Shown here piece by piece: positions 1 to 64,000 of a DNA stretch of 64,000 bases. The stretch is from Amphibalanus amphitrite (Eukaryota > Arthropoda > Thecostraca > Balanomorpha > Balanidae): contig NW_024881790.1 in assembly GCF_019059575.1 (NCBI RefSeq), positions 310,001 through 374,000 of the forward strand. The letters run 5' to 3'. Both the position numbers and the translations under genes were made by a program. Numbering within the stretch: the first letter of the stretch is position 1; each line of letters begins with the position of its first letter. Under the pieces are notes generated by a model that was not told the origin of the DNA, did no database searches, and worked only from the letters and a program-made list of their open reading frames with translations.

Positions 1-831
1 ACATCAGGTCATGTTGCATGAGACGTGATTACTGATTTGATCGAGGGAACGTTAAAATGCTGAAGTAGGTGATCATAGCTAAGATTTTGTAAGCAAGTGT
101 CACTAGAACAGGCCAGCCAGATGAGAAATGTGTGCTGAATACGTTCGAGTCTTTTGAGGTGAGTCACAGTGCACCCGACCAGACCACACTGCCGTATTCG
201 ATGATGGAGCGAACATGAGCGTAAAACACAGACAGTAAAGTATTAAACCTTTTGACATGACATGACCTTTTCCGGTCAGGTCATGACCTTTCAAGTTCAA
301 ATTTTCAAGTTGACCTTTCAAGGTCAAATTATAGTTCATTCGACGCGTCTCGGCGAGAAAAATACGATTCTGGCAATAGAAATGTCGTGACTTGTTTTAG
401 TCAAAAGTTATTGTCGAAAAACACTTTTCGTAAAAACAGCTATTTTTGGATTTTTTGCCCTCTGGAGGCTAAACCGTTGACCTGAGGTCAATTTTGATGA
501 TGACCTTATCAAAAGAAGAGTTTAAAAGCTATCGATTGAGTTTCCATGCGTTCTTCTAGCTATCATAGTTCCTGAGATGAATGCATGTTTTCTGAAAAAT
601 ATGATGACATTTGGTAAATTTTGACCTTTGATGACCTCCAGTGACCCCAATATTGCTCTGAGATGAAAAAATGACCGAAATACTTTCAAACGTACGCATT
701 AAGAGCTATGGACTGCTTTTTACCGCGTCTTTCTAGCCCTCTTAGTTCTTGAGTTAGAGGTGGGTGGTAACATATGCCCCCCCCCCCCCCCACTAGGGCG
801 AAGTTGGCTGAGACCGCCACTGGGGCGCGGG
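1..831 (-). mobile_element. TTAA-type element, right terminus only (partial)
   Basis: Only one end lies in the window. It abuts TTAA at 832-835. Read inward on the minus strand, the terminus is CCCGCGCCCCAGTGG, and the same motif returns 27 bp further in as CGCCCTAGTGGGGG, running into a C-run at about 777-791. This double end matches the other TTAA elements in the window. The interior is non-coding and rich in AGGTCA/TGACCT words (about 258-330, 478-510, 615-650). The other end must lie left of position 1. Short open frames here are not credible genes. Confidence 0.7.
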
Positions 832-835
832 TTAA

Positions 836-1288
836 GCGGATTCCACTGTAGTAAGATAGTTCAAAAAGGAACAAGGTAAGAAAGTCAATGAATGAATGAC
901 AGCCAGAAGACATGGACAGTGAACTGCCAAGTTCGCAAATGGATGAAGACCAGTCAAAAGAATAAGACAAAAAACGCCGCGCAGGGTGGAACCGTGAACG
1001 CCACCCGCTTGGCAATGAAAAGGTGGAATGACTGGTTTGAAGTTTAAAAAAAGAAATTAGTCCGAACCAGTCCAAACCTTAGGGAGGATTCACAAGGACA
1101 GAGCCACCGCTAAGCGAAACTTGTTGCGCTGACCTTGCCATCTACCATCCGATCGCGCAATTCCGGTTCTATGGCAGAATTTAGAGTCCAAAGTTTAACG
1201 TGCGCACATAGCCGCGCTCGGCCGGTCCCCTCACTGACTTCGCCTGGCTACGGCCTGCCACCAACCGCAACCATACCTGTCAGGACTG
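836..1288. other. Unassigned interval
   Basis: Between the TTAA-type element and the first Tc1-like repeat. I see no coding motif, RNA gene or terminal repeat here. Confidence 0.5.
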
Positions 1289-2212
1289 CATTGCGAGTCG
1301 GCATAGATTCAATTGACCGTAACTATTGGCGGCCCAGTTCGGTAAATGAGCATTGTGTTAGACTTACTTTGGACTGTTCGACAGTTTTCATTTCGTTAGT
1401 TTATCCGCTGTTCATTTTCGAACGGTGTCACAGTATATCGACAAGGGCACTTTATATCGACGCTGACAATAGATTTAGTCTTAGGTCACTTAATTTAGTC
1501 GCTTTGCGATTGAATTAGGCAATACAAAATTGATTTCGTTAACATATAATTCGATTTTTATATTTGTTTTTTTTTCATCGGACGATGAAAATATTAGGCA
1601 TGTGTTTTTGTGTTGATAAACTCATGTACACCTTTTTTCATTGCGAGTCGGCATAGATTCAATTGACCGTAACTATAGGCGGCCCAGTTCGGTAAATGAG
1701 CATTGTGTTAGACTTACTTTGGACTGTTCGACAGTTTTCATTTCGTTAGTTTATCGGCTGTTCATTTTCGAACGATGTCACAGTATATCGACAAGGGCAT
1801 TTGATATCGACGCTGACGATAGATTTAGTTGAGTATCCATGACAGGTTGGATGATGATGTAAATAATAAACCAAATTATTACAAATGCATTCAAATATAT
1901 TCAAAAAGACACACAAAGCTTTCGGTTCATGGAACCTTGATCACTGTGCAAAATTTGCACAGTGATCAAGGTTCCATGAACCGAAAGCTTTGTGTGTCTT
2001 TTTGAATATATTTGAATGCATTTGTAATAATTTGGTTTGTTATTTACATCATCACGATAGATTTAGTCTTAGGTCACTTAATTTAGTCGCTTTGCGATTG
2101 AATTAGGCAATACAAAATGGATTTCGTTAACGTATAATTTGATTTTTATATTTGTATTTTTCATCAGACGATGAAAATATTAGGCATGTGTTTTTGTGTT
2201 GATAAACTCATG
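1289..2212 (+). repeat. Two tandem ~337 bp units at the Tc1-like left end
   Basis: Unit 1 (1289-1626) and unit 2 (1639-2212) both start CATTGCGAGTCGGCAT and end GATAAACTCATG. They are separated by 12 bp that completes the outer part of the Tc1-like terminal repeat. Unit 2 is 238 bp longer because it contains the 224 bp palindromic insertion plus a 14 bp duplication; without these it is 336 bp against 338 bp. Unit 1 therefore serves as the empty site for that insertion. The function of the unit is unknown; it looks like duplicated subterminal transposon DNA. Confidence 0.85.
1830..2053. mobile_element. Near-perfect palindromic insertion with 14 bp TSD
   Basis: Positions 1853-2053 form a 201 bp palindrome centred on base 1953 with no loop. 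Reading both arms I saw one mismatch (AATAATAAACC against GGTTTGTTATTTA). A 23 bp unpaired leader precedes it (1830-1852). The insertion is bounded by ACGATAGATTTAGT at 1816-1829 and 2054-2067. The uninterrupted equivalent is present once in the upstream tandem unit (about 1469-1482, one substitution). No coding capacity. The near identity of the arms implies recent origin. Confidence 0.85.
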
Positions 2213-2213
2213 A

Positions 2214-2306
2214 AGTATGTAGCAAACTGACCACGTGGCGTCATAGATACATCCTTTACACTTGAACTTCTACTGGTTTCCGGTAGGCTAGGTGACCTCA
2301 AGCCAG
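2214..2306 (+). repeat. ~92 bp direct repeat, duplicated at 3366-3457
   Basis: The segment reading GTAGCAAACTGACCACGTGG at its left and GGTGACCTCAAGCC at its right occurs here and again at 3366-3457, with a few substitutions and a small insertion. It brackets the transposase-bearing part of Tc1-like copy 1. The first occurrence continues directly into AGGTCAGTGTGCTTGTG. The second is interrupted at that point by the 4.9 kb element starting at 3458. The simplest reading is a tandem duplication of a ~1.15 kb unit. Confidence 0.8.
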
Positions 2307-2336
2307 GTCAGTGTGCTTGTGTCATTTGTTATCAAG

Positions 2337-2663
2337 ATGCCGAGCCGCCGCCATACAGTTTGTGCCGCGGACTGCGAGAGAATAATCCAAGCGGTGGCAA
2401 CGATAACGTTGCTGTGGCCCGCCAGTTGAGCGTAAAGAGGACGACCGGCTGGTTCATCGTGGCAAAGTGGATGCGTACCGGGGAGTCTGCTGCACGGAGG
2501 AGAGGGGGCAACCGACCGAGGAAGCTGGATGACATGATCGACTTCTACCTGATGCTGATTGACGACGACCCGAACAACCGGCGCCTGTCTGGCCAGAGAG
2601 GACACCTGGGCCGGGTGACCGCACCGGCGCGGCGACAACTGGCGGCGGCGGAGCGTTCAGTTG
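2337..2663 (+). pseudogene. Tc1-like transposase N-terminal HTH fragment, frameshifted
   Basis: An ATG at 2337 opens MPSRRHTVCAADCERIIQAV. A frameshift near 2400 then moves the reading to DNVAVARQLSVKRTTGWF, a helix-turn-helix recognition-helix pattern, followed by the basic ARRRGGNRPRKLDD and MIDFYLMLIDDDP. This order (HTH, basic GG linker, acidic second helical block) is typical of Tc1/IS630-type DNA-binding domains. No DDE catalytic domain follows. It lies inside the TIR-bounded element and is a remnant. A closely similar piece occurs at about 16536-16800. Confidence 0.6.
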
Positions 2664-5600
2664 TGTGCATTTATTTTGCTGCTTGTGTTCATTGTTATTG
2701 CAGTGTTACGTTATGTTTTTTATGTGGCATGGCCATTGGCCATACACAAATGAAATTTTGTCTATCATGTTGCATTTTTTTTTAACCAGAGGCATTTCAA
2801 GCCGATGAGCCATTACTGTGGATTGAAATGATTCGTTAGCTGCATATATTTATTTGTTTAATAAAATATACTTGTATTAAAACCAAATTGTGTTGTATCG
2901 TGCAGTGGGACTAAAAAATAATTATATGGTGTTTTACGCACGTGTTACCAATTCATTATCTGCGAATATTTGTAGAGACAGTTCTTGTAGAGACAGTTCT
3001 TGTAGAGCAAGTTCAATCAAATCAAATACAGTTATGGGTATGTCGATTATGAATGCTCAGCTCATACATATTGATTATGTATACGATGAAGTTGGATAAA
3101 ATCGTAAACGAAATTAAAATACCTTTGTCAAAATTGATTCACGCCCGTCTATATCAGATGGACGTTGTCATATTCAGTGCACTATGTCTAAATCCACTGA
3201 ACAGTGTCGAAGTTGCGCACACTGCCTATTTTCAATGCCCCTTATCGTGAAGGCGCGTTGTGTCGATGGGAGGCGCACAATGTCGAAAGAGCACGCCTGT
3301 TGCCGGCTTAAATGAAATAAGTCTATATGACCTGCACAGATGCCGACTCGCAATGAAAAAAGGTGTAGTAGCAAACTGACCACGTGGCGTCATAGCTTAG
3401 CTACATCCTTTACACTTGAGCTTCTACTGGTTCCCGGTAGGCTAGGTGACCTCAAGCCACACACAAAGAAATATTGACACCGTTAGCGGTGTAATTGCAC
3501 AGTACATATCTGAGCACTTGAGGAAGGTTAATTTAGTCCCTTCCCCGCTTAAATTACACGCATTAGCTTCTAAATGAACACCAAGAAGAAGGTAATCGAA
3601 CACTGTTAGGAGGGTTGGGTGTTTTACTACACCATGATATAACGTTAACGGTGTTAAATTACACGGAGCTCTTTTTAAAAGTATGCTTATATCCTTAAGT
3701 TACCCCATTTACGCGGTTAAAAAACAGCCTGGAAGACCTTTTTTAACAAATAGTACATATCTGAGCAGTTGAAGGTTTTTTTACACCCATGGTATATCTA
3801 CGAAAACACTCTTAATCTACTAAAAATATAGTTCTACGATTCTATTAATACAACGTTTTTACTGTTATAAACCACATTATAGGTATTAAAACACGTGCAT
3901 ATTATAATAATACCGTTGACTAATCTTAATATTTCAGGGTACATAACATTCGTAGATTCCTGCAAATGTCCAAACAAAGTGCCTCAACGAATACAAAACA
4001 TGTTTATTCGCATGTTTCAAACACTGGTGTCGTAAACCAAGTATAACGAAACCGAAAATCACCATTTACGGCTAAGTTAGCACTTTCGCATCTCGCGATG
4101 ACGATCCACAACCTCAAGGTTTGATTATATCGCCAAATAAGACATCCGCTAATAAACACAAAACAATTTGTCACCTATTGTAGGAGTTGGAACAAAACGT
4201 AGGACAAGTGGCCCAGAACATGCATGTATTCGAATGTTAAACAAAGGGTACACCAAAAACTTAGGCAGCAGCAACGCGTGAAACACATTCAATGACGTGG
4301 AAACATCCAACACCCGATACATAATCAAATCAAATTCTACTGACTCGGTAATCCCCTAACTCGCTATAATCCCACAGTAATTTCCTACGCATAATGACTC
4401 ATAGCACTGCGGCACATCTTTGCGTCATAGCAATGACGCGTCATAGCAATGACGCATAGCACTGCGGCACTGGTGTAGGCAACCTATGCGAAACAGGAAA
4501 TCACCATGGTGCTACCGTAAACAACGATTTTGTTATCATGACAAAGGCCTTTAAGAAGTGCGGCACATCTTTTGAAAGTTTTCAGAAAATTCAGGTTTGC
4601 TTTTTCAACAGCAAAAAAAAAAAACAAAACAAAAACAAAAACACAACTCTAACCAAGTGCGTCCGTATTATTGTCCCTTATGGGATTATTGCCCTGCATC
4701 AATCACTTCGACGCCGTCTCGTTGGAGTTCGCCACTGTTTGGCTGGCCGTAATCACAACAGCCCATAAGTCCACGAAGCTGTCCCACATCTTTGGCTGAC
4801 TCTGAAACAAGCCAGAAGACCCGCGCTCATTTAACGATCCTTCATGTAATGCCTATTTAGGTACTTTGATCGGTTATTCGATACTTGATTCGCAATTTAC
4901 TTTCATACCCTCCGAAAATAAAAACACGGTCTTGACAGGTATTATGCCCATTCCGGGCGTGGGTATTCAGCTCATACTTGGTGACTTTTCCTAAATATTC
5001 ATTACGCAAACTTCAGCAAAAAAATGCCGTTTCAGGTCAGGTCAGGTCACCAGAGCGTTTTTTTTTTACCCCACCTCAGAAACGTTTGCAATCACGTCAG
5101 AGCTAGAGTTTTTCACGGAGCGATTTCACCTTTTCAGGTCATCATCACAGTACCAGTATGTGTAATTTGTATATATAAGAAATTGCATATCTGTCACCTG
5201 AGGTAAGGTCAGAGTCGTGATCTTTACATTACAAGTCCATGTGAAAATATTGAAATGCGTCCTGCTTTGAGTAAACGAGTCAAAACCATCCGATTCTTTC
5301 AGGATTATGACAGATTATCTGATCTGTAATGACTCAGATGCCATTTACTGACAAGGGTACTGGGAAGGGTCATCCGAGGTCATGTGACGTCATCAATGGT
5401 TTTTAGCTAATAAATCACGATCACGATGGTGCTAAAGACTTGTAAATGTACCAAACTGTTTGCCTGGTTATGACGCGTTGATTGGTATCCAGCGATCAGC
5501 GTGACCTTCTTAGGACAAATTTTGAAGTTGACCTTATAAGGTCATGCAAGTGTAGCGTGTGCTCGCCGGGAAAGAAAGCAACAACCTAGACCAAGATATA

Positions 5601-6637
5601 TGTACAATAACGAGAATGAGATTTAGCGAAAGCAAATAGACAGTCCCTAAACAGAAAACCAAGGGCCCAACGCAGCGAGCCGGCCGCAGACCACGTTCGT
5701 CCGACTCCGCGCTCCCGCTCATTCTATAATTCGCCGCCGCGCGGCGCACCCCGTCCGCCCGACCGCCCGGTCACGTGACCAGTGGGCGGCCTCAGGCGGT
5801 GGCCGCTCACCGGTCGGCTGGCCGGTGGACCACCCGGCCGCCGGCCACCGCCGCGAAACGCCGTTTAGCATTTGTCACTCCGATTAGCGGTTTTCGAGAT
5901 CTGAAGGGGGTCGAAAAGGCCCCCGCCCGATTCCGAACCTTCCAGAGCCCGTCCGGAGTAGGGTTATAACTTACCTTCGCGACAGGCGCACGCAGGAAAA
6001 GCTCCCGCAACCGGACGCTTCGAAACAGTCTAGCCTCCTCCACGTTTCCGCCTCAGTCATCCTGTTACTGCTGTATCTGCAGTCTGCAGCCACCATTCCA
6101 CTTCTGTTCTCCACTTCATTTCCACAATATGCACCGCACAATTCGATAAACACCTAAACACCACTGATTCTTCATGGTCTGAGCACTGCCAATGCGCTTC
6201 CTTCCTTCTTTGTGGCGTCGGCCTGCCGCCAGGGGCGATTTCGGCTGTGTTGGTAATTCGTTTCTTGGATGACGTCTTCTGTATGAGGTGAGGCGGTGGC
6301 GATATTGGTGTCGTTCTGGGCAAGCCAGAACGAGTGCGAACGCTCAGGGCGTTGTACTTTTTGCGGGCGAATCCCTTGACCTTGTTCTGTTGGGCGTTGC
6401 TCAACTTCAGCTTTGTTCCTTGGCATTCGAACTTTGCGTATGTGCTGCTTTTGGGGCTGCCTCGGCGTAGTGGGTCCACCTCCACCTCTGTAAGCGGTGG
6501 AGCATGGAGGAGCAGGTGGCGATGGTCGTGTCACAACTGTACCCAGTGCGGCAGCCAGGACAGTGCATCCTTCCAGGCGGGCTGCAGATGTCGCCCGTAT
6601 TCAGCGCAGATGCAGCGACTTTCGTACATTCCCACGA

Positions 6638-6957
6638 ACAACAGGACCTTTTTTTCTCTCTCTCTCTTTCATTTTTTTCATTATTTTTTTTATTTATTTT
6701 TTTTATTCATTTTTTATTTTCATTTTTTTTTGGCTTTCTTTCCTTTTTTTGCCACTTTTTTTTGCCTCTTTTGTCAATTTGTACACTTAATGGACACAGC
6801 ACAGCACAACACACATTTTTTTTAGTGAGTCTTCATTTATTATTTTTATTTCTTTATTTATTTATTTTTTTATTTTTTTTTTTATTTTTTTTTTTTGCTC
6901 ACTTTTTATTTTTTACTAATTTTTTTTTTACTCACTTTTTTTTTGGGTCTCTTTCAG
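6638..6957. repeat. T-rich low-complexity tract
   Basis: Long T-runs interrupted by single A, C or G, beginning with a CTCTCTCTC stretch. A similar tract lies at 7670-7800 on the other side of the GC-rich minisatellite. The hydrophobic reading frames here (mostly F and L) are artefacts of T-richness. Confidence 0.9.
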
Positions 6958-6959
6958 TA

Positions 6960-7650
6960 TTTGGGCCGGCCCGTAGGGGGGGCCGTCTCCCCGATGTTGA
7001 AGTCTGCGCCGCCCCCGCCCCACAGGCCGGCCCGTCGAGCGCTGTCCTGCAGGTATGGGGGGGCCGGGGGGCGGGCAGCTGCTCTCGATGCTGAAGTTAG
7101 AGCCGCCCGCCCCCACGGTCGGCCCCCCGCTCCTCGTCGGTGCTGCGGCCGGCCCACGGGGCGGAAGGCAGCGCCGGAGCCGGAGCTTGCGCCGCCCCCG
7201 CCCCACAGGCCGGCCCTTCTTGTGTAGTCCTGTAGGTAATTGGGGGCCCAGGGGGGCGGGCAGCTGCTCTCGGTGTTGAAGTTAGAGCCGCCCGCCCCCA
7301 CGGTCGGCCCCCGCTCCTCGTCTGTGCTGTGGCCGGCCCACGGGGCGGAAGGCAGCGCCGGAGCCGGAGACTGTGCCGCCCCCGCCCCACAGGCCGGTCC
7401 GTCGTTAAAAGATGTTGGTGTTTTGCCCTGGGGGCGGGCGGCAGCTCTCGGTGCTGAAGTTAAGCGCCGCCCGCCCCCCAGGCCGGTCTTGTTCTTGATG
7501 TCGGGCCCGTAGGGCGGGAAGCAGCCCCGCTATCGGGGGTTATGCCGCTCCCCGACCCGCAGGCCAGTCCGCCGATCTGATGGTATGAGCCCGAGAGGAG
7601 GGCGTCACGTCTGGAGTTGAAGGTGGTGCCGCCCCCACCTCTCAGGCCAG
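6960..7650. repeat. GC-rich minisatellite with ~200 bp higher-order unit
   Basis: Blocks containing GGGCGGGCAGCTGCTCTC, GTTAGAGCCGCCCGCCCCC, CACGGTCGGCCCC, CCACGGGGCGGAAGGCAGCG and CCCCGCCCCACAGGCCGG recur in the same order at about 7055-7215 and 7250-7400, with diverged copies to both sides. The open frames across it on both strands differ from unit to unit and look incidental. It is sandwiched between T-rich tracts inside the 4.9 kb element. Confidence 0.85.
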
Positions 7651-8406
7651 CCTGTCGTTCGCTATCGCTGTTTTTTTCCCTCATTTTTTTTTATCATTCT
7701 TATTATTTTTATTATTTTTTATTATTATTTTTTTTGTTTTCTTTTTGTGGGCTTTTCTTCGTTTTTTTCCTCTTTTGTTTTTTTTTTAACTTTGAGAAAC
7801 ACACATTTTCAAAGCACACATTGTCATACACATTCCTATCACACAAAAATCTTTACTTCAACACATTAAATTGTCACATATATGTCACGCATGTCTTTCT
7901 TTTTATGGCTTCGATTTTTTTTCCACGCCTCAGCCGACCAGACTGAGAAAAAAATAGCGGCGAACGCGGACGCGCATTCGTCCTTTTGCGCATGCGCGAA
8001 AGGAAACCCCCGTAAGCTACTTTGAGAACACCTCCACGGATATTTTACACCTTTCAGAAGTAACGGGTGTCTTTTAAAAGTATTTACAAGGTAATTATAG
8101 GCCTCAAGGTGTAAACGTACCGCTTTGCTGTCGTTTTAATACCTTCTTCGGTGTACATAAACTGATCCCATCTTTTTATAGTCTAGATATACTTTTTGTA
8201 CCTCAACGGTGTTTGAGAAACTAACCACCTTCATTTCTACTTTGATAAAAAAGAAGGGATGTGTTATGGAAGTGTACGATCATTCTTTTGAAAATACCAC
8301 TGACGTTAAATAGTGCATTCGGCGTAATTGTAGTCTCTGTAAAATATTCATGAAATACTTTGGTGTAAAATAAACCAGCTCGGTGTTAATATTTTTGTGT
8401 GTGCAG

Positions 8407-10225
8407 TACCTAGGGTTGTTAAAAAAAACCGAATTTTGGAAAAGTATATGGGCTCATGGTTCATGTGGTGCGGTATTCTTTTCTGAGTCCAATGATACCC
8501 TTTTTTCCGAAAAAGTATTACTGCTAGGCGCTGCTCAAACGGCTTAAAGAGGACCATGTTACGCCCGCCGACCGGCCGGTGTCAATAAGGGCGAGAATTC
8601 GACGCCGCACGGCGGCAGCAGCGCCTTATCGGCACCGCGCGCCACGACATCTGCCGGGCGGCCGGCTGGGCGGTGGGGGCGGTGGGAAGTTATAAGTGCG
8701 TGGTCTTATTGCACACGATCGGGGTGAGCTATCCCATGTTTTCGGGGCGGAAAGTTTCAGTGCAGTATCGGTGCGTCTGCCACGGTGGTCTGTGTCGATG
8801 GTATAGAAAATAACTCAAGCAGAGCTCAGAAAAGAATGAATGATTCCGGGTAGTTGCCTCGAAATAATCCGTTTCAAGAATACAGCCGCCTTCTTAACGT
8901 ACTGTATCACTTGTTAATTCTTCAAAAAGCAGGCTCTGAGCAATAACAGACTTCTTTGCATTGCTGTTGACAATTTAAGTTGCTTTTGGACGGTGGCTCG
9001 CAGCCCCAATATGCTGCCGCGTAACTCTATTCCAACGACGAAACGGCAACTTAGCGAGAATCGAAAATTTAACGAAGTAGGTACAACAGGAGCTGGCAAG
9101 GCTCCTGCATTGGTCTATCCGTCATGAGTGACACACCGGGGTAATGTGTCACGTCAGGGCAGAGCTGTGTTCTATGCCGGGTCTGGATTCGGGTCTTGAT
9201 CGGCATCGGTGGGCACGGCCGCCCTGGCCGGACTGCCGGCGTCGCTTATGCTCGAAGGATTGGATAAACGGCGCTTGATTTATATGAGTAGGTACTCCGG
9301 CTAATGTCTCTACTCATGTCTCACTTCGTCACACTGTCAGGGTGGCCACTCTGTCATTCCCAGACATGTTATGTTTTCTTTCGACCCGCTAATCAAAGTT
9401 ACACCTGGCGTCGATTCTGTTGCCCCAGCATCTGACATCAACGTATCTGAATAATGACATTGGTGACGCATATGCTCGTCAAAGCCACCCCCAAACTTGG
9501 GCCGATGACTGTCGGGTCTCCTCCATATTCTGTCCTTGTGCATACTGCATTGCCAGCCCCTGCTGTACGTATATCGTGAATTTTCGATTCTCGCGAAGTT
9601 GCCGTTTCGCCGTTGGAATAAAGTTGCGCGGCAGCATATTGGGGGTGCGAGCCACCGTCAAAAACTAACGTAAATTGTCAACAGCAACGCAAAGAGGTGT
9701 GTTATTGCTCAGAGTTTGCTTTTTGAAGAATTAACAAGTGATACGGTACGTAAAGAAGGCAGCTGTATTCTTGAAACGGATTGTTTCGAGGCAACTACCC
9801 GGAATCATTCATTCTTTTCTGAGCTCTGCTTGAGTTATTTTCTATACCATCGACACAGACCACCGTGGCAGACGCACCGATGCTGCACTGAAACTTTCCG
9901 CCCCGAAAACATGGGATAGCTCACCCCGATCGTGTGCAATAAGACCACGCACTTATAACTTCCCACCGCCCAGCCGGCCGCCCGGCAGATGTGGCGCGCG
10001 GTGCCGATAAGGCGCTGCCGCCGCCGTGCGGCGTCGAACTCTCGCCCTTATTGACACCGGTCGGTCGGCGGGCGTAACATGGTCCTCTTTAAGCCGTTTG
10101 AGGAGCCCCTAACAGTTAATACTTTTCAGTAAAAAGGGCATCATTGGTCTCAGAAAAGAATACCGTACCACATGAGCCATGAGCCCATATACTTTTCCAA
10201 AATTCGGTTTTTTTGAACAACCCTA
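8407..10225. mobile_element. Fold-back element, ~660 bp arms, 8 bp TSD
   Basis: The left arm (8411 to about 9085) and right arm (about 9565 to 10225) are inverted copies with several percent divergence, both starting TAGGGTTGTT at the outside. GTGTGCAG occurs at 8399-8406 and 10226-10233, an 8 bp duplication that fits hAT. The left end carries a short TACC extension, so the TIRs are slightly offset. The spacer (about 9085-9565) contains nothing I recognise. The arms are GC-rich around 8560-8690 and 9970-10080. Non-coding. Confidence 0.75.
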
Positions 10226-10351
10226 GTGTGCAGGTCAGTGTGCTTGTGTCATTTGTTACCAACATGCCGAGCCGCCGCCATACAGTTTGTGCCGCGGACT
10301 GCGAGAGAATAATCCAAGCGGTGGCAACGATAACGTTGCTGTGGCCCAAGG

Positions 10352-12063
10352 TAGAGTTCTGCACGGCTGCAATTTTCCACAGCCTAGCCGCCCCGCAGCC
10401 GTGGCTCCACAGCCACAGCCGCCCACAGCCGTGGCAAACTGTGGGCAGCCAGCCGTCAGCCGGCCGTGGATACTTTCAATGAAATGCTACCAAATAGTAT
10501 ATAATAAGTTGTTTTTAGTTGAAACATATAGCCAAAAGCACATTGCAATGGGCTATAGATTCTCAAGCTCATGAAGCATCATAGGTTAAGTGGTTGTGTA
10601 TCTGGCTTTCGGCCGAAGGCCTGAAGCCTGATGCGCAACGCATGCCTACGCAAGCCCTTGCAAGGAGTTAAGAAAGATGGGTAGGTAGGTACCTACATCA
10701 ACAGAAAACATAAACAACGAACCAGAATAGAAGCACTAGCAGTGTAGACATCTAATGCCAAATCCTGAAGCATGGTTGTGGGACAGAACAACAGACCCTG
10801 ATGCTTTTCATTATCAATGTTAGGTATGGAAAATGAAACTGAAGTTGATGGACTGTCAAACAGTGATTGTCTAGTCAAAACTCTTGCTTCTTTCTTACCT
10901 TGCATATTTTCTGGGGTGTGATATGCCAGACTTGAAGCAGCCTTCTGGGCAAGTCTCAAACTAATTTGATATGCAAGGCATCAAAACAGTAGTGAGCATC
11001 CAAGAAAGAAAAACATTCTTCTATTTTGATTTTTCCAAATAATGATCTTCGCTCAAATCCCCAAGGACGTGCGAGCCACAATTACCTCTTAATCAAAAAT
11101 TCTACTTGAGTTTTTAATGACGTCAATAGCAAAGAAGTGGCAATTAATTGTTTTGTGTCACTATAAACAGCCATAAAAATTATAAATAATAAATAATAAT
11201 GCTATACAGTTAAAAACTTGCTCTCAAATAAAGATTAAGTATCAAATTTTTACATTTTTAGAAGAAGACGTCATTTTATTAGTAAAGTCAACAGCTCGCG
11301 TAAGAAATATTGTGTTCAGGGTTTTCACCGTCATGTGAATTACGTGTTCAGGGTTTTCACCATCATGTGAATTAACCGTAAGTAAGGTTCATGTTCACTT
11401 ATAATCTAATTCCATTGGCTTCATTGATCAGCATTTTCTGTTAGCGGTCACTCACACACCAGTTAGAACATAAAGCGCCAGTTTTATATTATGTAATTGG
11501 ACTTGCCGAAAATCCAGAAATACATCTAAGAGTTATTTTAGATAATATTTTATGAAGCATTTACCTGCCTTTACCTAGGCGTGATTTCTTTTTCTATTAG
11601 GTACCTGAAAGAATTTTTGAACGCTGTCTTCAATAGCTGTAAGGTGCTCTCCTAATGACCAGGTGAGATTGATTTGAGAGGGATGTGACAATGCAACATG
11701 CTGCATTTTCTGAAACTGTCAAGCTCTTGATGATGAAGGAACAATTGGTACCTATAATTAGTATTCTGTACCAGAGTGCAAACTCCCCTACAACAAATGG
11801 TAAAACCATTACAGGTTTTCAAAGGCTTCACCACTTTCAATGTTGCTGGGCATCCTTTGCATGATTTTTACAGGCTAGACTGCTTATCAGAATGTGAGAT
11901 TAAGGATTTAAAATTTTATATTGGAGTACTTAAGATTGAGCTTGAAATCTCACAGCCGTGGCCACAGCCGTAGCCGTGTTCTTGGAGATATTTGCAGCCG
12001 CCCCGGCCCACAGCCGTGGGGCTGCAGCCAGCCGCGGCTGCAGCCGGCCGGTGCAGACCTCTA
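10352..12063. mobile_element. hAT element, 1712 bp, TSD GCCCAAGG
   Basis: It begins TAGAGTTCTGCACGGC and ends GGTGCAGACCTCTA, a TAGAG-type hAT terminus. GCCCAAGG is duplicated at 10344-10351 and 12064-12071. Both subterminal zones contain many CAGCCGTGGC-type words (10370-10465 and 11950-12050), as expected of clustered transposase-binding sites. The A+T-rich middle (10500-11940) has only short reading frames. One (minus, about 11600-11710, QFQKMQHVALSHPSQI...) looks faintly protein-like and ends at a GTACCT splice-donor-like site, but I cannot assign it. Probably a decayed or deleted derivative. Confidence 0.85.
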
Positions 12064-12423
12064 GCCCAAGGCCATCTATAGAAGGTACAGTCACTCCCCC
12101 GCCGACCAATCAGAGACAGATCCTGAGTGACGTCACCCCTGATGCTCGCAACGGGTGCTCCATTCCTTTACAACGTAAAAATGGCTAATTTCATTTGAAG
12201 ATTGTTGGTGACACTACATATATCGCTCAACCGTTGATGTCATTGGAAAGTTCAACTAATTTTCTAGCGATAAGAAAGAGCAGCAATATGCTAAGAAATG
12301 GCCGGTTTTGAAGATATAGACGATTTAAAAGTCCTCTGCAGTTGCAGGAAAGCAACGTAAGAACGCATCGAGCTTATATTTTTACTATGAATAAATCATT
12401 TTTCAGTAAGTTTTAGATTAGGT

Positions 12424-15400
12424 CACTGGCGGATCCAGGCTTGCGTTTTGGGGGGGGGGGGGCAACTCATGCAGGAGCCAAACCTAGGGTACCCCCAAAT
12501 CCTGTTTTCTCATCGGATTTAGGCCACTTATTTTTCGTCACAGCCCTGACACTATGAATTTTTTTAACTAAAAGTCCTGTCAGGTCCCAGGGGCATCAGC
12601 AGCCTAGCAGGGGCACCCTAGGCCCGCCAGAGGTACAGCCCACCGCTAAAGTAATGTAGGGTTTTACCAAACTCAACGGTTGGCTTTGACTGGCGATTGT
12701 TTAATGCGAAGTGATTGAAAAGAAGATGTCAATACTCAATAGCTAAAGTTGCAGCTGCAAGGGTGACGATGCATATAAGCATAGATAACATGAACTACCT
12801 GGATTGGACACTCGTTTTTGGCGCGAAAAATAAGAGGCCACTTTGGCCTCTTATTTTTAATGACGGATTTTTAATCAGTTTTTTGAGAGGCTGATATCTC
12901 AGCAACCGCTGGGCCGATTCGCCTGCGGTCTTTTTTGTTGGGCAGCTCCATCCTTTCTGCCCCGCAATTCACTTATCGTGATGCATTCAAGGTGACCGTC
13001 GTGGCACGTGGCACGTGAAAAGTCGGGGTGCTCAAGTCGTTCTGCTGGAGTAACAATTTTGAGAGGCCTATATCTCAGTAACCACTGGGGCGATTGACTT
13101 GCGGAAACTTTTGTAGAGTAGCTGTATCCCTTCTAACAAACATTGGATACTCTTGGTGCACGTGAGTGACCCCCGCTGCACGTGCAAAGTGCAAAAAACA
13201 GAAGAGGTGTTAAATTTGTTCCCATTACAATAATTCAGCAACTACTGGGGCGATTTCGCTGAGACTTGGCATTCATGTAGGCAGTAGGCACCCACCGGGC
13301 AATGCATATCCGTATGTCATGGTTGGGGTGCTATTGCACGTGCGCACGTGCAGGGGTCGCTTCCAGATCTCGAGAACGGCTGGACCGATTGCGCTCAAAT
13401 TTGGTACGCGATTAGAGACCGGTGAGAAGAGTGCCGTGCAAAAGTCAGTTGGGACCCATATTGCACGTGCGCACGTGCAGGGTGCCGCTTCCAGATCTCG
13501 AAAACGGCTGGGCCGACTGCGCTCAAATTTGGCACCTCGCAAGAGACCAGTAAGTAGAGTGCCGTGCACCGGTGACCGGGGAGGTTGTAGCTTTGCGCGT
13601 GCTCACGTGCCCACGTGACACCCCTCTGTCATATCTCAGAAACGGACTGACCGATTGCAATGACATTTAGTGTGTGATTGGATACTGAATGTGCATGAAT
13701 TTTTCTAAGTCGATGAAGGTGAGGTAATGCACGTGCGCACGTGCAGGGGTCGCCTCCAGATCTCGAGAACGGCTGGACCGATTGCGCTCAAGTTTGTCAC
13801 ACAATTAGAGACCGTCGAGAAGGGTGCCTTGCGAAAGCCAGTTGGGACCCATATTACACGTGCGCACGTGCAAGGTGCTGCTCCAACATCTGAAGAACGG
13901 CTGTGTCGACTGCAATCATATTTGGCACATCGCAAGAGACAAATAGGTAGGTTGCCATGCACCGAGGAGCCTGTAGCTCTGCGCGTGCTCACGTGCGCAC
14001 GTGCACACCCATCTGTCATATCTTAGCAACGAACGGACCGATTACAACGAAATTTTGTGTGTGATCGGATGCTGACCGTATATGAGTTTTTCTAAGTCGA
14101 CGAAGGTGTGATAATGCACGTGCGCACGTGCACACCGCATAGCCCATATTTACAGCTAAAAACGGACAAGCCGATCTCAGTAAAAACTGGTGTGCGATTC
14201 GGAAATAACAAAGTGCATTAATTGTGTGCTCCAGCACTGAATATGCATGTGCGCAAGTACACACCCAACAGCAACAGCTTAAAAACTGGAAGGCCGATTT
14301 CGATCAAATTTGCCGTGCGATTAAGGGATAAGATGACAAAGTGAATTGACTGTGTGCATCATAATGGGTGTGAGTATGCACATATGAAGGTGCACAACCC
14401 ATTTTTAGAGCTGAAAAACGGGCAGAGGCTAGTGGTGATCAGATTCGGGTCATAATCGATAGCGTAGCTCGCTCAGACTGAGGATTTCAGTCAGGTCAGG
14501 TATATACCTGACCTGAGCGTACTACCCAGCCTGAGTGAGCTACGCTATCGATTATGAACCGAATCTGATCACCACCAGCGTGCTCATTTTTCAGCTCTAA
14601 AAAATGGGTTATACATATTCACACTTATTCTGATGCACACAGTGAATGTAATTTGTTGTCTTATCCCCTAATCGCACGGCAAATTTGATCGAAATCGGCC
14701 CTCCAGTTTTTAAGCTGTTAATGTTGGGTGTGCTCGTGCACGTGCGCACGTGCATTATCACACCTTCGTCGACTTAGAAAAACTCATACACGGTCAGCAT
14801 CCAATCACACACCAGATTTCATTGTAATCGGTCCGTCCGTTCCTGAGATATGACAGATGGGTGCGCACGTGCGCACGTGAGCACGCGCGGAGCTACAGGC
14901 TCCTCGGTGCACGGCACCCTACCAACTGGTCTCTTGCAATGTACCAAATATGATTGTAATCGACACAGTCGTTCTTCAGATGTGGGAGCGGCACCTTGCA
15001 CGTGCGCACGTGCAATATGGGTCCCAACTGACTTTGGTAAGGCAACCTTCTCGCCGGCCTCTACTCGTGTGACAAATTTGAGCGCAATCGGTCCAGCCGT
15101 TCTCGAGATCTGGAGGCGACCCCTGCACGTGCGCACGTGCATTACCTCACCTTCATCGACTTAGAAAAATTCATGCACATTCAGTATCCAATCACACACT
15201 AAATGTCATTGCAATCGGTCAGTCCGTTTCTGAGATATGACAGAGGGGTGTCACTCGTGAGCACGTGAGCACGCGCAAAGCTACAACCTCCCCGGTCACC
15301 GGTGCACGGCACTCTACTTACTGGTCTCTTGCGAGGTGCCAAATTTGAGCGCAGTCGGCCCAGCCGTTTTCGAGATCTGGAAGCGGCACCCTGCACGTGC

Positions 15401-16312
15401 GCACGTGCAATATGGGTCCCAACTGACTTTTGCACGGCACTCTTCTCACCGGTCTCTAATCGCGTACCAAATTTGAGCGCAATCGGTCCAGCCGTTCTCG
15501 AGATCTGGAAGCGACCCCTGCACGTGCGCACGTGCAATAGCACCCCAACCATGACATACGGATATGCATTGCCCGGTGGGTGCCTACTGCCTACATGAAT
15601 GCCAAGTCTCAGCGAAATCGCCCCAGTAGTTGCTGAATTACTGTAATGGGAACAAATTTAACACCTCTTCTGTTTTTTTGCACTTTGCACGTGCAGCGGG
15701 GGTCACTCACGTGCACCAAGAGTATCCAATGTTTGTTAGAAGGGATACAGCTACTCTACAAAAGTTTCCGCAAGTCAATCGCCCCAGTGGTTACTGAGAT
15801 ATAGGCCTCTCAAAATTGTTACTCCAGCAGAACGACTTGAGCACCCCGACTTTTCACGTGCCACGTGCCACGACGGTCACCTTGAATGCATCACGATAAG
15901 TGAATTGCGGGGCAGAAAGGATGGAGCTACCCAACAAAAAAGACCGCAGGCGAATCGGCCCAGCGATTGCTGAGATATCAGCCTCTCAAAATACTGATTA
16001 AAAATCCGTCATTAAAAATAAGAGGCCAAAGTGGCCTCTTGTTTTTCGCGCCAAAAACGAGTGTCCAATCCAGGTAGTTCATGTTATCTATGATATAAGC
16101 TACATTCAAAGTTTCATTGTAGTCTGGCTAATCGTTCCTAAGCTTCAGAAGCAGAACATACCCATGACTGAAACCCCACATTACTTCTGCTGTGGACTGT
16201 ACCACAGGCCTGCCAGGGTCCAGGGGCACCACAGGCCTAGCAAGGGCACCACGGGCCTGTCAGGGGCACCTCAGGCTCCCGTGCCCCCCCCCCCCCCCCA
16301 GATCCGCCAGTG
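12424..16312. mobile_element. hAT-type 3.9 kb element carrying a giant palindrome
   Basis: The termini CACTGGCGGATCCAGG (left) and GATCCGCCAGTG (right) are inverted and resemble the CAGTGGCGGATCCAGG ends of the hAT copy at 34367. G/C homopolymers follow each end (about 12450-12464 and 16284-16299). Subterminal AGGGGCACC/CTAGGC words are also inverted between the two ends. I could not find a matching 8 bp TSD (GATTAGGT against ATGCCACA), so the flanks may have mutated or rearranged. The palindrome inside is non-coding. Confidence 0.6.
12770..16106. repeat. Giant palindrome with CACGTGCGCACGTG array
   Basis: Two inverted arms of roughly 1.6-1.7 kb meet at 14503/14504 inside TCAGGTCAGGTATATACC and its complement. 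Each arm is built of ~100-130 bp degenerate units. A typical unit has a 14 bp self-complementary CACGTGCGCACGTG followed by TCTCGAGAACGGCTGGACCG and then TTGCGCTCAAATTTGG. The exact 14-mer starts at 13337, 13464, 13730, 13857, 13990, 14117 on the left and 14739, 14866, 14999, 15126, 15394, 15521 on the right. Arm divergence (substitutions and small indels) argues against a simple assembly hairpin. Reading frames through it (ARAHVQGA, HVRTC) are by-products of the repeat. Confidence 0.9.
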
Positions 16313-16535
16313 ATGCCACACCACGCGAAACACCGCCAACTACCAGCTGCCGCGCCATAAACACGTGCCAACAACAGTCTTTTTTTTAAGGTCGACTCCG
16401 CTCGCGCAACTTTTGACTGACCCTCACTGCTACTACATTGAAGCGATTGTGGCGCACCGCGCCATTATTGTCCTGAGGCCCCCTTATGATGTCATCAAAA
16501 GTGGAGTGACATGGGCCATGGGCCTGCTGTGGCCT

Positions 16536-16800
16536 GCCAGTTGAGCGTAAAGAGGACGACCGCCTGGTTCATCGTGGCAAAGTGGACGCGTACCGGGGAG
16601 TTTGCTGCACGGAGGAGAGGGGGCAACCGACCGAGGAAGCTGGATGACATGATCGACTTCTACCTGATGCTGATTGACGACGACCCGAACAACCGGCGCC
16701 TGTCTGGCCAGAGAGGACACCTGGGCCGGGTGACCGCACCTGCGCGGCGACCATTGACCGCTGTGGAGCGTTCAGTTGTGTGCATTTATTTTGCTGCCTG
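16536..16800 (+). pseudogene. Tc1-like transposase HTH fragment, copy 2
   Basis: Reads CQLSVKRTTAWFIVAKW, ARRRGGNRPRKLDDMIDF, then YLMLIDDDPNNRRLSGQRG, nearly the same as the fragment at about 2420-2663. The upstream HTH start is displaced to 10264-10346 by the insertion nest. No catalytic domain follows. It is a remnant belonging to the element ending at 17454. Confidence 0.6.
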
Positions 16801-17571
16801 TGTTCATTGTTATTGCAGTGTTACGTTTATGTGGCATGGCCATTGGCCATACACAAATGAAATTTTGTTGATCATGTTGCATTTTTTTTTTTTTTACCAG
16901 AGGCATTTGAAGCTGATGAGCCATTACTGTGGATTGAAATGATTCGTTAGCTGCATATATTTATTTGTTTAATAAAATGTACTTGTATTAAAACCAAATT
17001 GTGTTGTATTGTGCAGTGTGACTAATTAGCAATTCTATGGTGTTTCATGCACGTGTTACCAATGCATTATCTGCGAATATTTGTAGAGACAGGCCGCAAG
17101 TTCAATCAAACCAAATACAGTTATGGGTATATCGATTATGAATGCTCAGCTCATACATATTGATTATGTATACGATGAAGTTGGATAAAATCGTAAACGA
17201 AATTAAAATACCTTTGTCAAAATTGATCCACGCCCGTCTATATCAGATGGACGTTGTCATATTCAGTGCACTATGTCTAAATCCACTGAACAGTGTCGAA
17301 GTTGCGCACACTGCCTATTTTCAATGCCCCTTATCGTGAAGGCGCGTTGTGTCGATGAGAGGCGCACAATGTCGAAAGAGCACGCCTGTTGCCGGCTTAA
17401 ATGAAAGAAGGCTATATGACCTGCACAGATGCCGACTCGCAATGAAAAAAGGTGTAGTGCTGACCTAGGGCCAAAGTTAGGTCTCACGAAGCTGATTGAA
17501 TGAGGCATGCCATTCGTTTCGGCAGGGTTTTCCGAGTCCTTGATAGCTCTCCCGACCCGCTAGCTCAATAT

Positions 17572-18495
17572 CCCGCGAGTTGCTGGGGGGGGGGGGGGCG
17601 TTAAACGCCCCCACTTTTTTCGCCGGGCCATAGCATAAAAACGGCGCGTCGCAGGCGCGCCAAATTTTGGGTACCTGTAGGGAATTGATTGAAGTTTATT
17701 GTTACAACGTTTCAAAAAAATCGGTCGGAATTTTTTTGAGATATCGAGGTGTTAGTGACGTCATGATTTCTGAGTTTTCGACCAAAAACGGCATATGTTC
17801 AAAAAATCATATAAAATCACAGAATAGACATACAGACATGCCCTAAACGCCATTAGACTGCTAATACCAGGAACAATCAAATGACTATCTTCGATTATTG
17901 ATTATCGTTACGCATTTTGCAAAATCGTGAGCTGAATCTTGGCAATTTCTCGTGACTACTTTAGGACCATTATACATGCATTTCTTAAATTGAACTTTTT
18001 TTAGCCAAACACGTACACATATGATACAATGAATGTGACCATCGTGTTCTACGTCCCATATTACCCATTAAACATGTGTCACAGGCTGCGAATATCAATT
18101 TTGATTTTCGGGGATATTTGCCTGCCCGGTTGACCTGACCTTGACCCTGACCTATGCTTGACTGACCCCTACATGGAGGTGACACTCTTGTAGGCCTTAT
18201 ATGACGGATTGTGCACCGTTTTGACAGAGTTTATGACGAGAGGCGCCCATTGCGAAGTCCTAAAGTCCATGCTACTGAAAGCCCGATTTCAGGTGTTTGA
18301 CCTGACCTTGACCCGACCTGTGACCTAAAAATTCAACTTTGAAGTACTCATCTGAAGCGTCTCGTCGCGTTCTTTCGTTTGCCGCCTCGTGCGTTTCGCT
18401 GCGCCTATCGGTTCTCGAGTTATCGGCTGGGGGCGTTTAACGCCCCCCCCCCCCCAGCAAACGGTGGGTGGCGAAATACCCCAGCAACTGCCGGG
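17572..18495 (-). mobile_element. TTAA-family element (subfamily B, 924 bp) with ATAT duplication
   Basis: The left end is CCCGCGAGTTGCTGGGG (single). The right end, read inward, is CCCGGCAGTTGCTGGGG with TTGCTGGGG repeated at a 27 bp offset (double). Hairpins GGGGGCGTTAAACGCCCCC (about 17593) and GGGGGCGTTTAACGCCCCC (about 18432) follow the ends. Flanks are ATAT on both sides (17568-17571 and 18496-18499) instead of TTAA. The length agrees with the two sister copies (923 and 921 bp). The interior contains TGACCTGACCTTGACCC-type words. No coding region; presumably mobilised in trans by a piggyBac-like transposase. Confidence 0.85.
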
Positions 18496-18499
18496 ATAT

Positions 18500-19585
18500 G
18501 ATCGGGAGGTATTGACGAATAACTCTTATGGCACTAGTGACGTCATAAATGACGTCACGCAAGGTCAACAATGCAAGAGTGAAGCATCGAGCCTTGCAAG
18601 GAGTGCATGAAATCACGATTCTGTGTGCTTGAGATAGTTTAGGATCATTATCTGCGCCGGTGAGGTCACGTGACCGACCTGACCTCATGTGACCTTAATG
18701 AAAAATCTGAGATGTGAAAGCTGTAAGATCTCTAGGGGTTGCAAGTTTAGGTCTAGGTCCTGCAAGTTTCATCTTCCTTTGAAAATGCACTGAGGGCGTT
18801 GCGAACCTGAGAGATTTCAGGACCGTGAAGTGGTTCACTTATGACGTCATAGATCAGTGACCTAAACGAACCTAAATAAGCAGTTGGTTTTTCAAAATCT
18901 GGCTAGAGTCCAAGGTCAGGTATACCAAGTTTCAGCTCTCTATTGGCGGCGTGTTCGGAGTTACCAAAACTTTTTTTTTTGGGGGGGGGGCGCAACCCCT
19001 CCCCGTTATTGGCCGGAGAAAGTAAATTATTGTTTTTAGCTATGTGTTAGATGTCATAGCTACATAGCTTAGATGTCATAGCTACCTGAGAGATTTCAGG
19101 ACCGTGAAGTGGTTCCGATTTGATGTGAACAGTGAAGACGAGCCGGCCGTTATGCGCTTATCTAGCTGGCCGGCGGGTCTGACAGTCCGTCGGTGGACAA
19201 TGAAGCCCCGCCGCCTGCGCGACCCTATGGGTATACCTGACCTTGGTCGGGCCTCTGATTCGAACGCGCGACGACCCTATCCGATGGCACCGTCCGGCCA
19301 CCAGTCAGGAGCCGCTCCAGTACCGTCCTCTCGCTTGTGCCTCCAGGGAGAGAGCCCCAGGGAGACACCGGTTGGTCACGTGACTCGGAAACAAAAATCA
19401 GCTGATAGAGTGGCGGAATCCCCGTAATCAAACACAAATAATTCCGGACGATAGAGCGGCAGTATAGGAGTCTTCTTCACAACAGGCAAACATCGCCACG
19501 TTTTTCATTCAATGATCAAGAAACGTTCATAAATTATATATTTTTTCGACGATTACCGCCGCAACCGACGCGCACATATCGTTAC
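18500..19585. other. Intergenic interval with a 30 bp direct repeat
   Basis: CTGAGAGATTTCAGGACCGT and the following bases (GAAGTGGTTC) occur at about 18808 and 19087, bracketing ~276 bp that includes an 18970-18991 T-run/G-run and a short TAGATGTCATAGCTA duplication. The stretch has several AGGTCA/TGACCT words. No gene or element termini could be assigned apart from the weak tRNA-like trace below. Confidence 0.5.
19240..19330 (-). repeat. Possible tRNA-derived SINE head (degenerate)
   Basis: On the minus strand TGGCCGGACGG resembles a pol III A box. About 25 nt later GCGTTCGAATC resembles a B box (consensus GGTTCGAATCC). Spacing is roughly that of a tRNA-like head, but the acceptor stem and anticodon arm do not fold convincingly by eye. 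It is not a functional tRNA; it could be a SINE relic or chance. Confidence 0.25.
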
Positions 19586-19842
19586 CAGAGGGGTGTTCAC
19601 GGGCACCGCACACTGCTGCGTGCGCTGTGTGCGGTGCGTCCAGCAGGCGTGGGGGTAGGGGATGGGTAGGCGGCTCTGACGTCACGGCTGCGTGCGGTGG
19701 ACGGTCCGCTGTGGCCAGTCCCGACCGGCCACAGCGATCGCTGTGTGCGGTGACGGAAGGCTGACGTAGGGACGCAGTGGGCGGAGCTTCGAGGCTGTGT
19801 GCGGTCCGACCGCACACAGGGCCCGTGAACAGCCCTCAGCTG
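19586..19842. mobile_element. hAT-like MITE (~257 bp)
   Basis: Starts CAGAGGGGTGTTCACGGGC and ends GCCCGTGAACAGCCCTCAG, near-perfect inverted termini with a 3 bp offset. Inside, GTGTGCGGT/ACCGCACAC motifs recur close to both ends, as is usual for hAT subterminal repeats. I found no clean 8 bp TSD (ATCGTTAC against TGCTTTGC), so the boundaries are provisional. Confidence 0.45.
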
Positions 19843-19994
19843 TGCTTTGCGATATTATTTGTAAAGAAACGGCCAATACCTACTAAATTATGTGCAACAA
19901 AGCTCGAAAAAGATAGCATTCTATATTGCTTCAACCTTCTACTTACGCTTTTATAATTACGACAGCGACACCATACGGCCTATCGACGCTATGC

Positions 19995-20110
19995 AACTCC
20001 GTGGAGCGTCCAGCCGCACTCTGCAGAGTGTGCCGAGATCGGAGGCGGACCATCCGCGGCACGTCCACCTGCGCTGCCCGGCCGCTGGAAGGGCGACGCC
20101 GACGCCTAGC
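19995..20110 (+). pseudogene. Non-LTR RT C-terminal CCHC fragment, frameshifted
   Basis: One frame reads ALCRVCRDRRRTIR. After a one-base shift the next reads RHVHLRCPAA. Together they show the spacing C-x2-C ... H-x4-C found near the C-terminus of Jockey/R1-type ORF2 proteins, and the arginine-rich continuation also fits. Only about 40 residues are recognisable. It may be unrelated to the RT fragment 0.9 kb downstream. Confidence 0.4.
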
Positions 20111-20974
20111 TCGTCTGGATACCATCCACTCAACTGTTACACAGATGCAAAAAGACCGCCCGCTGCGCACACAACTAAGCTACTTGGCTACGCCCTCTCG
20201 GGGAGGGGAGGGAGGAGCAACAACCGTCAACAGTCTGAACTCTGATGAGCCAATGGAGTCTGTGAGCCGCGCCAATCAGCGCTGTTCCGCGAGTAGACGG
20301 GAGCTCTATTTTCGCTGGTCCGTCAGTCACCAGCATCGTTCCGTGCTCTCGATGGTAGCTATTCGGCCGTGTTTTCGTGTGTAGGTCAGCAAAAACAGTG
20401 AGAGAGATTCTCGGATCGCGCCAGTCGGTCGCAAGGGTATCAATTGTCTATGTACTTTCCAGTATTGCAAACGTTATTGTTAGGACCCGAGGGTAATCAG
20501 CAGTCGACGCATTTGTTGTAATAATAAAATTGAAAATATAGCGAGGTATATTCACTTAAATTCACATATCACCTTTGATTTTTTGCACGCGCGGACTTCT
20601 TGTCCCCGCAGCTACAGCACACAGCCGATCTCCATGTTTCTGTTTCAGAGCTGCAGTGGACACGGCAAAAATACACTTATGTTCTGACAGCTTAATCCAA
20701 AAGTACACAGATTTCACGACGAACTACCACATTCATATAATTTTCTTGCTCACAGGTGCTCAGCAATAAGCGCGCGACTGATTGCAGCTAGTGCACTCAC
20801 GATTATTAATTCGCGCTCGCCAAACCTGCCATTTACATCCACCACCAATACCATCAGCATCTGTCCAATTAAGTACCTATTACCATATCGAGCCAGAATG
20901 AGACCACGACATATTATCGTCCTATTACATAGCACAAATTCCGGGATGGGTGGGGGTGGGGGTGGGGGAATCCT

Positions 20975-21148
20975 CCAATCACAACCAACATCGTTTTGGG
21001 ACGGGGAGTCGAAGCCGGGGCTCGTATCGACGTATCCTTCACATATCTGGGCGTCTCACTCCTTTCGACACTTAATCAACCCTGGCACACCATCCACCGA
21101 GCCAGGTCGGCTCCGACCATCTTGAGTTCCATACTGAAATCTGATAAC
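20975..21148 (+). pseudogene. Non-LTR RT palm/thumb fragment
   Basis: In frame from about 20990: VEAGARIDVSFTYLGVSLLS, then TLNQPWHTIHRARSAPTIL, then a stop. FTYLGVSL is the conserved block just after the catalytic YADD motif in non-LTR reverse transcriptases, followed by the thumb helix. The preceding catalytic motifs are missing; a (GGGGGT)n tract at 20945-20968 precedes the fragment. Remnant only. Confidence 0.6.
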
Positions 21149-22060
21149 TGACCGTCATTTGTTCCTATCAGTCAGCGCGCACTATGCCTTAGCACAGCAA
21201 GTGCACTGTGCAGCCTTCTTTGGACACCGCCTCGGAGCAGGGCGCTGGTCCTGGGTGCCCGGCGCCCTTTGTTCGTGTACGGCTAGCAGCATTTTCGGGG
21301 TCGGATGGTTTCCGCAGTGGCGGCGCTGGTCACCGTGGAGCCGTCGGACGACACCGTCAGATGAAGCGCCCGCAACTGGTGACCTGTGGCCACAGCGACA
21401 CGTCAGGTCTCACGTCAGGTCTCACGACGACCGTCACGTTTCAGTCGCGACGGCCGTTATATAAACAATCACGGCGGCCGTCACATACCAGGCACAGTGA
21501 CCGTTACACACGATCCAAGGCGACCGTCAATTAGCAGTCACGGCGACGTCACAGGTTGCGACGGTCCTCAAATTTCCGCCACGGCGACGATAACTCATAG
21601 CTCATAGCGTTTCCTGTCGCACACTTAGCCATCGCCCATAATTGCAATACATTAGCCTGTTTATACGTTTCTCACTCAAAAGTCGAGGTCCGAGTCTGAG
21701 ACCCATCATACGTCACGACCCCTGCAACGGCATCTGCATTAGCAGACATCCCGTCCCGGCAACACACAAAGTTCTCTCCACTCTCCAGCCACTCACCTAT
21801 GGACTGGGGGGCGAAGTAATCTTGGGGGTGGCATAGCCAGGACGTGTCGTCGAGCTGCCGTCAGCGGGCGTGCCACGAATGGCCGGCGGACCTCCGTCGG
21901 CTGGCGGGCCACCATCAGCCGGAATGCCGTGGTCAGCCGACGGGCCGGCGTCGGTCGGCGAGCCACCATCAGCCGGCTGGCGGACCACTGTTGGCCACTG
22001 AGCCAGCGTCCGTCGCCGGGCCTCCGTCCACTGGCGGGCAGTCTGAATAACAAGAAATAG
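21149..22060. repeat. GC-rich degenerate repeats
   Basis: Two zones of imperfect repetition: 21400-21560 with CACGTCAGGTCTCACG and GACGGCCGT/GGCGACGT words, and 21840-22040 with GCCGGCTGGCGGGCCACC-type words. Open frames here (arginine/proline-rich) appear on several frames at once and are not credible genes. Confidence 0.6.
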
Positions 22061-24880
22061 TTGAATTAGTTACTCTAGTGTTCACTGTTCAAGTTCATAA
22101 AGTACAAGTCTCAGCAAACCTAATTCTATTCATATACACCGTATATCTATTTCATTATACATTGCTGTACAACTGTTTTTAGAATAATATTAGTCTTAAA
22201 CTGTTAACAAGTGAAAATGCCTTTTGTGTTCAGTTAGGCCTGTTGAGACCATTGCAGAAATGCAGACCATTGTGGAGCTGGAAGGAAGATAGGGAATTAG
22301 CTGCTGTGCTCCAGTGGCAGTGCTTCTGGCTACAGGTCAGGACATCCACACTTACAAAAAGGGCCTGAGTTGGATCTTGGACCCCTGTCAGTGTGGTCTC
22401 CCTCTTGATGTAATTGGCTGAGGAGAATCAAAGTGATGTTAGGAGTTAGGACTGCAACTTATCACAGTTATGAGCAGGCTTTGGGTTAGGTTAGGTTTGG
22501 TTTGGTTAAGTTACAAATTAAAATTAACGGCACTAGTAGAGCAGATGTCAAATGAAGGCGCTTATGCTTACCAAGTAGATAAATAGACAAAGAGAGCAGG
22601 ATGCTCATAGGAAGGGTTTCCAACCAAGGAGAGGCACAGCTGTAGGTTTGTAGGTTGTAGGGTTTTAGGTTGTATGCTGACTTGTAGGTTAGATTATGTC
22701 AGGTAAGGTTTGGTTTGGTGTTAAAAAGAAGCATCTCTGGAAGCAAGAAGCATAAGAGCACTTCTCCTCAGTTGTAAAACCTCTGTGTAACATCTGCTCT
22801 ACTAATACCCAAATATCTTGGTCACCAGTGACAAATTCCAATCTCAAATGAGCTGGCCAGTTCACAATTTGTAGGATCATGTTTTGTCTGTCAGTCAACA
22901 AAAAATATTGTGGTTATGAGCAGTTCTTCGATGATTGTGGAGGGTTCAAATGTGGACATGTCGGAAATATAGTCTAAATATTGATCATCACTCCTTATAT
23001 GGTCATCACTCAGCCCATTTGGGTGACGTCATATTCTTATATTAGATTAATCTTATTTTAGATTACCTCCCTGCAGCTTGCCCGACTGATACCTATATGC
23101 TGACGGTGACCCCAGCTTTACCGTTACCCAGATTTCCAGCTTAATTGACAATGACTGGTACAGAATTGTCAAACTCAATGATGCATTTTGCTAGCCCTTT
23201 CGCCAAGAATTGTAGTCTGTTTCATTGTCATACTCACGTCTCCCCATCAGCATGACATTGCTTGGCGTACTCCATACAGCCTCGGCAAATGAACCCTTTC
23301 AACCTCTTTGTTTTGCAAAAATGCCCAACACGTGCATCATCCATTTGGGCACAGACTTACTTCCTTAAATGGAAATCAAGGCTTCATACAAGCCAGGGGA
23401 GGCGAAGTTTGCCATCCTGTGTTGCCGATGATTCGGGCATGAGCACTGTCTTGGTCTTGGTCAGTGGTCTTCCTGGTGGCATTGTAGCCTATGAAAATAT
23501 CTATAAAAAAAACACCAAAGAATACTGACACCAGGCCAATCCAATACTCCACAAATCTCCGATGCTCCACGCTCCACAAAATATATCCACAACTCCAAGA
23601 CCCAGGCAGAAGTGAGAGAACCAAAATCAAATTTGAATTGAAATGTGCCTAATAAACAAATATACACAACACAGAAAGGTCGAAAACCAGGGATGTTCTC
23701 TATCATCACATGGAACACCGTGGCAGCCAATTGAATGCAAAAACGTGCGTCTGCTAGCGTCAGAACTATATTAGCAGCATTTGCAGTACACGAAACCGTG
23801 AGCAGCTGTGGGTGTAAAATCGTGGTCAGCAGTTTTTAACATCGAATTTCGTAATGTTCCCCCATTAGTCATGTTTTGAAACTTATAACATCAGATAGAA
23901 AATTAAATTCTGTTACATATAGTACCCTCAATAGATGCCGACTCGGTCTTATTTTTTAGTAATATGCCACTAACTGTTACAGTGTGACCTCAAACAGCAA
24001 GGAGGCTGATACATTATAGACCAAAAATATGTAACTTATAGCACCGAAACTGCAATAAAACATGCATACTTGGGAAGAAAATAAAATTTTCATTTTGATT
24101 AAGACCTTTTGCGAATCCATCACCACCATGTTTACCGAGCATCTATGTTTTTTGTTCGGAGTTGATTGGTACCCAAAATGCCAACTTTCGGATTCGGAAG
24201 CAAAATTGACAATGTTCCCCCATTAGATGAGCTTTGATACTTTGACACCTTATAATGTCAGCATTTCTGCATATTTTGGTGAACGTTTCAGACGCCGACT
24301 CGGTCTTGTTTTTGAAAACCATTACATCCAGTGAAACAGTGTGACCAAGATCACCAAAAGTGGTTTTACATTCAACATCGATTTATTCTAGTTTTGAGCA
24401 TGAACAAATGAAATAACACATAAAATCGGAAAGATAATTCAATTTTGATATTGTTCAATCATGATTTACAACCTATACAACTGATTTTATTCGAGAATTT
24501 GTGGTAAAACGTTGGCTGGTCAGGTGGGCCCGCCATTTGCTGAGCTTGGTGGTTTCGAAATTGAATGAAACAGTATTGGCATTTGATAATACTTTTTTAC
24601 TATTAATTTTAATTTTTCAGGATAAAAATATGATTTCATCAATAACAAACTCCTACAACCAAAGATATATTATTTTCGAAATGGCGTGGTCGGTCAAAAA
24701 ATTATCTTCGCAAATACTTTACAGAGTTACGCTAGTCTTGCCCTGTGCACGTTTATTGCCAATTTATATATAAATAATAAAACACATAAAGATACGTGGC
24801 CTAGTTTCTTTTTTTGGACTGAGAAGGCCAGCTGAAAAAAGTGGTTAAAATACCTTAGTGTTGTGGCGGCAAACCGGTTT
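22061..24880. other. 2.8 kb interval without recognised genes
   Basis: A+T-richer than its surroundings. 22480-22720 is rich in TAGGTT/GGTTTGG words. On the minus strand 22689-22891 a frame reads MILQIVNWPAHLRLEFVTGD and continues about 50 residues, preceded by an acceptor-like TTTTTTGTTGACTGACAG. It is exon-like, but I cannot identify it. A strong donor-like AAGGAAGTAAGT lies on the minus strand near 23365. 23850-24480 has two diverged copies of a block containing GCCGACTCGGTCTT. This is the most likely place for a host exon, but the evidence is weak. Confidence 0.4.
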
Positions 24881-24900
24881 TACCTAGTTCTCTATATACC

Positions 24901-25245
24901 GTGGAGAGCCCTTCCAGTGACCGTGCAGACGCAAAAAGTGGGTCAACAATTTCGGGTACAGGACCAACTTCTGGGGTGGTAGCTGCCAACTTTGCGCGCG
25001 ATGTCTCGCCGACGGCAGCCTTCTTGATAGAAGGCATCCATCCAGTAGCCTCTGACGAACAAGTTTGGAACCTGGTCCGGCCGCTGGTCGGACACCTCTA
25101 CCAATGTCGGGAGGCGCAGACTGGGAGGATGCATGAAGACGCCAAAGCTTACCATATAGTGGTGAATGCTGCAGATGCCACTGCCGTACTCAACCCTGCC
25201 AACTGGCCGTCTGGCCTACGCACAGTGGCCCTTTTTCCGAATTAG
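24901..25245 (+). pseudogene. Non-LTR ORF1 C-terminal fragment
   Basis: A 114-codon frame contains FLIEGIHPVASDEQVWNLV, then a basic segment, then AYHIVVNAADATAVLNPANW and ending VALF. This arrangement (a strand near the start, an FRV-like strand, then LNP..WP) resembles the RRM-like domain at the end of ORF1 proteins of CR1/Jockey-group retrotransposons. An in-frame stop lies just upstream and no ORF2 follows. 54 bp downstream a TTAA-family element begins. Assignment is from pattern memory, not alignment. Confidence 0.45.
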
Positions 25246-25298
25246 CACGCATAAATTCAAAATATTTTTTCTCTTCTTTTGAGTAAAAAGCAGTCTAA

Positions 25299-26221
25299 CC
25301 CGGCAGTTGCTGGGGTATTTCGCCACCCACCGTTTGCTGGGGGGGGGGGGGCGTTAAACGCCCCCAGCCGATAACTCGAGAACCAATAGGCGCAGTGAAA
25401 CGCACGAGGCGGCAAACGAAAGAACGCGACGAGACGCTTCAGATGAGTACTTTAAAGTTGAATTTTGAGGTCGCAGGTGGGGTCAAGGTCAGGTCGAACA
25501 CCTGAAATCGGGCTTTCAGTAGCATGGACTTCAGGACTTCGCAATTGGCGCCTCTCGTCATAAACTCTGTCAAAACGGTGCACAATCCATCATATAAGGC
25601 CTACAAGAGTGTCAGCTCCATGTAGAGGTCAGAGAGTCAAGCATAGGTCAGGGTCAAGGTCAGGTCAACCGGGTAGGCAAATATCTCCGAAAATCAAAAC
25701 TGATATTCGCAGCCTGTGACACATGTTTTATGGGTAATTTGGGGCGTAGAACACGATGGTGACATTCATTTTATCATATGTGTACGTGTTTGGCTCAAAA
25801 AGTTAAATTTAAAAAATGCATGTATCATGGTGGTGAAGTAGTCACGAGAAATTGCCGAGATTCAGTTCAAGATTTTGGAAAATGCGGAACGATAATCAAT
25901 TCGAAGATAGCCAATTGATTGTTCATGGTATTGGCAGTCTAATGGCGTTAACGACATGTCTGTATGTCTATTCTGTGATTTTATATGATTTTTTGAACAT
26001 ATGCCGTTTTTGGTCGAAAACTCAGAAATCATGACGTCACTTAAATCTCGATATCTCAAAAATTTTCCGATCGATTTTTTTGAAACTTTGTCACAATAAA
26101 CTTCAATCAATTCTCTACAGGTACCCGAAATTTGGCGCGCCTGCGGCGCGCCGTTTTTATGCTATGGCCCGGCGAAAAAAGTGGGGGCGTTTAACGCCCC
26201 CCCCCCCCAGCAACTCGCGGG
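25299..26221 (+). mobile_element. TTAA-family element (subfamily B, 923 bp) with CTAA duplication
   Basis: The left end is double (CCCGGCAGTTGCTGGGG, with TTGCTGGGG repeated 27 bp on). The right end is single (inward CCCGCGAGTTGCTGGGG). CTAA flanks both sides (25295-25298 and 26222-26225). Hairpins with TTAA at the centre (GGGCGTTAAACGCCC and GGGCGTTTAACGCCC) lie inside each end. The interior carries two TCAAGGTCA sites and further AGGTCA words, and matches the copies at 17572 (inverted) and 46969. Non-coding. Confidence 0.9.
25483..25491 (+). promoter_or_regulatory. TCAAGGTCA word (FTZ-F1/ERR-type half-site), site 1
   Basis: Matches the extended monomer half-site known for NR5A (FTZ-F1/SF-1) and ERR nuclear receptors, followed immediately by another GGTC. 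A second exact copy is at 25654-25662 followed by GGTCA. Equivalent positions recur in the sister elements at 46969-47889 and 52646-53506. Whether any receptor binds is unknown. Confidence 0.35.
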
Positions 26222-26225
26222 CTAA

Positions 26226-26914
26226 TCGTGTGCAAAACATTCCAAACTATCCGATGGTGCCATTTTTACCTCCTAAAAAATAATGATCTTTGGTAAAACT
26301 GACCGCAAAATCGAAGTTTGTCGAGAGGCGCACGGACACCATCGGCGGACCCTAAAAAGTAGGGTGAGATGAACATCGATTTGTAAGGCTTTCGGTGAGA
26401 AAATATTAAAAATTAGTGGCATGGCTGTGAAGCTGAGTTTACGTAGAAGCCCTAGAAACCACAATTTTCATTGTTTAAACTTAAATAGACCACTTTTGCC
26501 GAATATTGTGGACACAATAACAGGACAATTATTAACTGGAGATGGCGGCATACATATGAAGCTTTATGTTAAGTAGCACACTCTGGAACATGTCGTATTA
26601 TACATCGTTCGAATCGCCGATCTCTTCTGATCACGCCCACCAAAGGGCATCGCGCCATTTTGCGCCATTTTGCTTCTACGGTGGATAACGTGAGCCAGTT
26701 CAGTCCGCGAGCGGCTGTGGCTCCTGTTCGATACGACTAAGCTCATTGACCTGGCTCGAAGCTGGTGTCACCTGGTGTGCGCCTAAATGTGGCTTGACTT
26801 TTGCCATAAGATGTGCTAATTGAAATGTCATGTAGGCATAACGCTGTGCTCAAGAAAAACTGTCCGATTTCTTGTCGCGTTTGATGTCCAGGCCGCACAA
26901 GTCCCGTGGTCGGC
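26226..26914. other. Unassigned spacer between TTAA-family elements
   Basis: No terminal repeats, coding motifs or RNA genes recognised. A short GCGCCATTTTGC duplication occurs near 26650. Confidence 0.5.
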
Positions 26915-26918
26915 TTAA

Positions 26919-27901
26919 CCCGCGCACCGACGGGGGGGGGGCGGATATCCGCCCCCCCTGAGGTTTTTCGCGGATAGCGGGTAAACTACGCGCCGCGAAA
27001 TTTGGTACGACTATTCTCTCATCAATTTTACACATGGTGTGCAAGTTTGAACCTCCTAACTTTTAAGGTCAGGTCACCAGGTCACTTTGAATGACCCAAC
27101 CTCAAGTCACTTTTTTGCAACTTTGTCACCGTGCCAGAGCTACAATAGATGTCGGAGGCCTTTGAAGTCGCAGGATGTTATTAAGTCATTACTGTAGCTA
27201 CAATTTGTTTATCTTGGAATTTTTATATCGGTGACCTAAGGTCAGGTCAATTTCGCGACCTCCCCATTATAAGTCAATGGGGAAAAATCAACTCCCTGTT
27301 TTTACCACTAAAACGGGTCGGAATGGCCCCATATACCATACATGACTTCATATATGATCAACCTTCACTACCTTGAGGTCTGTTTTGCTGTTGGGCAGCT
27401 GTAAGGTCATGTGACGTCATCAAAGGTCACCAAAGGTTTTTTTGCCAATAACTCCGTACAGGAACAAGATACAGCCGCGCGGATGGTCTCATTGTGTTCA
27501 GCTCGTCAAGACGCATCGATTGATATACATGATGACCTCGAGGTCACGTGACCTGAGGTCAACCTTTGACCTTGACCTTTCGAGGTCAAAATATATATCA
27601 TTCGATGCGGATTGACGAGAGGATCACGATGGTGCCCTTAGTTTGTTCCTATCTTGACTAATTCGAAAGTTATTCGAGAAAAACTCTCACCATATCTAGC
27701 GCCGCCATTTTGAATTTTTCGACCCCTGTGACGTCATTTTTGACCTGACGCAAAAATTGTAGACCTTGTCCGTGCGTATCCGATGCCGTTTACCGCTTGT
27801 CGTTATCTTGCTTCGTTCTCGAGATCTCAGGGGGGGGGGGGGGGCGGTCATCCACCCCCCCGTCGGTGCGAAGTTGGCGCAGACCCCCGTCGGTGCGCGG
27901 G
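26919..27901 (-). mobile_element. TTAA-family element (subfamily A, 983 bp)
   Basis: TTAA flanks it at 26915-26918 and 27902-27905. The left end is single (CCCGCGCACCGACGGGG). The right end is double, with ACCGACGGGGG repeated at a 27 bp offset. The left hairpin is GGGGCGGATATCCGCCCC; the right one is degenerate (GGGGCGGTCATCCACCCC). It is the same element as 60968-61960 in opposite orientation. The interior has AGGTCACGTGACCT at 27541 and many AGGTCA words. No coding potential. Confidence 0.9.
27541..27554. promoter_or_regulatory. AGGTCACGTGACCT palindrome
   Basis: Two AGGTCA half-sites inverted around CG, creating an overlapping CACGTG E-box. The same 14-mer is at 61321-61334 in the sister copy, and a one-base variant forms the exact centre of the 38.8-43.1 kb palindrome (AGGTCACGTGATCT at 42287-42300). 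A binding role is inferred only from the word. Confidence 0.3.
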
Positions 27902-27905
27902 TTAA

Positions 27906-29627
27906 CCCTAGAACGCCTAGGGGGGGGGGGGTTGTATCAACCCCCCCCTGAGGTTTTTTCGAAGTGCACGCTAAACGGCTTGTCGTAGCGGGCTGAAATT
28001 TTCAATACCCTCTGGGGCAACCTTTGCGCATCTTTTGCCGAAAAAAATTGATCGGGTCATTTCAGGTCACGGAGTTATGACGTCATAAGAGGTACAGCCT
28101 CCGGCCGACAGTTACCAAACGTGTGCGCCGAATCCCTAGGTTTTCTGCCGGTGATACCCACATTGTTTGATGGATCATGATGAAACTTCCCATGCATGTT
28201 GGGGCAAGCATTGGCTATCGTGTGGTGCAAGAAAATTGACCGGGTCAGGTCAGGTCACGGAGCTATGACGTCACAAGAGGAACAGCGTCCGGTACTATTT
28301 TTGAAAAGCGCCCGAACCACTATTTTGCTAATTCTTGTCACCTCAATGGGAATATGCAGCAATATTAGCTTCTATAGGGAGCAAATGGACCTCCCAAATC
28401 CAAAAAATACAATCAGATTTCAAAAATTTAAATTTTGATTTTTCGAATTTATGCCGCCGACTGTGACCTTCCGGCGCTCCCAACGCGCCATTTTTAGAGC
28501 TAGGGAAACGAAATACATACCAAACGATAGAGCGTACCGGGACGGCCCGGACCACTTCTGCGCCTGCCATCTATCGGGCAGTTCTTGGAACTACAGCGGG
28601 CGCCGGCCGGCCGGGCCGCGCGGCGCCGTTACGGGGCTATGGAGGCGAATGAAGTGGTGTAAAACCAGACGAATTTTACGCTTGTAAAGCAAAAAACTAA
28701 AAATGTACACTCACCACGGTGTTCAGGAAAGTACTGGGAACAATATGGATATAATTTAAAGCTAGTACGATGCGAACTGTTGGTTCCCTAGAGCAGTATT
28801 TAGGTACATACTTGTCGGAGATAGGACTTTAACATTACCGGGGCTTCCAAACTGCGCTCGCAAAGTACTTGATTGTAAATATTTGCATTTAGAGGCAAAA
28901 ATCTAAAAATGTACAGTCAGAGCGTTGTTCCCAATACTTCTAGGTACATAATGAGCATAAATTCAGCTTGAAGTGTCATCACACATTGGTTCCCAGTCCA
29001 GTTTAAAGCGACACTTTGTGCCGCAGAGCCTATCTCTTCCAGTGGATGGCGGCTGGCTGGCGGTTGTAGTGGTGGACAAGACAATTCTTGAGTGAAATGA
29101 AATCGTTTTCTTTCATAGAAGAATTTTGAAGAACTCGTAATAATTGACAAATGACCATTAATTACAGTGTATAATTTAAAGTTCATGGCAAATGACAAAC
29201 TTTTAAACAATGATTGTGAACCCCAGTACCGCTGCGCGAGTAAGCAAGTACTCGACGCACGGTCTGCCCGTCACTTCTGAAAATGGTCCGCGGCCGGCCG
29301 GCCGCGACCCGACACGGAATTGATCAAGGAACACGATAGTGAAGGTTTCAAGTCGATATCTCCCACCGTTTTGCCGCAATCGCCGCGGAAAGTTGAAAAA
29401 GTTCGATTTTTTTTCGGAAATTTTGACCTTTGACCGGTCATAAGTAGGTCAAATGTTGACCTAGGACCAAAAAATATACCACCAATCGCGAGATCTCGTT
29501 GAGAGCAATCCGGTGGTTTTTTCCGCTAAGCTCTACGACCTTCCGTTTCGAAACGCCAGGGGGGGTCGTAACAACCCCCCCCCCCCTGGTCGTTCGTGTT
29601 ATGAGAAATGGGCTGGTCGTGCGAGGG
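27906..29627 (-). mobile_element. TTAA-family element (subfamily F, 1722 bp)
   Basis: Flanked by TTAA at 27902-27905 (shared with the neighbouring subfamily A element) and 29628-29631. The left end is single: CCCTAGAACGCCTAGGGG. The right end is double, read inward CCCTCGCACGACCAG with ACGACCAG repeated at 27 bp. The left hairpin is GGGGTTGTATCAACCCC; the right is GGGGTCGTAACAACCCC. The two ends are more different from each other than in other subfamilies. The interior has diverged duplicated blocks (GGTCATTTCAGGTCACGGAG near 28050 and a variant near 28240) and no recognisable gene. Confidence 0.8.
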
Positions 29628-29938
29628 TTAAGATCTAACGTCAAAAGCGCCTATGTGTTTGTATTGTTCGCGTCGCGCTGACCTTAAAGCTGGCAACAGC
29701 TGTAGATGCGGTCACGTGACGCCCTGGGGCGTCCTGGCGGTCAGTGCAGCGTGGTCGGCTGGCGGGCTCGCCACACTTGCGTTCGGAGCGACCTGGGCCG
29801 GCGGGCGAGCCGTGCGAACGTGCGCCAAATCTTGGGCCGAGCGGCCTGCCGCTGTTGGGCCGAATCTCCTTGGGCAGTTCATTTCTTTTCTTCTCTTTGC
29901 ATTGGCAGGGAATACGTCCTTGATCATGTGGTGATGTC

Positions 29939-30388
29939 TTGCACCACTTTCAGGTAATGTGGGAATTAATGTGTGCTAATTCTGAAAAAGGGCCACTGTG
30001 CTACGGGTCAGCGCCCTGCCGGGTCGCCTCACGCAGCCGTTTTAGCCCATCTGGTCCGGCCCACAGCTCTGATGCTGGGGAAACTGCACACGTGGAGCTG
30101 CTGACTACTGGGCCAGACTTGTCGCCGCCTAACTCAGACACCACGAGCCCCATTGGAGGGCGCGGCGATGGAGGTGAGCATGTGCATGTGGGCTTGCGCT
30201 GGACGGCACATAATATGAACTCTGGAGCCAAACTGGAGCGCACTCTGTCCTTGGGGTCGTACAACTGTGAGGGATTTATGTCAGCTGTCCCGTTTGTCGT
30301 TAAGCTGGTTAGTGATTGTGACGTGCTGTTCCTGGCAGAGACTTGGATTTCTGCTTCTGAGCAGAACACTAACACTTCTTCTGCATGA
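29939..30388 (+). pseudogene. Retrotransposon ORF2, endonuclease N-terminal part
   Basis: The frame includes LSLGSYNCEGF and DCDVLFLAETWI. The N-x-x-G and LAETW (catalytic glutamate) blocks are the first conserved motifs of apurinic-type endonucleases. It stops where a 1.9 kb element enters, within the duplicated CTGCATGA (30381-30388). Continuation on the other side needs a one-base shift, so a frameshift predates or accompanies decay. The upstream ~80 residues are not recognised. Confidence 0.75.
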
Positions 30389-32308
30389 GAGGGTTGTATA
30401 CCAATCAAGTCGATTGAATTGATTGATTTGTTTCAACGCGTATTTTGAGTTGATTGGATTGAGTCGATTGACTTTTCGAGATGACTGGTTGACTGACTCG
30501 TTTGACTTTAGCGACTGGTTGACTGATTTGATTCCAGAAAATTAGAGTGACTCGTATGATTGAGTCGATTGAATGGAAAGTTCAAATAAGTTTTAGTTGA
30601 CGAAAAATAATGACACCAATTGATGACATCAAAGATCACAAAACTACACTGAAAACTGCTTGTAATCACAACTGCAATATGGGGTAGATGGCCAAATAAA
30701 GAACAGGGCCTAAACATGAACAGCCAACTTTGACTTTCAACTGCAATAACTGCTCCAATCCTGGTGATAGAACCTGGCGATGCACCTACCTACCTTTCTG
30801 CACTCAGCAGGAAACGTTTTTTCCTGATAAAGTGATAAAGTGCAATGATAAAGTGCAAGGCCCTATAAACTAATAAGGTGTGAATTGTGATTAATTAATA
30901 ATTCACATCTCCACATCTCCTCAGAAACAACCCACTGAACTCTATAAATATCTGAAACCCCTACAACACTGAACTCCCACTCCCTACCCAACAATAACTG
31001 AAACAAAAGCGCCGTTTTCGTCTCGCTAATTACGTTTACGTTCCCTAATAGCTAATTTGCTGCATTGTTTAATTTGCAGCAGAACGTTTGTTGATCCTTT
31101 TCTCCTGAGAGCCTAAGCATAACATATTTAATATACCTATTTCATTTTACCGAATATTATTAAGTGGTTTTATTTCAATTGAAATAATAATTAAACCAAA
31201 ATTGGTGTTGTACAACCGATTTATTTTATGATGATCTACCATACTACATGATAATCCATGACGTCATCTTACCAAAAAATCCAAAGACATAGTATAAGGA
31301 TTTATAAAAGCTTAGCATACTCATTGGCAAAACCAAAAATTATTTATATACACTCAACGCCTATACACTGTGGGCAAAACGTTTTCTTTGTTTCGCAGTG
31401 GCGGAATGCTGTTAGGAGGAGAATGTAGTGACTAGTGAGGTGGTCCATTATCTTGCAATTTATCAACTTTATTTCATAAATGTACCAGATTTATCACAGG
31501 CTATAATTATATTAATAAGGAAAGGAAGGAATGATTGACCTACCTCACAGGTACCTATCTACCTTCGTTGGTACTGTTGGTAGCCAGTGACACATACCTA
31601 TAGGCAGGTAAGTAGGTACCTACCTGCTTTCCTGCTGTCTTCATAAAGCATACCTAATGAAGTTGTCAAATTTGTAGCACATTTTCAACACTTTCATATG
31701 GTGTCAGTGTGGTATGAAACCTAGCTAGGTTCATTATGTTCAGGATTCATTTCAGAAGAGCTCCGCATAACTCACCTTAGAAACAGACAGGGGCTTTACA
31801 TGGGGTAGATAGCCTGGTGACTTAGCTGGAATATGGCCAAAATTAAATTGACAACTTTTAGGTGAAAGGTGGTGATTTGAGTTAAGGGGCGAGTCAACTA
31901 CTGGGTTATTTTGCACCCATTAAATGAAACTTCTGCTCCAATTCTACCCATTGAACCTCAATATCATATCCACCTGTCCATCAGTAGGTATCCTTCCTTA
32001 TTACATAGAAACTTTGAATGGCATGGCAATTTATAATTTTAAATGACAATATTTTTTATGTTTCTTCTGTAGGTAGGTAGGTAGGTAGGTACAACAGACT
32101 GCTATGGACACTTTTCCAAGTTGGTGGGGCAAAAAACCTAATGTATGTCTTGGTTTGAGTCGTTTGATTGAGTTGATTGATTCCTTTCATTGTCGCGTTT
32201 GAGTCGATTGAATCAATTCCCGAAAACTGCTCTGACTTGATTGATTTGATTGGTTTCCCAAATTTGTCGTGATTGAATTGATTGCTATTGATTGAGTCGT
32301 ATACAACC
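30389..32308. mobile_element. hAT-like element, 1920 bp, TSD CTGCATGA
   Basis: The termini GAGGGTTGTATAC and GTATACAACC are inverted, with a GA offset at the left. CTGCATGA is duplicated at 30381-30388 and 32309-32316. Both subterminal regions are packed with GATTGA/TCAATC words (30400-30570 and 32155-32295). The middle is A+T-rich with only short frames, plus a (GTAG)n tract near 32070-32090. Non-autonomous. Confidence 0.8.
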
Positions 32309-32342
32309 CTGCATGACGATGTGAATGATTTGTTTTGCACCC

Positions 32343-32880
32343 CAGGCCCATGTCACTCCACTTTTGATGACATCATATGGGGGCCTCAGGACAATAATGG
32401 CGCGGCGCGCCACAATCGCTTCAAAGCTACTTGTCAACAGCTGCCATTTTTGAAAATATTACTTTGAAATAAAGTTCCAAGTAATAAAAATATTGTAATA
32501 AAGTTGTTGTATAAATCGATACCATATCTAAAAACATACTAAAAAATGATTTATTCATAGTAAAAATATAAGCTCGATGCATTTTTACGTTGCTTTCCTT
32601 CAACTGCAGAGGGTTTTTAAATCGTCTATATCTTCAAAACCGGCCATTTCTTAGCATATTGCTGCTCTTTTTTATCGCTAGAAAATTAGTTTGACTTTCC
32701 TATGGCATCAATGGTTGAGCGATATGTGTAGAGTGTCACCAACAATCTTCAAATGAAGTTAGTCATTTTTACGTTGTGAGGGAATGGAGTACCCCTATCG
32801 AGCATCAGGGGTGACGTCACTCAGGATCTGTCTCTGATTGGTCGGCGGGAGAGTGACTGTACCTTCTATAGATGGCCTTG
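32343..32880 (+). mobile_element. hAT-like MITE copy B (compact, 538 bp), TSD TTGCACCC
   Basis: Begins CAGGCCCATGTCACTCC and ends TATAGATGGCCTTG. TTGCACCC is duplicated at 32335-32342 and 32881-32888. It is the uninterrupted version of the copy at 10347-16526 (opposite orientation) and shows where that copy was split. The retrotransposon frame continues across it (FCT... then ...QSFAMELPP). Non-coding. Confidence 0.85.
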
Positions 32881-32888
32881 TTGCACCC

Positions 32889-33480
32889 AGTCATTCGCAA
32901 TGGAGCTCCCTCCCGGTGTTGGCGCTGGCAGGCGACGTGGTGGGGTGGCGCTGATTTGCAAAAGGCAAAACGGACTAACTTTTCGTGAAATTTCATGTAA
33001 TGATGCCCGTCTATGCGGTACTGTAATAGGCTGCGGGAACACCCCTATTCTCGCTGTGTTCGGCTGTTATATGCCTTTCTGGGATGGTTCGTCCCAAGCT
33101 ATGGACGAATATGCTGACGTCATTGGTAAGCTGGATACCCTGATTGCAGCCCACCATAGCTCTGCTCCCATAGCCCTGATTGGGGATTTTAATTGTGCGC
33201 TGCCTAGAATGTCTGCGGCCTGTAGACCTGTGAACTGGGCCTGTTTAAAGGGGTTCTCGCCACTGAGCCGCCTTATGCAGGATCTGCTTATGACAATGAG
33301 TTAACAGTCGCTGAGTTCTGCTTTCCCAAAGACATTTCGTACACATACGAACGAGGCCATTCCTGCACTCATATTGATCACATAGCCATATCACAGTCCC
33401 TAAAGACTAATTTGCGCGGTTGCCGGATAATCCCTCCTTCGTTTGAGAACCTAAGCCCTCACCTACCCATAATCGCTAAT
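32889..33480 (+). pseudogene. Retrotransposon ORF2, endonuclease middle and C-terminal part
   Basis: Contains GRRRGGVALICKR, then PIALIGDFNCALP (the GDFN motif), and after a frameshift near 33295, YTYERGHSCTHIDHIAIS and NLSPHLPI, matching the S-D-H-x-P block with H retained and D replaced. These are the last conserved endonuclease motifs in the right order and spacing. The frameshift makes the copy non-functional. Confidence 0.8.
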
Positions 33481-34366
33481 ATTGCCCTTTGTCTTGACTG
33501 CGCTTCGGACGCAGCAAATCGTATGTCTGCTCCTATCTCTCGCCCTGATTGCTTAAGGTGGGACTCAACGGAATGCAATGATTTATTCAAATCTGTTTTG
33601 TTATCTCGTCTTTCAGTTGTCTCTGATGATTTGAACGTAGTCGACTGTCTCGACGAGTTTGCCAATTTTGTAACATCCAGTATTCATGCAGCGGCTAGAG
33701 ACTCTGGCTGTGCTAGGCCATCCCGTCCCCTAAGGCCTGGTGGGATCCATCAGTCTCGGCTGCGCGAGACCGCTGCCGATTCTGGCATCGCATCTGGGTT
33801 GAAGCGGAAAAGCCACACTATGGTGTCGCGCACAACTGCTACTGTGAGGCTCGAAGGGCTTACAGGCGTGCTCGTAAAGCTGCTGCGAGTGCCGGCATTG
33901 ACCAGGAGGCGAAGCTGCTGCACTGCCTGCGTCGAGGAAATATTTCGTCCTTTTGGAGGAACGTTGGCAGAGCACGTCGAGAGCGGCAGCCTGTTCAGTG
34001 TGCGCTTGATGCCGAATGCTTCCGGACTCATTTCTCTCGGATCCATGACGATGACGAAGAGCAGCTAAGCTACTCCCAGAAATTGATCAGTAGAGACGTA
34101 TTGGAACGGTTCACTCGAGGCTCTTCTGGCTGTGATCCAAAAATTGTGACTGAGAACCAGGTGGCCCAACTGATCCTCAGGCTAAAGCGCGGGTCTGCCC
34201 GGGACCAGATCTCATCACCGCAGAGCACTTGTTCTTTGGCCAATGCTCGGAGTTAAATAGGGCTCTAGCTAAGTTGCTGACCGCTTGCTTTGCCGGTGGG
34301 CGCGTGCCATTTAATTTCTCGACCAGTATTGTGGTGCCGATCTTGAAAAAAAAAACAGGCATGGAC
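33481..34366 (+). pseudogene. Retrotransposon ORF2, linker and start of RT
   Basis: The linker is recognisable in a shifted frame (EARRAYRRARKAAAS, then SSFWRNVGRARRE), followed by QLILRLKRGSA. A further shift gives the RT entry motif GPDLITAEHLFF and then TSIVVPILKKKTGMD. Coding then breaks at the hAT insertion (TSD GCATGGAC). At least two frameshifts lie in this segment. Confidence 0.75.
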
Positions 34367-35784
34367 CAGTGGCGGATCCAGGATTTTCACTGGGGAGGGG
34401 CTGCAGGTCATAATTGGGCGCCACGCCCCGGATGGGCGCCATAGTCGCATCGTGGATCTTTTTTTGTTAGTTGCGTAGGGTTGCGTCAGTTGGAGTCGGC
34501 AGTTTTGATCGGAGTCTGAGTTGGAGTCGGTTCATTGGCATCCCTCGACTCCGATACCGGCTCGGAGTCAGAGTCTGTTAAAATTATCTCTACCTACCTC
34601 CCTTTTTATTTAAAGGTAAACAACCAACGTTTGGATACAAAACAAGTTTCACCGAAGTTTCCAGGCCTATCTCTCGACTCTCGTCGATGACGATTTTAGG
34701 AACCACTCTTTCCCATGATCCATCGGTGGATGGTATCCAGAGAAACGTGGACGAGCGGCGACTGAAAACGTATTGGGTAGTTTGTGACAGAGATCCCAAC
34801 CGCAGCAGATATTTTTTTACATGCCCTGTGACACGAAATCCAGCCATGAATAAGCACGAGTTCAGAAGAGTATGTTATTATGTACCAAGTGGGAGGTAAA
34901 TGTTAGACGGAATCCCTAGGTGTATTGCAAAATAATTGCATAACATAATGAATATTATATTTTGCCGCATTTCGGTCGCAGTTTTCAGAGATTTTTTTGC
35001 ATGACCGGATGTAACTTTTATTGAGCCTGCTATTCTAAGTACACATCCCAACTCCACGTATCGGCGGCCTCAGCGACAGCATCCCAACCGCCGGTCATAA
35101 TACTGCAGCTGGATTTCAGTGGTCAGTGCATGTCACGTCACGGGCCGAAGCCCTGCGGCTGCACCAGGCTGATACCTAGCTGTCCGTCCACTTCACACTT
35201 CAAAGGACAAAGTTCTTCTTGCGCTGTGTCTTGCTGAACACTTCTAGCACGGCGTCACTCGTGACTGCGGGGCACTGCCGGTACACCTGCAGCATACAGA
35301 TCGCCTCCAGCCTGTCCTCCGTCATAGTTGCCCTGATGGAGCTGGCCGCCAGAGACACGCGGCTGAAGAAGCGTTCTGGTTCAGCTGTGGTCACTGGCAG
35401 CGCAGCCATGATCTCGAGCAGCTTGCAGATGTTCGGCATCAGCTCATGAGAGCAGGCGTCCAGCGCCTCCACGGCAGATCTTGGTCGATCCAGGGCGGGC
35501 TTGTTGGTCCACATTGTGCGCCACAGCTCGTGTTCAGCCTTGACTACCTGTGGCGGGTCGAGAAAGTCGCTGTAGCGCAGCAGAGCGGACTCTACTTCCT
35601 CCCACGGCTTCATGTATCCTATCCTATCCTATGATTCGGTCCTAGTATCCTAGTCCTAGTATGCGGCACTCCGATGAGTTGCGAATTGAAAATTGGCGCC
35701 ACTGCGCCTTCGGCGCAGTGGCGCCAGTTTTCCTTGGGTGGGGGCTGCCAGCCCCCGCAGCCCCCCCCCCTGGATCCGCCACTG
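34367..35784 (-). mobile_element. hAT element, 1418 bp, TSD GCATGGAC
   Basis: The terminus CAGTGGCGGATCCAGG (34367) is inverted at 35769-35784. GCATGGAC is duplicated at 34359-34366 and 35785-35792. It contains the C-terminal part of a hAT transposase on the minus strand, so it looks like an internally deleted derivative of an autonomous element. Its 5' end is at 35784. 35695-35725 is a perfect GGCGCCACTGCGCC stem with a TTC loop. GGAGTCGG-type words recur near 34490-34580. The RT frame reads straight across the empty site. Confidence 0.92.
35200..35613 (-). pseudogene. hAT transposase C-terminal dimerisation domain
   Basis: 137 codons. Near the end, LPVTTAEPERFFSRVSLAAS and SIRATMTEDRLEAICMLQVY show the classical hAT dimerisation signature (LP...S/T..ERxFS, then R..M..eRL..l..l). 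The upstream part (MKPWEEVESALLRYSDF...) is the preceding helical region. The BED finger and most of the catalytic domain are absent, so it is a remnant. It lies inside the TIR-bounded element, which supports the hAT call. Confidence 0.85.
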
Positions 35785-36132
35785 GCATGGACCCCAATCT
35801 TTTAGATAATTATAGACCTATTGCGCTGACTTCTATTTTGTCCAAGCTACTAGAACTTGTAATTCTGGCTGAGTTAGAGACGGCTTTTATCCCGCATGAG
35901 TTGCAGTTTGGCTTCGTCCAACATCGGGGCACAAGCGAGGCGTCTGTGCTGATAAACGAGACTGTTCAGTGGCATCTAAGAAGGGGGTCTCCTGTCTTCG
36001 TTGCCAACCTTGACGCAAGGAAGTTCTTTGATAGAATCTGGCACGATGGACTTTTCTGGCGTCTCGCTGACCTCTTGAGTATTGAAGCATGGTGCCTGTT
36101 GTACTCATGGTACAAGGATTTGCGCGGCCAAG
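35785..36132 (+). pseudogene. Retrotransposon RT, motifs 1 to A
   Basis: Resumes at the second GCATGGAC copy and reads MDPNLLDNYRPIALTSILSK, then QFGFVQHRGTSEAS and FVANLDARKFFDRIWHDGLF. The aspartate in NLDARKFFD is catalytic motif A. It breaks at CGGCCAAG (36125-36132), where a 605 bp MITE enters. Confidence 0.9.
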
Positions 36133-36737
36133 CAGTGCTGCCAGATGGGGAAGGCTGTAATCCTCTATATCAGTTACAAAAATCCTCCAGATTCCTCCAA
36201 ATCCTATTGGTAGACATAGAAAGGCGGCCTTGGACGCTGCGGGGGGCTATACCCCCAAAAAAGTTTCACCAAATTCTTAAAACCCATCGGATTTCGAATC
36301 CTTTCGCACTGCTGTGCAGTTTAAAAGATACTTTTTCTTATAAAAGTTGTTGAGTTTTCGTTTTATCTAAAAAAAAACGAAAATTTTCGTCGATTTCGGG
36401 CGCTGCAGGGGGGCCGGGGGCATTTGCTCCAAATGTCCCCCTTAGATCCGCCGGTCGTTTGGTACCCTCGTAAATATAGCTACAGACTGAGACATTCTGC
36501 AGTCTCACGGTGATAAAGGACGTGATATATCCTAACGGGTAGGGTGACGCTGGGCAGGAAAATGCCTTTTTAGTCTTGAATGTGTTATATTTTTCCATGA
36601 AATTGAATATAATAATCGGGCGACAAATCCTCCAGATTTTCCTCCAGAATCAAAAATCCTCCAAAAGCGAAATTTGTCCGCAAATAGAGTTCAAAATCCT
36701 CTAAATTTGCGGAAATCCTCCAAATCTGGCAGCACTG
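36133..36737. mobile_element. hAT-like MITE, 605 bp, TSD CGGCCAAG
   Basis: CAGTGCTGCCAGAT at the left is perfectly inverted at the right end (ATCTGGCAGCACTG). CGGCCAAG is duplicated at 36125-36132 and 36738-36745. AATCCTCCA words cluster near both ends (36175-36205; 36628-36720). Non-coding; the RT frame continues across the empty site. Confidence 0.9.
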
Positions 36738-36870
36738 CGGCCAAGTGTCCTTCCGAGGCTGCCAGTCTGATGAGTTCCGTATTCGTAGAGGCACCAGGCA
36801 GGGGGCGATTTTATCACCTATCCTAGCCCTCCTAGCCAATGTATTTATCCGACCCAGGGGGATGTCGTCC
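36738..36870 (+). pseudogene. Retrotransposon RT, motif B
   Basis: Reads VSFRGCQSDEFRIRRGTRQG then AILSPILALLANVFI. RQG...SP is RT motif B. Recognisable coding fades near 36860; the next motif (YADD) is 6.3 kb downstream. Confidence 0.85.
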
Positions 36871-37260
36871 CGGTTCTCCCCATATATTATTCGCCAATCA
36901 GCTTAACACTACCAGTGACGTCACTGGTGGATCGCCAATCGGGGGCCGCCCGGCCGGCCGGGCCCGTAGAAGGCCAAACGCAGACGTATTCTGAAAAGCG
37001 TAAGCCGTATAGATACAGTTGTGGATGGAGTTTTGCTGTGATTCGGCTCTCCAAGAGTGCGTCAGCGGACCAGGACCAGGATAAAGGTCATAGTGAACCG
37101 GCATCTGATAAAATCCGCTCACGGCTTAGCAGCCGACTTCGACCCTTCGCCCTCGTAAAACACAAGAGCTTGCCGGCCATCAATCCACCCGCGTCTCATC
37201 TGCTTACTGCCTATATCGACCAGTTACTGCAGCCGTTTTGGAGCGGCTCACGGCCGATAA

Positions 37261-37320
37261 CATGCCGGGCGTGCGCTAGTCGCCGGTGCTAAGCGCTAAC
37301 CATTGAGTACGCGTGGCCGA
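37261..37320 (-). repeat. Degenerate tRNA-like A-box trace
   Basis: On the minus strand TACTCAATGGTTAGCGC resembles a tRNA D-arm/A box. No B box (GGTTCGAATCC) follows at the right distance, so this is at best a SINE relic. Confidence 0.25.
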
Positions 37321-37495
37321 CTGCCGCCCCGATGGTGCTGGCCCCCGACACCGGCGCGGCGCTGCTGACCCATGGGGGGGGGGGGGGGGCTGCTAATTAG
37401 TTGAGCCGGAATTAGGATAGAAGCCGGTATGGGATTGGGATAGAAACTCAGCGATACTAAGGGATTGTGTTGTGCCTTCGGTTGGCCCCCAAAAA

Positions 37496-38260
37496 TCACC
37501 GGTGTAGTGCCCTCAGGGCCGCCGGTTATGAAGCCTTTGGAGGCACTGGTGTGGGCCCTCGCAGGTAGGTACCGGTGTGAGGCCCTCAGGCATTGGTGCG
37601 GGGCCCCAGAGGTGCCGCTGTGGGCCCTCTGAGGTGCTAGTGTGTGGCCCTCAGAGGCGCCGGTGAAAGTCCTCACAGTTGCCATTGTGGGCCCTCAGAG
37701 ACACTGCAGTGTGGGGTCATCACAGTCGGGTGTGGGACCCTTAGAGCTGCTGGTTCGAACCCTTTATAAACCGACAGGGGCCCTCAAGAGGTCTGCGGTG
37801 TCTTCAGGAGCCCTGTGGAGTCCTCAGAGACCAGCAAGGTACTCTCAGACGCCGGTGAGGGCCCTCAGAGTCGTCGGTATGGGGCCCTCAAAAGTCACCG
37901 GTGAGTGGCCGTCCGATGCGAAGGTCCCGTCTTAGGCCGTCAGAGGCTCCGGCGTTGAGCCATCAGAGCCGCCGATATATGGCCTTAAGAAGCACTGGTT
38001 TGGGGGTGCCGGTTGAACTTAGAGGTGGCAGTGTGGGGCCCTCAGCTGGGCACCGGTTTGGGGCTTTCACAGCCGCCGGTGAGGGCCCTCGCAGGCGCCG
38101 TTGGTGGGGGCCTTCAACCATTGGGTTAGGGGGTCATCACAGGCGTGTGTGGAACCCTTAGAACTGCTGGTCCCTGATAGGCCGGTAAGGGCCCTCAGAG
38201 GCCGGCAAGTAGCCCTCAGGTCGTCAATGGGCCCTGAGAGGCTGGCAAGGGGCCCTCAAA
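37496..38260. repeat. Degenerate GGGCCCTCAGAG minisatellite
   Basis: GGCCCTCAGAG/GGGCCCTCA cores followed by variants of GCCGGTG recur every ~20-40 bp. Orientation is constant. Unit length and inter-core sequence vary strongly, so it is an old or rapidly changing array. Arginine/serine-rich frames across it are by-products. Confidence 0.8.
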
Positions 38261-39256
38261 TGCCGACAAGGAACAATAAAAAGCCGGTGTGTGGCTCTTA
38301 TGGAGAGAAGTGTGGCTATTCGGAGCACATAAGGTGTTCTTTCGAACCCTGTGGGGCCCTTCTGAGTCGAAAATGCTAGCGTGGACCCTCAGCCGCCAAT
38401 TGGCGTCGCAGGGCTCCTCGGGCCCGAGAGGCCCCCTGATCCGATGGGGGCACGTGCCCCCTGCCCCCCACCCCTCCGGGTGCAGATAGTGAATACAATC
38501 GGCGGTGCGGGACACAACAATTGCAATCGTTCCTTCTCCCGTCGCGAGGTCGCCCATCTGACTCATATCCCAAGATTGTCAAATGTCAACCCTGGGGCTC
38601 GGGTCGGCAAGGAAATCAGCTTTAGGTGGGTAAAAAAGTTATTAAGAGTCATTAGTTGTCGTTACGTTCAGTAATAACAACGATAAAGTGCCATATGTAC
38701 CAGACGTATGGCTTGGAGCCGGGCGCCGCGCGGTCTCCACCAGTGACGTCACGCTTATGCTTAGCGACCGGTCCATTGGAAATCGCGGGATGATTCTACC
38801 TCTCTTATACGGCCTTGATCCGACCACTTATAGCCGCGCTGGACGACAGTTGGGGCGTTCCACGACAAATCGACAAATAAAAAATTAAATTTGCACCCTC
38901 ATATTTTATTCTTCGTTGAAAACTGGTGTAAGGGGTTGTGATGGGCGGGGAAGCCAGCTGTGGCAAGGATTTTTCTTCTTCGAACAACGGTTTCCGAGAT
39001 ACATATAACTAGCCTTGGGCAATTCCTGGAGTTCGCGCTGCAGCTCTATGTTTGGCGGCCTATAACTCAGAAACTATTGTTTTTCAATCGTAACAACTTT
39101 ATATGGTTCAACACACAATCAACCAACAAACATTTTGGCTATCTCGGATTTTCAATTTTTGAAAATTTTGATCACGTGACCTTTTGTTCTATTTTTCGAA
39201 GAGTGGCCTTGATATTTTCCCCACTGAAAGTTGCAATTTTGTCTGATGACGATTAA

Positions 39257-41872
39257 AGGTAGTGTGCCACCTTTAAAAGATTTCCCATTTTATTTTTCCT
39301 AGGATAAGAAGCTTCTGTTTTTACCTAATATCGCAAAAAAAAATAAAAAAATGGGCCTGGAATAGTGCCTTTTTCGCCTAAAAGTTTTTCGGTTTTTAGA
39401 TATGTATAACAACTGTAGTGGGCTCACCTGCAAACAGGCGTCGGGCAACAATCGCGAATGCGGCGCATTGTGACAATAAGCAAAGGTCATTATAGTGTTA
39501 CGACTAGAGTTGCAAAGTTTTCCCCAAAGGCTGCTACCGGCACCGCCCCGCCCCACAAAAATTTTCTGGGATACCGGCATGCTACCACGCCCCAAGCAAA
39601 AAAAACCGCCAAATTACCGGCATACTAAAAGACCTGCATTCTTGATTCTAGCTGACCCCTGCAAGAGATGCCACATTTTGGCAGTTTCAGTGCCCCTCCC
39701 ACCCAACAGCCATCCATTGTCCAACCACAAATACCAGCAGGCTGATTTTGGCTGAGTTGGCCCCACAAATACCCACAATTTTGAAACTCAATTACAGTCT
39801 ATACCTGTTAAAATATCACCTGTAATCAAAGAAGTATTGCCTACAAAAAGACTATTACATTCATCAAAAAGGTGAGGAGAAAAAGGACTTGAATTACTGA
39901 AATGTGTTTTTGAAGACTGGACAGTGAGCAGTAATCACATTTACATTTCACAGGTGTTCTACTTTTCCATATTCTCCTAAAATGTTGCAGGCACCAGCCA
40001 AATGTTTAAAATCTAGATGGTCAAAACATAGGTAAACAAGTACAGATTCGGCCATCTTCCTAACTGAGGAAGCGAGATCAACATCTACTTTTTCCTATCA
40101 ACTATGGCTTGCTGGTTCGTGAATAAGATACGAATCATGTAAAAAAAATGTGTTAATAACTCACTGGTCCTGAGAATAGTCACCAAATAATATGTATAAA
40201 ACGATATCTTCCATCCTCTCCAACCTCAAGCCGGAACAAACACAAGGTTATCGATTTCGAAACAGATGCGCCATAACAGAGGCTTTTAACCAGCTGATTA
40301 AAACGCTGCAAAAAAAAATGTTTAACGACTGCAAGCCACTGCCTCGTGAATGATTATATTGATAAAAATTATCCAACACAATATTAAATTATAATGAAAT
40401 CAACATTGTAGTGTAATTCACTGCAAAGAAATTCATTTCTCTTCAGTTATTCAACCAAAAGGGTATATGAATAAATATTACGTCATCAGATTACATCCAT
40501 TCATTAGGGGAGAGAGAATCTTAAAAGTAAATCCTTGGTTGTCTAATGATTTGCGCCACTTTTTGTCAATTTTGCCTGGATGATGTGTTTTCTTGTAAAG
40601 ATAAGACAAAATGCCAGTTTGAGTTCAAATCCATTTTCATTTAATTATGGGACCTAAGTCAGGCTCAGGGCTACCTAACACCTGCCTTTTCAGCTGGATT
40701 TTCAGTGTCAAATTCTTTGTAGAGTTTCTCAGACCACATCTCAAGATCTCAGGACTCAAGGCCAGTTTCCAAACATTGTGTTTTTGGGTGTTTTGATTCT
40801 GCCTTTTCTCCTAGGGAATGTTGTCATTAACATTTATTTATTTTATTGTGCTATACGTATTACCTACCATTAGACTTACTAGTTTATCGTGCTTTTGCAA
40901 CATGAATGAGTATTCTTCCTTTTATAGACCACAGTAGATTCTTGACAATTCTAATTATAACCAACCTTGTGAATTTAGTGTGAAATGCTGAGGTCCATGT
41001 GTTACACTTAGCAATGGAACTTCTACCACAAAATGTATCTTGCAGTGGCTAATATTGCTGTTGCCTGTTACTACAATTTGAGAGCCTCTTAGTGTCCAAA
41101 GTTTGAATTATTTGCTGATATTTTTTTTTTTGCACAAAATCAAAAATACCGGCATGCTACCGGCAAGACATGCCAGATACCACGAATAAACCTGCGGTAG
41201 TGAAAAATTACCGGCATGCCGGTAGTGCGGTAGGGAAATTTTGCAACTCTAGTTACGACCATACGACGTACGGGAATGAGTTATCAGCTGTCTAATCGTA
41301 GACAACACAATGTCGAGCCTTAAACTGTAAGCCCGTATTGGTATTGTTTCTTTTATTTGGCTGTCGAACATTATTTATGGTTTGAAATATGATTTTATGT
41401 AAAATAATTGATATGAAAAAGCCGTCTTATAAGTTATGACCCCATTTCACCACACGCAAGTGGCAGAAATGACAATGATCAGCTGACGCATTTTTCTTGG
41501 CCGAAGTCAGAGCGCGCGGCCCGACGCACCACGCGTATTTGGAAATTCCGACCTCGACGAGCATCAGAAGCCACCTAACAGGCGTGTTCGAAACCGCAGG
41601 AGATGATGATGAACGGGTTTATCGAAACTTGATTGGATGAGCATATCGGTAATAGCGATTTCAGTGTGTGCATTTATTGTTCATAGTGGTGTGAAATGTG
41701 GTTGGGGTACGACCGACAACCCGTCGGGGCGAATTTCGCACTGGGGTACTCAAAATTTGAAGAATTTAAGACGTTTCCATGAGTTTTGAAGGTATGGATA
41801 AGTTCTAAAAATCCGGTTCTCCTTATCTGGGCCATTAACTCCATACGGTCCAAGAAAGCTGGCACACTACCT
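39257..41872. mobile_element. TTAAAGGTAGTG element, copy 1 (861 bp plus a hAT insert)
   Basis: The ends AGGTAGTGTGCCACC and GGCACACTACCT are inverted, flanked by TTAA (39253-39256, 41873-41876). Subtracting the hAT element inside it and that element's 8 bp TSD leaves 861 bp, exactly the length of copy 2 at 59429-60289. The matching site on the other arm of the fold-back is uninterrupted (GACGATAAAAGCC near 42715). TSD is TTAA, or TA if the terminal TTAA belongs to the element; piggyBac-like and Tc1-like readings both fit. No coding. Confidence 0.88.
39505..41251. mobile_element. hAT element, 1747 bp, TSD GTTACGAC
   Basis: TAGAGTTGCAAA at the left is inverted at the right (TTTGCAACTCTA). GTTACGAC is duplicated at 39497-39504 and 41252-41259, and the unoccupied site is present at 59669 in the sister copy of its host element. 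Both ends carry TACCGGCATGC-type words. The 1.4 kb A+T-rich interior shows no recognisable transposase. The clearest insertion in the window, because filled and empty sites coexist. Confidence 0.95.
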
Positions 41873-43103
41873 TTAAAGCCTTATTAAGTGTCATTCATAT
41901 GCGATAATGAAAAAAGTGGTTATCGCCCTGCGTTGACCTCAGGTCAGGTCATTTTTATGACCTGTCCATTATTACGAGCGGGAGCGACAGCGAGATCTCG
42001 AGAATAAAGCAAGATAGCGACAAGCGGTAAACGGTAAAGGGTACACACGGATAAGGTCTATAATTTTTACTGAGGTCATTTTCAGGTCAGGTCAAAGATG
42101 ACGTCACAGGAGCTAAAAGGAAGTCAAAATAGCGGCACTATACATATATATGAAGTTTTTCTCAAATAACTTTCAAGGTATCCCAGCTAGGAACAAACTA
42201 ATAGCACCATCGTGATCCTCTCGTCGATCCGCATCGAAACGTATGTATTTTGACCTCGAAAGGTCGAAAGATCAAAAGTTGACCTTAGGTCACGTGATCT
42301 AAGGTCAACTTTTGACCTTTCGACCTTTCGAGGTCAACATACATATGTTTCGATGCGAATCGACGAGAGGATCACGATGGTGCTATTAGTTTGTTCCTAG
42401 CTGGGATACCTTGAAAGTTATTCGAGAAAAACTTCATATATATGTATAGTGCCGCTATTTTGACTTCCTTTTAGCTCCTGTGACGTCATCTTTGACCTGT
42501 CCTGAAAATGACCTCAGTAAAAATTATAGACCTTATCCGTGTGTGCCCTTTACCGTTTACCGCTTGTCGCTATCTTGCTTTATTCTCGAGATCTCGCTGT
42601 CGCTCCCGCTCGTAATAATGGACAGGTCATAAAAATGACCTGACCTGAGGTCAACGCAGGGCGATAACCACTTTTTTCATTATCGCATATGAATGACACT
42701 TAATAAGGCTTTTATCGTCATCAGACAAAATTGCAACTTTCAGTGGGGAAAATATCGAGATCACTCTTCGAAAAATAGGACAAAAGGTCACGTGACCAAA
42801 ATTTTCAAAAATTGAAAATCCGAGATAGCCAAAATGTTTGTTGGTTGATTGTGAGTTGAACCATATAAAGTTTTTATCGTAAAAAAACAATAGTTTCTGA
42901 GTTATAGGCCGCCAAACATAGGGCTGCAGCGCGAAATCCAGGGATTGCCCGAGGCTATATCTCGGAAACCGTTGTTCGAAGAAAAAAATCCTTGCCACAG
43001 CTGGCTTCCCCGCCCATCACAACCCATTAGACCAATTTTAAGCAAAAAATAAAATATGAGGGTGCAGGGCACTTGTCGATTTGTCGTGGAACGCCCCAGT
43101 TGT

Positions 43104-44009
43104 AGAGGGGCAGTGCTCCACGGGTGTCATGTGCCTGCCGTATGTTATGCAGATGATTTATGCCTCATTTCCTGTAATGTTCACTCTCTTGGACATCTTC
43201 TTTCCCTTGTCGATGGCTTTGCATCGAAATGGAGACTAGAGTTTACATGTTCTGATCCCGACAAAACCAAGAGCCACTGTATTATCTTCGGAAATAATTT
43301 GTTGGTGAACACACCATCATGGTTTCTCGGTGACCAGAAGCTAAGAGTGGTCCACGAGACGGAGCATCTTGGCACTACCATGTCGTCTGGCCTGCAGGCG
43401 AGGCAACATGTCAACCAGCGGATTAAACGTGCCCGTGGTTCCTTCTATGGTCTAACTCCTGCTGGTATATTCAACAAACGGTTGGCACCTTCAGATAAAG
43501 CATTTTTATGGAACACTGTAGTAGCCCCCTCTCTAAGATTCGGGATCTCATTTTCCCCACTCGGAACCACTGACATATGTGACCTTGAACGCTTTCAATC
43601 ACGTCATATAAAGGCTGCCCTTGGGCTTCCGCCACAGGCTCACCATACGGACCTTCTCGCTGCGCTGGGTGTGCCGAGTATTCAGGAGACGTTACGAGGC
43701 GTGGCATTGCGTGCCCTCTCAAATGCTATGAAGGATGAGCATAGGCTGTCCAGAGCTATGGTGCGGGGCATGGCTGTACTAGCTACAGATTCTGGCCAGT
43801 TAGATGGGTCATTTTTACACTTTGTCTACATGATATGCAACTTGGACATCGGAACTGTGCTCAGGATAGCCTCGGGGCATATTGACACTGACATAGTCCG
43901 CCCGCAGATGGAACCCAATGGGGTGGTTGACTCACTGCGCTTTTTAGCTGCGCACACAGACAGAATGTCGCGTCATTTGTTACGCTTGATTGTCATGCCA
44001 CCTAGATGA
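43104..44009 (+). pseudogene. Retrotransposon RT, motif C to C-terminus
   Basis: Reads VLHGCHVPAVCYADDLCLIS (YADD catalytic motif C), then DGFASKWRLEFT and KTKSHCIIFGNN, then HETEHLGTTMSSG, followed by about 220 residues of thumb and C-terminal domain. An intact stop is at 44007-44009. It is the longest uninterrupted coding stretch in the window and appears free of frameshifts, although the protein is disconnected from its N-terminal parts. Confidence 0.9.
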
Positions 44010-44112
44010 AGCGTTTGAACATCATGTTTGCAAACCACCATGGTGATATATTCATTGTCTGATGCTCGACTGTTGTTATGTGTTGTTGGCTTTGTCACCG
44101 GTTGTGATGCCT

Positions 44113-44142
44113 AATAAATGTGATGATGATGATGATGATGAT
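44113..44142 (+). terminator. Poly(A) signal and (TGA)n tail of the retrotransposon
   Basis: AATAAA is followed by a seven-unit TGA microsatellite. CR1/Jockey-group elements often end in short microsatellites, so this marks the 3' end about 130 bp after the ORF2 stop. Confidence 0.75.
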
Positions 44143-45017
44143 GTTACTTTAATATTGGCACCGAAAACACCGAACTTATAAAATTGAAGCAGTTTGGTGG
44201 TGATCTGGCAACTTTTTCCGACTTCACGAAAGGTACTGGTAGAATGGTAGAAGATGGTGATAACAACCCCTTATTTTGGATTTTACACCTCAATTTCTCA
44301 CCAGCATATTTTGCAATGACATTTTGAAAGCATCGCACCAGACATCACAGTTTCCAATGCTTTACAGAAAGACAAAGTTAAGATTCAGGCCCTGTCGCGC
44401 TAGAACGGTAACTCCGGCCAGTGTGTGCGCCGGCGGCACCGGCTCGGGATCGGCACTGACCTCGGCCGGCGCGCGGCTCCCAGCCACGTATCGATCACGT
44501 GTTCCGGTTCAGCGGCGACCGGTGTCCATGTGTCTCCACTGGGCGCCCACAAATCCCACGGGCCGCTGCCCATTATCGGAGCGGAGCCGACCGTCCGTCT
44601 GTCTGTCTGTGGCTGTGCTGGATACCGCGTGAGAACACTGGTCTCGGTGGCAGCCTGAAGAGGGCCGCGCTGCTTCAGAGCGGCCCCGGCGGAGCGGTGG
44701 CCGCCGCGGATGGGGTGGCCGCCCGCCGGGCCGCGCGGCGCACCTGTGGCGAACGGAGCCGCACCTGTGGCGAACGGAGACGCACCTGCCGCGGCCCTCG
44801 CCGCGAGCCAATTCATTAGACCATGTTCTCACACTCTGGAGGAAAGAGGGACGGAGCAAGGAAGGACAGCGATCGAGATATGGCAGGCAGAGAGTCGATT
44901 TGAGGAGCGAGCGATTGGCGCCCTCTGGTGTGTGTGGGGGGGGGGGGGGGGGTAGGGGTGCGTGTGTGGGTGTGACGCGCCGGTGCCCGGCCGTTCGCGT
45001 TGTCCTGCATGTGCCCG
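44143..45017. other. GC-rich interval with a short tandem repeat
   Basis: No gene recognised. CACCTGTGGCGAACGGAG occurs as two ~21 bp tandem units near 44747-44790. A long G-run lies at 44936-44952. Several overlapping arginine/proline-rich frames occur on both strands, which suggests base composition rather than coding. Confidence 0.5.
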
Positions 45018-46372
45018 TCACGGTTCGTCGGAAGGTCATCTCAGGCTCAAAAGAAACGATACATACCATTCGAAAGCTGACGGTGAGCTGAATCCAAAAA
45101 TGTATTTTTTATCAAAATCGATCGATGGCTTTTTTGAAAATTGCGTTTTTGTAAAAACTTAATAATCTTTTATTCAACGGGCTGTCCCGGACATTCTTGA
45201 AAACATAAACATGTATTTTTGAGTTCCAGTGAAAGCTGAACGCCAAAAGAACAATATTTAGCGAAGCAATATTTCCAAACATTAATATGCGTCTCCCACA
45301 GCCGAAAATAAGGCGCAATCACACAGCTCAGTGTCACGATGGACCAAAGTCAGCCACACAGAAGCGTGAAATGACCCTTATCGACTCGCAGACCCGGCGC
45401 TCTCGGCCCGCCTGACCGGCCACGGAAAGAACGTTCGGCTCTCGTTCTACTAAACAAATGTCAAAGTTGTCAGTTTAACTGTCCACATCGCTATTAAAGC
45501 TATTCAGGATACCCGTGAAGAAAATTCATTGTTCTGTCATCTTCACATCATGCATTAATTTGCATCTGTTCATGTCTACTTTGCTCAATTGAGCTTGGTA
45601 TCATGCCCATATAAGGAAAATTGGCCGCGCTGAAATGTCAGAGGCTGCACCGGCCTCAGCTCGGGTGGAGTGGGGGTAGCGCCCGGCGGGGCAGGGTAAC
45701 CTTTGACCGGTCGCACGGCCGAGCAGCTGTCACCAGTACAGCCTCTGACAGTGAAACCCCGCTCACTTCCCCTCCGCGGGCACTGATCGCAGCTGGATGG
45801 AACAAAACATGTATAAGAAAAATGTAAATTAAAGCATGTTGTAAATCAAGCAGAACAATGAATTTTCTTCACAGGTATCCTGAGTAACTTTAATAGCGAT
45901 GTGGACAGTTAAAGTGGCAAATATTACATTTGTTTAGTAGAACGAGAGCCGAACGTTCTTTCCGTGGCCGGTCAGGCGGACCGAGAGCGCCGGGTCTGCG
46001 AGTCGATAAGGGTCATTTCACGCTTCTGTGTGGCTGACTTTGGTCCATCGTGACACTGAGATGTGTGATTGCGCCTTATTGTCGGCTGTGGGAGACGCAT
46101 ATTAATGTTTGGAAATATTGCTTCGCTAAATATTGTTCTTTTGGCGTTCAGCTTTCACTGGAACTCAAAAATACATGTTTATGTTTTCAAGAATGTCCGG
46201 GACAGCCCGTTGAATAAAAGATTATTAAGTTTTTACAAAAACGCAATTTTCAAAAAAGGCCATCGATCGATTTTGATAAAAAATACATTTTTGGATTCAG
46301 CTCACCGTCAGCTTTCGAATGGTATATACCGTTTCTTTTGAGCCTGAGATGACCTTCCGACGAACCGTGCCG
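45018..46372. repeat. Long inverted repeat, ~520 bp arms
   Basis: The left arm (45018 to about 45537) and right arm (about 45855 to 46372) are inverted copies with a few mismatches. Both begin at the outside with ACGGTTCGTCGGAAGGTCAT. The ~320 bp spacer is GC-rich. The arms carry an A/T-rich block (TTTTGATAAAAAATACATTT). No TSD was identified outside. Probably a fold-back element; no genes. Confidence 0.8.
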
Positions 46373-46964
46373 TCGCGCCGCCCGGCCGACACTCGGCGGC
46401 TGCTCTCATTACGCCCCTCCGCTCATTGTAACAGCCACGCACGTGCCGCGCGCCGCTGTATGTACGGCTAATGCGTGCTACAGTGAGTCAGTGACAGAGC
46501 TGAATACACCAGTCTTAGCTGTTCGGTTCTGCTAAATACTGCTTTTCAGCGGCTGGACAAATATTCGTATTATTTTCAGGACGATGAAAAATTGTTCAAT
46601 TTCGTTTAATGTCAGTAGTACGTGCAGAAGCTCCCAACTATGGAAGTCTGGCTCTGTGACCCGCGCGACACACCTTGAAAGCCAGTGCGCCACGCTGCGC
46701 CGCTGGGCGCCGAGACGACGCCCCACTACCTGAATCCTAACTTTTTAGATGATCCGTCGCATCCGCCAGAGTAACTAAGATATAACCAACGTTACGAGCA
46801 GTGAGCACAATTAAATCAAAATCTAATACCGAGTAGAATCCGCTCATTAAATCCTCGGATAATAAATACAGCCGCTCATTGTGGCCGCTTGAGCTGTTCC
46901 CGGATTTTTTTTTCGATCGATACCCTATATGTAGTTAATCCGCTTAATAAGTCCACGTACTCCC
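46373..46964. other. Unassigned interval
   Basis: GC-rich start, then mixed composition. I see no terminal repeats, RNA gene or coding motif. Confidence 0.5.
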
Positions 46965-46968
46965 TTAA

Positions 46969-47889
46969 CCCGGCAGTTGCTGGGGTATTTCGCCACCCAC
47001 CGTTTGCTGGGGGGGGGGGGGCGTTAAACGCCCCCAGCCGATAACTCGAGAACCAATAGGCGCAGCGAAACGCACGAGGCGGCAAACGAAAGAGCGCGAC
47101 GAGACGCTTCAGATGAGTACTTTAAAGTTGAATTTTGAGGTCACAGGTCGGGTCAAGGTCAGGTCAAACACCCGAAATCGGGCTTTCAGTAGCATGGACT
47201 TCAGGACTTCGCAATGGGCGCCTCTCGCCATAAACTCTGTCAAAACGGTGCACAATCCATCTTATAAGGCCTACAAGAGTGTCAGCTCAATGTAGGGGTC
47301 AGTCAAGCATAGGTCAGGGTCAAGGTCAGGTCAACCGGGTAGGCACATATCCCCGAAAATCAAAACTGATATTCGCAGCCTGTGACACATGTTTTATAGG
47401 TAATTTGGGGCGTAGAACACGATGGTGACATTCATTTTATCATATGTGTACGTGTTTGGCTCAAAAAGATCAATTTAATAAATTTATGTATCATGGTCGT
47501 GAAGTAGTCACGAAAAATTGCCAAGATTCAGTTCAAGATTATGGAAAATGCGGAACGATAATCAATAATCGAAGATAGCCATTTGATTGATCATGGTATT
47601 GGCAGTCTACTGGCGTTTACGGCATGTCTGTATGTTTATTCTGTGATTTTATATGATTTTTTGAACATATGCCGTTTTTGGTCGAAAACTCAGAAATCAT
47701 GACGTCACTAAAACCTCGATATCTCAAAAATTTTCCGACCGATTTTTTTTGAAACTTTGTCACAATAAACTTCAATCAATTCCCTACAGGTACCCAAAAT
47801 TTGGCGCGCCTGCGGCGCGCCGTTTATATGCTATGGCCCGGCGAATAAAATGGGGGCGTTTAACGCCCCCCCCCCCAGCAACACGCGGG
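46969..47889 (+). mobile_element. TTAA-family element (subfamily B, 921 bp)
   Basis: TTAA flanks it at 46965-46968 and 47890-47893. Left double end CCCGGCAGTTGCTGGGG with a 27 bp offset repeat; right single end (inward CCCGCGTGTTGCTGGGG). Hairpins GGGCGTTAAACGCCC and GGGCGTTTAACGCCC. Nearly colinear with 25299-26221, and it retains two TCAAGGTCA words. Non-coding. Confidence 0.9.
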
Positions 47890-47893
47890 TTAA

Positions 47894-49512
47894 TTGGCCG
47901 AATTTTGATGAAAATGATGAAAAACTGTTTTCAAAACGATGACGTAATTTATGGATGTGACGTCGTACACGACACAAAGCCACCTGGTGTGAAAGTAGCG
48001 AACTACAATTCGCTACAAGTTATGTTGAATTAATGTGCTACAGACATTGCGCGCAAGTTTCGATTATTACGCAAGCGTTTATGGCTATTTGTGTGCATTT
48101 TTTGACGAAACATTTTTCAAGCAATTTTATTTTTATTTTATTTTTAAAACGAACCAAAGTTGGTCCTACTTGTGCCTCAAAAAGGCTTTGGTAATGAAAC
48201 TTCAAAGTGATATAGCCATGAAGAATATTGGATGGAACAGTAGTGAATCAAATTCAAATATATAATAATTTGAAGTACCTACCTCTACCAAGTGCTGAAC
48301 TGAACCTCATCAATAATTCAAGCCATGCATGGCAAAATCCATTTGACATCTGATTTCATTTTATCAAACGTGATGGTAGCACAACTTGTACCTAAAAGTG
48401 TCACAAACCTTGTCGTTGAAGTTTGAACACCTGATGTGATGTAGAGCGCTGATGGCTGACATTGAGCCGAATTGACAAATGGTGTTGGCATCAGCAGTCT
48501 GTGTTTGAGTGGTGTTGCCTGAAGAACTGGTGTGTAACCAACCTTTGAGCGTTTTTAAATACATTTTTTTGTGATAATACTGAGTGTTTTCGCGGTGTAT
48601 ACAGTCTTGGTTTTGGCCATCTGGCATTGATAACGACTGACACAACTTTTTTTATTTTTTTCTAAGCCGCCGCCCATGATCAGACGACCAGGAGTGTCCA
48701 CCCACTGACCCACGCGACAACAGCACCTTACGTTAACACCTCCCAAGACAAAAATATGAAGAAAGTCGCGACACTCCCTGCTAAGAAAAAGGAAAGCAAA
48801 CAAAAACAAAGCTAAATACAATACTTAGTAAGTTAGTAAAATGTCATAAGAAGAGGCAAAGAAGTCAAGACTAAATGTAGCTTGTCTGCAGAGACGCTTC
48901 TCCATAACACTTCCAAAGCACCATCATTTATATTCTTTTCCCAAGGTTAGATTCCCAAATCACTGTCAATCCTAACCTAGGCCAGATCACTGTTCGGTCC
49001 ATGTGGTTACAACAGTTGCACACATTCTTTCTGTACATCAGGATAAACACTGAACACAACAGCTGCTGAGGTAAGCTGTTGCAGCAACATCATTTTGCTA
49101 CTAATTGGCAGAACGATAGATATATTCAGCAGGCCTACAACTAATCAAGTTTCTTCCAATTAACTAGGATTTACTACAATTTACTAAAATTAACTACTCT
49201 CCACCGAGTGTAGACCAACAGCCAGCAGGTCGCAGCAGACTGGCACGCAGTGACCCCCAGCAGACAGGTGCGCGGTGACCTCCAGGCTCCCACAGACCGG
49301 CGCGCGGTGACCTCCGCCGCCGGCAGACAGGTGAGCACCGCCAGACGGACGCGCGGCGACCCATGTCTGACGTCCAGACGTTCCAAGTCATCGCGGATCC
49401 AGACGTGAGAATCACCTGTGAAAAATCCAACATAGATAGACATAAAAGACTGTGCAATGAGAATTTCCATTTCAAAGGCAGTGATATATAAAAAATACTG
49501 CACATACCATAT
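47894..49512. other. Unassigned interval with a small GC repeat
   Basis: Mostly A+T-rich, without recognisable coding. 49200-49400 holds diverged ~35 bp units with CAGACAGGTGCGCGGTGACC-type cores. Short frames elsewhere have no family resemblance. Confidence 0.5.
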
Positions 49513-49672
49513 GTTCAGGTCTAGGTCATTTTGTCAGCAAAGCAAGGCAGGCAGGCAGGCAGGCAGTTTGTCAGCAAAGCAAGGCAGGCAGGCAGGCACT
49601 GCCGCTGCCGCTGCCGTGCCTGCCTGCCTGCCTGCCTGCTTTGCTTTGCTGACAAAATGACCTAGCCTGAAC
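49513..49672. repeat. Hairpin with (GGCA)n arms
   Basis: GTTCAGG(T)CTAGGTCATTTT and GTCAGCAAAGCAAGGCAGG on the left are inverted on the right. Within the arms GGCA/TGCC tetranucleotides repeat, and the left arm's GTCAGCAAAGCAAG block is itself duplicated. The centre is CTGCCGCTGCCGCTGCCG. Likely a small fold-back with slippage-expanded arms. Confidence 0.8.
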
Positions 49673-49710
49673 TGGTGCTTTATTAATTTGGATCCCTTTC
49701 AGTCATTTAA

Positions 49711-50864
49711 CCCGCGCGGGGCTGGGGGGGGGGGTAGATTTTACCCCCCCCCTCGCGAATTTTTGCAATATCTCAAAAACGGCGGTACGTTTTCTTACAT
49801 CAATTTGACACGTTCCCTGAAAATTTGAGCGAAATCCGTCGGAATTTTTTTGAGAAATTGACGTTTTAGTGACGGCATGTTCGCCATTTTCGCCTCAAAA
49901 ACGGCAAAATTTCAAACGCCGCTAACATCTTCATTTTTTAAAGGAATCAAGACGTAACAAAAAAGGTTATACGTAATTCTACTTTGTCTATCAAATGGCT
50001 CTCTCGGTTTTTGAAAATTTTGGATTTTGGCCCAAATTTTTTCAAAAAACTGACTTTTTTGGGAAAATAATTATAAAATCCAAAATTTTGAATGTATAAA
50101 AAAACGGAATATGTGTCAGAGAAGTGGCCTATGTGCACCTACATACCAATTTTTAGTAGAATCGGTTCAAAAATGTGGGAGTTATTCAAGATTTTATGAC
50201 GTCACGACACAAATTTTTGAAAAATGATTGTTTTGGAAGTTCTAGACCTTGTACGGAAACAAAAATAGTACCATTCGATTCGCCGTGAAAAACTGCATCA
50301 GATAGACACCTTTTTAGGCCTTAACAACCAACTTCAAAAATCGACCTCACTTGACCTGACCTTGACCTGACCTCGACCTGAAATTCATCCAGAGGTGGTC
50401 CATATCACTTATTGAGTGTGCCTATTGAATTCTATGAGTAAAATGACCCATAAAACATGTGTCGCACATGCCCTTTTCTATATTTTGTTTTTTGGTGACC
50501 TGACGTGACCCGACCTGACCTTGACCTTGACCTCTGAATGATATTGTTTGCAACGAATATTGTCTTGGTAGCCTAAGACCACGTTTTGGGCAATCAGTCT
50601 CTGTCGATGACTCCATTCTTCGGCAACTACGGTGCAAGGCCGATACTGTAGAAACTTGCAATTTGTACCCTTGACCTGACCTTGACCTTGACCTCAAACT
50701 TTTAAATTAAATACATGTTTTTAGTTGTTCGTGATGAGATCTTTCGATTGGCGTTTGAATTTTCCAAATCGGACCATTAGTTCGGGAGATAACAGGGGGG
50801 GGGGGTAGAATTTAGCCCCCCCCCAGCCCCGCGCGTTCGGCTGGAGACCCCAGCCCCGCGCGGG
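49711..50864 (-). mobile_element. TTAA-family element (subfamily C, 1154 bp)
   Basis: TTAA flanks it at 49707-49710 and 50865-50868. Left single end CCCGCGCGGGGCTGGGG. Right double end, with GCGCGGGGCTGGGG repeated at 27 bp. Left hairpin GGGGGTAGATTTTACCCCC; the right one is partly degenerate (GGGTAGAATTTAGCCC). The interior has long runs of TGACCTGACCTTGACC words. It is homologous inside to 51508-52641 (inverted), although the ends differ. Non-coding. Confidence 0.88.
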
Positions 50865-50868
50865 TTAA

Positions 50869-51503
50869 CTTTAAAAAAAAATCACAGCATTGCGAATACT
50901 CACTGGTAACTTGCAATTCCACTTGAAAACAGCTTTGCTTCATCAACAACGGCTTCGGTTGAACGGCTTTGCTTGACAGCAAAGCTACTGGAAAAATAAA
51001 AACAAACCCGCAAAAGGGTTTTTGGTTTCTTATCGCTATCTTGGTTTTTGTTTGTTTGCCTTGACAACCAGCAAACAAAAACGCGCAAAATGTATGAGGA
51101 AAGCCTTATTGAGTTCTCCAGCTTGAAACGTCTAAGAATATTAGCCAATCAGAAGCAAGCATTCTGAAGAGCTTTACGACGATTCGCGCTCATCTGCCCG
51201 TGTCGTCTCAACATACTGCTTGCGGACAATCTTGAACACAATTTTAAAAAAGACCAATCTGTTAGGCGAATCCGTTCCCGTTAACTTGAAATCGAGGCTT
51301 TTTTCTTGCTCACGTCATACACCTCTGGTCATATCTGGTAAAGACCTTGGCGATCTGGCAAAGACCACCGAAATTGCTCTCTAGCGCTGTCAATTTATAT
51401 TTTTGAGACGAATGGCTCCGGATTATGTCGTTTTAGCATATAGTATAACGAGCAAAATGGCTATCTCAACTCCATTCCCCATGTTAGACATGAACATGTC
51501 CCT
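50869..51503. other. Spacer between inverted TTAA elements
   Basis: 635 bp with no recognised gene or element ends. The G-rich elements on either side are in opposite orientation, so the region could form a large stem-loop with this as the loop. Confidence 0.5.
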
Positions 51504-51507
51504 TTAA

Positions 51508-52641
51508 CCCGCGCCCCGCTGGGCTATTCAGCCATACGCGCCCTGCTGGGGGGGGGGGGGGGGCAGATTCTGCCCCCTGTCTAACTTCCGAACCGATGGT
51601 CGTAGAAAGACCCCAAATTTTTTTGCTTAAGTAGGTCAGAGGTCAGGTCAAGGTCAGGTCAAGGGTACAAGGTGCAAGTTTCTACAGTATCGGCCGTGCA
51701 CCGTAGTTGCCGAAGAATGGACTGAGACTGATTGCCCAAAACGTGTTCTTAGACTACCAAGACAATATTCGTTGCATACAATGTCATTCAAAGGTCAAGG
51801 TCAAGGTCAGGTCAGGTCATGTCAGGTCACCGAAAAACAAAATATAGAAAAGGGCATGTGCGACACATGTTTTATGGGTCATTTTACTCATAGAATTCAA
51901 TAGGCACGCTCAATAAGTGATATGGACCACCTCTGGATGAATTTCAGGTCGAGGTCAGGTCAAGGTCAGGTCAAGTGAGGTCAAATTTTGAAGTTGGTTG
52001 TTAAGGCCTAAAAAGGTGTCTTTCTGATGCAGTTTTTCACGGCAAATCGAATGGTGCTATTTTTGTTTCCGTACGAGGTCTAGAACTTCCAAAAAAATCA
52101 TTTTTCAAATTTTTTGTGTGTCGTGACGTCATAAAATTTTGAATAACTTCCACATTTTTGAACCGATTCTTCTAAAAATTGGTATGTAGGTGCACATAGA
52201 CCACTTCTTTGACATATATTCCGTTTTTTTTTTCGATACACTCAAAATTTTGGATTTTATAAATACTTTCCCAAAAAAGTCAGTTTTTTGAAAAAAAATT
52301 GGGCCAAAATCCAAAATTTTCAAACAACCGAGATAGCCATTTGATAGACAAAGTAGAATCACGTATAACCTTTTTTGTTACGTCTTGATTCCTTTAAAAA
52401 TGAAGACGTTAGCGGCGTTTGAAATTTTGCCATTTTTTAGGCGAAAATGGCGAACATGACGTCACTAAAACGTCATTTTCTCAAAAATTTTCCGACGGAT
52501 TTCCCTCAAATTTTCAGGGAACGTGTCAAATTGATGTATGATAAGGTACTGAAAGTTTGACGTCGCTGGCGTAACGCGTTTAGAAGTTATTGGCGAAAAA
52601 CGGGAGGGGGGGCAGATTCTGCCCCCCCAGCGGGGCGCGGG
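51508..52641 (+). mobile_element. TTAA-family element (subfamily D, 1134 bp)
   Basis: TTAA flanks it at 51504-51507 and 52642-52645. Left double end: CCCGCGCCCCGCTGGG with GCTGGGG repeated at 27 bp. Right single end, inward CCCGCGCCCCGCTGGGG. Hairpins GGGGCAGATTCTGCCCC at both ends. The interior resembles subfamily C. Its right TTAA is shared with the truncated subfamily B element that follows. Non-coding. Confidence 0.9.
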
Positions 52642-52645
52642 TTAA

Positions 52646-53506
52646 ACGCCCCCAGCCGATAACTCGATAACCAATAGGCGCAGCGAAACGCACGAGGCGG
52701 CAAACGAAAGAACGCGACGAGACGCTTCAGATGAGTACTTTAAAGTTGTATTTTGAGGTCACAGGTCGGGTCAAGGTCAGGTCAAACACCTGAAATCGGG
52801 CTTTCAGTAGCATGGACTTCAGGACTTCGCAATGGGCGCCTCTCGTCATAAACTCCGTCAAAAAGGTGCACAATCCATCATATAAGGTCGACAAGAGTGT
52901 CATCTCCATGTAGGGGTCAGTCAAGCATAGGTCAGGGTCAAGGTCAGGTCAACCGGATAGGCACATATCCCCGAAAATCAAAACTGATATTCGCAGCCTG
53001 TGACACATGTTTTATGGGTAATTTGGGGCGTAGAACACGATGGTGACATTCATTTTGTCATATGTGTACGTTTTTGGCTCAAAAAGTTCAATTTAAGGAA
53101 TGCATGTATCATGGTCGTGAAGTAGTCACGAGAAGTTGCCAAGGTTCAGTTCAATATTTTGGAAAATGCGAAACGATGACCAATAATCGAAGATAGCCAT
53201 TTGATTGTTCAAGGTATTAGCAGTCAAATGGCGTTTACGGCATGTCTGTATGTCTATTTGGTGATTTTATATGATTTTTTGAACATATGCCGTTTTTGGT
53301 CGAAAACTCAGAAATCATGACGTCACTAAAACCTCGATATATTATAAAATTTTCGACCGATTTTTTGAAACTTTGTCACAATAAACTGCAATCAATTCCC
53401 TACAGGTACCCAAAATTTGGCGCGGCTGCAGCGCGCCGTTTTTATGCTATGGCCCGGCGAAAGAGTGGGGGCGTTTAACGCCCCCCCCCCCCCAGCAACT
53501 CGCGGG
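52646..53506 (+). mobile_element. TTAA-family element (subfamily B), left end missing
   Basis: Starts exactly at the TTAA that sits in the middle of the left hairpin in sister copies (compare 25350-25353). It continues ACGCCCCCAGCCGATAACTC and the full B interior to a normal single right end and TTAA (53507-53510). The left ~50 bp of a B element is absent even beyond the neighbouring D element. So D and B form a composite bounded by TTAA, a D double end and a B single end. Confidence 0.85.
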
Positions 53507-53510
53507 TTAA

Positions 53511-54185
53511 TAAAGCCACTGGGGAGTTTCGAAGTCCGCAGTGACATCTCACCATTGGAAATGTGGCATCCAACCCGCTCCAAAATAACCGCTCTAGAGC
53601 AGCTGCGGTCTGCAGCAGTGGGAGTTCTAAAAACATACTTTGGGCTAAATAGTGTGCATATTAGTGATGTCAGTTTCAGTAATTTTGGAAACCGATACCA
53701 AACCGATACCGACCGAAACCATTGAGAGTATACCGAAACCAAACCGATTTTCAGAAATAGGGGAAAATACCGAAAATATACCAAATTAGGGAAATTATGA
53801 AATAAACACTTCAAATTTTCTCAAAACATATACGTTAGGCATGGAAAGGCAATTCTTTAAAATAAGGCGACAAAGACCAAACCATGGAATCTCTAATTAT
53901 TTGCATTGCAAAAAAAAAGAACATTTAAGAACGCTGCTTAGAAGTCGTAGGTCAGAAGGAAATAGCCAGCGGTTTTGCTAAGACATGCATCATGTCTTGC
54001 ACATGAAATTTGTTCGAGGTAAAGTGGTGTTAATGCCCGGGAGTAAATGTCTCTGAATGAAATGATGCCCAGAGTATCGTGATTACGAGCGAGCGAGCGC
54101 AGCGAGCGAAGCGAAGTCTTTTCAATATAACTGAAAAATCTCAGTATGAGCGGCCCGGCCCGGCGCGGCCCGGCCCGGCCTGTAA
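53511..54185. other. Interval with a hAT MITE end and a short GC tandem repeat
   Basis: TAGTGATGTCAG at 53662 followed by GATACCAAACCGATACC resembles the start of the small hAT MITE at 58265, but I could not find its other end. 54147-54182 is a CGGCCCGGCC tandem run, and 54089-54115 is a GAGCGAGC run. No gene. Confidence 0.5.
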
Positions 54186-54925
54186 CGCTTTTGAGATGCT
54201 TATATCTCAGCAACCGCTGGACCGATTGGCCTGCGGTCTTTTTTGCTGGGTAGCCCCACCCCTTCTACCGCGTAATTGACTACTTTTGACACATCTCAGT
54301 GACCGTCGTGGCACGTGTCACGTGAAAAGTCAAGGGTGTTCAGGCTGTTTTGCAAAAGTAGTAATTTTGAGAGGCTCATATCTCATCAGCCGCTTGGGCG
54401 ATTGTCTTGCGGTAATTTTTGCAGGGTAGCTGCATCCCTTCTACCAAGGGTCGGATACTCTTGATCTATGTGAGTGACCCCCACTGCACGTGCAAAATAA
54501 AAAAGAGGAGGTGCCAAATTTGTTCCCATTTCAATAACTCTGTAATTACTGGGGCGATTTCGCTGAAACTTGGCATATAGGTAGGCACCCACCAGGCAAT
54601 GCATTCCCATGTGTTGCGGTTAGGGTGCTACTGCACGTGCGCACGTGCAGGGGGCGTTTCCAGATCTCGAGAACGGCTGGGCCGATTGCGCTCAAATTTG
54701 GTACACGGTTGGGGACCAGTTAGTAGGGTGCCGTGCAAAAGTCAGTTTGGACCCCGTTTGCACGTGCGCACGTGCATAATGCCGCTTCCATATCTCAGGA
54801 ACGGCTGGGCCGATTGCGTTCAAATTTGGCACACCGCTAGCGACCGGTCAGAAGGGTGCTTTGCACAAGCCCCGTTGAAAGTACCCTCTCGCCCTTCTGC
54901 ACGTGCAGGGCTCACTATCTCGCTC
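54186..54925 (+). repeat. Single arm of the CACGTGCGCACGTG repeat
   Basis: Colinear with the left arm of the palindrome at 12.9-13.6 kb: GAGATG...TATATCTCAGCAACCGCTGG, then the next degenerate units, then CACGTGCGCACGTG at 54634 and 54761, each followed by ATCTCxxGAACGGCTGGGCCG variants. It ends abruptly after a half motif near 54905. No inverted partner nearby, so the unit can exist outside the palindrome. Confidence 0.85.
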
Positions 54926-55269
54926 GCTCGTTCTTCGCCCAAAAGGCGTTTTACTGGTATTATTGTTTATGCGTTTTACTCTTTTTAAGTGAAACAACCT
55001 GTAAAACGAGGGACTAAAAGTCAGTGCTATAGCAAGATCTTGCATCTGCAGGGTAGAAGTTAGAACTGATCACTAAAGGGTCCAGGGGCCACGGACCAAG
55101 GGGCCAGTGGGGGCCAGTGGTGAGTCTTACCCCAAAACTGACTTTGGTAAACATCATGACGTGTATGTTATAAAGGCGCCAGCACTGTCGGCCTCTAGTA
55201 GTAGGGGACTCTTTGAGATAGGTCATCTGAGGTCAATCAGAGACTCATCAGGGCCACGGTCACGGGCAG

Positions 55270-55550
55270 ATCAGAGACTCACCAGTGACCCGATCGTCAT
55301 TCGTCAGCAGTCAGGGACTCAGTCGCCGCTGGCTGCTGAGGCAGAGACTCAACAGGGACCCGATCGTCAGCAGTCAGGGACTCAGTCGCTGCTGGCTGCT
55401 GCGGCAGAGACTCAACAGGGACCCGATCGTCAGCAGTCAGGGACTCAGTCGCCGCTGGCTGCTGCGGCAGAGACTCACCAGGGACCCGATCGTCAGCAGT
55501 CAGGGACTCAGTCGCTGCTGGCTGCTGCGGCCAGCCGCTGCAGGCCCCCG
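55270..55550 (+). repeat. 63 bp tandem repeat, ~4.5 copies
   Basis: The unit contains GGGACCCGATCGTCAGCAGT, CAGGGACTCAGTCG and CTGGCTGCTG(C/A)GGCAGAGACTC. 63 bp is a multiple of three, so open frames persist, but nothing else supports coding. The surrounding 54926-55857 has no other recognised feature. Confidence 0.85.
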
Positions 55551-55861
55551 CGGTCGCCGCCGAACGTTCCGTAACACCTGCCGATATTAATTGCTGAGCC
55601 GGCCGTTCTGAGAGACCGACATCGCTGCGCTTTTAATTAATTTTGACTTCGTTATCGGCCCCATCGTTCCCTGATGGAATAATGAAAAATGACCTCCCGC
55701 CGCGCCTACCCATCGCTGCCGACTCCTCTGTTCAGTCGGCCAAACCTCTTCATGTCGTGTCAGAACAAGGACTCTACTTCAGTGTGAAAACGAAAACTGC
55801 GCGTGCTGCCCTTGTCAGCGGCGCTGGAGAGCGATTGTTTTTCACTTTGGCCCCTCATTGA

Positions 55862-58023
55862 CCCGCGCCCCGCTGGGGGTCCTAGATTTTCACGCCCTGT
55901 TGGGGGGGGGGGGGTGAACAGCCCCCCTTCTAACTCGGCTCCTGTGTCACATAGCGATACGATGCGGCATGCAGCGTTCGAAATAGCGCCAAAAATAATA
56001 ACGAAAACACTTCGGTCACTTTTTTGGTCAGGTCAAAGGTCAGATCACCAGAGGTCATTAAGGGCAAAATTTCGCCGACTTCCAGGTCGAATGTGGATAA
56101 TTTTCCAGAAGCCAACGCATAACTCGGGAACCAATAGAGCTACAGACCCGCAGAAAAGTGCGTTCGATAGCCCTATTAGCACCCTTTCTGAAAAAAAGTT
56201 CTCATATTTGACCTAGCGTCAACAGTTTTGCCTGCAGGGGGCAAAAACTGCCAAAATAGCCGATTTTTCATGACAGTTTTTCTGCAATAACTTTTGACGC
56301 AAGCCTTGCACGAGATTCCTTTTACCGGCATCGTGTTCCCCTTGTCAAGACGCATCGAATGAACGTTAGTTCGACCGTCAACTTGAAAGTTTGACCTCAG
56401 CTCAAGGTCATGACCTGACCAGAAAGGGCCATGTATGATGCATATCAATCTATCCATATCGTCGAGCTGAACTCATCCAAGGCGTTTTCATTGCTCTAGC
56501 TGTCTCTATCAAAAGTTATTTGCGAAAACTCTTAGATACCATTCGTGACCTGAGATGATCTCCGGGGCCCGCATAAACAGGGGTCACGGGTACCATTTTC
56601 ATGTTCAGTGTGTCAAATTTGCTTGTATTACAGTGTTTGAGAGTATTTATAACGGCTTTCGTCCAAAAGAGGCGCCTTTCAATTTTATCCCATTAACTTA
56701 TACCTAAACGGGGAGATCGCAAAATTGACCTGACCTTTAGGTCACCGATATCAAAATTCCGAGACAAACATTTCGTACATACTGTTGCTCTAATCAATCT
56801 TTGAAAGTTTCAAAGCAATCGGTCATTCGGTGTAGCTATGGCAGATATTGAAACTTCTTATGAGGTAAGGTCACTTGAAGTGACCTAGTGACCTGACCTT
56901 GACTGACCTTGGTCGGAAATTTTCACAACATGTGTAGCATTGATGTACGATAAGGTGTGCCAGAAACGGCGGTGCTCCGAGCGCCGTTTTCTATAGATAT
57001 ACCTATTTGTTTTTGCCACTTAAACCAGTTAAACCTATATTTGAAAGATATGGCCCAAATTATCCATAAAACACGTGTCACATGATGCATCATCTTGACC
57101 GGATGACACAAAAAGACGACAACATAAAGCAAGCAGGACACATCAATCACGATGTTGCAATGTTTCGTTTCGTTTCGTGTATTGTTGAGACCATCCACAC
57201 CGTGGCTATTCGAGTCTCCCGTCATACATGTTGTAAAAGTAAAGTGACGCTAAAATATCGACAAGTTGTACATACACATAATGCCACATTACACACGATA
57301 AAACATATACTGCGATAAAAACATGATAAGAAAAGTGGGATGAGCTAAGCGTGAGCACATGACTAGGTGATGTATTCCCTTACTGCCAGTTTGAAAGCAC
57401 GGTAGGTCGGCGCGTCGCGGGCGGCGCGCGGCAGACCATTCCAGGCGACCGCCGCACGGTAAGTAAAGGCCTTCTGGCTCGAGGCCAGCCTGCAGCGCTG
57501 CAGGTGCAGGTCGCCGCCCTCCGATCCGCGGGTGTCCCGGGACGACACAGCGCTGCGGGGCACCAGGAGCTCCCGCACGCTGGAGGGCGCGCCGTCCGCC
57601 CGCAGCAACCCCCACACCTTTGCGACGTCCCGGCGCGCCACCAGGGTCTCGATCCTCGGCCAATCAAGATAATTTAGAGTCGGTGTAATGTGTTCGTGTT
57701 TCTTTATCCCTCCCACAATCCTGGCCGAAAAATTGATAACTTTTTGAAGCTTGTGCATCTGCCCCCTGGCCGCCCCACCCAAGACGCACAGACAGTAAGT
57801 GATATGTCCGCGGTATGTGCGGCCCGTCCGGCCAGGCCGGGACGGCGCCATTGGCTATGACCGTCCCGGCCCCGGGGAGATCTGTTGGTTATCTCCCCGT
57901 CCGGGGAGAGCTGTGGGATACCTCCCCGGACCCCGGAGCCCCGGACGGGCCACCGCCCCCGTTTTTTTATAGATGTTCGCGAAAAAACACAGGGGGATGT
58001 TCAACCCCCCAACAGGGCGTGGG
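55862..58023 (+). mobile_element. TTAA-family element (subfamily E, 2162 bp) carrying an RT fragment
   Basis: Left double end: outer CCCGCGCCCCGCTGGGGG, inner CGCCCTGTTGGGG at a 27 bp offset. Right single end, inward CCCACGCCCTGTTGGGG, then TTAA (58024-58027). The left flank is TTGA (55858-55861), probably a mutated TTAA. Left hairpin GGGGTGAACAGCCCC; right GGGGGATGTTCAACCCCCC (imperfect). The outer left motif matches subfamily D while the inner and right ones match each other. It contains a minus-strand retrotransposon fragment. Confidence 0.8.
57363..57851 (-). pseudogene. Non-LTR retrotransposon ORF2 C-terminal fragment
   Basis: 163 codons open: HKLQKVINFSARIVGGIKKH then ITPTLNYLDW, VRELLVPRSAV and AAVAWNGLPRAARDAPTYRA. 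This is the characteristic tail of Jockey/CR1-group ORF2 (LQ...N.AARI, L.WL, WN.LP...R.A.S...FK..L). The catalytic RT region is absent. It lies wholly inside the subfamily E TTAA element, so it was either captured or inserted there. GC-rich relative to the flanks. Confidence 0.8.
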
Positions 58024-58264
58024 TTAATGGATATACAGTGGAATCCGCCTAATAAGTCCACCTTGGTGACAAGGTATTTTGGATTTATAAAGCGATGGCT
58101 TAATTAATCGGAGTCAGCTATTTTTATTAAAAAGCATGTATCGCAGCTGCACGTTTCGTTCCCCTGCAATATAAGCGTATAGGCTAACAATCCTCAGTGC
58201 CTTGCTTATTACAATGAAAAGTACCGCAGGGGCTCCACTACCGGTGGGTTCGCTGGGTCCGGAT

Positions 58265-58441
58265 TAGTGATGTAAGTCAGTTACAGAAAATCGGAATACC
58301 GATACCAAACCAAATACCAACCAATATCATGGAAAAATACCGAAGTCAAACCAACTAGGGAATATGAGAGGAATTACCAACTTTTTACCAAATTCACAGC
58401 CTCTTATACACCAAAAAGTTGGCATCCGATTGACATCTCTA
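58265..58441. mobile_element. hAT MITE, 177 bp, TSD GTCCGGAT
   Basis: Begins TAGTGATGTAAG and ends TTGACATCTCTA (imperfect inverted termini). GTCCGGAT is duplicated at 58257-58264 and 58442-58449. The inside has repeated AATACC/GATACCAAACC words. Non-coding. Confidence 0.88.
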
Positions 58442-58449
58442 GTCCGGAT

Positions 58450-59110
58450 CCCCAATAATTTGACTTTTGTAATGTAGCCTAATGCATAAAGGCGTGCGTT
58501 TTAGGGCTGGACATTCCCCAACTGCGACCGTAGTGGAGAAGCCCCTGAAAATGACCAGCGCACACGGCAAAGCTGTCACAGCGATTAAGTCAGCATGTCC
58601 GTCCACCCATGGCCACTCCCCGTTATGCTTGCTATGCCAACGAACAGTCGACCGTGCCTGCTTTGCCGGGAAAATTTCTCTGAGGTGGATGGTGATTGTG
58701 CTCTTGGTAGCCCTGAACTTCTCTGTGGCCGTATTCACCAGGGGGCGTCGAAGTCTAGTAGGAAAATCTGGCAATCCCCGGCGTGACGTAACGTCGGGGA
58801 TGACCGACAGCAACTTGCACTGAAAGATACGGCAGAACGGCTATTTTTGAAAAATAATTAAAAATACTTTTGTGCTGGTATGACAAAACGCTTATCAGCA
58901 TGTTTCTCATCATGCGATAAAGGCATATCCGTGGTCGAAAATAGTCAAGCCCCTCCCAATTTCCAATCATCGACCTGATAAGCAAAGGATGTAAACGTAA
59001 TCCTTAAGGGCGACTTTCCGTTACATATCCGTACATATGCGTCCTTATGGAAATCGGTAGTGTGGCGATTGGCGACGCGCGCGACATCCGTGCGGCGACT
59101 GGCGACACCT
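58450..59110. other. Unassigned interval
   Basis: No recognisable family. GTGGCCGTATTCACCAG near 58725 resembles the GGCCGTATTCACAATCG words at 62602. GGCGACT/GGCGACACC short repeats precede the next element. Confidence 0.45.
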
Positions 59111-59409
59111 GGGCCTCGTTTCATAAAAGGAATTACTTACGGCGTTCCGTCAATTATGCCAGATTTGGCGTATTTGATGCCAATTCGGTTTCATAAAGCC
59201 GGAGACCGGAGTAATTCACGCCATCGAAAGTACGGAGCTTCATTTACGGCAAATGCTCGATTCCGGACCAATTGATGCCATTTGGGTTTCATAAAACGAC
59301 GTAATTAACGCCGAATATTTTATCAAGCTCTTGATATCAGTGGTGTAAACTACGCACAAAAATGTTGCGTGATTTTGAATTAATGTGAAGATTCGAAGCT
59401 AATTTTTAA

Positions 59410-60752
59410 AGGGACCCTCCCACCTTAAAGGTAGTGTGCCACCTTTGAAAGATTTCCCATTTTATTTTTCCTAGAATAAGAAGCTTCTGTTTTTACATAA
59501 TATCGCAAAAAAAAATCAAAAATGGGCCTGGAATAGTGCCTTTTTCGCCTAAAAGTTTTTCGGTTTTTAGATATGTATAACAACTGTAGTGGGCTCACCT
59601 GCAAACAGGCGTCGGGCAACAATCGCGAATGCGGCGCACTTGTGACAATAAGCAAAGGTCATTATAGTGTTACGACCATACGACGTACGGGAATGAGTTA
59701 TCAGCTGTCTAATCGTAGACAACACAATGTCGAGCCTTAAACTGTAAGCCCGTATTGGTATTGTTTCTTTTATTTGGCTGTCGAACATTATTTATGGTTT
59801 GAAATATGATTTTATGTAAAATAATTGATATGAAAAAGCCGTCTTATAAGTTATGACCCCATTTCACCACACGCAAGTGGCAGAAATGACAATGATCAGC
59901 TGACGCATTTTTCTTGGCCGAAGTCAGAGCGCGCGGCCCGACGCACCACGCGTATTTGGAAATTCCGACCTCGACGAGCATCAGAAGCCACCTAACAGGC
60001 GTGTTCGAAACCGCAGGAGATGATGATGAACGGGTTTATCGAAACTTGATTGGATGAGCATATCGGTAATAGCGATTTCAGTGTGTGCATTTATTGTTCA
60101 TAGTGGTGTGAAATGTGGTTGGGGTACGACCGACAACCCGTCGGGGCGAATTTCGCACTGGGGTACTCAAAATTTGAAGAATTTAAGACGTTTCCATGAG
60201 TTTTGAAGGTATGGATAAGTTCTAAAAATCCGGTTCTCCTTATCTGGGCCATTAACTCCATACGGTCCAAGAAAGCTGGCACACTACCTTTAACATTAGA
60301 TTTGAGTTGAGATAGCCAAAATGGGGTCCCTGGCTCACAATTACCGGTTTCGGCACTCACAACATCGAGAAATGCCTTAAATCAGAAATATTGAATTTCA
60401 AAATTGCAGCATTTTGATTCAGAGGGGCTAATGCTTAGGAATACCCCTCTGAATGTGTGACGTCAGCGCAGATATCTAACGATTTTTAAATGTTTGACTA
60501 AAACGTTTTGTAGCACGCGGTGGTATATGCTATTTGCGCGCAACATCTGCCGCAAACGCCGCACTTCTAAAATAAAGTCGCTAGAAACAGTAGAGATCCC
60601 AAAAAAGTAAACAAAAGTAAAAGTCTAATATCTCGAAAACCGGTGAATATTTTTCGGTGAAATTTGGTAGATATTCGTTTTCGCTCTTTCTGAACCGAGC
60701 GACATCACTTTCATGCCAATTCATAAACTTTTTTGAAGGTGGGAGGGTCCCT
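59410..60752. mobile_element. TTAAAGGGACCC element (478 bp plus insert)
   Basis: The ends AGGGACCCTCCCACCTT and its complement are inverted, with TTAA on both sides (59406-59409, 60753-60756). A second element with related ends sits at a TTAA only 15 bp inside its left end. The interior contains AATATCTCGAAAACCGG followed by GAAATTTGG, the same degenerate phrase as other repeats here. TTAA or TA duplication; non-coding. Confidence 0.8.
59429..60289. mobile_element. TTAAAGGTAGTG element, copy 2 (861 bp, uninterrupted)
   Basis: Same length and nearly the same sequence as 39257-41872 without its hAT insert. TTAA flanks at 59425-59428 and 60290-60293. It provides the empty site GTTACGAC for that hAT element. 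High similarity between copies suggests recent activity. Non-coding. Confidence 0.92.
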
Positions 60753-60967
60753 TTAATATATTTTATAATGTTGAGCCCGGTGAGGAAGAAAGAACAGCCA
60801 AAATGAGAAAAAGAAACTGCAAATCTTCTGTACCAGTCGCTTTTTTGTGGCCACCACTGAACTATATAATAGTGGCCACTATCTGTATCGGAATTTTGTT
60901 TATTCGCTGCGCCGCGCCACTTTCGTAGTTAGGCACTTCTGCTTAGCTGGCTTTCTGCTGTTTTTAA

Positions 60968-61960
60968 CCCGCGCACCGACGGGGGTCTGCGCCAACTTAG
61001 TACCGACGGGGGGGCGGATGACCGCCCCCCCTGAGATCTCGAGAACGAAGCAAGATAGCGACAAGCGGTAACGGCATCGGATACGCACGGCCAAGATCTA
61101 CAATTTTTACAAAGGTCATTTTCAGGTCAGGTCAAAGATGACGTCACAGGGGTCGAAAAAGTCAAAATGGCGGCGCTAGATATAGAGAGAGTTTTTCTCG
61201 AATAACTTTCGAATTAGTCAAGATAGGAACAAACTAAGGGCATCATCGTGATCCTCTCGTCAATCCGCATCGAATGATATATATGTTGACCTCGAAAGGT
61301 CAAGGTCAAAGGTTGACCTCAGGTCACGTGACCTCGAGGTCATCATGTATATCATTCGATGCGCCTTGACGAGCTGAACACAATGAGACCATCCACGCGT
61401 CTGTATCTTGTTCCTGTACGGAGTTATTGGCCAAAAACCTTTGGTGACCTTTGATGACGTCACATGACCTCACAGCTGCCCAACAGCAAAACAGACCTCA
61501 AGGTAGTGAAGGTTGATCGTATATGAAGCCATGTATGGTATATGGGGCCATTCCGACCCGTTTTAGTGGTAAAAACAGGGAGTTGATTTTTCCCCCATTG
61601 ACTTATAATGGGGAGGTCGCGAAATTGACCTGACCTTAGGTCACCGATATCAAAATTCCGAGATATACAAATTGTAGCTACTAATGACCTAATAATATCC
61701 TGCGACTTTCAAAGGCCTCCGACATCTACTGTAGCTCTGGCACGGTGACAAAGTTGCAAAAAAGTGACTTGAGGTTGGGTCATTCAAAGTGACCTGGTGA
61801 CCTGACCTTAAAAGTTAGGAGGTTCAAACTTGCACACCATGTGTAAAATTGATGAGGTTATAGTCATACCAAATTTCGCGGCGCTACGCGCCGCGGTTTT
61901 CCCGCTATTCGCGAAAAACCTCAGGGGGGGCGGATATCCGCCCCCCCGTCGGTGCGCGGG
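60968..61960 (+). mobile_element. TTAA-family element (subfamily A, 993 bp)
   Basis: TTAA flanks at 60964-60967 and 61961-61964. Left double end with ACCGACGGGGG repeated at 27 bp; right single end (inward CCCGCGCACCGACGGGG). Hairpins GGGGCGGATGACCGCCCC (4 nt loop) and GGGGCGGATATCCGCCCC. The centre carries AGGTCACGTGACCT at 61321. Homologous along its length to 26919-27901. Non-coding. Confidence 0.92.
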
Positions 61961-62266
61961 TTAATATATTGTTTTAATAAAGGATGGTCATCAATATCAA
62001 TTTTGTTTTTTCATATATAATTTTTAAGATTTAAATTCAACATAATTGTTTTATAAATTCTCGTAAAAAAAATAAGTGTTGACATGAAATTGTAATTTGT
62101 AGGACGCTTGATAAATTACGGTAACTACGCAAATGTGCTTAGTTACGGAGGTGTAAACAATTCCAGCTGTGGCTTTGTGAAACGGATTTATTTGCGCTCC
62201 GTAGTTTGAAAGGGTGTGAATTACGGAAAGGTGTAAGTTACGGCAGAGTTTTATGAAACGAGGCCC

Positions 62267-63025
62267 TGGTGGCTGCTTTTCTGCTGTATGCAGGTATTGG
62301 GGTTTTGCCAGATGTGGTTCCTACTGCTACACCACTATGTTTACCCAATACTAGAAAAGTTATTTTGCTAGTAAAAGGCAAGCAAATTGGAAGTTAATTT
62401 ATCAAATTGGTTATAAATGATTACGAGATAGTAATAAATACATTTTGATTGAATAATTGTTTAAATACTCAACCGTGAAACTGTATTCTGGTAGGTTTAG
62501 TAGAAATAAGTCCGTGCAACCTTGTATTTAGGGCCTTGGTATTCACAATCATTGGTTAAGGGTAGGGGTAGGAGTAACGGACGGGTAACGGGTTATTTTT
62601 GTGGCCGTATTCACAATCGAAGTTTACCCCTGATGGTCGCCCGGCGCCACGCAGACGGCACCACGCAGGCCAGGTGTATTATAATGTAACGTATAACTAT
62701 CATGGACGAAACCGCTTACTCGATTATAACCTCGGCAACAGTGAAAAACGAAGTTTTCCCCAAATTCGTCGAAACTTTGTCCCATCGTACGGACATTGGG
62801 TGCCTGCTGCCGCCAGTGACGTCATAGTATGCTAATTTTTCAAGACACAATTTTCGGTTACTTACCGTGCACAATTTGAAATCGAATATTTTTTCGGTAA
62901 GAAATTCTTGGCCAGACGCTGAAGCTGCCAAAACTCACGTGAGAGCTTCGATCAGGAGCTTGGAGCCAGCGTCCTTTTGAAAAAAAAAAAACGAACTATA
63001 GTCCACGATCCTAGCCACTACACTA
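62267..63025. other. Unassigned interval with a tRNA-like trace
   Basis: TATTCACAATC occurs twice (62540, 62606), possibly ends of a small MITE. On the minus strand about 62992-63031, GTAGTGTAGTGGCTAGGATC resembles the 5' half of a tRNA-Glu-like D arm, but no B box follows; a T-run follows instead. No gene. Confidence 0.4.
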
Positions 63026-63730
63026 CAGGGTGGAAAGTAATTACGCGAACATACTTTTTCGTCTTATAGCAATGGAAAAAGCGGCGGTGACATGAAAATT
63101 TCATCTTTTCATATATTCCTATTTATGTGCGATACACTGACAAAGGCGTTCAGGCATAATTGACATGAGCATGTCAAGCACTGTTGGCCAAAGCTTAGTC
63201 CACGCCTCCTGGAGCTGTCTGGTGAGGCAATCGATGTTAGTGGCTACTAGCAGCTCTTAGACGCTCTCCTGAAGAGTCGCCTGGATATTTTTGATCAAAT
63301 TGAGGTCTGGGCTATTCCCAGATTGACCATTATATGCCCAGAAGAAGAACGGGTTCTCAAAGCACCAGTCTTGCGTCTTTTTGGCCGTGAGAGGAAGGAC
63401 TTTATCAATCATGAAGAAGAGTTTCTTTGCGTCGGGCACAAAAGTGCGCTCAATCATTTTGCCCCTTTTGGTGCATTGATGGATTAAATAAAGAGATTCG
63501 TCTGGAAGGATGTTCCACTAGTTGTATACTTTATTTTTTGTGGCCTTGTTGGTCACTACATGCAATTCTGACACCATCCGGGCGCTCATAACACGCTGAT
63601 GTGTGTTCCTTTGCCGGATGTTTGAAGGTTGGGACGGGCGGGACGTCGGACGCATCAGCAGCCCCCAACGCGTTGTTCTGCAGGTTTGACGGATGAAATA
63701 GCTTCGAAGATGTCTCACCCAACCACAAAG
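63026..63730 (-). mobile_element. Tc1-like element, 3' part (decayed)
   Basis: A CAGGGTGGAAAGTAATTACG terminus adjoins TA at 63024-63025, typical of Tc1/mariner ends, and the transposase reads toward it from the minus strand. The other terminus is not recognised before the window ends, so the element may be truncated or continue past 64000. Confidence 0.65.
63119..63727 (-). pseudogene. Tc1-like transposase, catalytic and C-terminal part
   Basis: Read from 63727 down: KLFHPSNLQNNALGAADASD, VPPVPTFKHPAK, then (shifted frame) VSELHVVTNKATKNKVYN, then KRGKMIERTFVPDAKKLFF, TAKKTQDWCFENPFFFW and SGNSPDLNLIKN. The SPDLNxIxN block holds the last part of the Tc1 DDE domain (normally SPDLNPIEN; the catalytic glutamate position is K here). 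An in-frame stop follows QESV, after which ELLVATNIDCLTRQLQEAW and IMPERL complete the usual C-terminus before a stop at 63119-63121. Frameshift, internal stop and a lost catalytic residue make it dead. Confidence 0.85.
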
Positions 63731-64000
63731 CCAGCTGCCTGTCCTCCTCTGTTCAGGTTTGGCGGTCTTAAGAAAACTTAAATTGACAATCCTGCTGTTA
63801 ATTCATGAATTTTGGCCATCTCGATTGTTTGTACGGCTTGATTTTCGAATTTTCACGGATTTATGTATGAATCGTGATATCTTAGATGGGGTACCCGGCC
63901 AAAGTAAACCATTTCGCCTGTTTTCGGGTCGACTGTTGTCGTTTGGTCGCGGAAATGGTGACCACCCATTCGGCGCCTGAATTCGCCGAGGTTTTACTGC
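63731..64000. other. Unassigned end of window
   Basis: 270 bp with no recognised feature; a 73-codon frame has no family resemblance. Confidence 0.5.

Follow-up and report, generated by a model that had tools for sequence, protein, structure and literature searches.

Elements at the Locus and Their Boundaries

The window analyzed here, a 64,000-bp stretch of the Amphibalanus amphitrite genome (contig NW_024881790.1), contains nine complete elements, in which an end motif occurs once at one terminus (the single end) and twice at the other (the double end), as well as one truncated copy and one partial element. Ends of type A (motif AGTTGCT) are carried by E1A (17572-18495, plus strand; single end at 17572, double end at 18495, flanks ATAT/ATAT), E2A (25299-26221, minus strand; double end at 25299, single end at 26221, flanks CTAA/CTAA), E5A (46969-47889, minus strand; double end at 46969, single end at 47889, flanks TTAA/TTAA) and the truncated copy E8A (52642-53506, minus strand), which kept its single end at 53506 and lost the double one at a TTAA within its own palindrome. 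Type B (CACCGACG) comprises E3B (26919-27901, plus strand; single end at 26919, double end at 27901) and E10B (60968-61960, minus strand; double end at 60968, single end at 61960, TTAA/TTAA). E3B shares the TTAA at 27902-27905 with E4C, the element of type C (27906-29627, plus strand; tips CCCTAGAACGCC and CCCTCGCACGACC, single end at 27906, double end at 29627, TTAA/TTAA). Types D (CGGGGCT) and E (CCCCGCT) are represented by E6D (49711-50864, plus strand; single end at 49711, double end at 50864, TTAA/TTAA) and E7E (51508-52641, minus strand; double end at 51508, single end at 52641, TTAA on each side), which have a common body, and type F by E9F (55862-58023, minus strand), whose double end at 55862 is flanked by TTGA and single end at 58023 by TTAA. 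The partial element E11G (1-831, plus strand) has a double end at 831, read leftward from this position as bp 1 and followed by TTAA at 832-835; its other end lies outside the window.

The elements are 0.9-2.2 kb long, and no transposase was found in them. Non-autonomous elements need not encode one. Of the 259 stop-to-stop ORFs of at least 70 aa in the window, 40 chosen among the 60 longest were compared with Pfam and revealed no piggyBac transposase domain DDE_Tnp_1_7 (PF13843); the curated cut-offs were passed in these 40 ORFs only by RVT_1 (35646-36350) and a hAT dimerisation domain (35203-35628). A search for tRNAs and Rfam families that could point to the host gave no result.

Single and Double Ends and the 27-bp Offset

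Altogether 20 ends, 10 double and 10 single, were first picked by eye and then placed to the exact base, the tenth single end being that of E8A at 53506 and the tenth double end that of E11G at 831. In the comparison of each end with itself at shifts of 10-50 bp, the shift of 27 ranked first in all ten double ends, with scores of 8.5-15 vs 4-6 for the next best shift (p from 0 to 0.0155, based on 2000 shuffles of each end), and in none of the ten single ends. In the single ends of E3B and E4C it came only third, with a score of 3.5, and the single end of E9F reached p = 0.038, but for a shift of 24. The exact 27-bp offset asserted in the preliminary description is confirmed by these values, also for the terminus at 831 (top self-shift 27, score 9). 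The assignment of one single and one double terminus to each of the nine complete elements holds in 9/9 as well, these representing six end types, four of them found in single copies, and therefore not nine independent cases.

The same offset emerged from a scan independent of the chosen ends. Among 1863 CCC sites, with low-complexity sites skipped and overlapping sites in C-runs counted repeatedly, there were 112 matches at shift 27 and at most 9 at any other shift. When only the 70 CCC sites next to TTAA-like tetranucleotides were considered (a pattern that left out the CTAA site of E2A), ten exceeded the threshold at shift 27, one at 17 and one at 34; the ten were nine real double ends and a C-run within E4C on the other strand. 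The step is visible in the palindromes too, the G-run of the inner palindrome starting at bp 14 in single ends and at bp 41 in double ones (15 and 42 in one element). In E11G the G-run, as read off the sequence, likewise begins at bp 41; a regular expression detected no palindrome in this end, and a palindrome scan gave none that was convincing.

The palindrome centers lie 25.0-32.0 bp from the tip in nine of the ten single ends, in keeping with piggyBac of Trichoplusia ni, in which the palindrome (the CRD site) of the single end is centered at about bp 25, directly inside the motif. Only the single ends of E7E (25.0) and E10B (25.5) fall at 25-25.5, and the others are deeper, with longer G-runs, so that the distance between motif and palindrome varies (the center is at 32 in the single end of E1A and at 61 in the double end of E7E). 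The single-end palindrome of E9F is weak, with centers at 44.5 and 23.5 of equally low score.

Flanks and Tips

The flanks of the nine complete elements are TTAA/TTAA in six cases and ATAT/ATAT, CTAA/CTAA and TTGA/TTAA in one case each. The TTAA target-site duplication, a trait of the piggyBac superfamily, is present in 6/9 elements, and two further elements have identical TA-centered variants; the elements were rightly described as a TTAA family in respect of these six, and the other three deviate from it. Target variants with a central TA, CTAA among them, are reported for Pokey and piggyBac (Pokey: PMC3849761; this and the other papers are cited from the accessible part of their text), and ATAT is absent from the variants reported there.

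The tips are CCC in 20/20 ends, giving CC...GG for the element as a whole; the initially proposed CCCGCG terminus holds for these first three letters, its remainder not being constant. Elements of piggyBac are generally tipped with CC[C/T]T, which was termed a hallmark (PMC2872659). This strict form occurs in 2/20 ends, both of E4C, and the remaining tips are CCCG or CCCA. Since the accessible text of that paper says "generally", we treat the tip as a usual trait and not as an exclusion criterion.

Motif and Palindrome Change Together

Within an element, the motif copies at bp 7-14 are identical to a mean of 0.85-0.92, vs 0.41-0.43 for copies of different end types. The complete difference between motifs that was believed in initially is not borne out: 41-43% identity remains on average between end types, and GCTGGG is common to A, D and E. 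The true pairing of single-end motifs with inner motifs was the best of 720 permutations; the pairing with outer motifs was equalled by one other permutation, the outer letters of E7E and E9F being identical, and for the palindrome cores the true pairing was again the best of 720. The three motif copies are not always alike, as the outer and inner copies differ in E9F and the left and right ones in E4C. The new, comparative part of our results is that, in the seven end types, the motif and the palindrome core of an element have altered in concert, with the offset remaining the same.

The bodies of E6D and E7E are 92.9% identical and their end cassettes have strongly diverged, which suggests that the ends are possibly exchangeable modules and that such cassettes may be joined to different bodies.

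Comparison with piggyBac and Other Systems

In piggyBac (IFP2) of T. ni the left end is single and the right end is double at 27, as in the elements of the window. The letters printed in PMC7846023 give a self-shift of 27 for RE63 over bp 7-18 with 12/12 matches and no self-shift score above 3 for LE35; according to PMC7351741, RE bp 34-63 are almost identical to LE bp 7-35. Common to both are also the TTAA target, the CCC tips and a palindrome at about 25 bp in the single and about 53 bp in the double end (centers at 25.0 and 53.0 bp in T. ni piggyBac, 25.5 and 52.5 bp in E10B). The palindromes of the two T. ni ends differ by 28, not 27. The preliminary view that the elements follow a rule of their own has to be abandoned, given the same layout and the same 27 in RE63. 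The contrast it drew with "differently spaced internal repeats" of piggyBac describes the same arrangement, because the piggyBac right end, as read from its letters, holds an extra 27-28 bp. Differences exist as well: T. ni piggyBac is autonomous with a 594-aa transposase, whereas none was found in the elements studied here; its motif is AAAGATAATCAT and its palindrome of the TGCGTAAAATTGACGCA type, while here the motifs are G/C-rich and the palindromes are built as G-run, core and C-run. The known piggyBac design is kept exactly, while the recognition letters have changed.

Other systems resemble the elements in part. The piggyBat of Myotis lucifugus also has units of motif and palindrome, TTAA and an asymmetric synapsis, but its motif GCGGGA recurs at left-end bp 11, 55 and 99, a step of 44 vs 27 here, and its right end has no corresponding palindrome (PMC11707139, PMC13405395). 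A piggyBat-like step of 44 bp was rejected, as this shift lay within the tested range and 27 led in each double end. CMITEs of Acropora corals are TTAA-flanked and non-autonomous, with bodies conserved across families having different terminal repeats, but they are about 100 bp long and tipped with CC[C/T]T, and a one-sided doubled end is not mentioned in the accessible part of PMC2872659. The mPok elements of Daphnia Pokey are large (about 750 bp) MITEs of the piggyBac superfamily with TTAA and a minority of TA-centered variants including CTAA; their ends, however, are common with known autonomous elements, and the accessible part of PMC3849761 does not mention a 27-bp rule. Human MER75B is said to have subterminal inverted repeats at one end only (PMC12324416), and four structural groups of ends were credited to Bouallegue et al. 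(2017) in PMC8086355. Within the accessible parts of the literature searched, to which Bouallegue et al. (2017) did not belong, we found nowhere in print an offset described as invariably 27 bp across families, and the accessible parts of PMC10954464 and PMC4273485 print no further piggyBac-like end letters on which it could be checked. The pattern TTAACCCGCG...G7...C6 had 0 matches in viral and 0 in prokaryotic contig collections, which, owing to their viral and prokaryotic content, says little on eukaryotes.

Proposed Identity and Mechanism

Taking the shift of 27 in RE63 and the palindrome centers near those of piggyBac together, the elements are very probably non-autonomous and of piggyBac type, as had been proposed from the outset, and would depend for their movement on a transposase encoded at another site. 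Counting against this reading are the negative Pfam result for the 40 ORFs, the scarcity of strict CC[C/T]T tips, the variable distance from motif to palindrome, the weak or unconvincing palindromes of E9F and E11G, the step of 28 between the T. ni palindromes and the motif copies that are not always alike. Of the two termini, the single one would correspond to the piggyBac left end, with the tip motif followed by the palindrome, and the double end to the right end, with the tip motif, a spacer, the motif again 27 bp inward and the palindrome. The unequal ends of piggyBac were called enigmatic and are explained by a second, phased transposase dimer (PMC7351741). By analogy with the model presented there, the catalytic dimer would grip both tips, its C-terminal zinc domains would pair on the single-end palindrome, and in the double end a second, non-catalytic dimer would occupy the inner motif together with the palindrome. 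The phase between the two dimers would be set by the step of 27 bp, which corresponds to about 2.6 helical turns. In cells with the native transposase, both excision and integration are achieved by the LE35/RE63 pair alone, as RE/RE excises but does not integrate and LE/LE shows no activity; a 5-bp insertion in RE or randomization of its second motif abolishes about half of the activity (PMC7351741). The hyperactive hyPBase works with symmetric ends too (PMC7351741), so piggyBac chemistry does not strictly depend on unequal ends. The fixed transposase geometry suggested initially is supported by the constancy of 27 over seven end types with differing letters.

The constancy might instead be merely inherited, if all seven end types stem from one ancestor and a sequence of this small length seldom acquires indels, with no need for transposase geometry. 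Traces of common descent are indeed kept in 5/7 spacers (GCCAACTT in B and G; GCC in A, D and E), and under the most cautious model (half of the minimum spanning tree, indels outside homopolymers only) the probability of zero indels is 0.22 for bp 7-33 or 0.14 for bp 7-40. Nevertheless, 63 spanning-tree substitutions (bp 7-33) multiplied by the indel/substitution ratio of the bodies, 16/147 for all indels or 7/147 outside homopolymers as obtained from four of the eight aligned pairs, give 6.9 or 3.0 expected indels, and none was seen (P of 0.001 or 0.05); moreover, T. ni piggyBac shows the same 27 despite different motif and spacer letters. We consider inheritance alone unlikely. Far less probable is a doubled end that arose by chance or slippage and hitchhikes without function: the ends do often contain G-runs and simple repeats, but the doubling is found in all seven end types, with a single offset and at one end only in every complete element, the motif copies change in concert, and in piggyBac an altered repeat lowers transposition by about half (PMC7351741). 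Membership in Kolobok, another superfamily with TTAA duplications such as flank 6/9 elements here, is hardly credible and was set aside, as its 5'-RR...YY-3' tips (PMC9587614) are seen in none of the 20 ends, all of which have CC...GG, and the end geometry fits piggyBac.

For the piggyBac-type reading, the constant 27 in seven end types with differing letters constitutes comparative support for the model of a phased second dimer. We tentatively suggest, as a possibility that may well prove too broad, that recognition in a large part of the piggyBac superfamily generally follows one rule, the pairing of a single with a double end at a 27-bp phase, much as RAG follows its 12/23 rule, and that motif and palindrome form a two-part, fast-changing address, which is swapped as a cassette at both ends and lets non-autonomous bodies pass between transposases. 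When the autonomous partners become available, the motifs, palindrome cores and bodies that are matched in these elements would make a specificity code of piggyBac-type transposases readable. The E6D/E7E mosaic hints at a way in which non-autonomous elements might survive when their transposase is lost.

Organization of the Element Termini

Twenty termini were located in the window (64,000 bp, 46.4% G+C, with numerous interspersed repeats and a longest ATG-started ORF of at most 317 aa): both ends of the nine complete elements of the preliminary description, whose starts proved correct to the single base, the double end at 831 of the partial element E11G, and the single end at 53506 of the truncated copy E8A (52642-53506). 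The complete elements, the last letter of whose labels denotes the end type, are E1A (17572-18495), E2A (25299-26221), E3B (26919-27901), E4C (27906-29627), E5A (46969-47889), E6D (49711-50864), E7E (51508-52641), E9F (55862-58023) and E10B (60968-61960). A single end bears the tip motif once and a palindrome; a double end bears the motif twice, as outer and inner copies, and a palindrome. As had been proposed, one terminus is single and the other double, exactly one double end being present in each of the nine complete elements, and no symmetric element (two single or two double ends) was found in the window. All listed G-run/C-run palindromes at CCC tips belong to these elements; the few others (e.g., 5906, 35740, 38446) have no CCC tips in the surrounding printed sequence. 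Since the nine elements share six end types (A in three, B in two, C, D, E and F in one each; type G is known only from the terminus at 831), they count as six independent cases rather than nine.

The exact 27-bp offset claimed for the doubled motif was recovered with two measures. When ungapped self-matches were scored at shifts of 10-50 within the first 60 bp of each terminus, shift 27 ranked first in all ten double ends (scores 8.5-15, runner-up 4-6; shuffle p 0-0.0155) and in none of the ten single ends; p was at least 0.146 for nine of the latter, while the single end of E9F gave 0.038, at shift 24, and in those of E3B and E4C shift 27 was third (score 3.5). The long G-run, whose onset gives a measure independent of the motif, starts at bp 14 when the end is single and at bp 41 when it is double (15 and 42 in E4C), a difference of 27 in 9/9 complete elements; for E11G, where the palindrome regex had no match, the onset at bp 41 was read from the sequence. 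Among 1863 CCC sites scanned on both strands, with low-complexity sites skipped, shift 27 yielded 112 matches, a count inflated by overlapping sites within C-runs, and any other shift at most 9. Palindrome G-runs were 6 to 16 long across 19 of the 20 ends (all but E11G) and 11 to 14 long in the four single ends of type A, variation of the kind that slippage is expected to produce.

Conserved Spacing and Divergent Motifs

The observation that spacing is conserved while the motif is not was confirmed: with the offset at 27 throughout, motif identity at bp 7-14 was 0.86 (single/inner), 0.92 (single/outer) and 0.85 (outer/inner) within an element and 0.41-0.43 between end types. With one representative of each of six end types, the true single-inner pairing was the best of 720 permutations; the true single-outer pairing was matched by one other, because the outer letters of E7E and E9F are identical at bp 7-14. 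For the palindrome cores the true pairing was again the best of 720 (summed score 32 vs. permutation mean 0.67). Motif and core therefore change together within an element, albeit imperfectly (E9F outer vs. inner, 0.75; E4C single vs. outer, 0.625).

The offset could be constrained or just inherited. The indel/substitution ratio of the bodies, from four non-overlapping pairs of the eight aligned, was 16/147 overall and 7/147 outside homopolymers; over a spanning tree connecting all seven end types (bp 7-33), 6.9 or 3.0 indels were expected and none was observed (P 0.001 or 0.05), and for half the tree the P values for zero indels were 0.03 and 0.22. Zero indels, in a test blind to compensating ones, favours constraint, short of proof from the window alone; stronger support comes from piggyBac, where the offset is exactly 27 as well.

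Relation to piggyBac

The end letters of T. ni piggyBac (PMC7846023, excerpt) were run through the identical self-shift test. The right end, RE63, gave shift 27 over bp 7-18 with 12/12 matches, and the left end, LE35, never scored above 3. The palindrome centres lie 25.0 (LE35) and 53.0 bp (RE63) from the tip, compared with 25.5 and 52.5 bp in E10B and 25.0 bp in the single end of E7E. With longer G-runs the palindrome lies deeper (centres up to 32.0 in single and 61.0 in double ends), consistent with slippage of the run; in this test the palindromes of the E9F single end and E11G are weak or absent. The motif step of piggyBat, in contrast, is 44 bp (PMC11707139, excerpt). Thus, of the proposal that these are non-autonomous piggyBac relatives with their own rule, the relationship is supported, by the target site, the CC...GG tips and the geometry of the ends (the strict CC[C/T]T tip occurs in only 2/20 ends); a separate rule is not supported, since the elements follow the one seen in the type element.

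According to the excerpted text of PMC7351741, the native transposase in human cells performs both excision and integration only with the LE35/RE63 pair; LE/LE is inactive and RE/RE excises without integrating. A 5-bp insertion in RE, or randomisation of its second motif, reduces activity by about half, one more unit in LE approximately doubles it, and the hyperactive hyPBase tolerates symmetric ends. Its authors propose that one dimer, the catalytic one, holds the tips while another sits further in on the right end; for piggyBat, an asymmetric tetramer with a non-catalytic inner dimer is reported (PMC13405395, excerpt, where the RAG 12/23 rule is also mentioned). Carried over from the piggyBac model, a tip dimer and an inner dimer on the double end might act on the window elements.

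No transposase was found among the 40 of 259 window ORFs of at least 70 aa scanned against Pfam, and the end-structure pattern had zero matches in the two collections scanned (viral and prokaryotic contigs). The Pfam scan marked a hAT dimerisation fragment (35203-35628, minus strand). Non-LTR retrotransposon remnants with endonuclease-like and reverse-transcriptase-like stretches occupy 32780-36350 and 43053-44006, only 35646-36350 passing the Pfam cut-off. Together with the interspersed repeats and the shortness of the ORFs, the reverse transcriptase and hAT fragments give the window a eukaryotic, probably animal, appearance.

Target Sites and Repeats

TTAA flanks both sides of six of the nine complete elements, E3B and E4C having one TTAA in common; the others show ATAT/ATAT (E1A), CTAA/CTAA (E2A) and TTGA/TTAA (E9F). 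In Pokey, TTAT, ATAA and CTAA serve as targets at low frequency, and two cited assays show the central TA retained where piggyBac used alternate sites (PMC3849761, excerpt); CTAA is also named as a piggyBac site (PMC3983033, excerpt). As the right TTAA of E7E lies within the palindrome of E8A and its left flank is unrelated, this TTAA pair may be no true duplication. E8A stops exactly at the TTAA central to its own double-end palindrome, adjoining E7E. The double end of E7E and the single end of E8A would make a composite that is flanked by TTAA at either side and keeps the one-single/one-double rule.

The hexamer AGGTCA, a nuclear-receptor half-site, has a density of 9.5 per kb inside the eleven elements (e.g., 25468-25497, 47138-47167, 51945-51974) vs. 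1.46 per kb outside, and AGGTCAAGGTCA occurs 11 times inside and never outside. A near-perfect 838-bp palindrome without spacer (41875-42712; arms of 419 nt, 98% complementary) holds two inverted copies (~317 bp, 79-83% identical) of a segment of the type B body, lacking type B ends. Large nested inverted repeats at 12780-16092 comprise three arm pairs: 12780-13198/15674-16092 (99%), 13193-13627/15244-15678 (98%) and 13615-14133/14736-15254 (94%).

Probable Exchange of End Cassettes

The neighbouring, oppositely oriented E6D and E7E have bodies 92.9% identical over 921 aligned columns, and their identity drops sharply at both ends (50-column windows: 64 and 30% left; 46, 32, 64 and 70% right). 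The right junction sits in TGACCT repeats. In the controls, end windows were 92-100% for E2A/E5A (type A); the type B pair reached 94-100% at its tips, with a dip to 74% in window two and to 78-82% in three of the windows close to the right end; the right-hand drop in E1A/E8A reflects the truncation of E8A. The end scores of E6D/E7E fall among those of other pairs of end types, towards the top of the range (left 23, third among 15 pairs, others 12-35; right 32, second among 21, others 12-36). The simplest reading is that a D-type body was joined to E-type ends by one conversion or recombination event, although rapid divergence confined to the ends may also account for the difference. Coral CMITEs likewise have conserved bodies and differing terminal repeats (PMC2872659, excerpt), so mosaics of this sort have a precedent.

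The window elements are a diverse group of non-autonomous elements that carry the end architecture already known from piggyBac; the parts worth following are the constancy of this architecture across end types and the exchange of end cassettes, which is likely.
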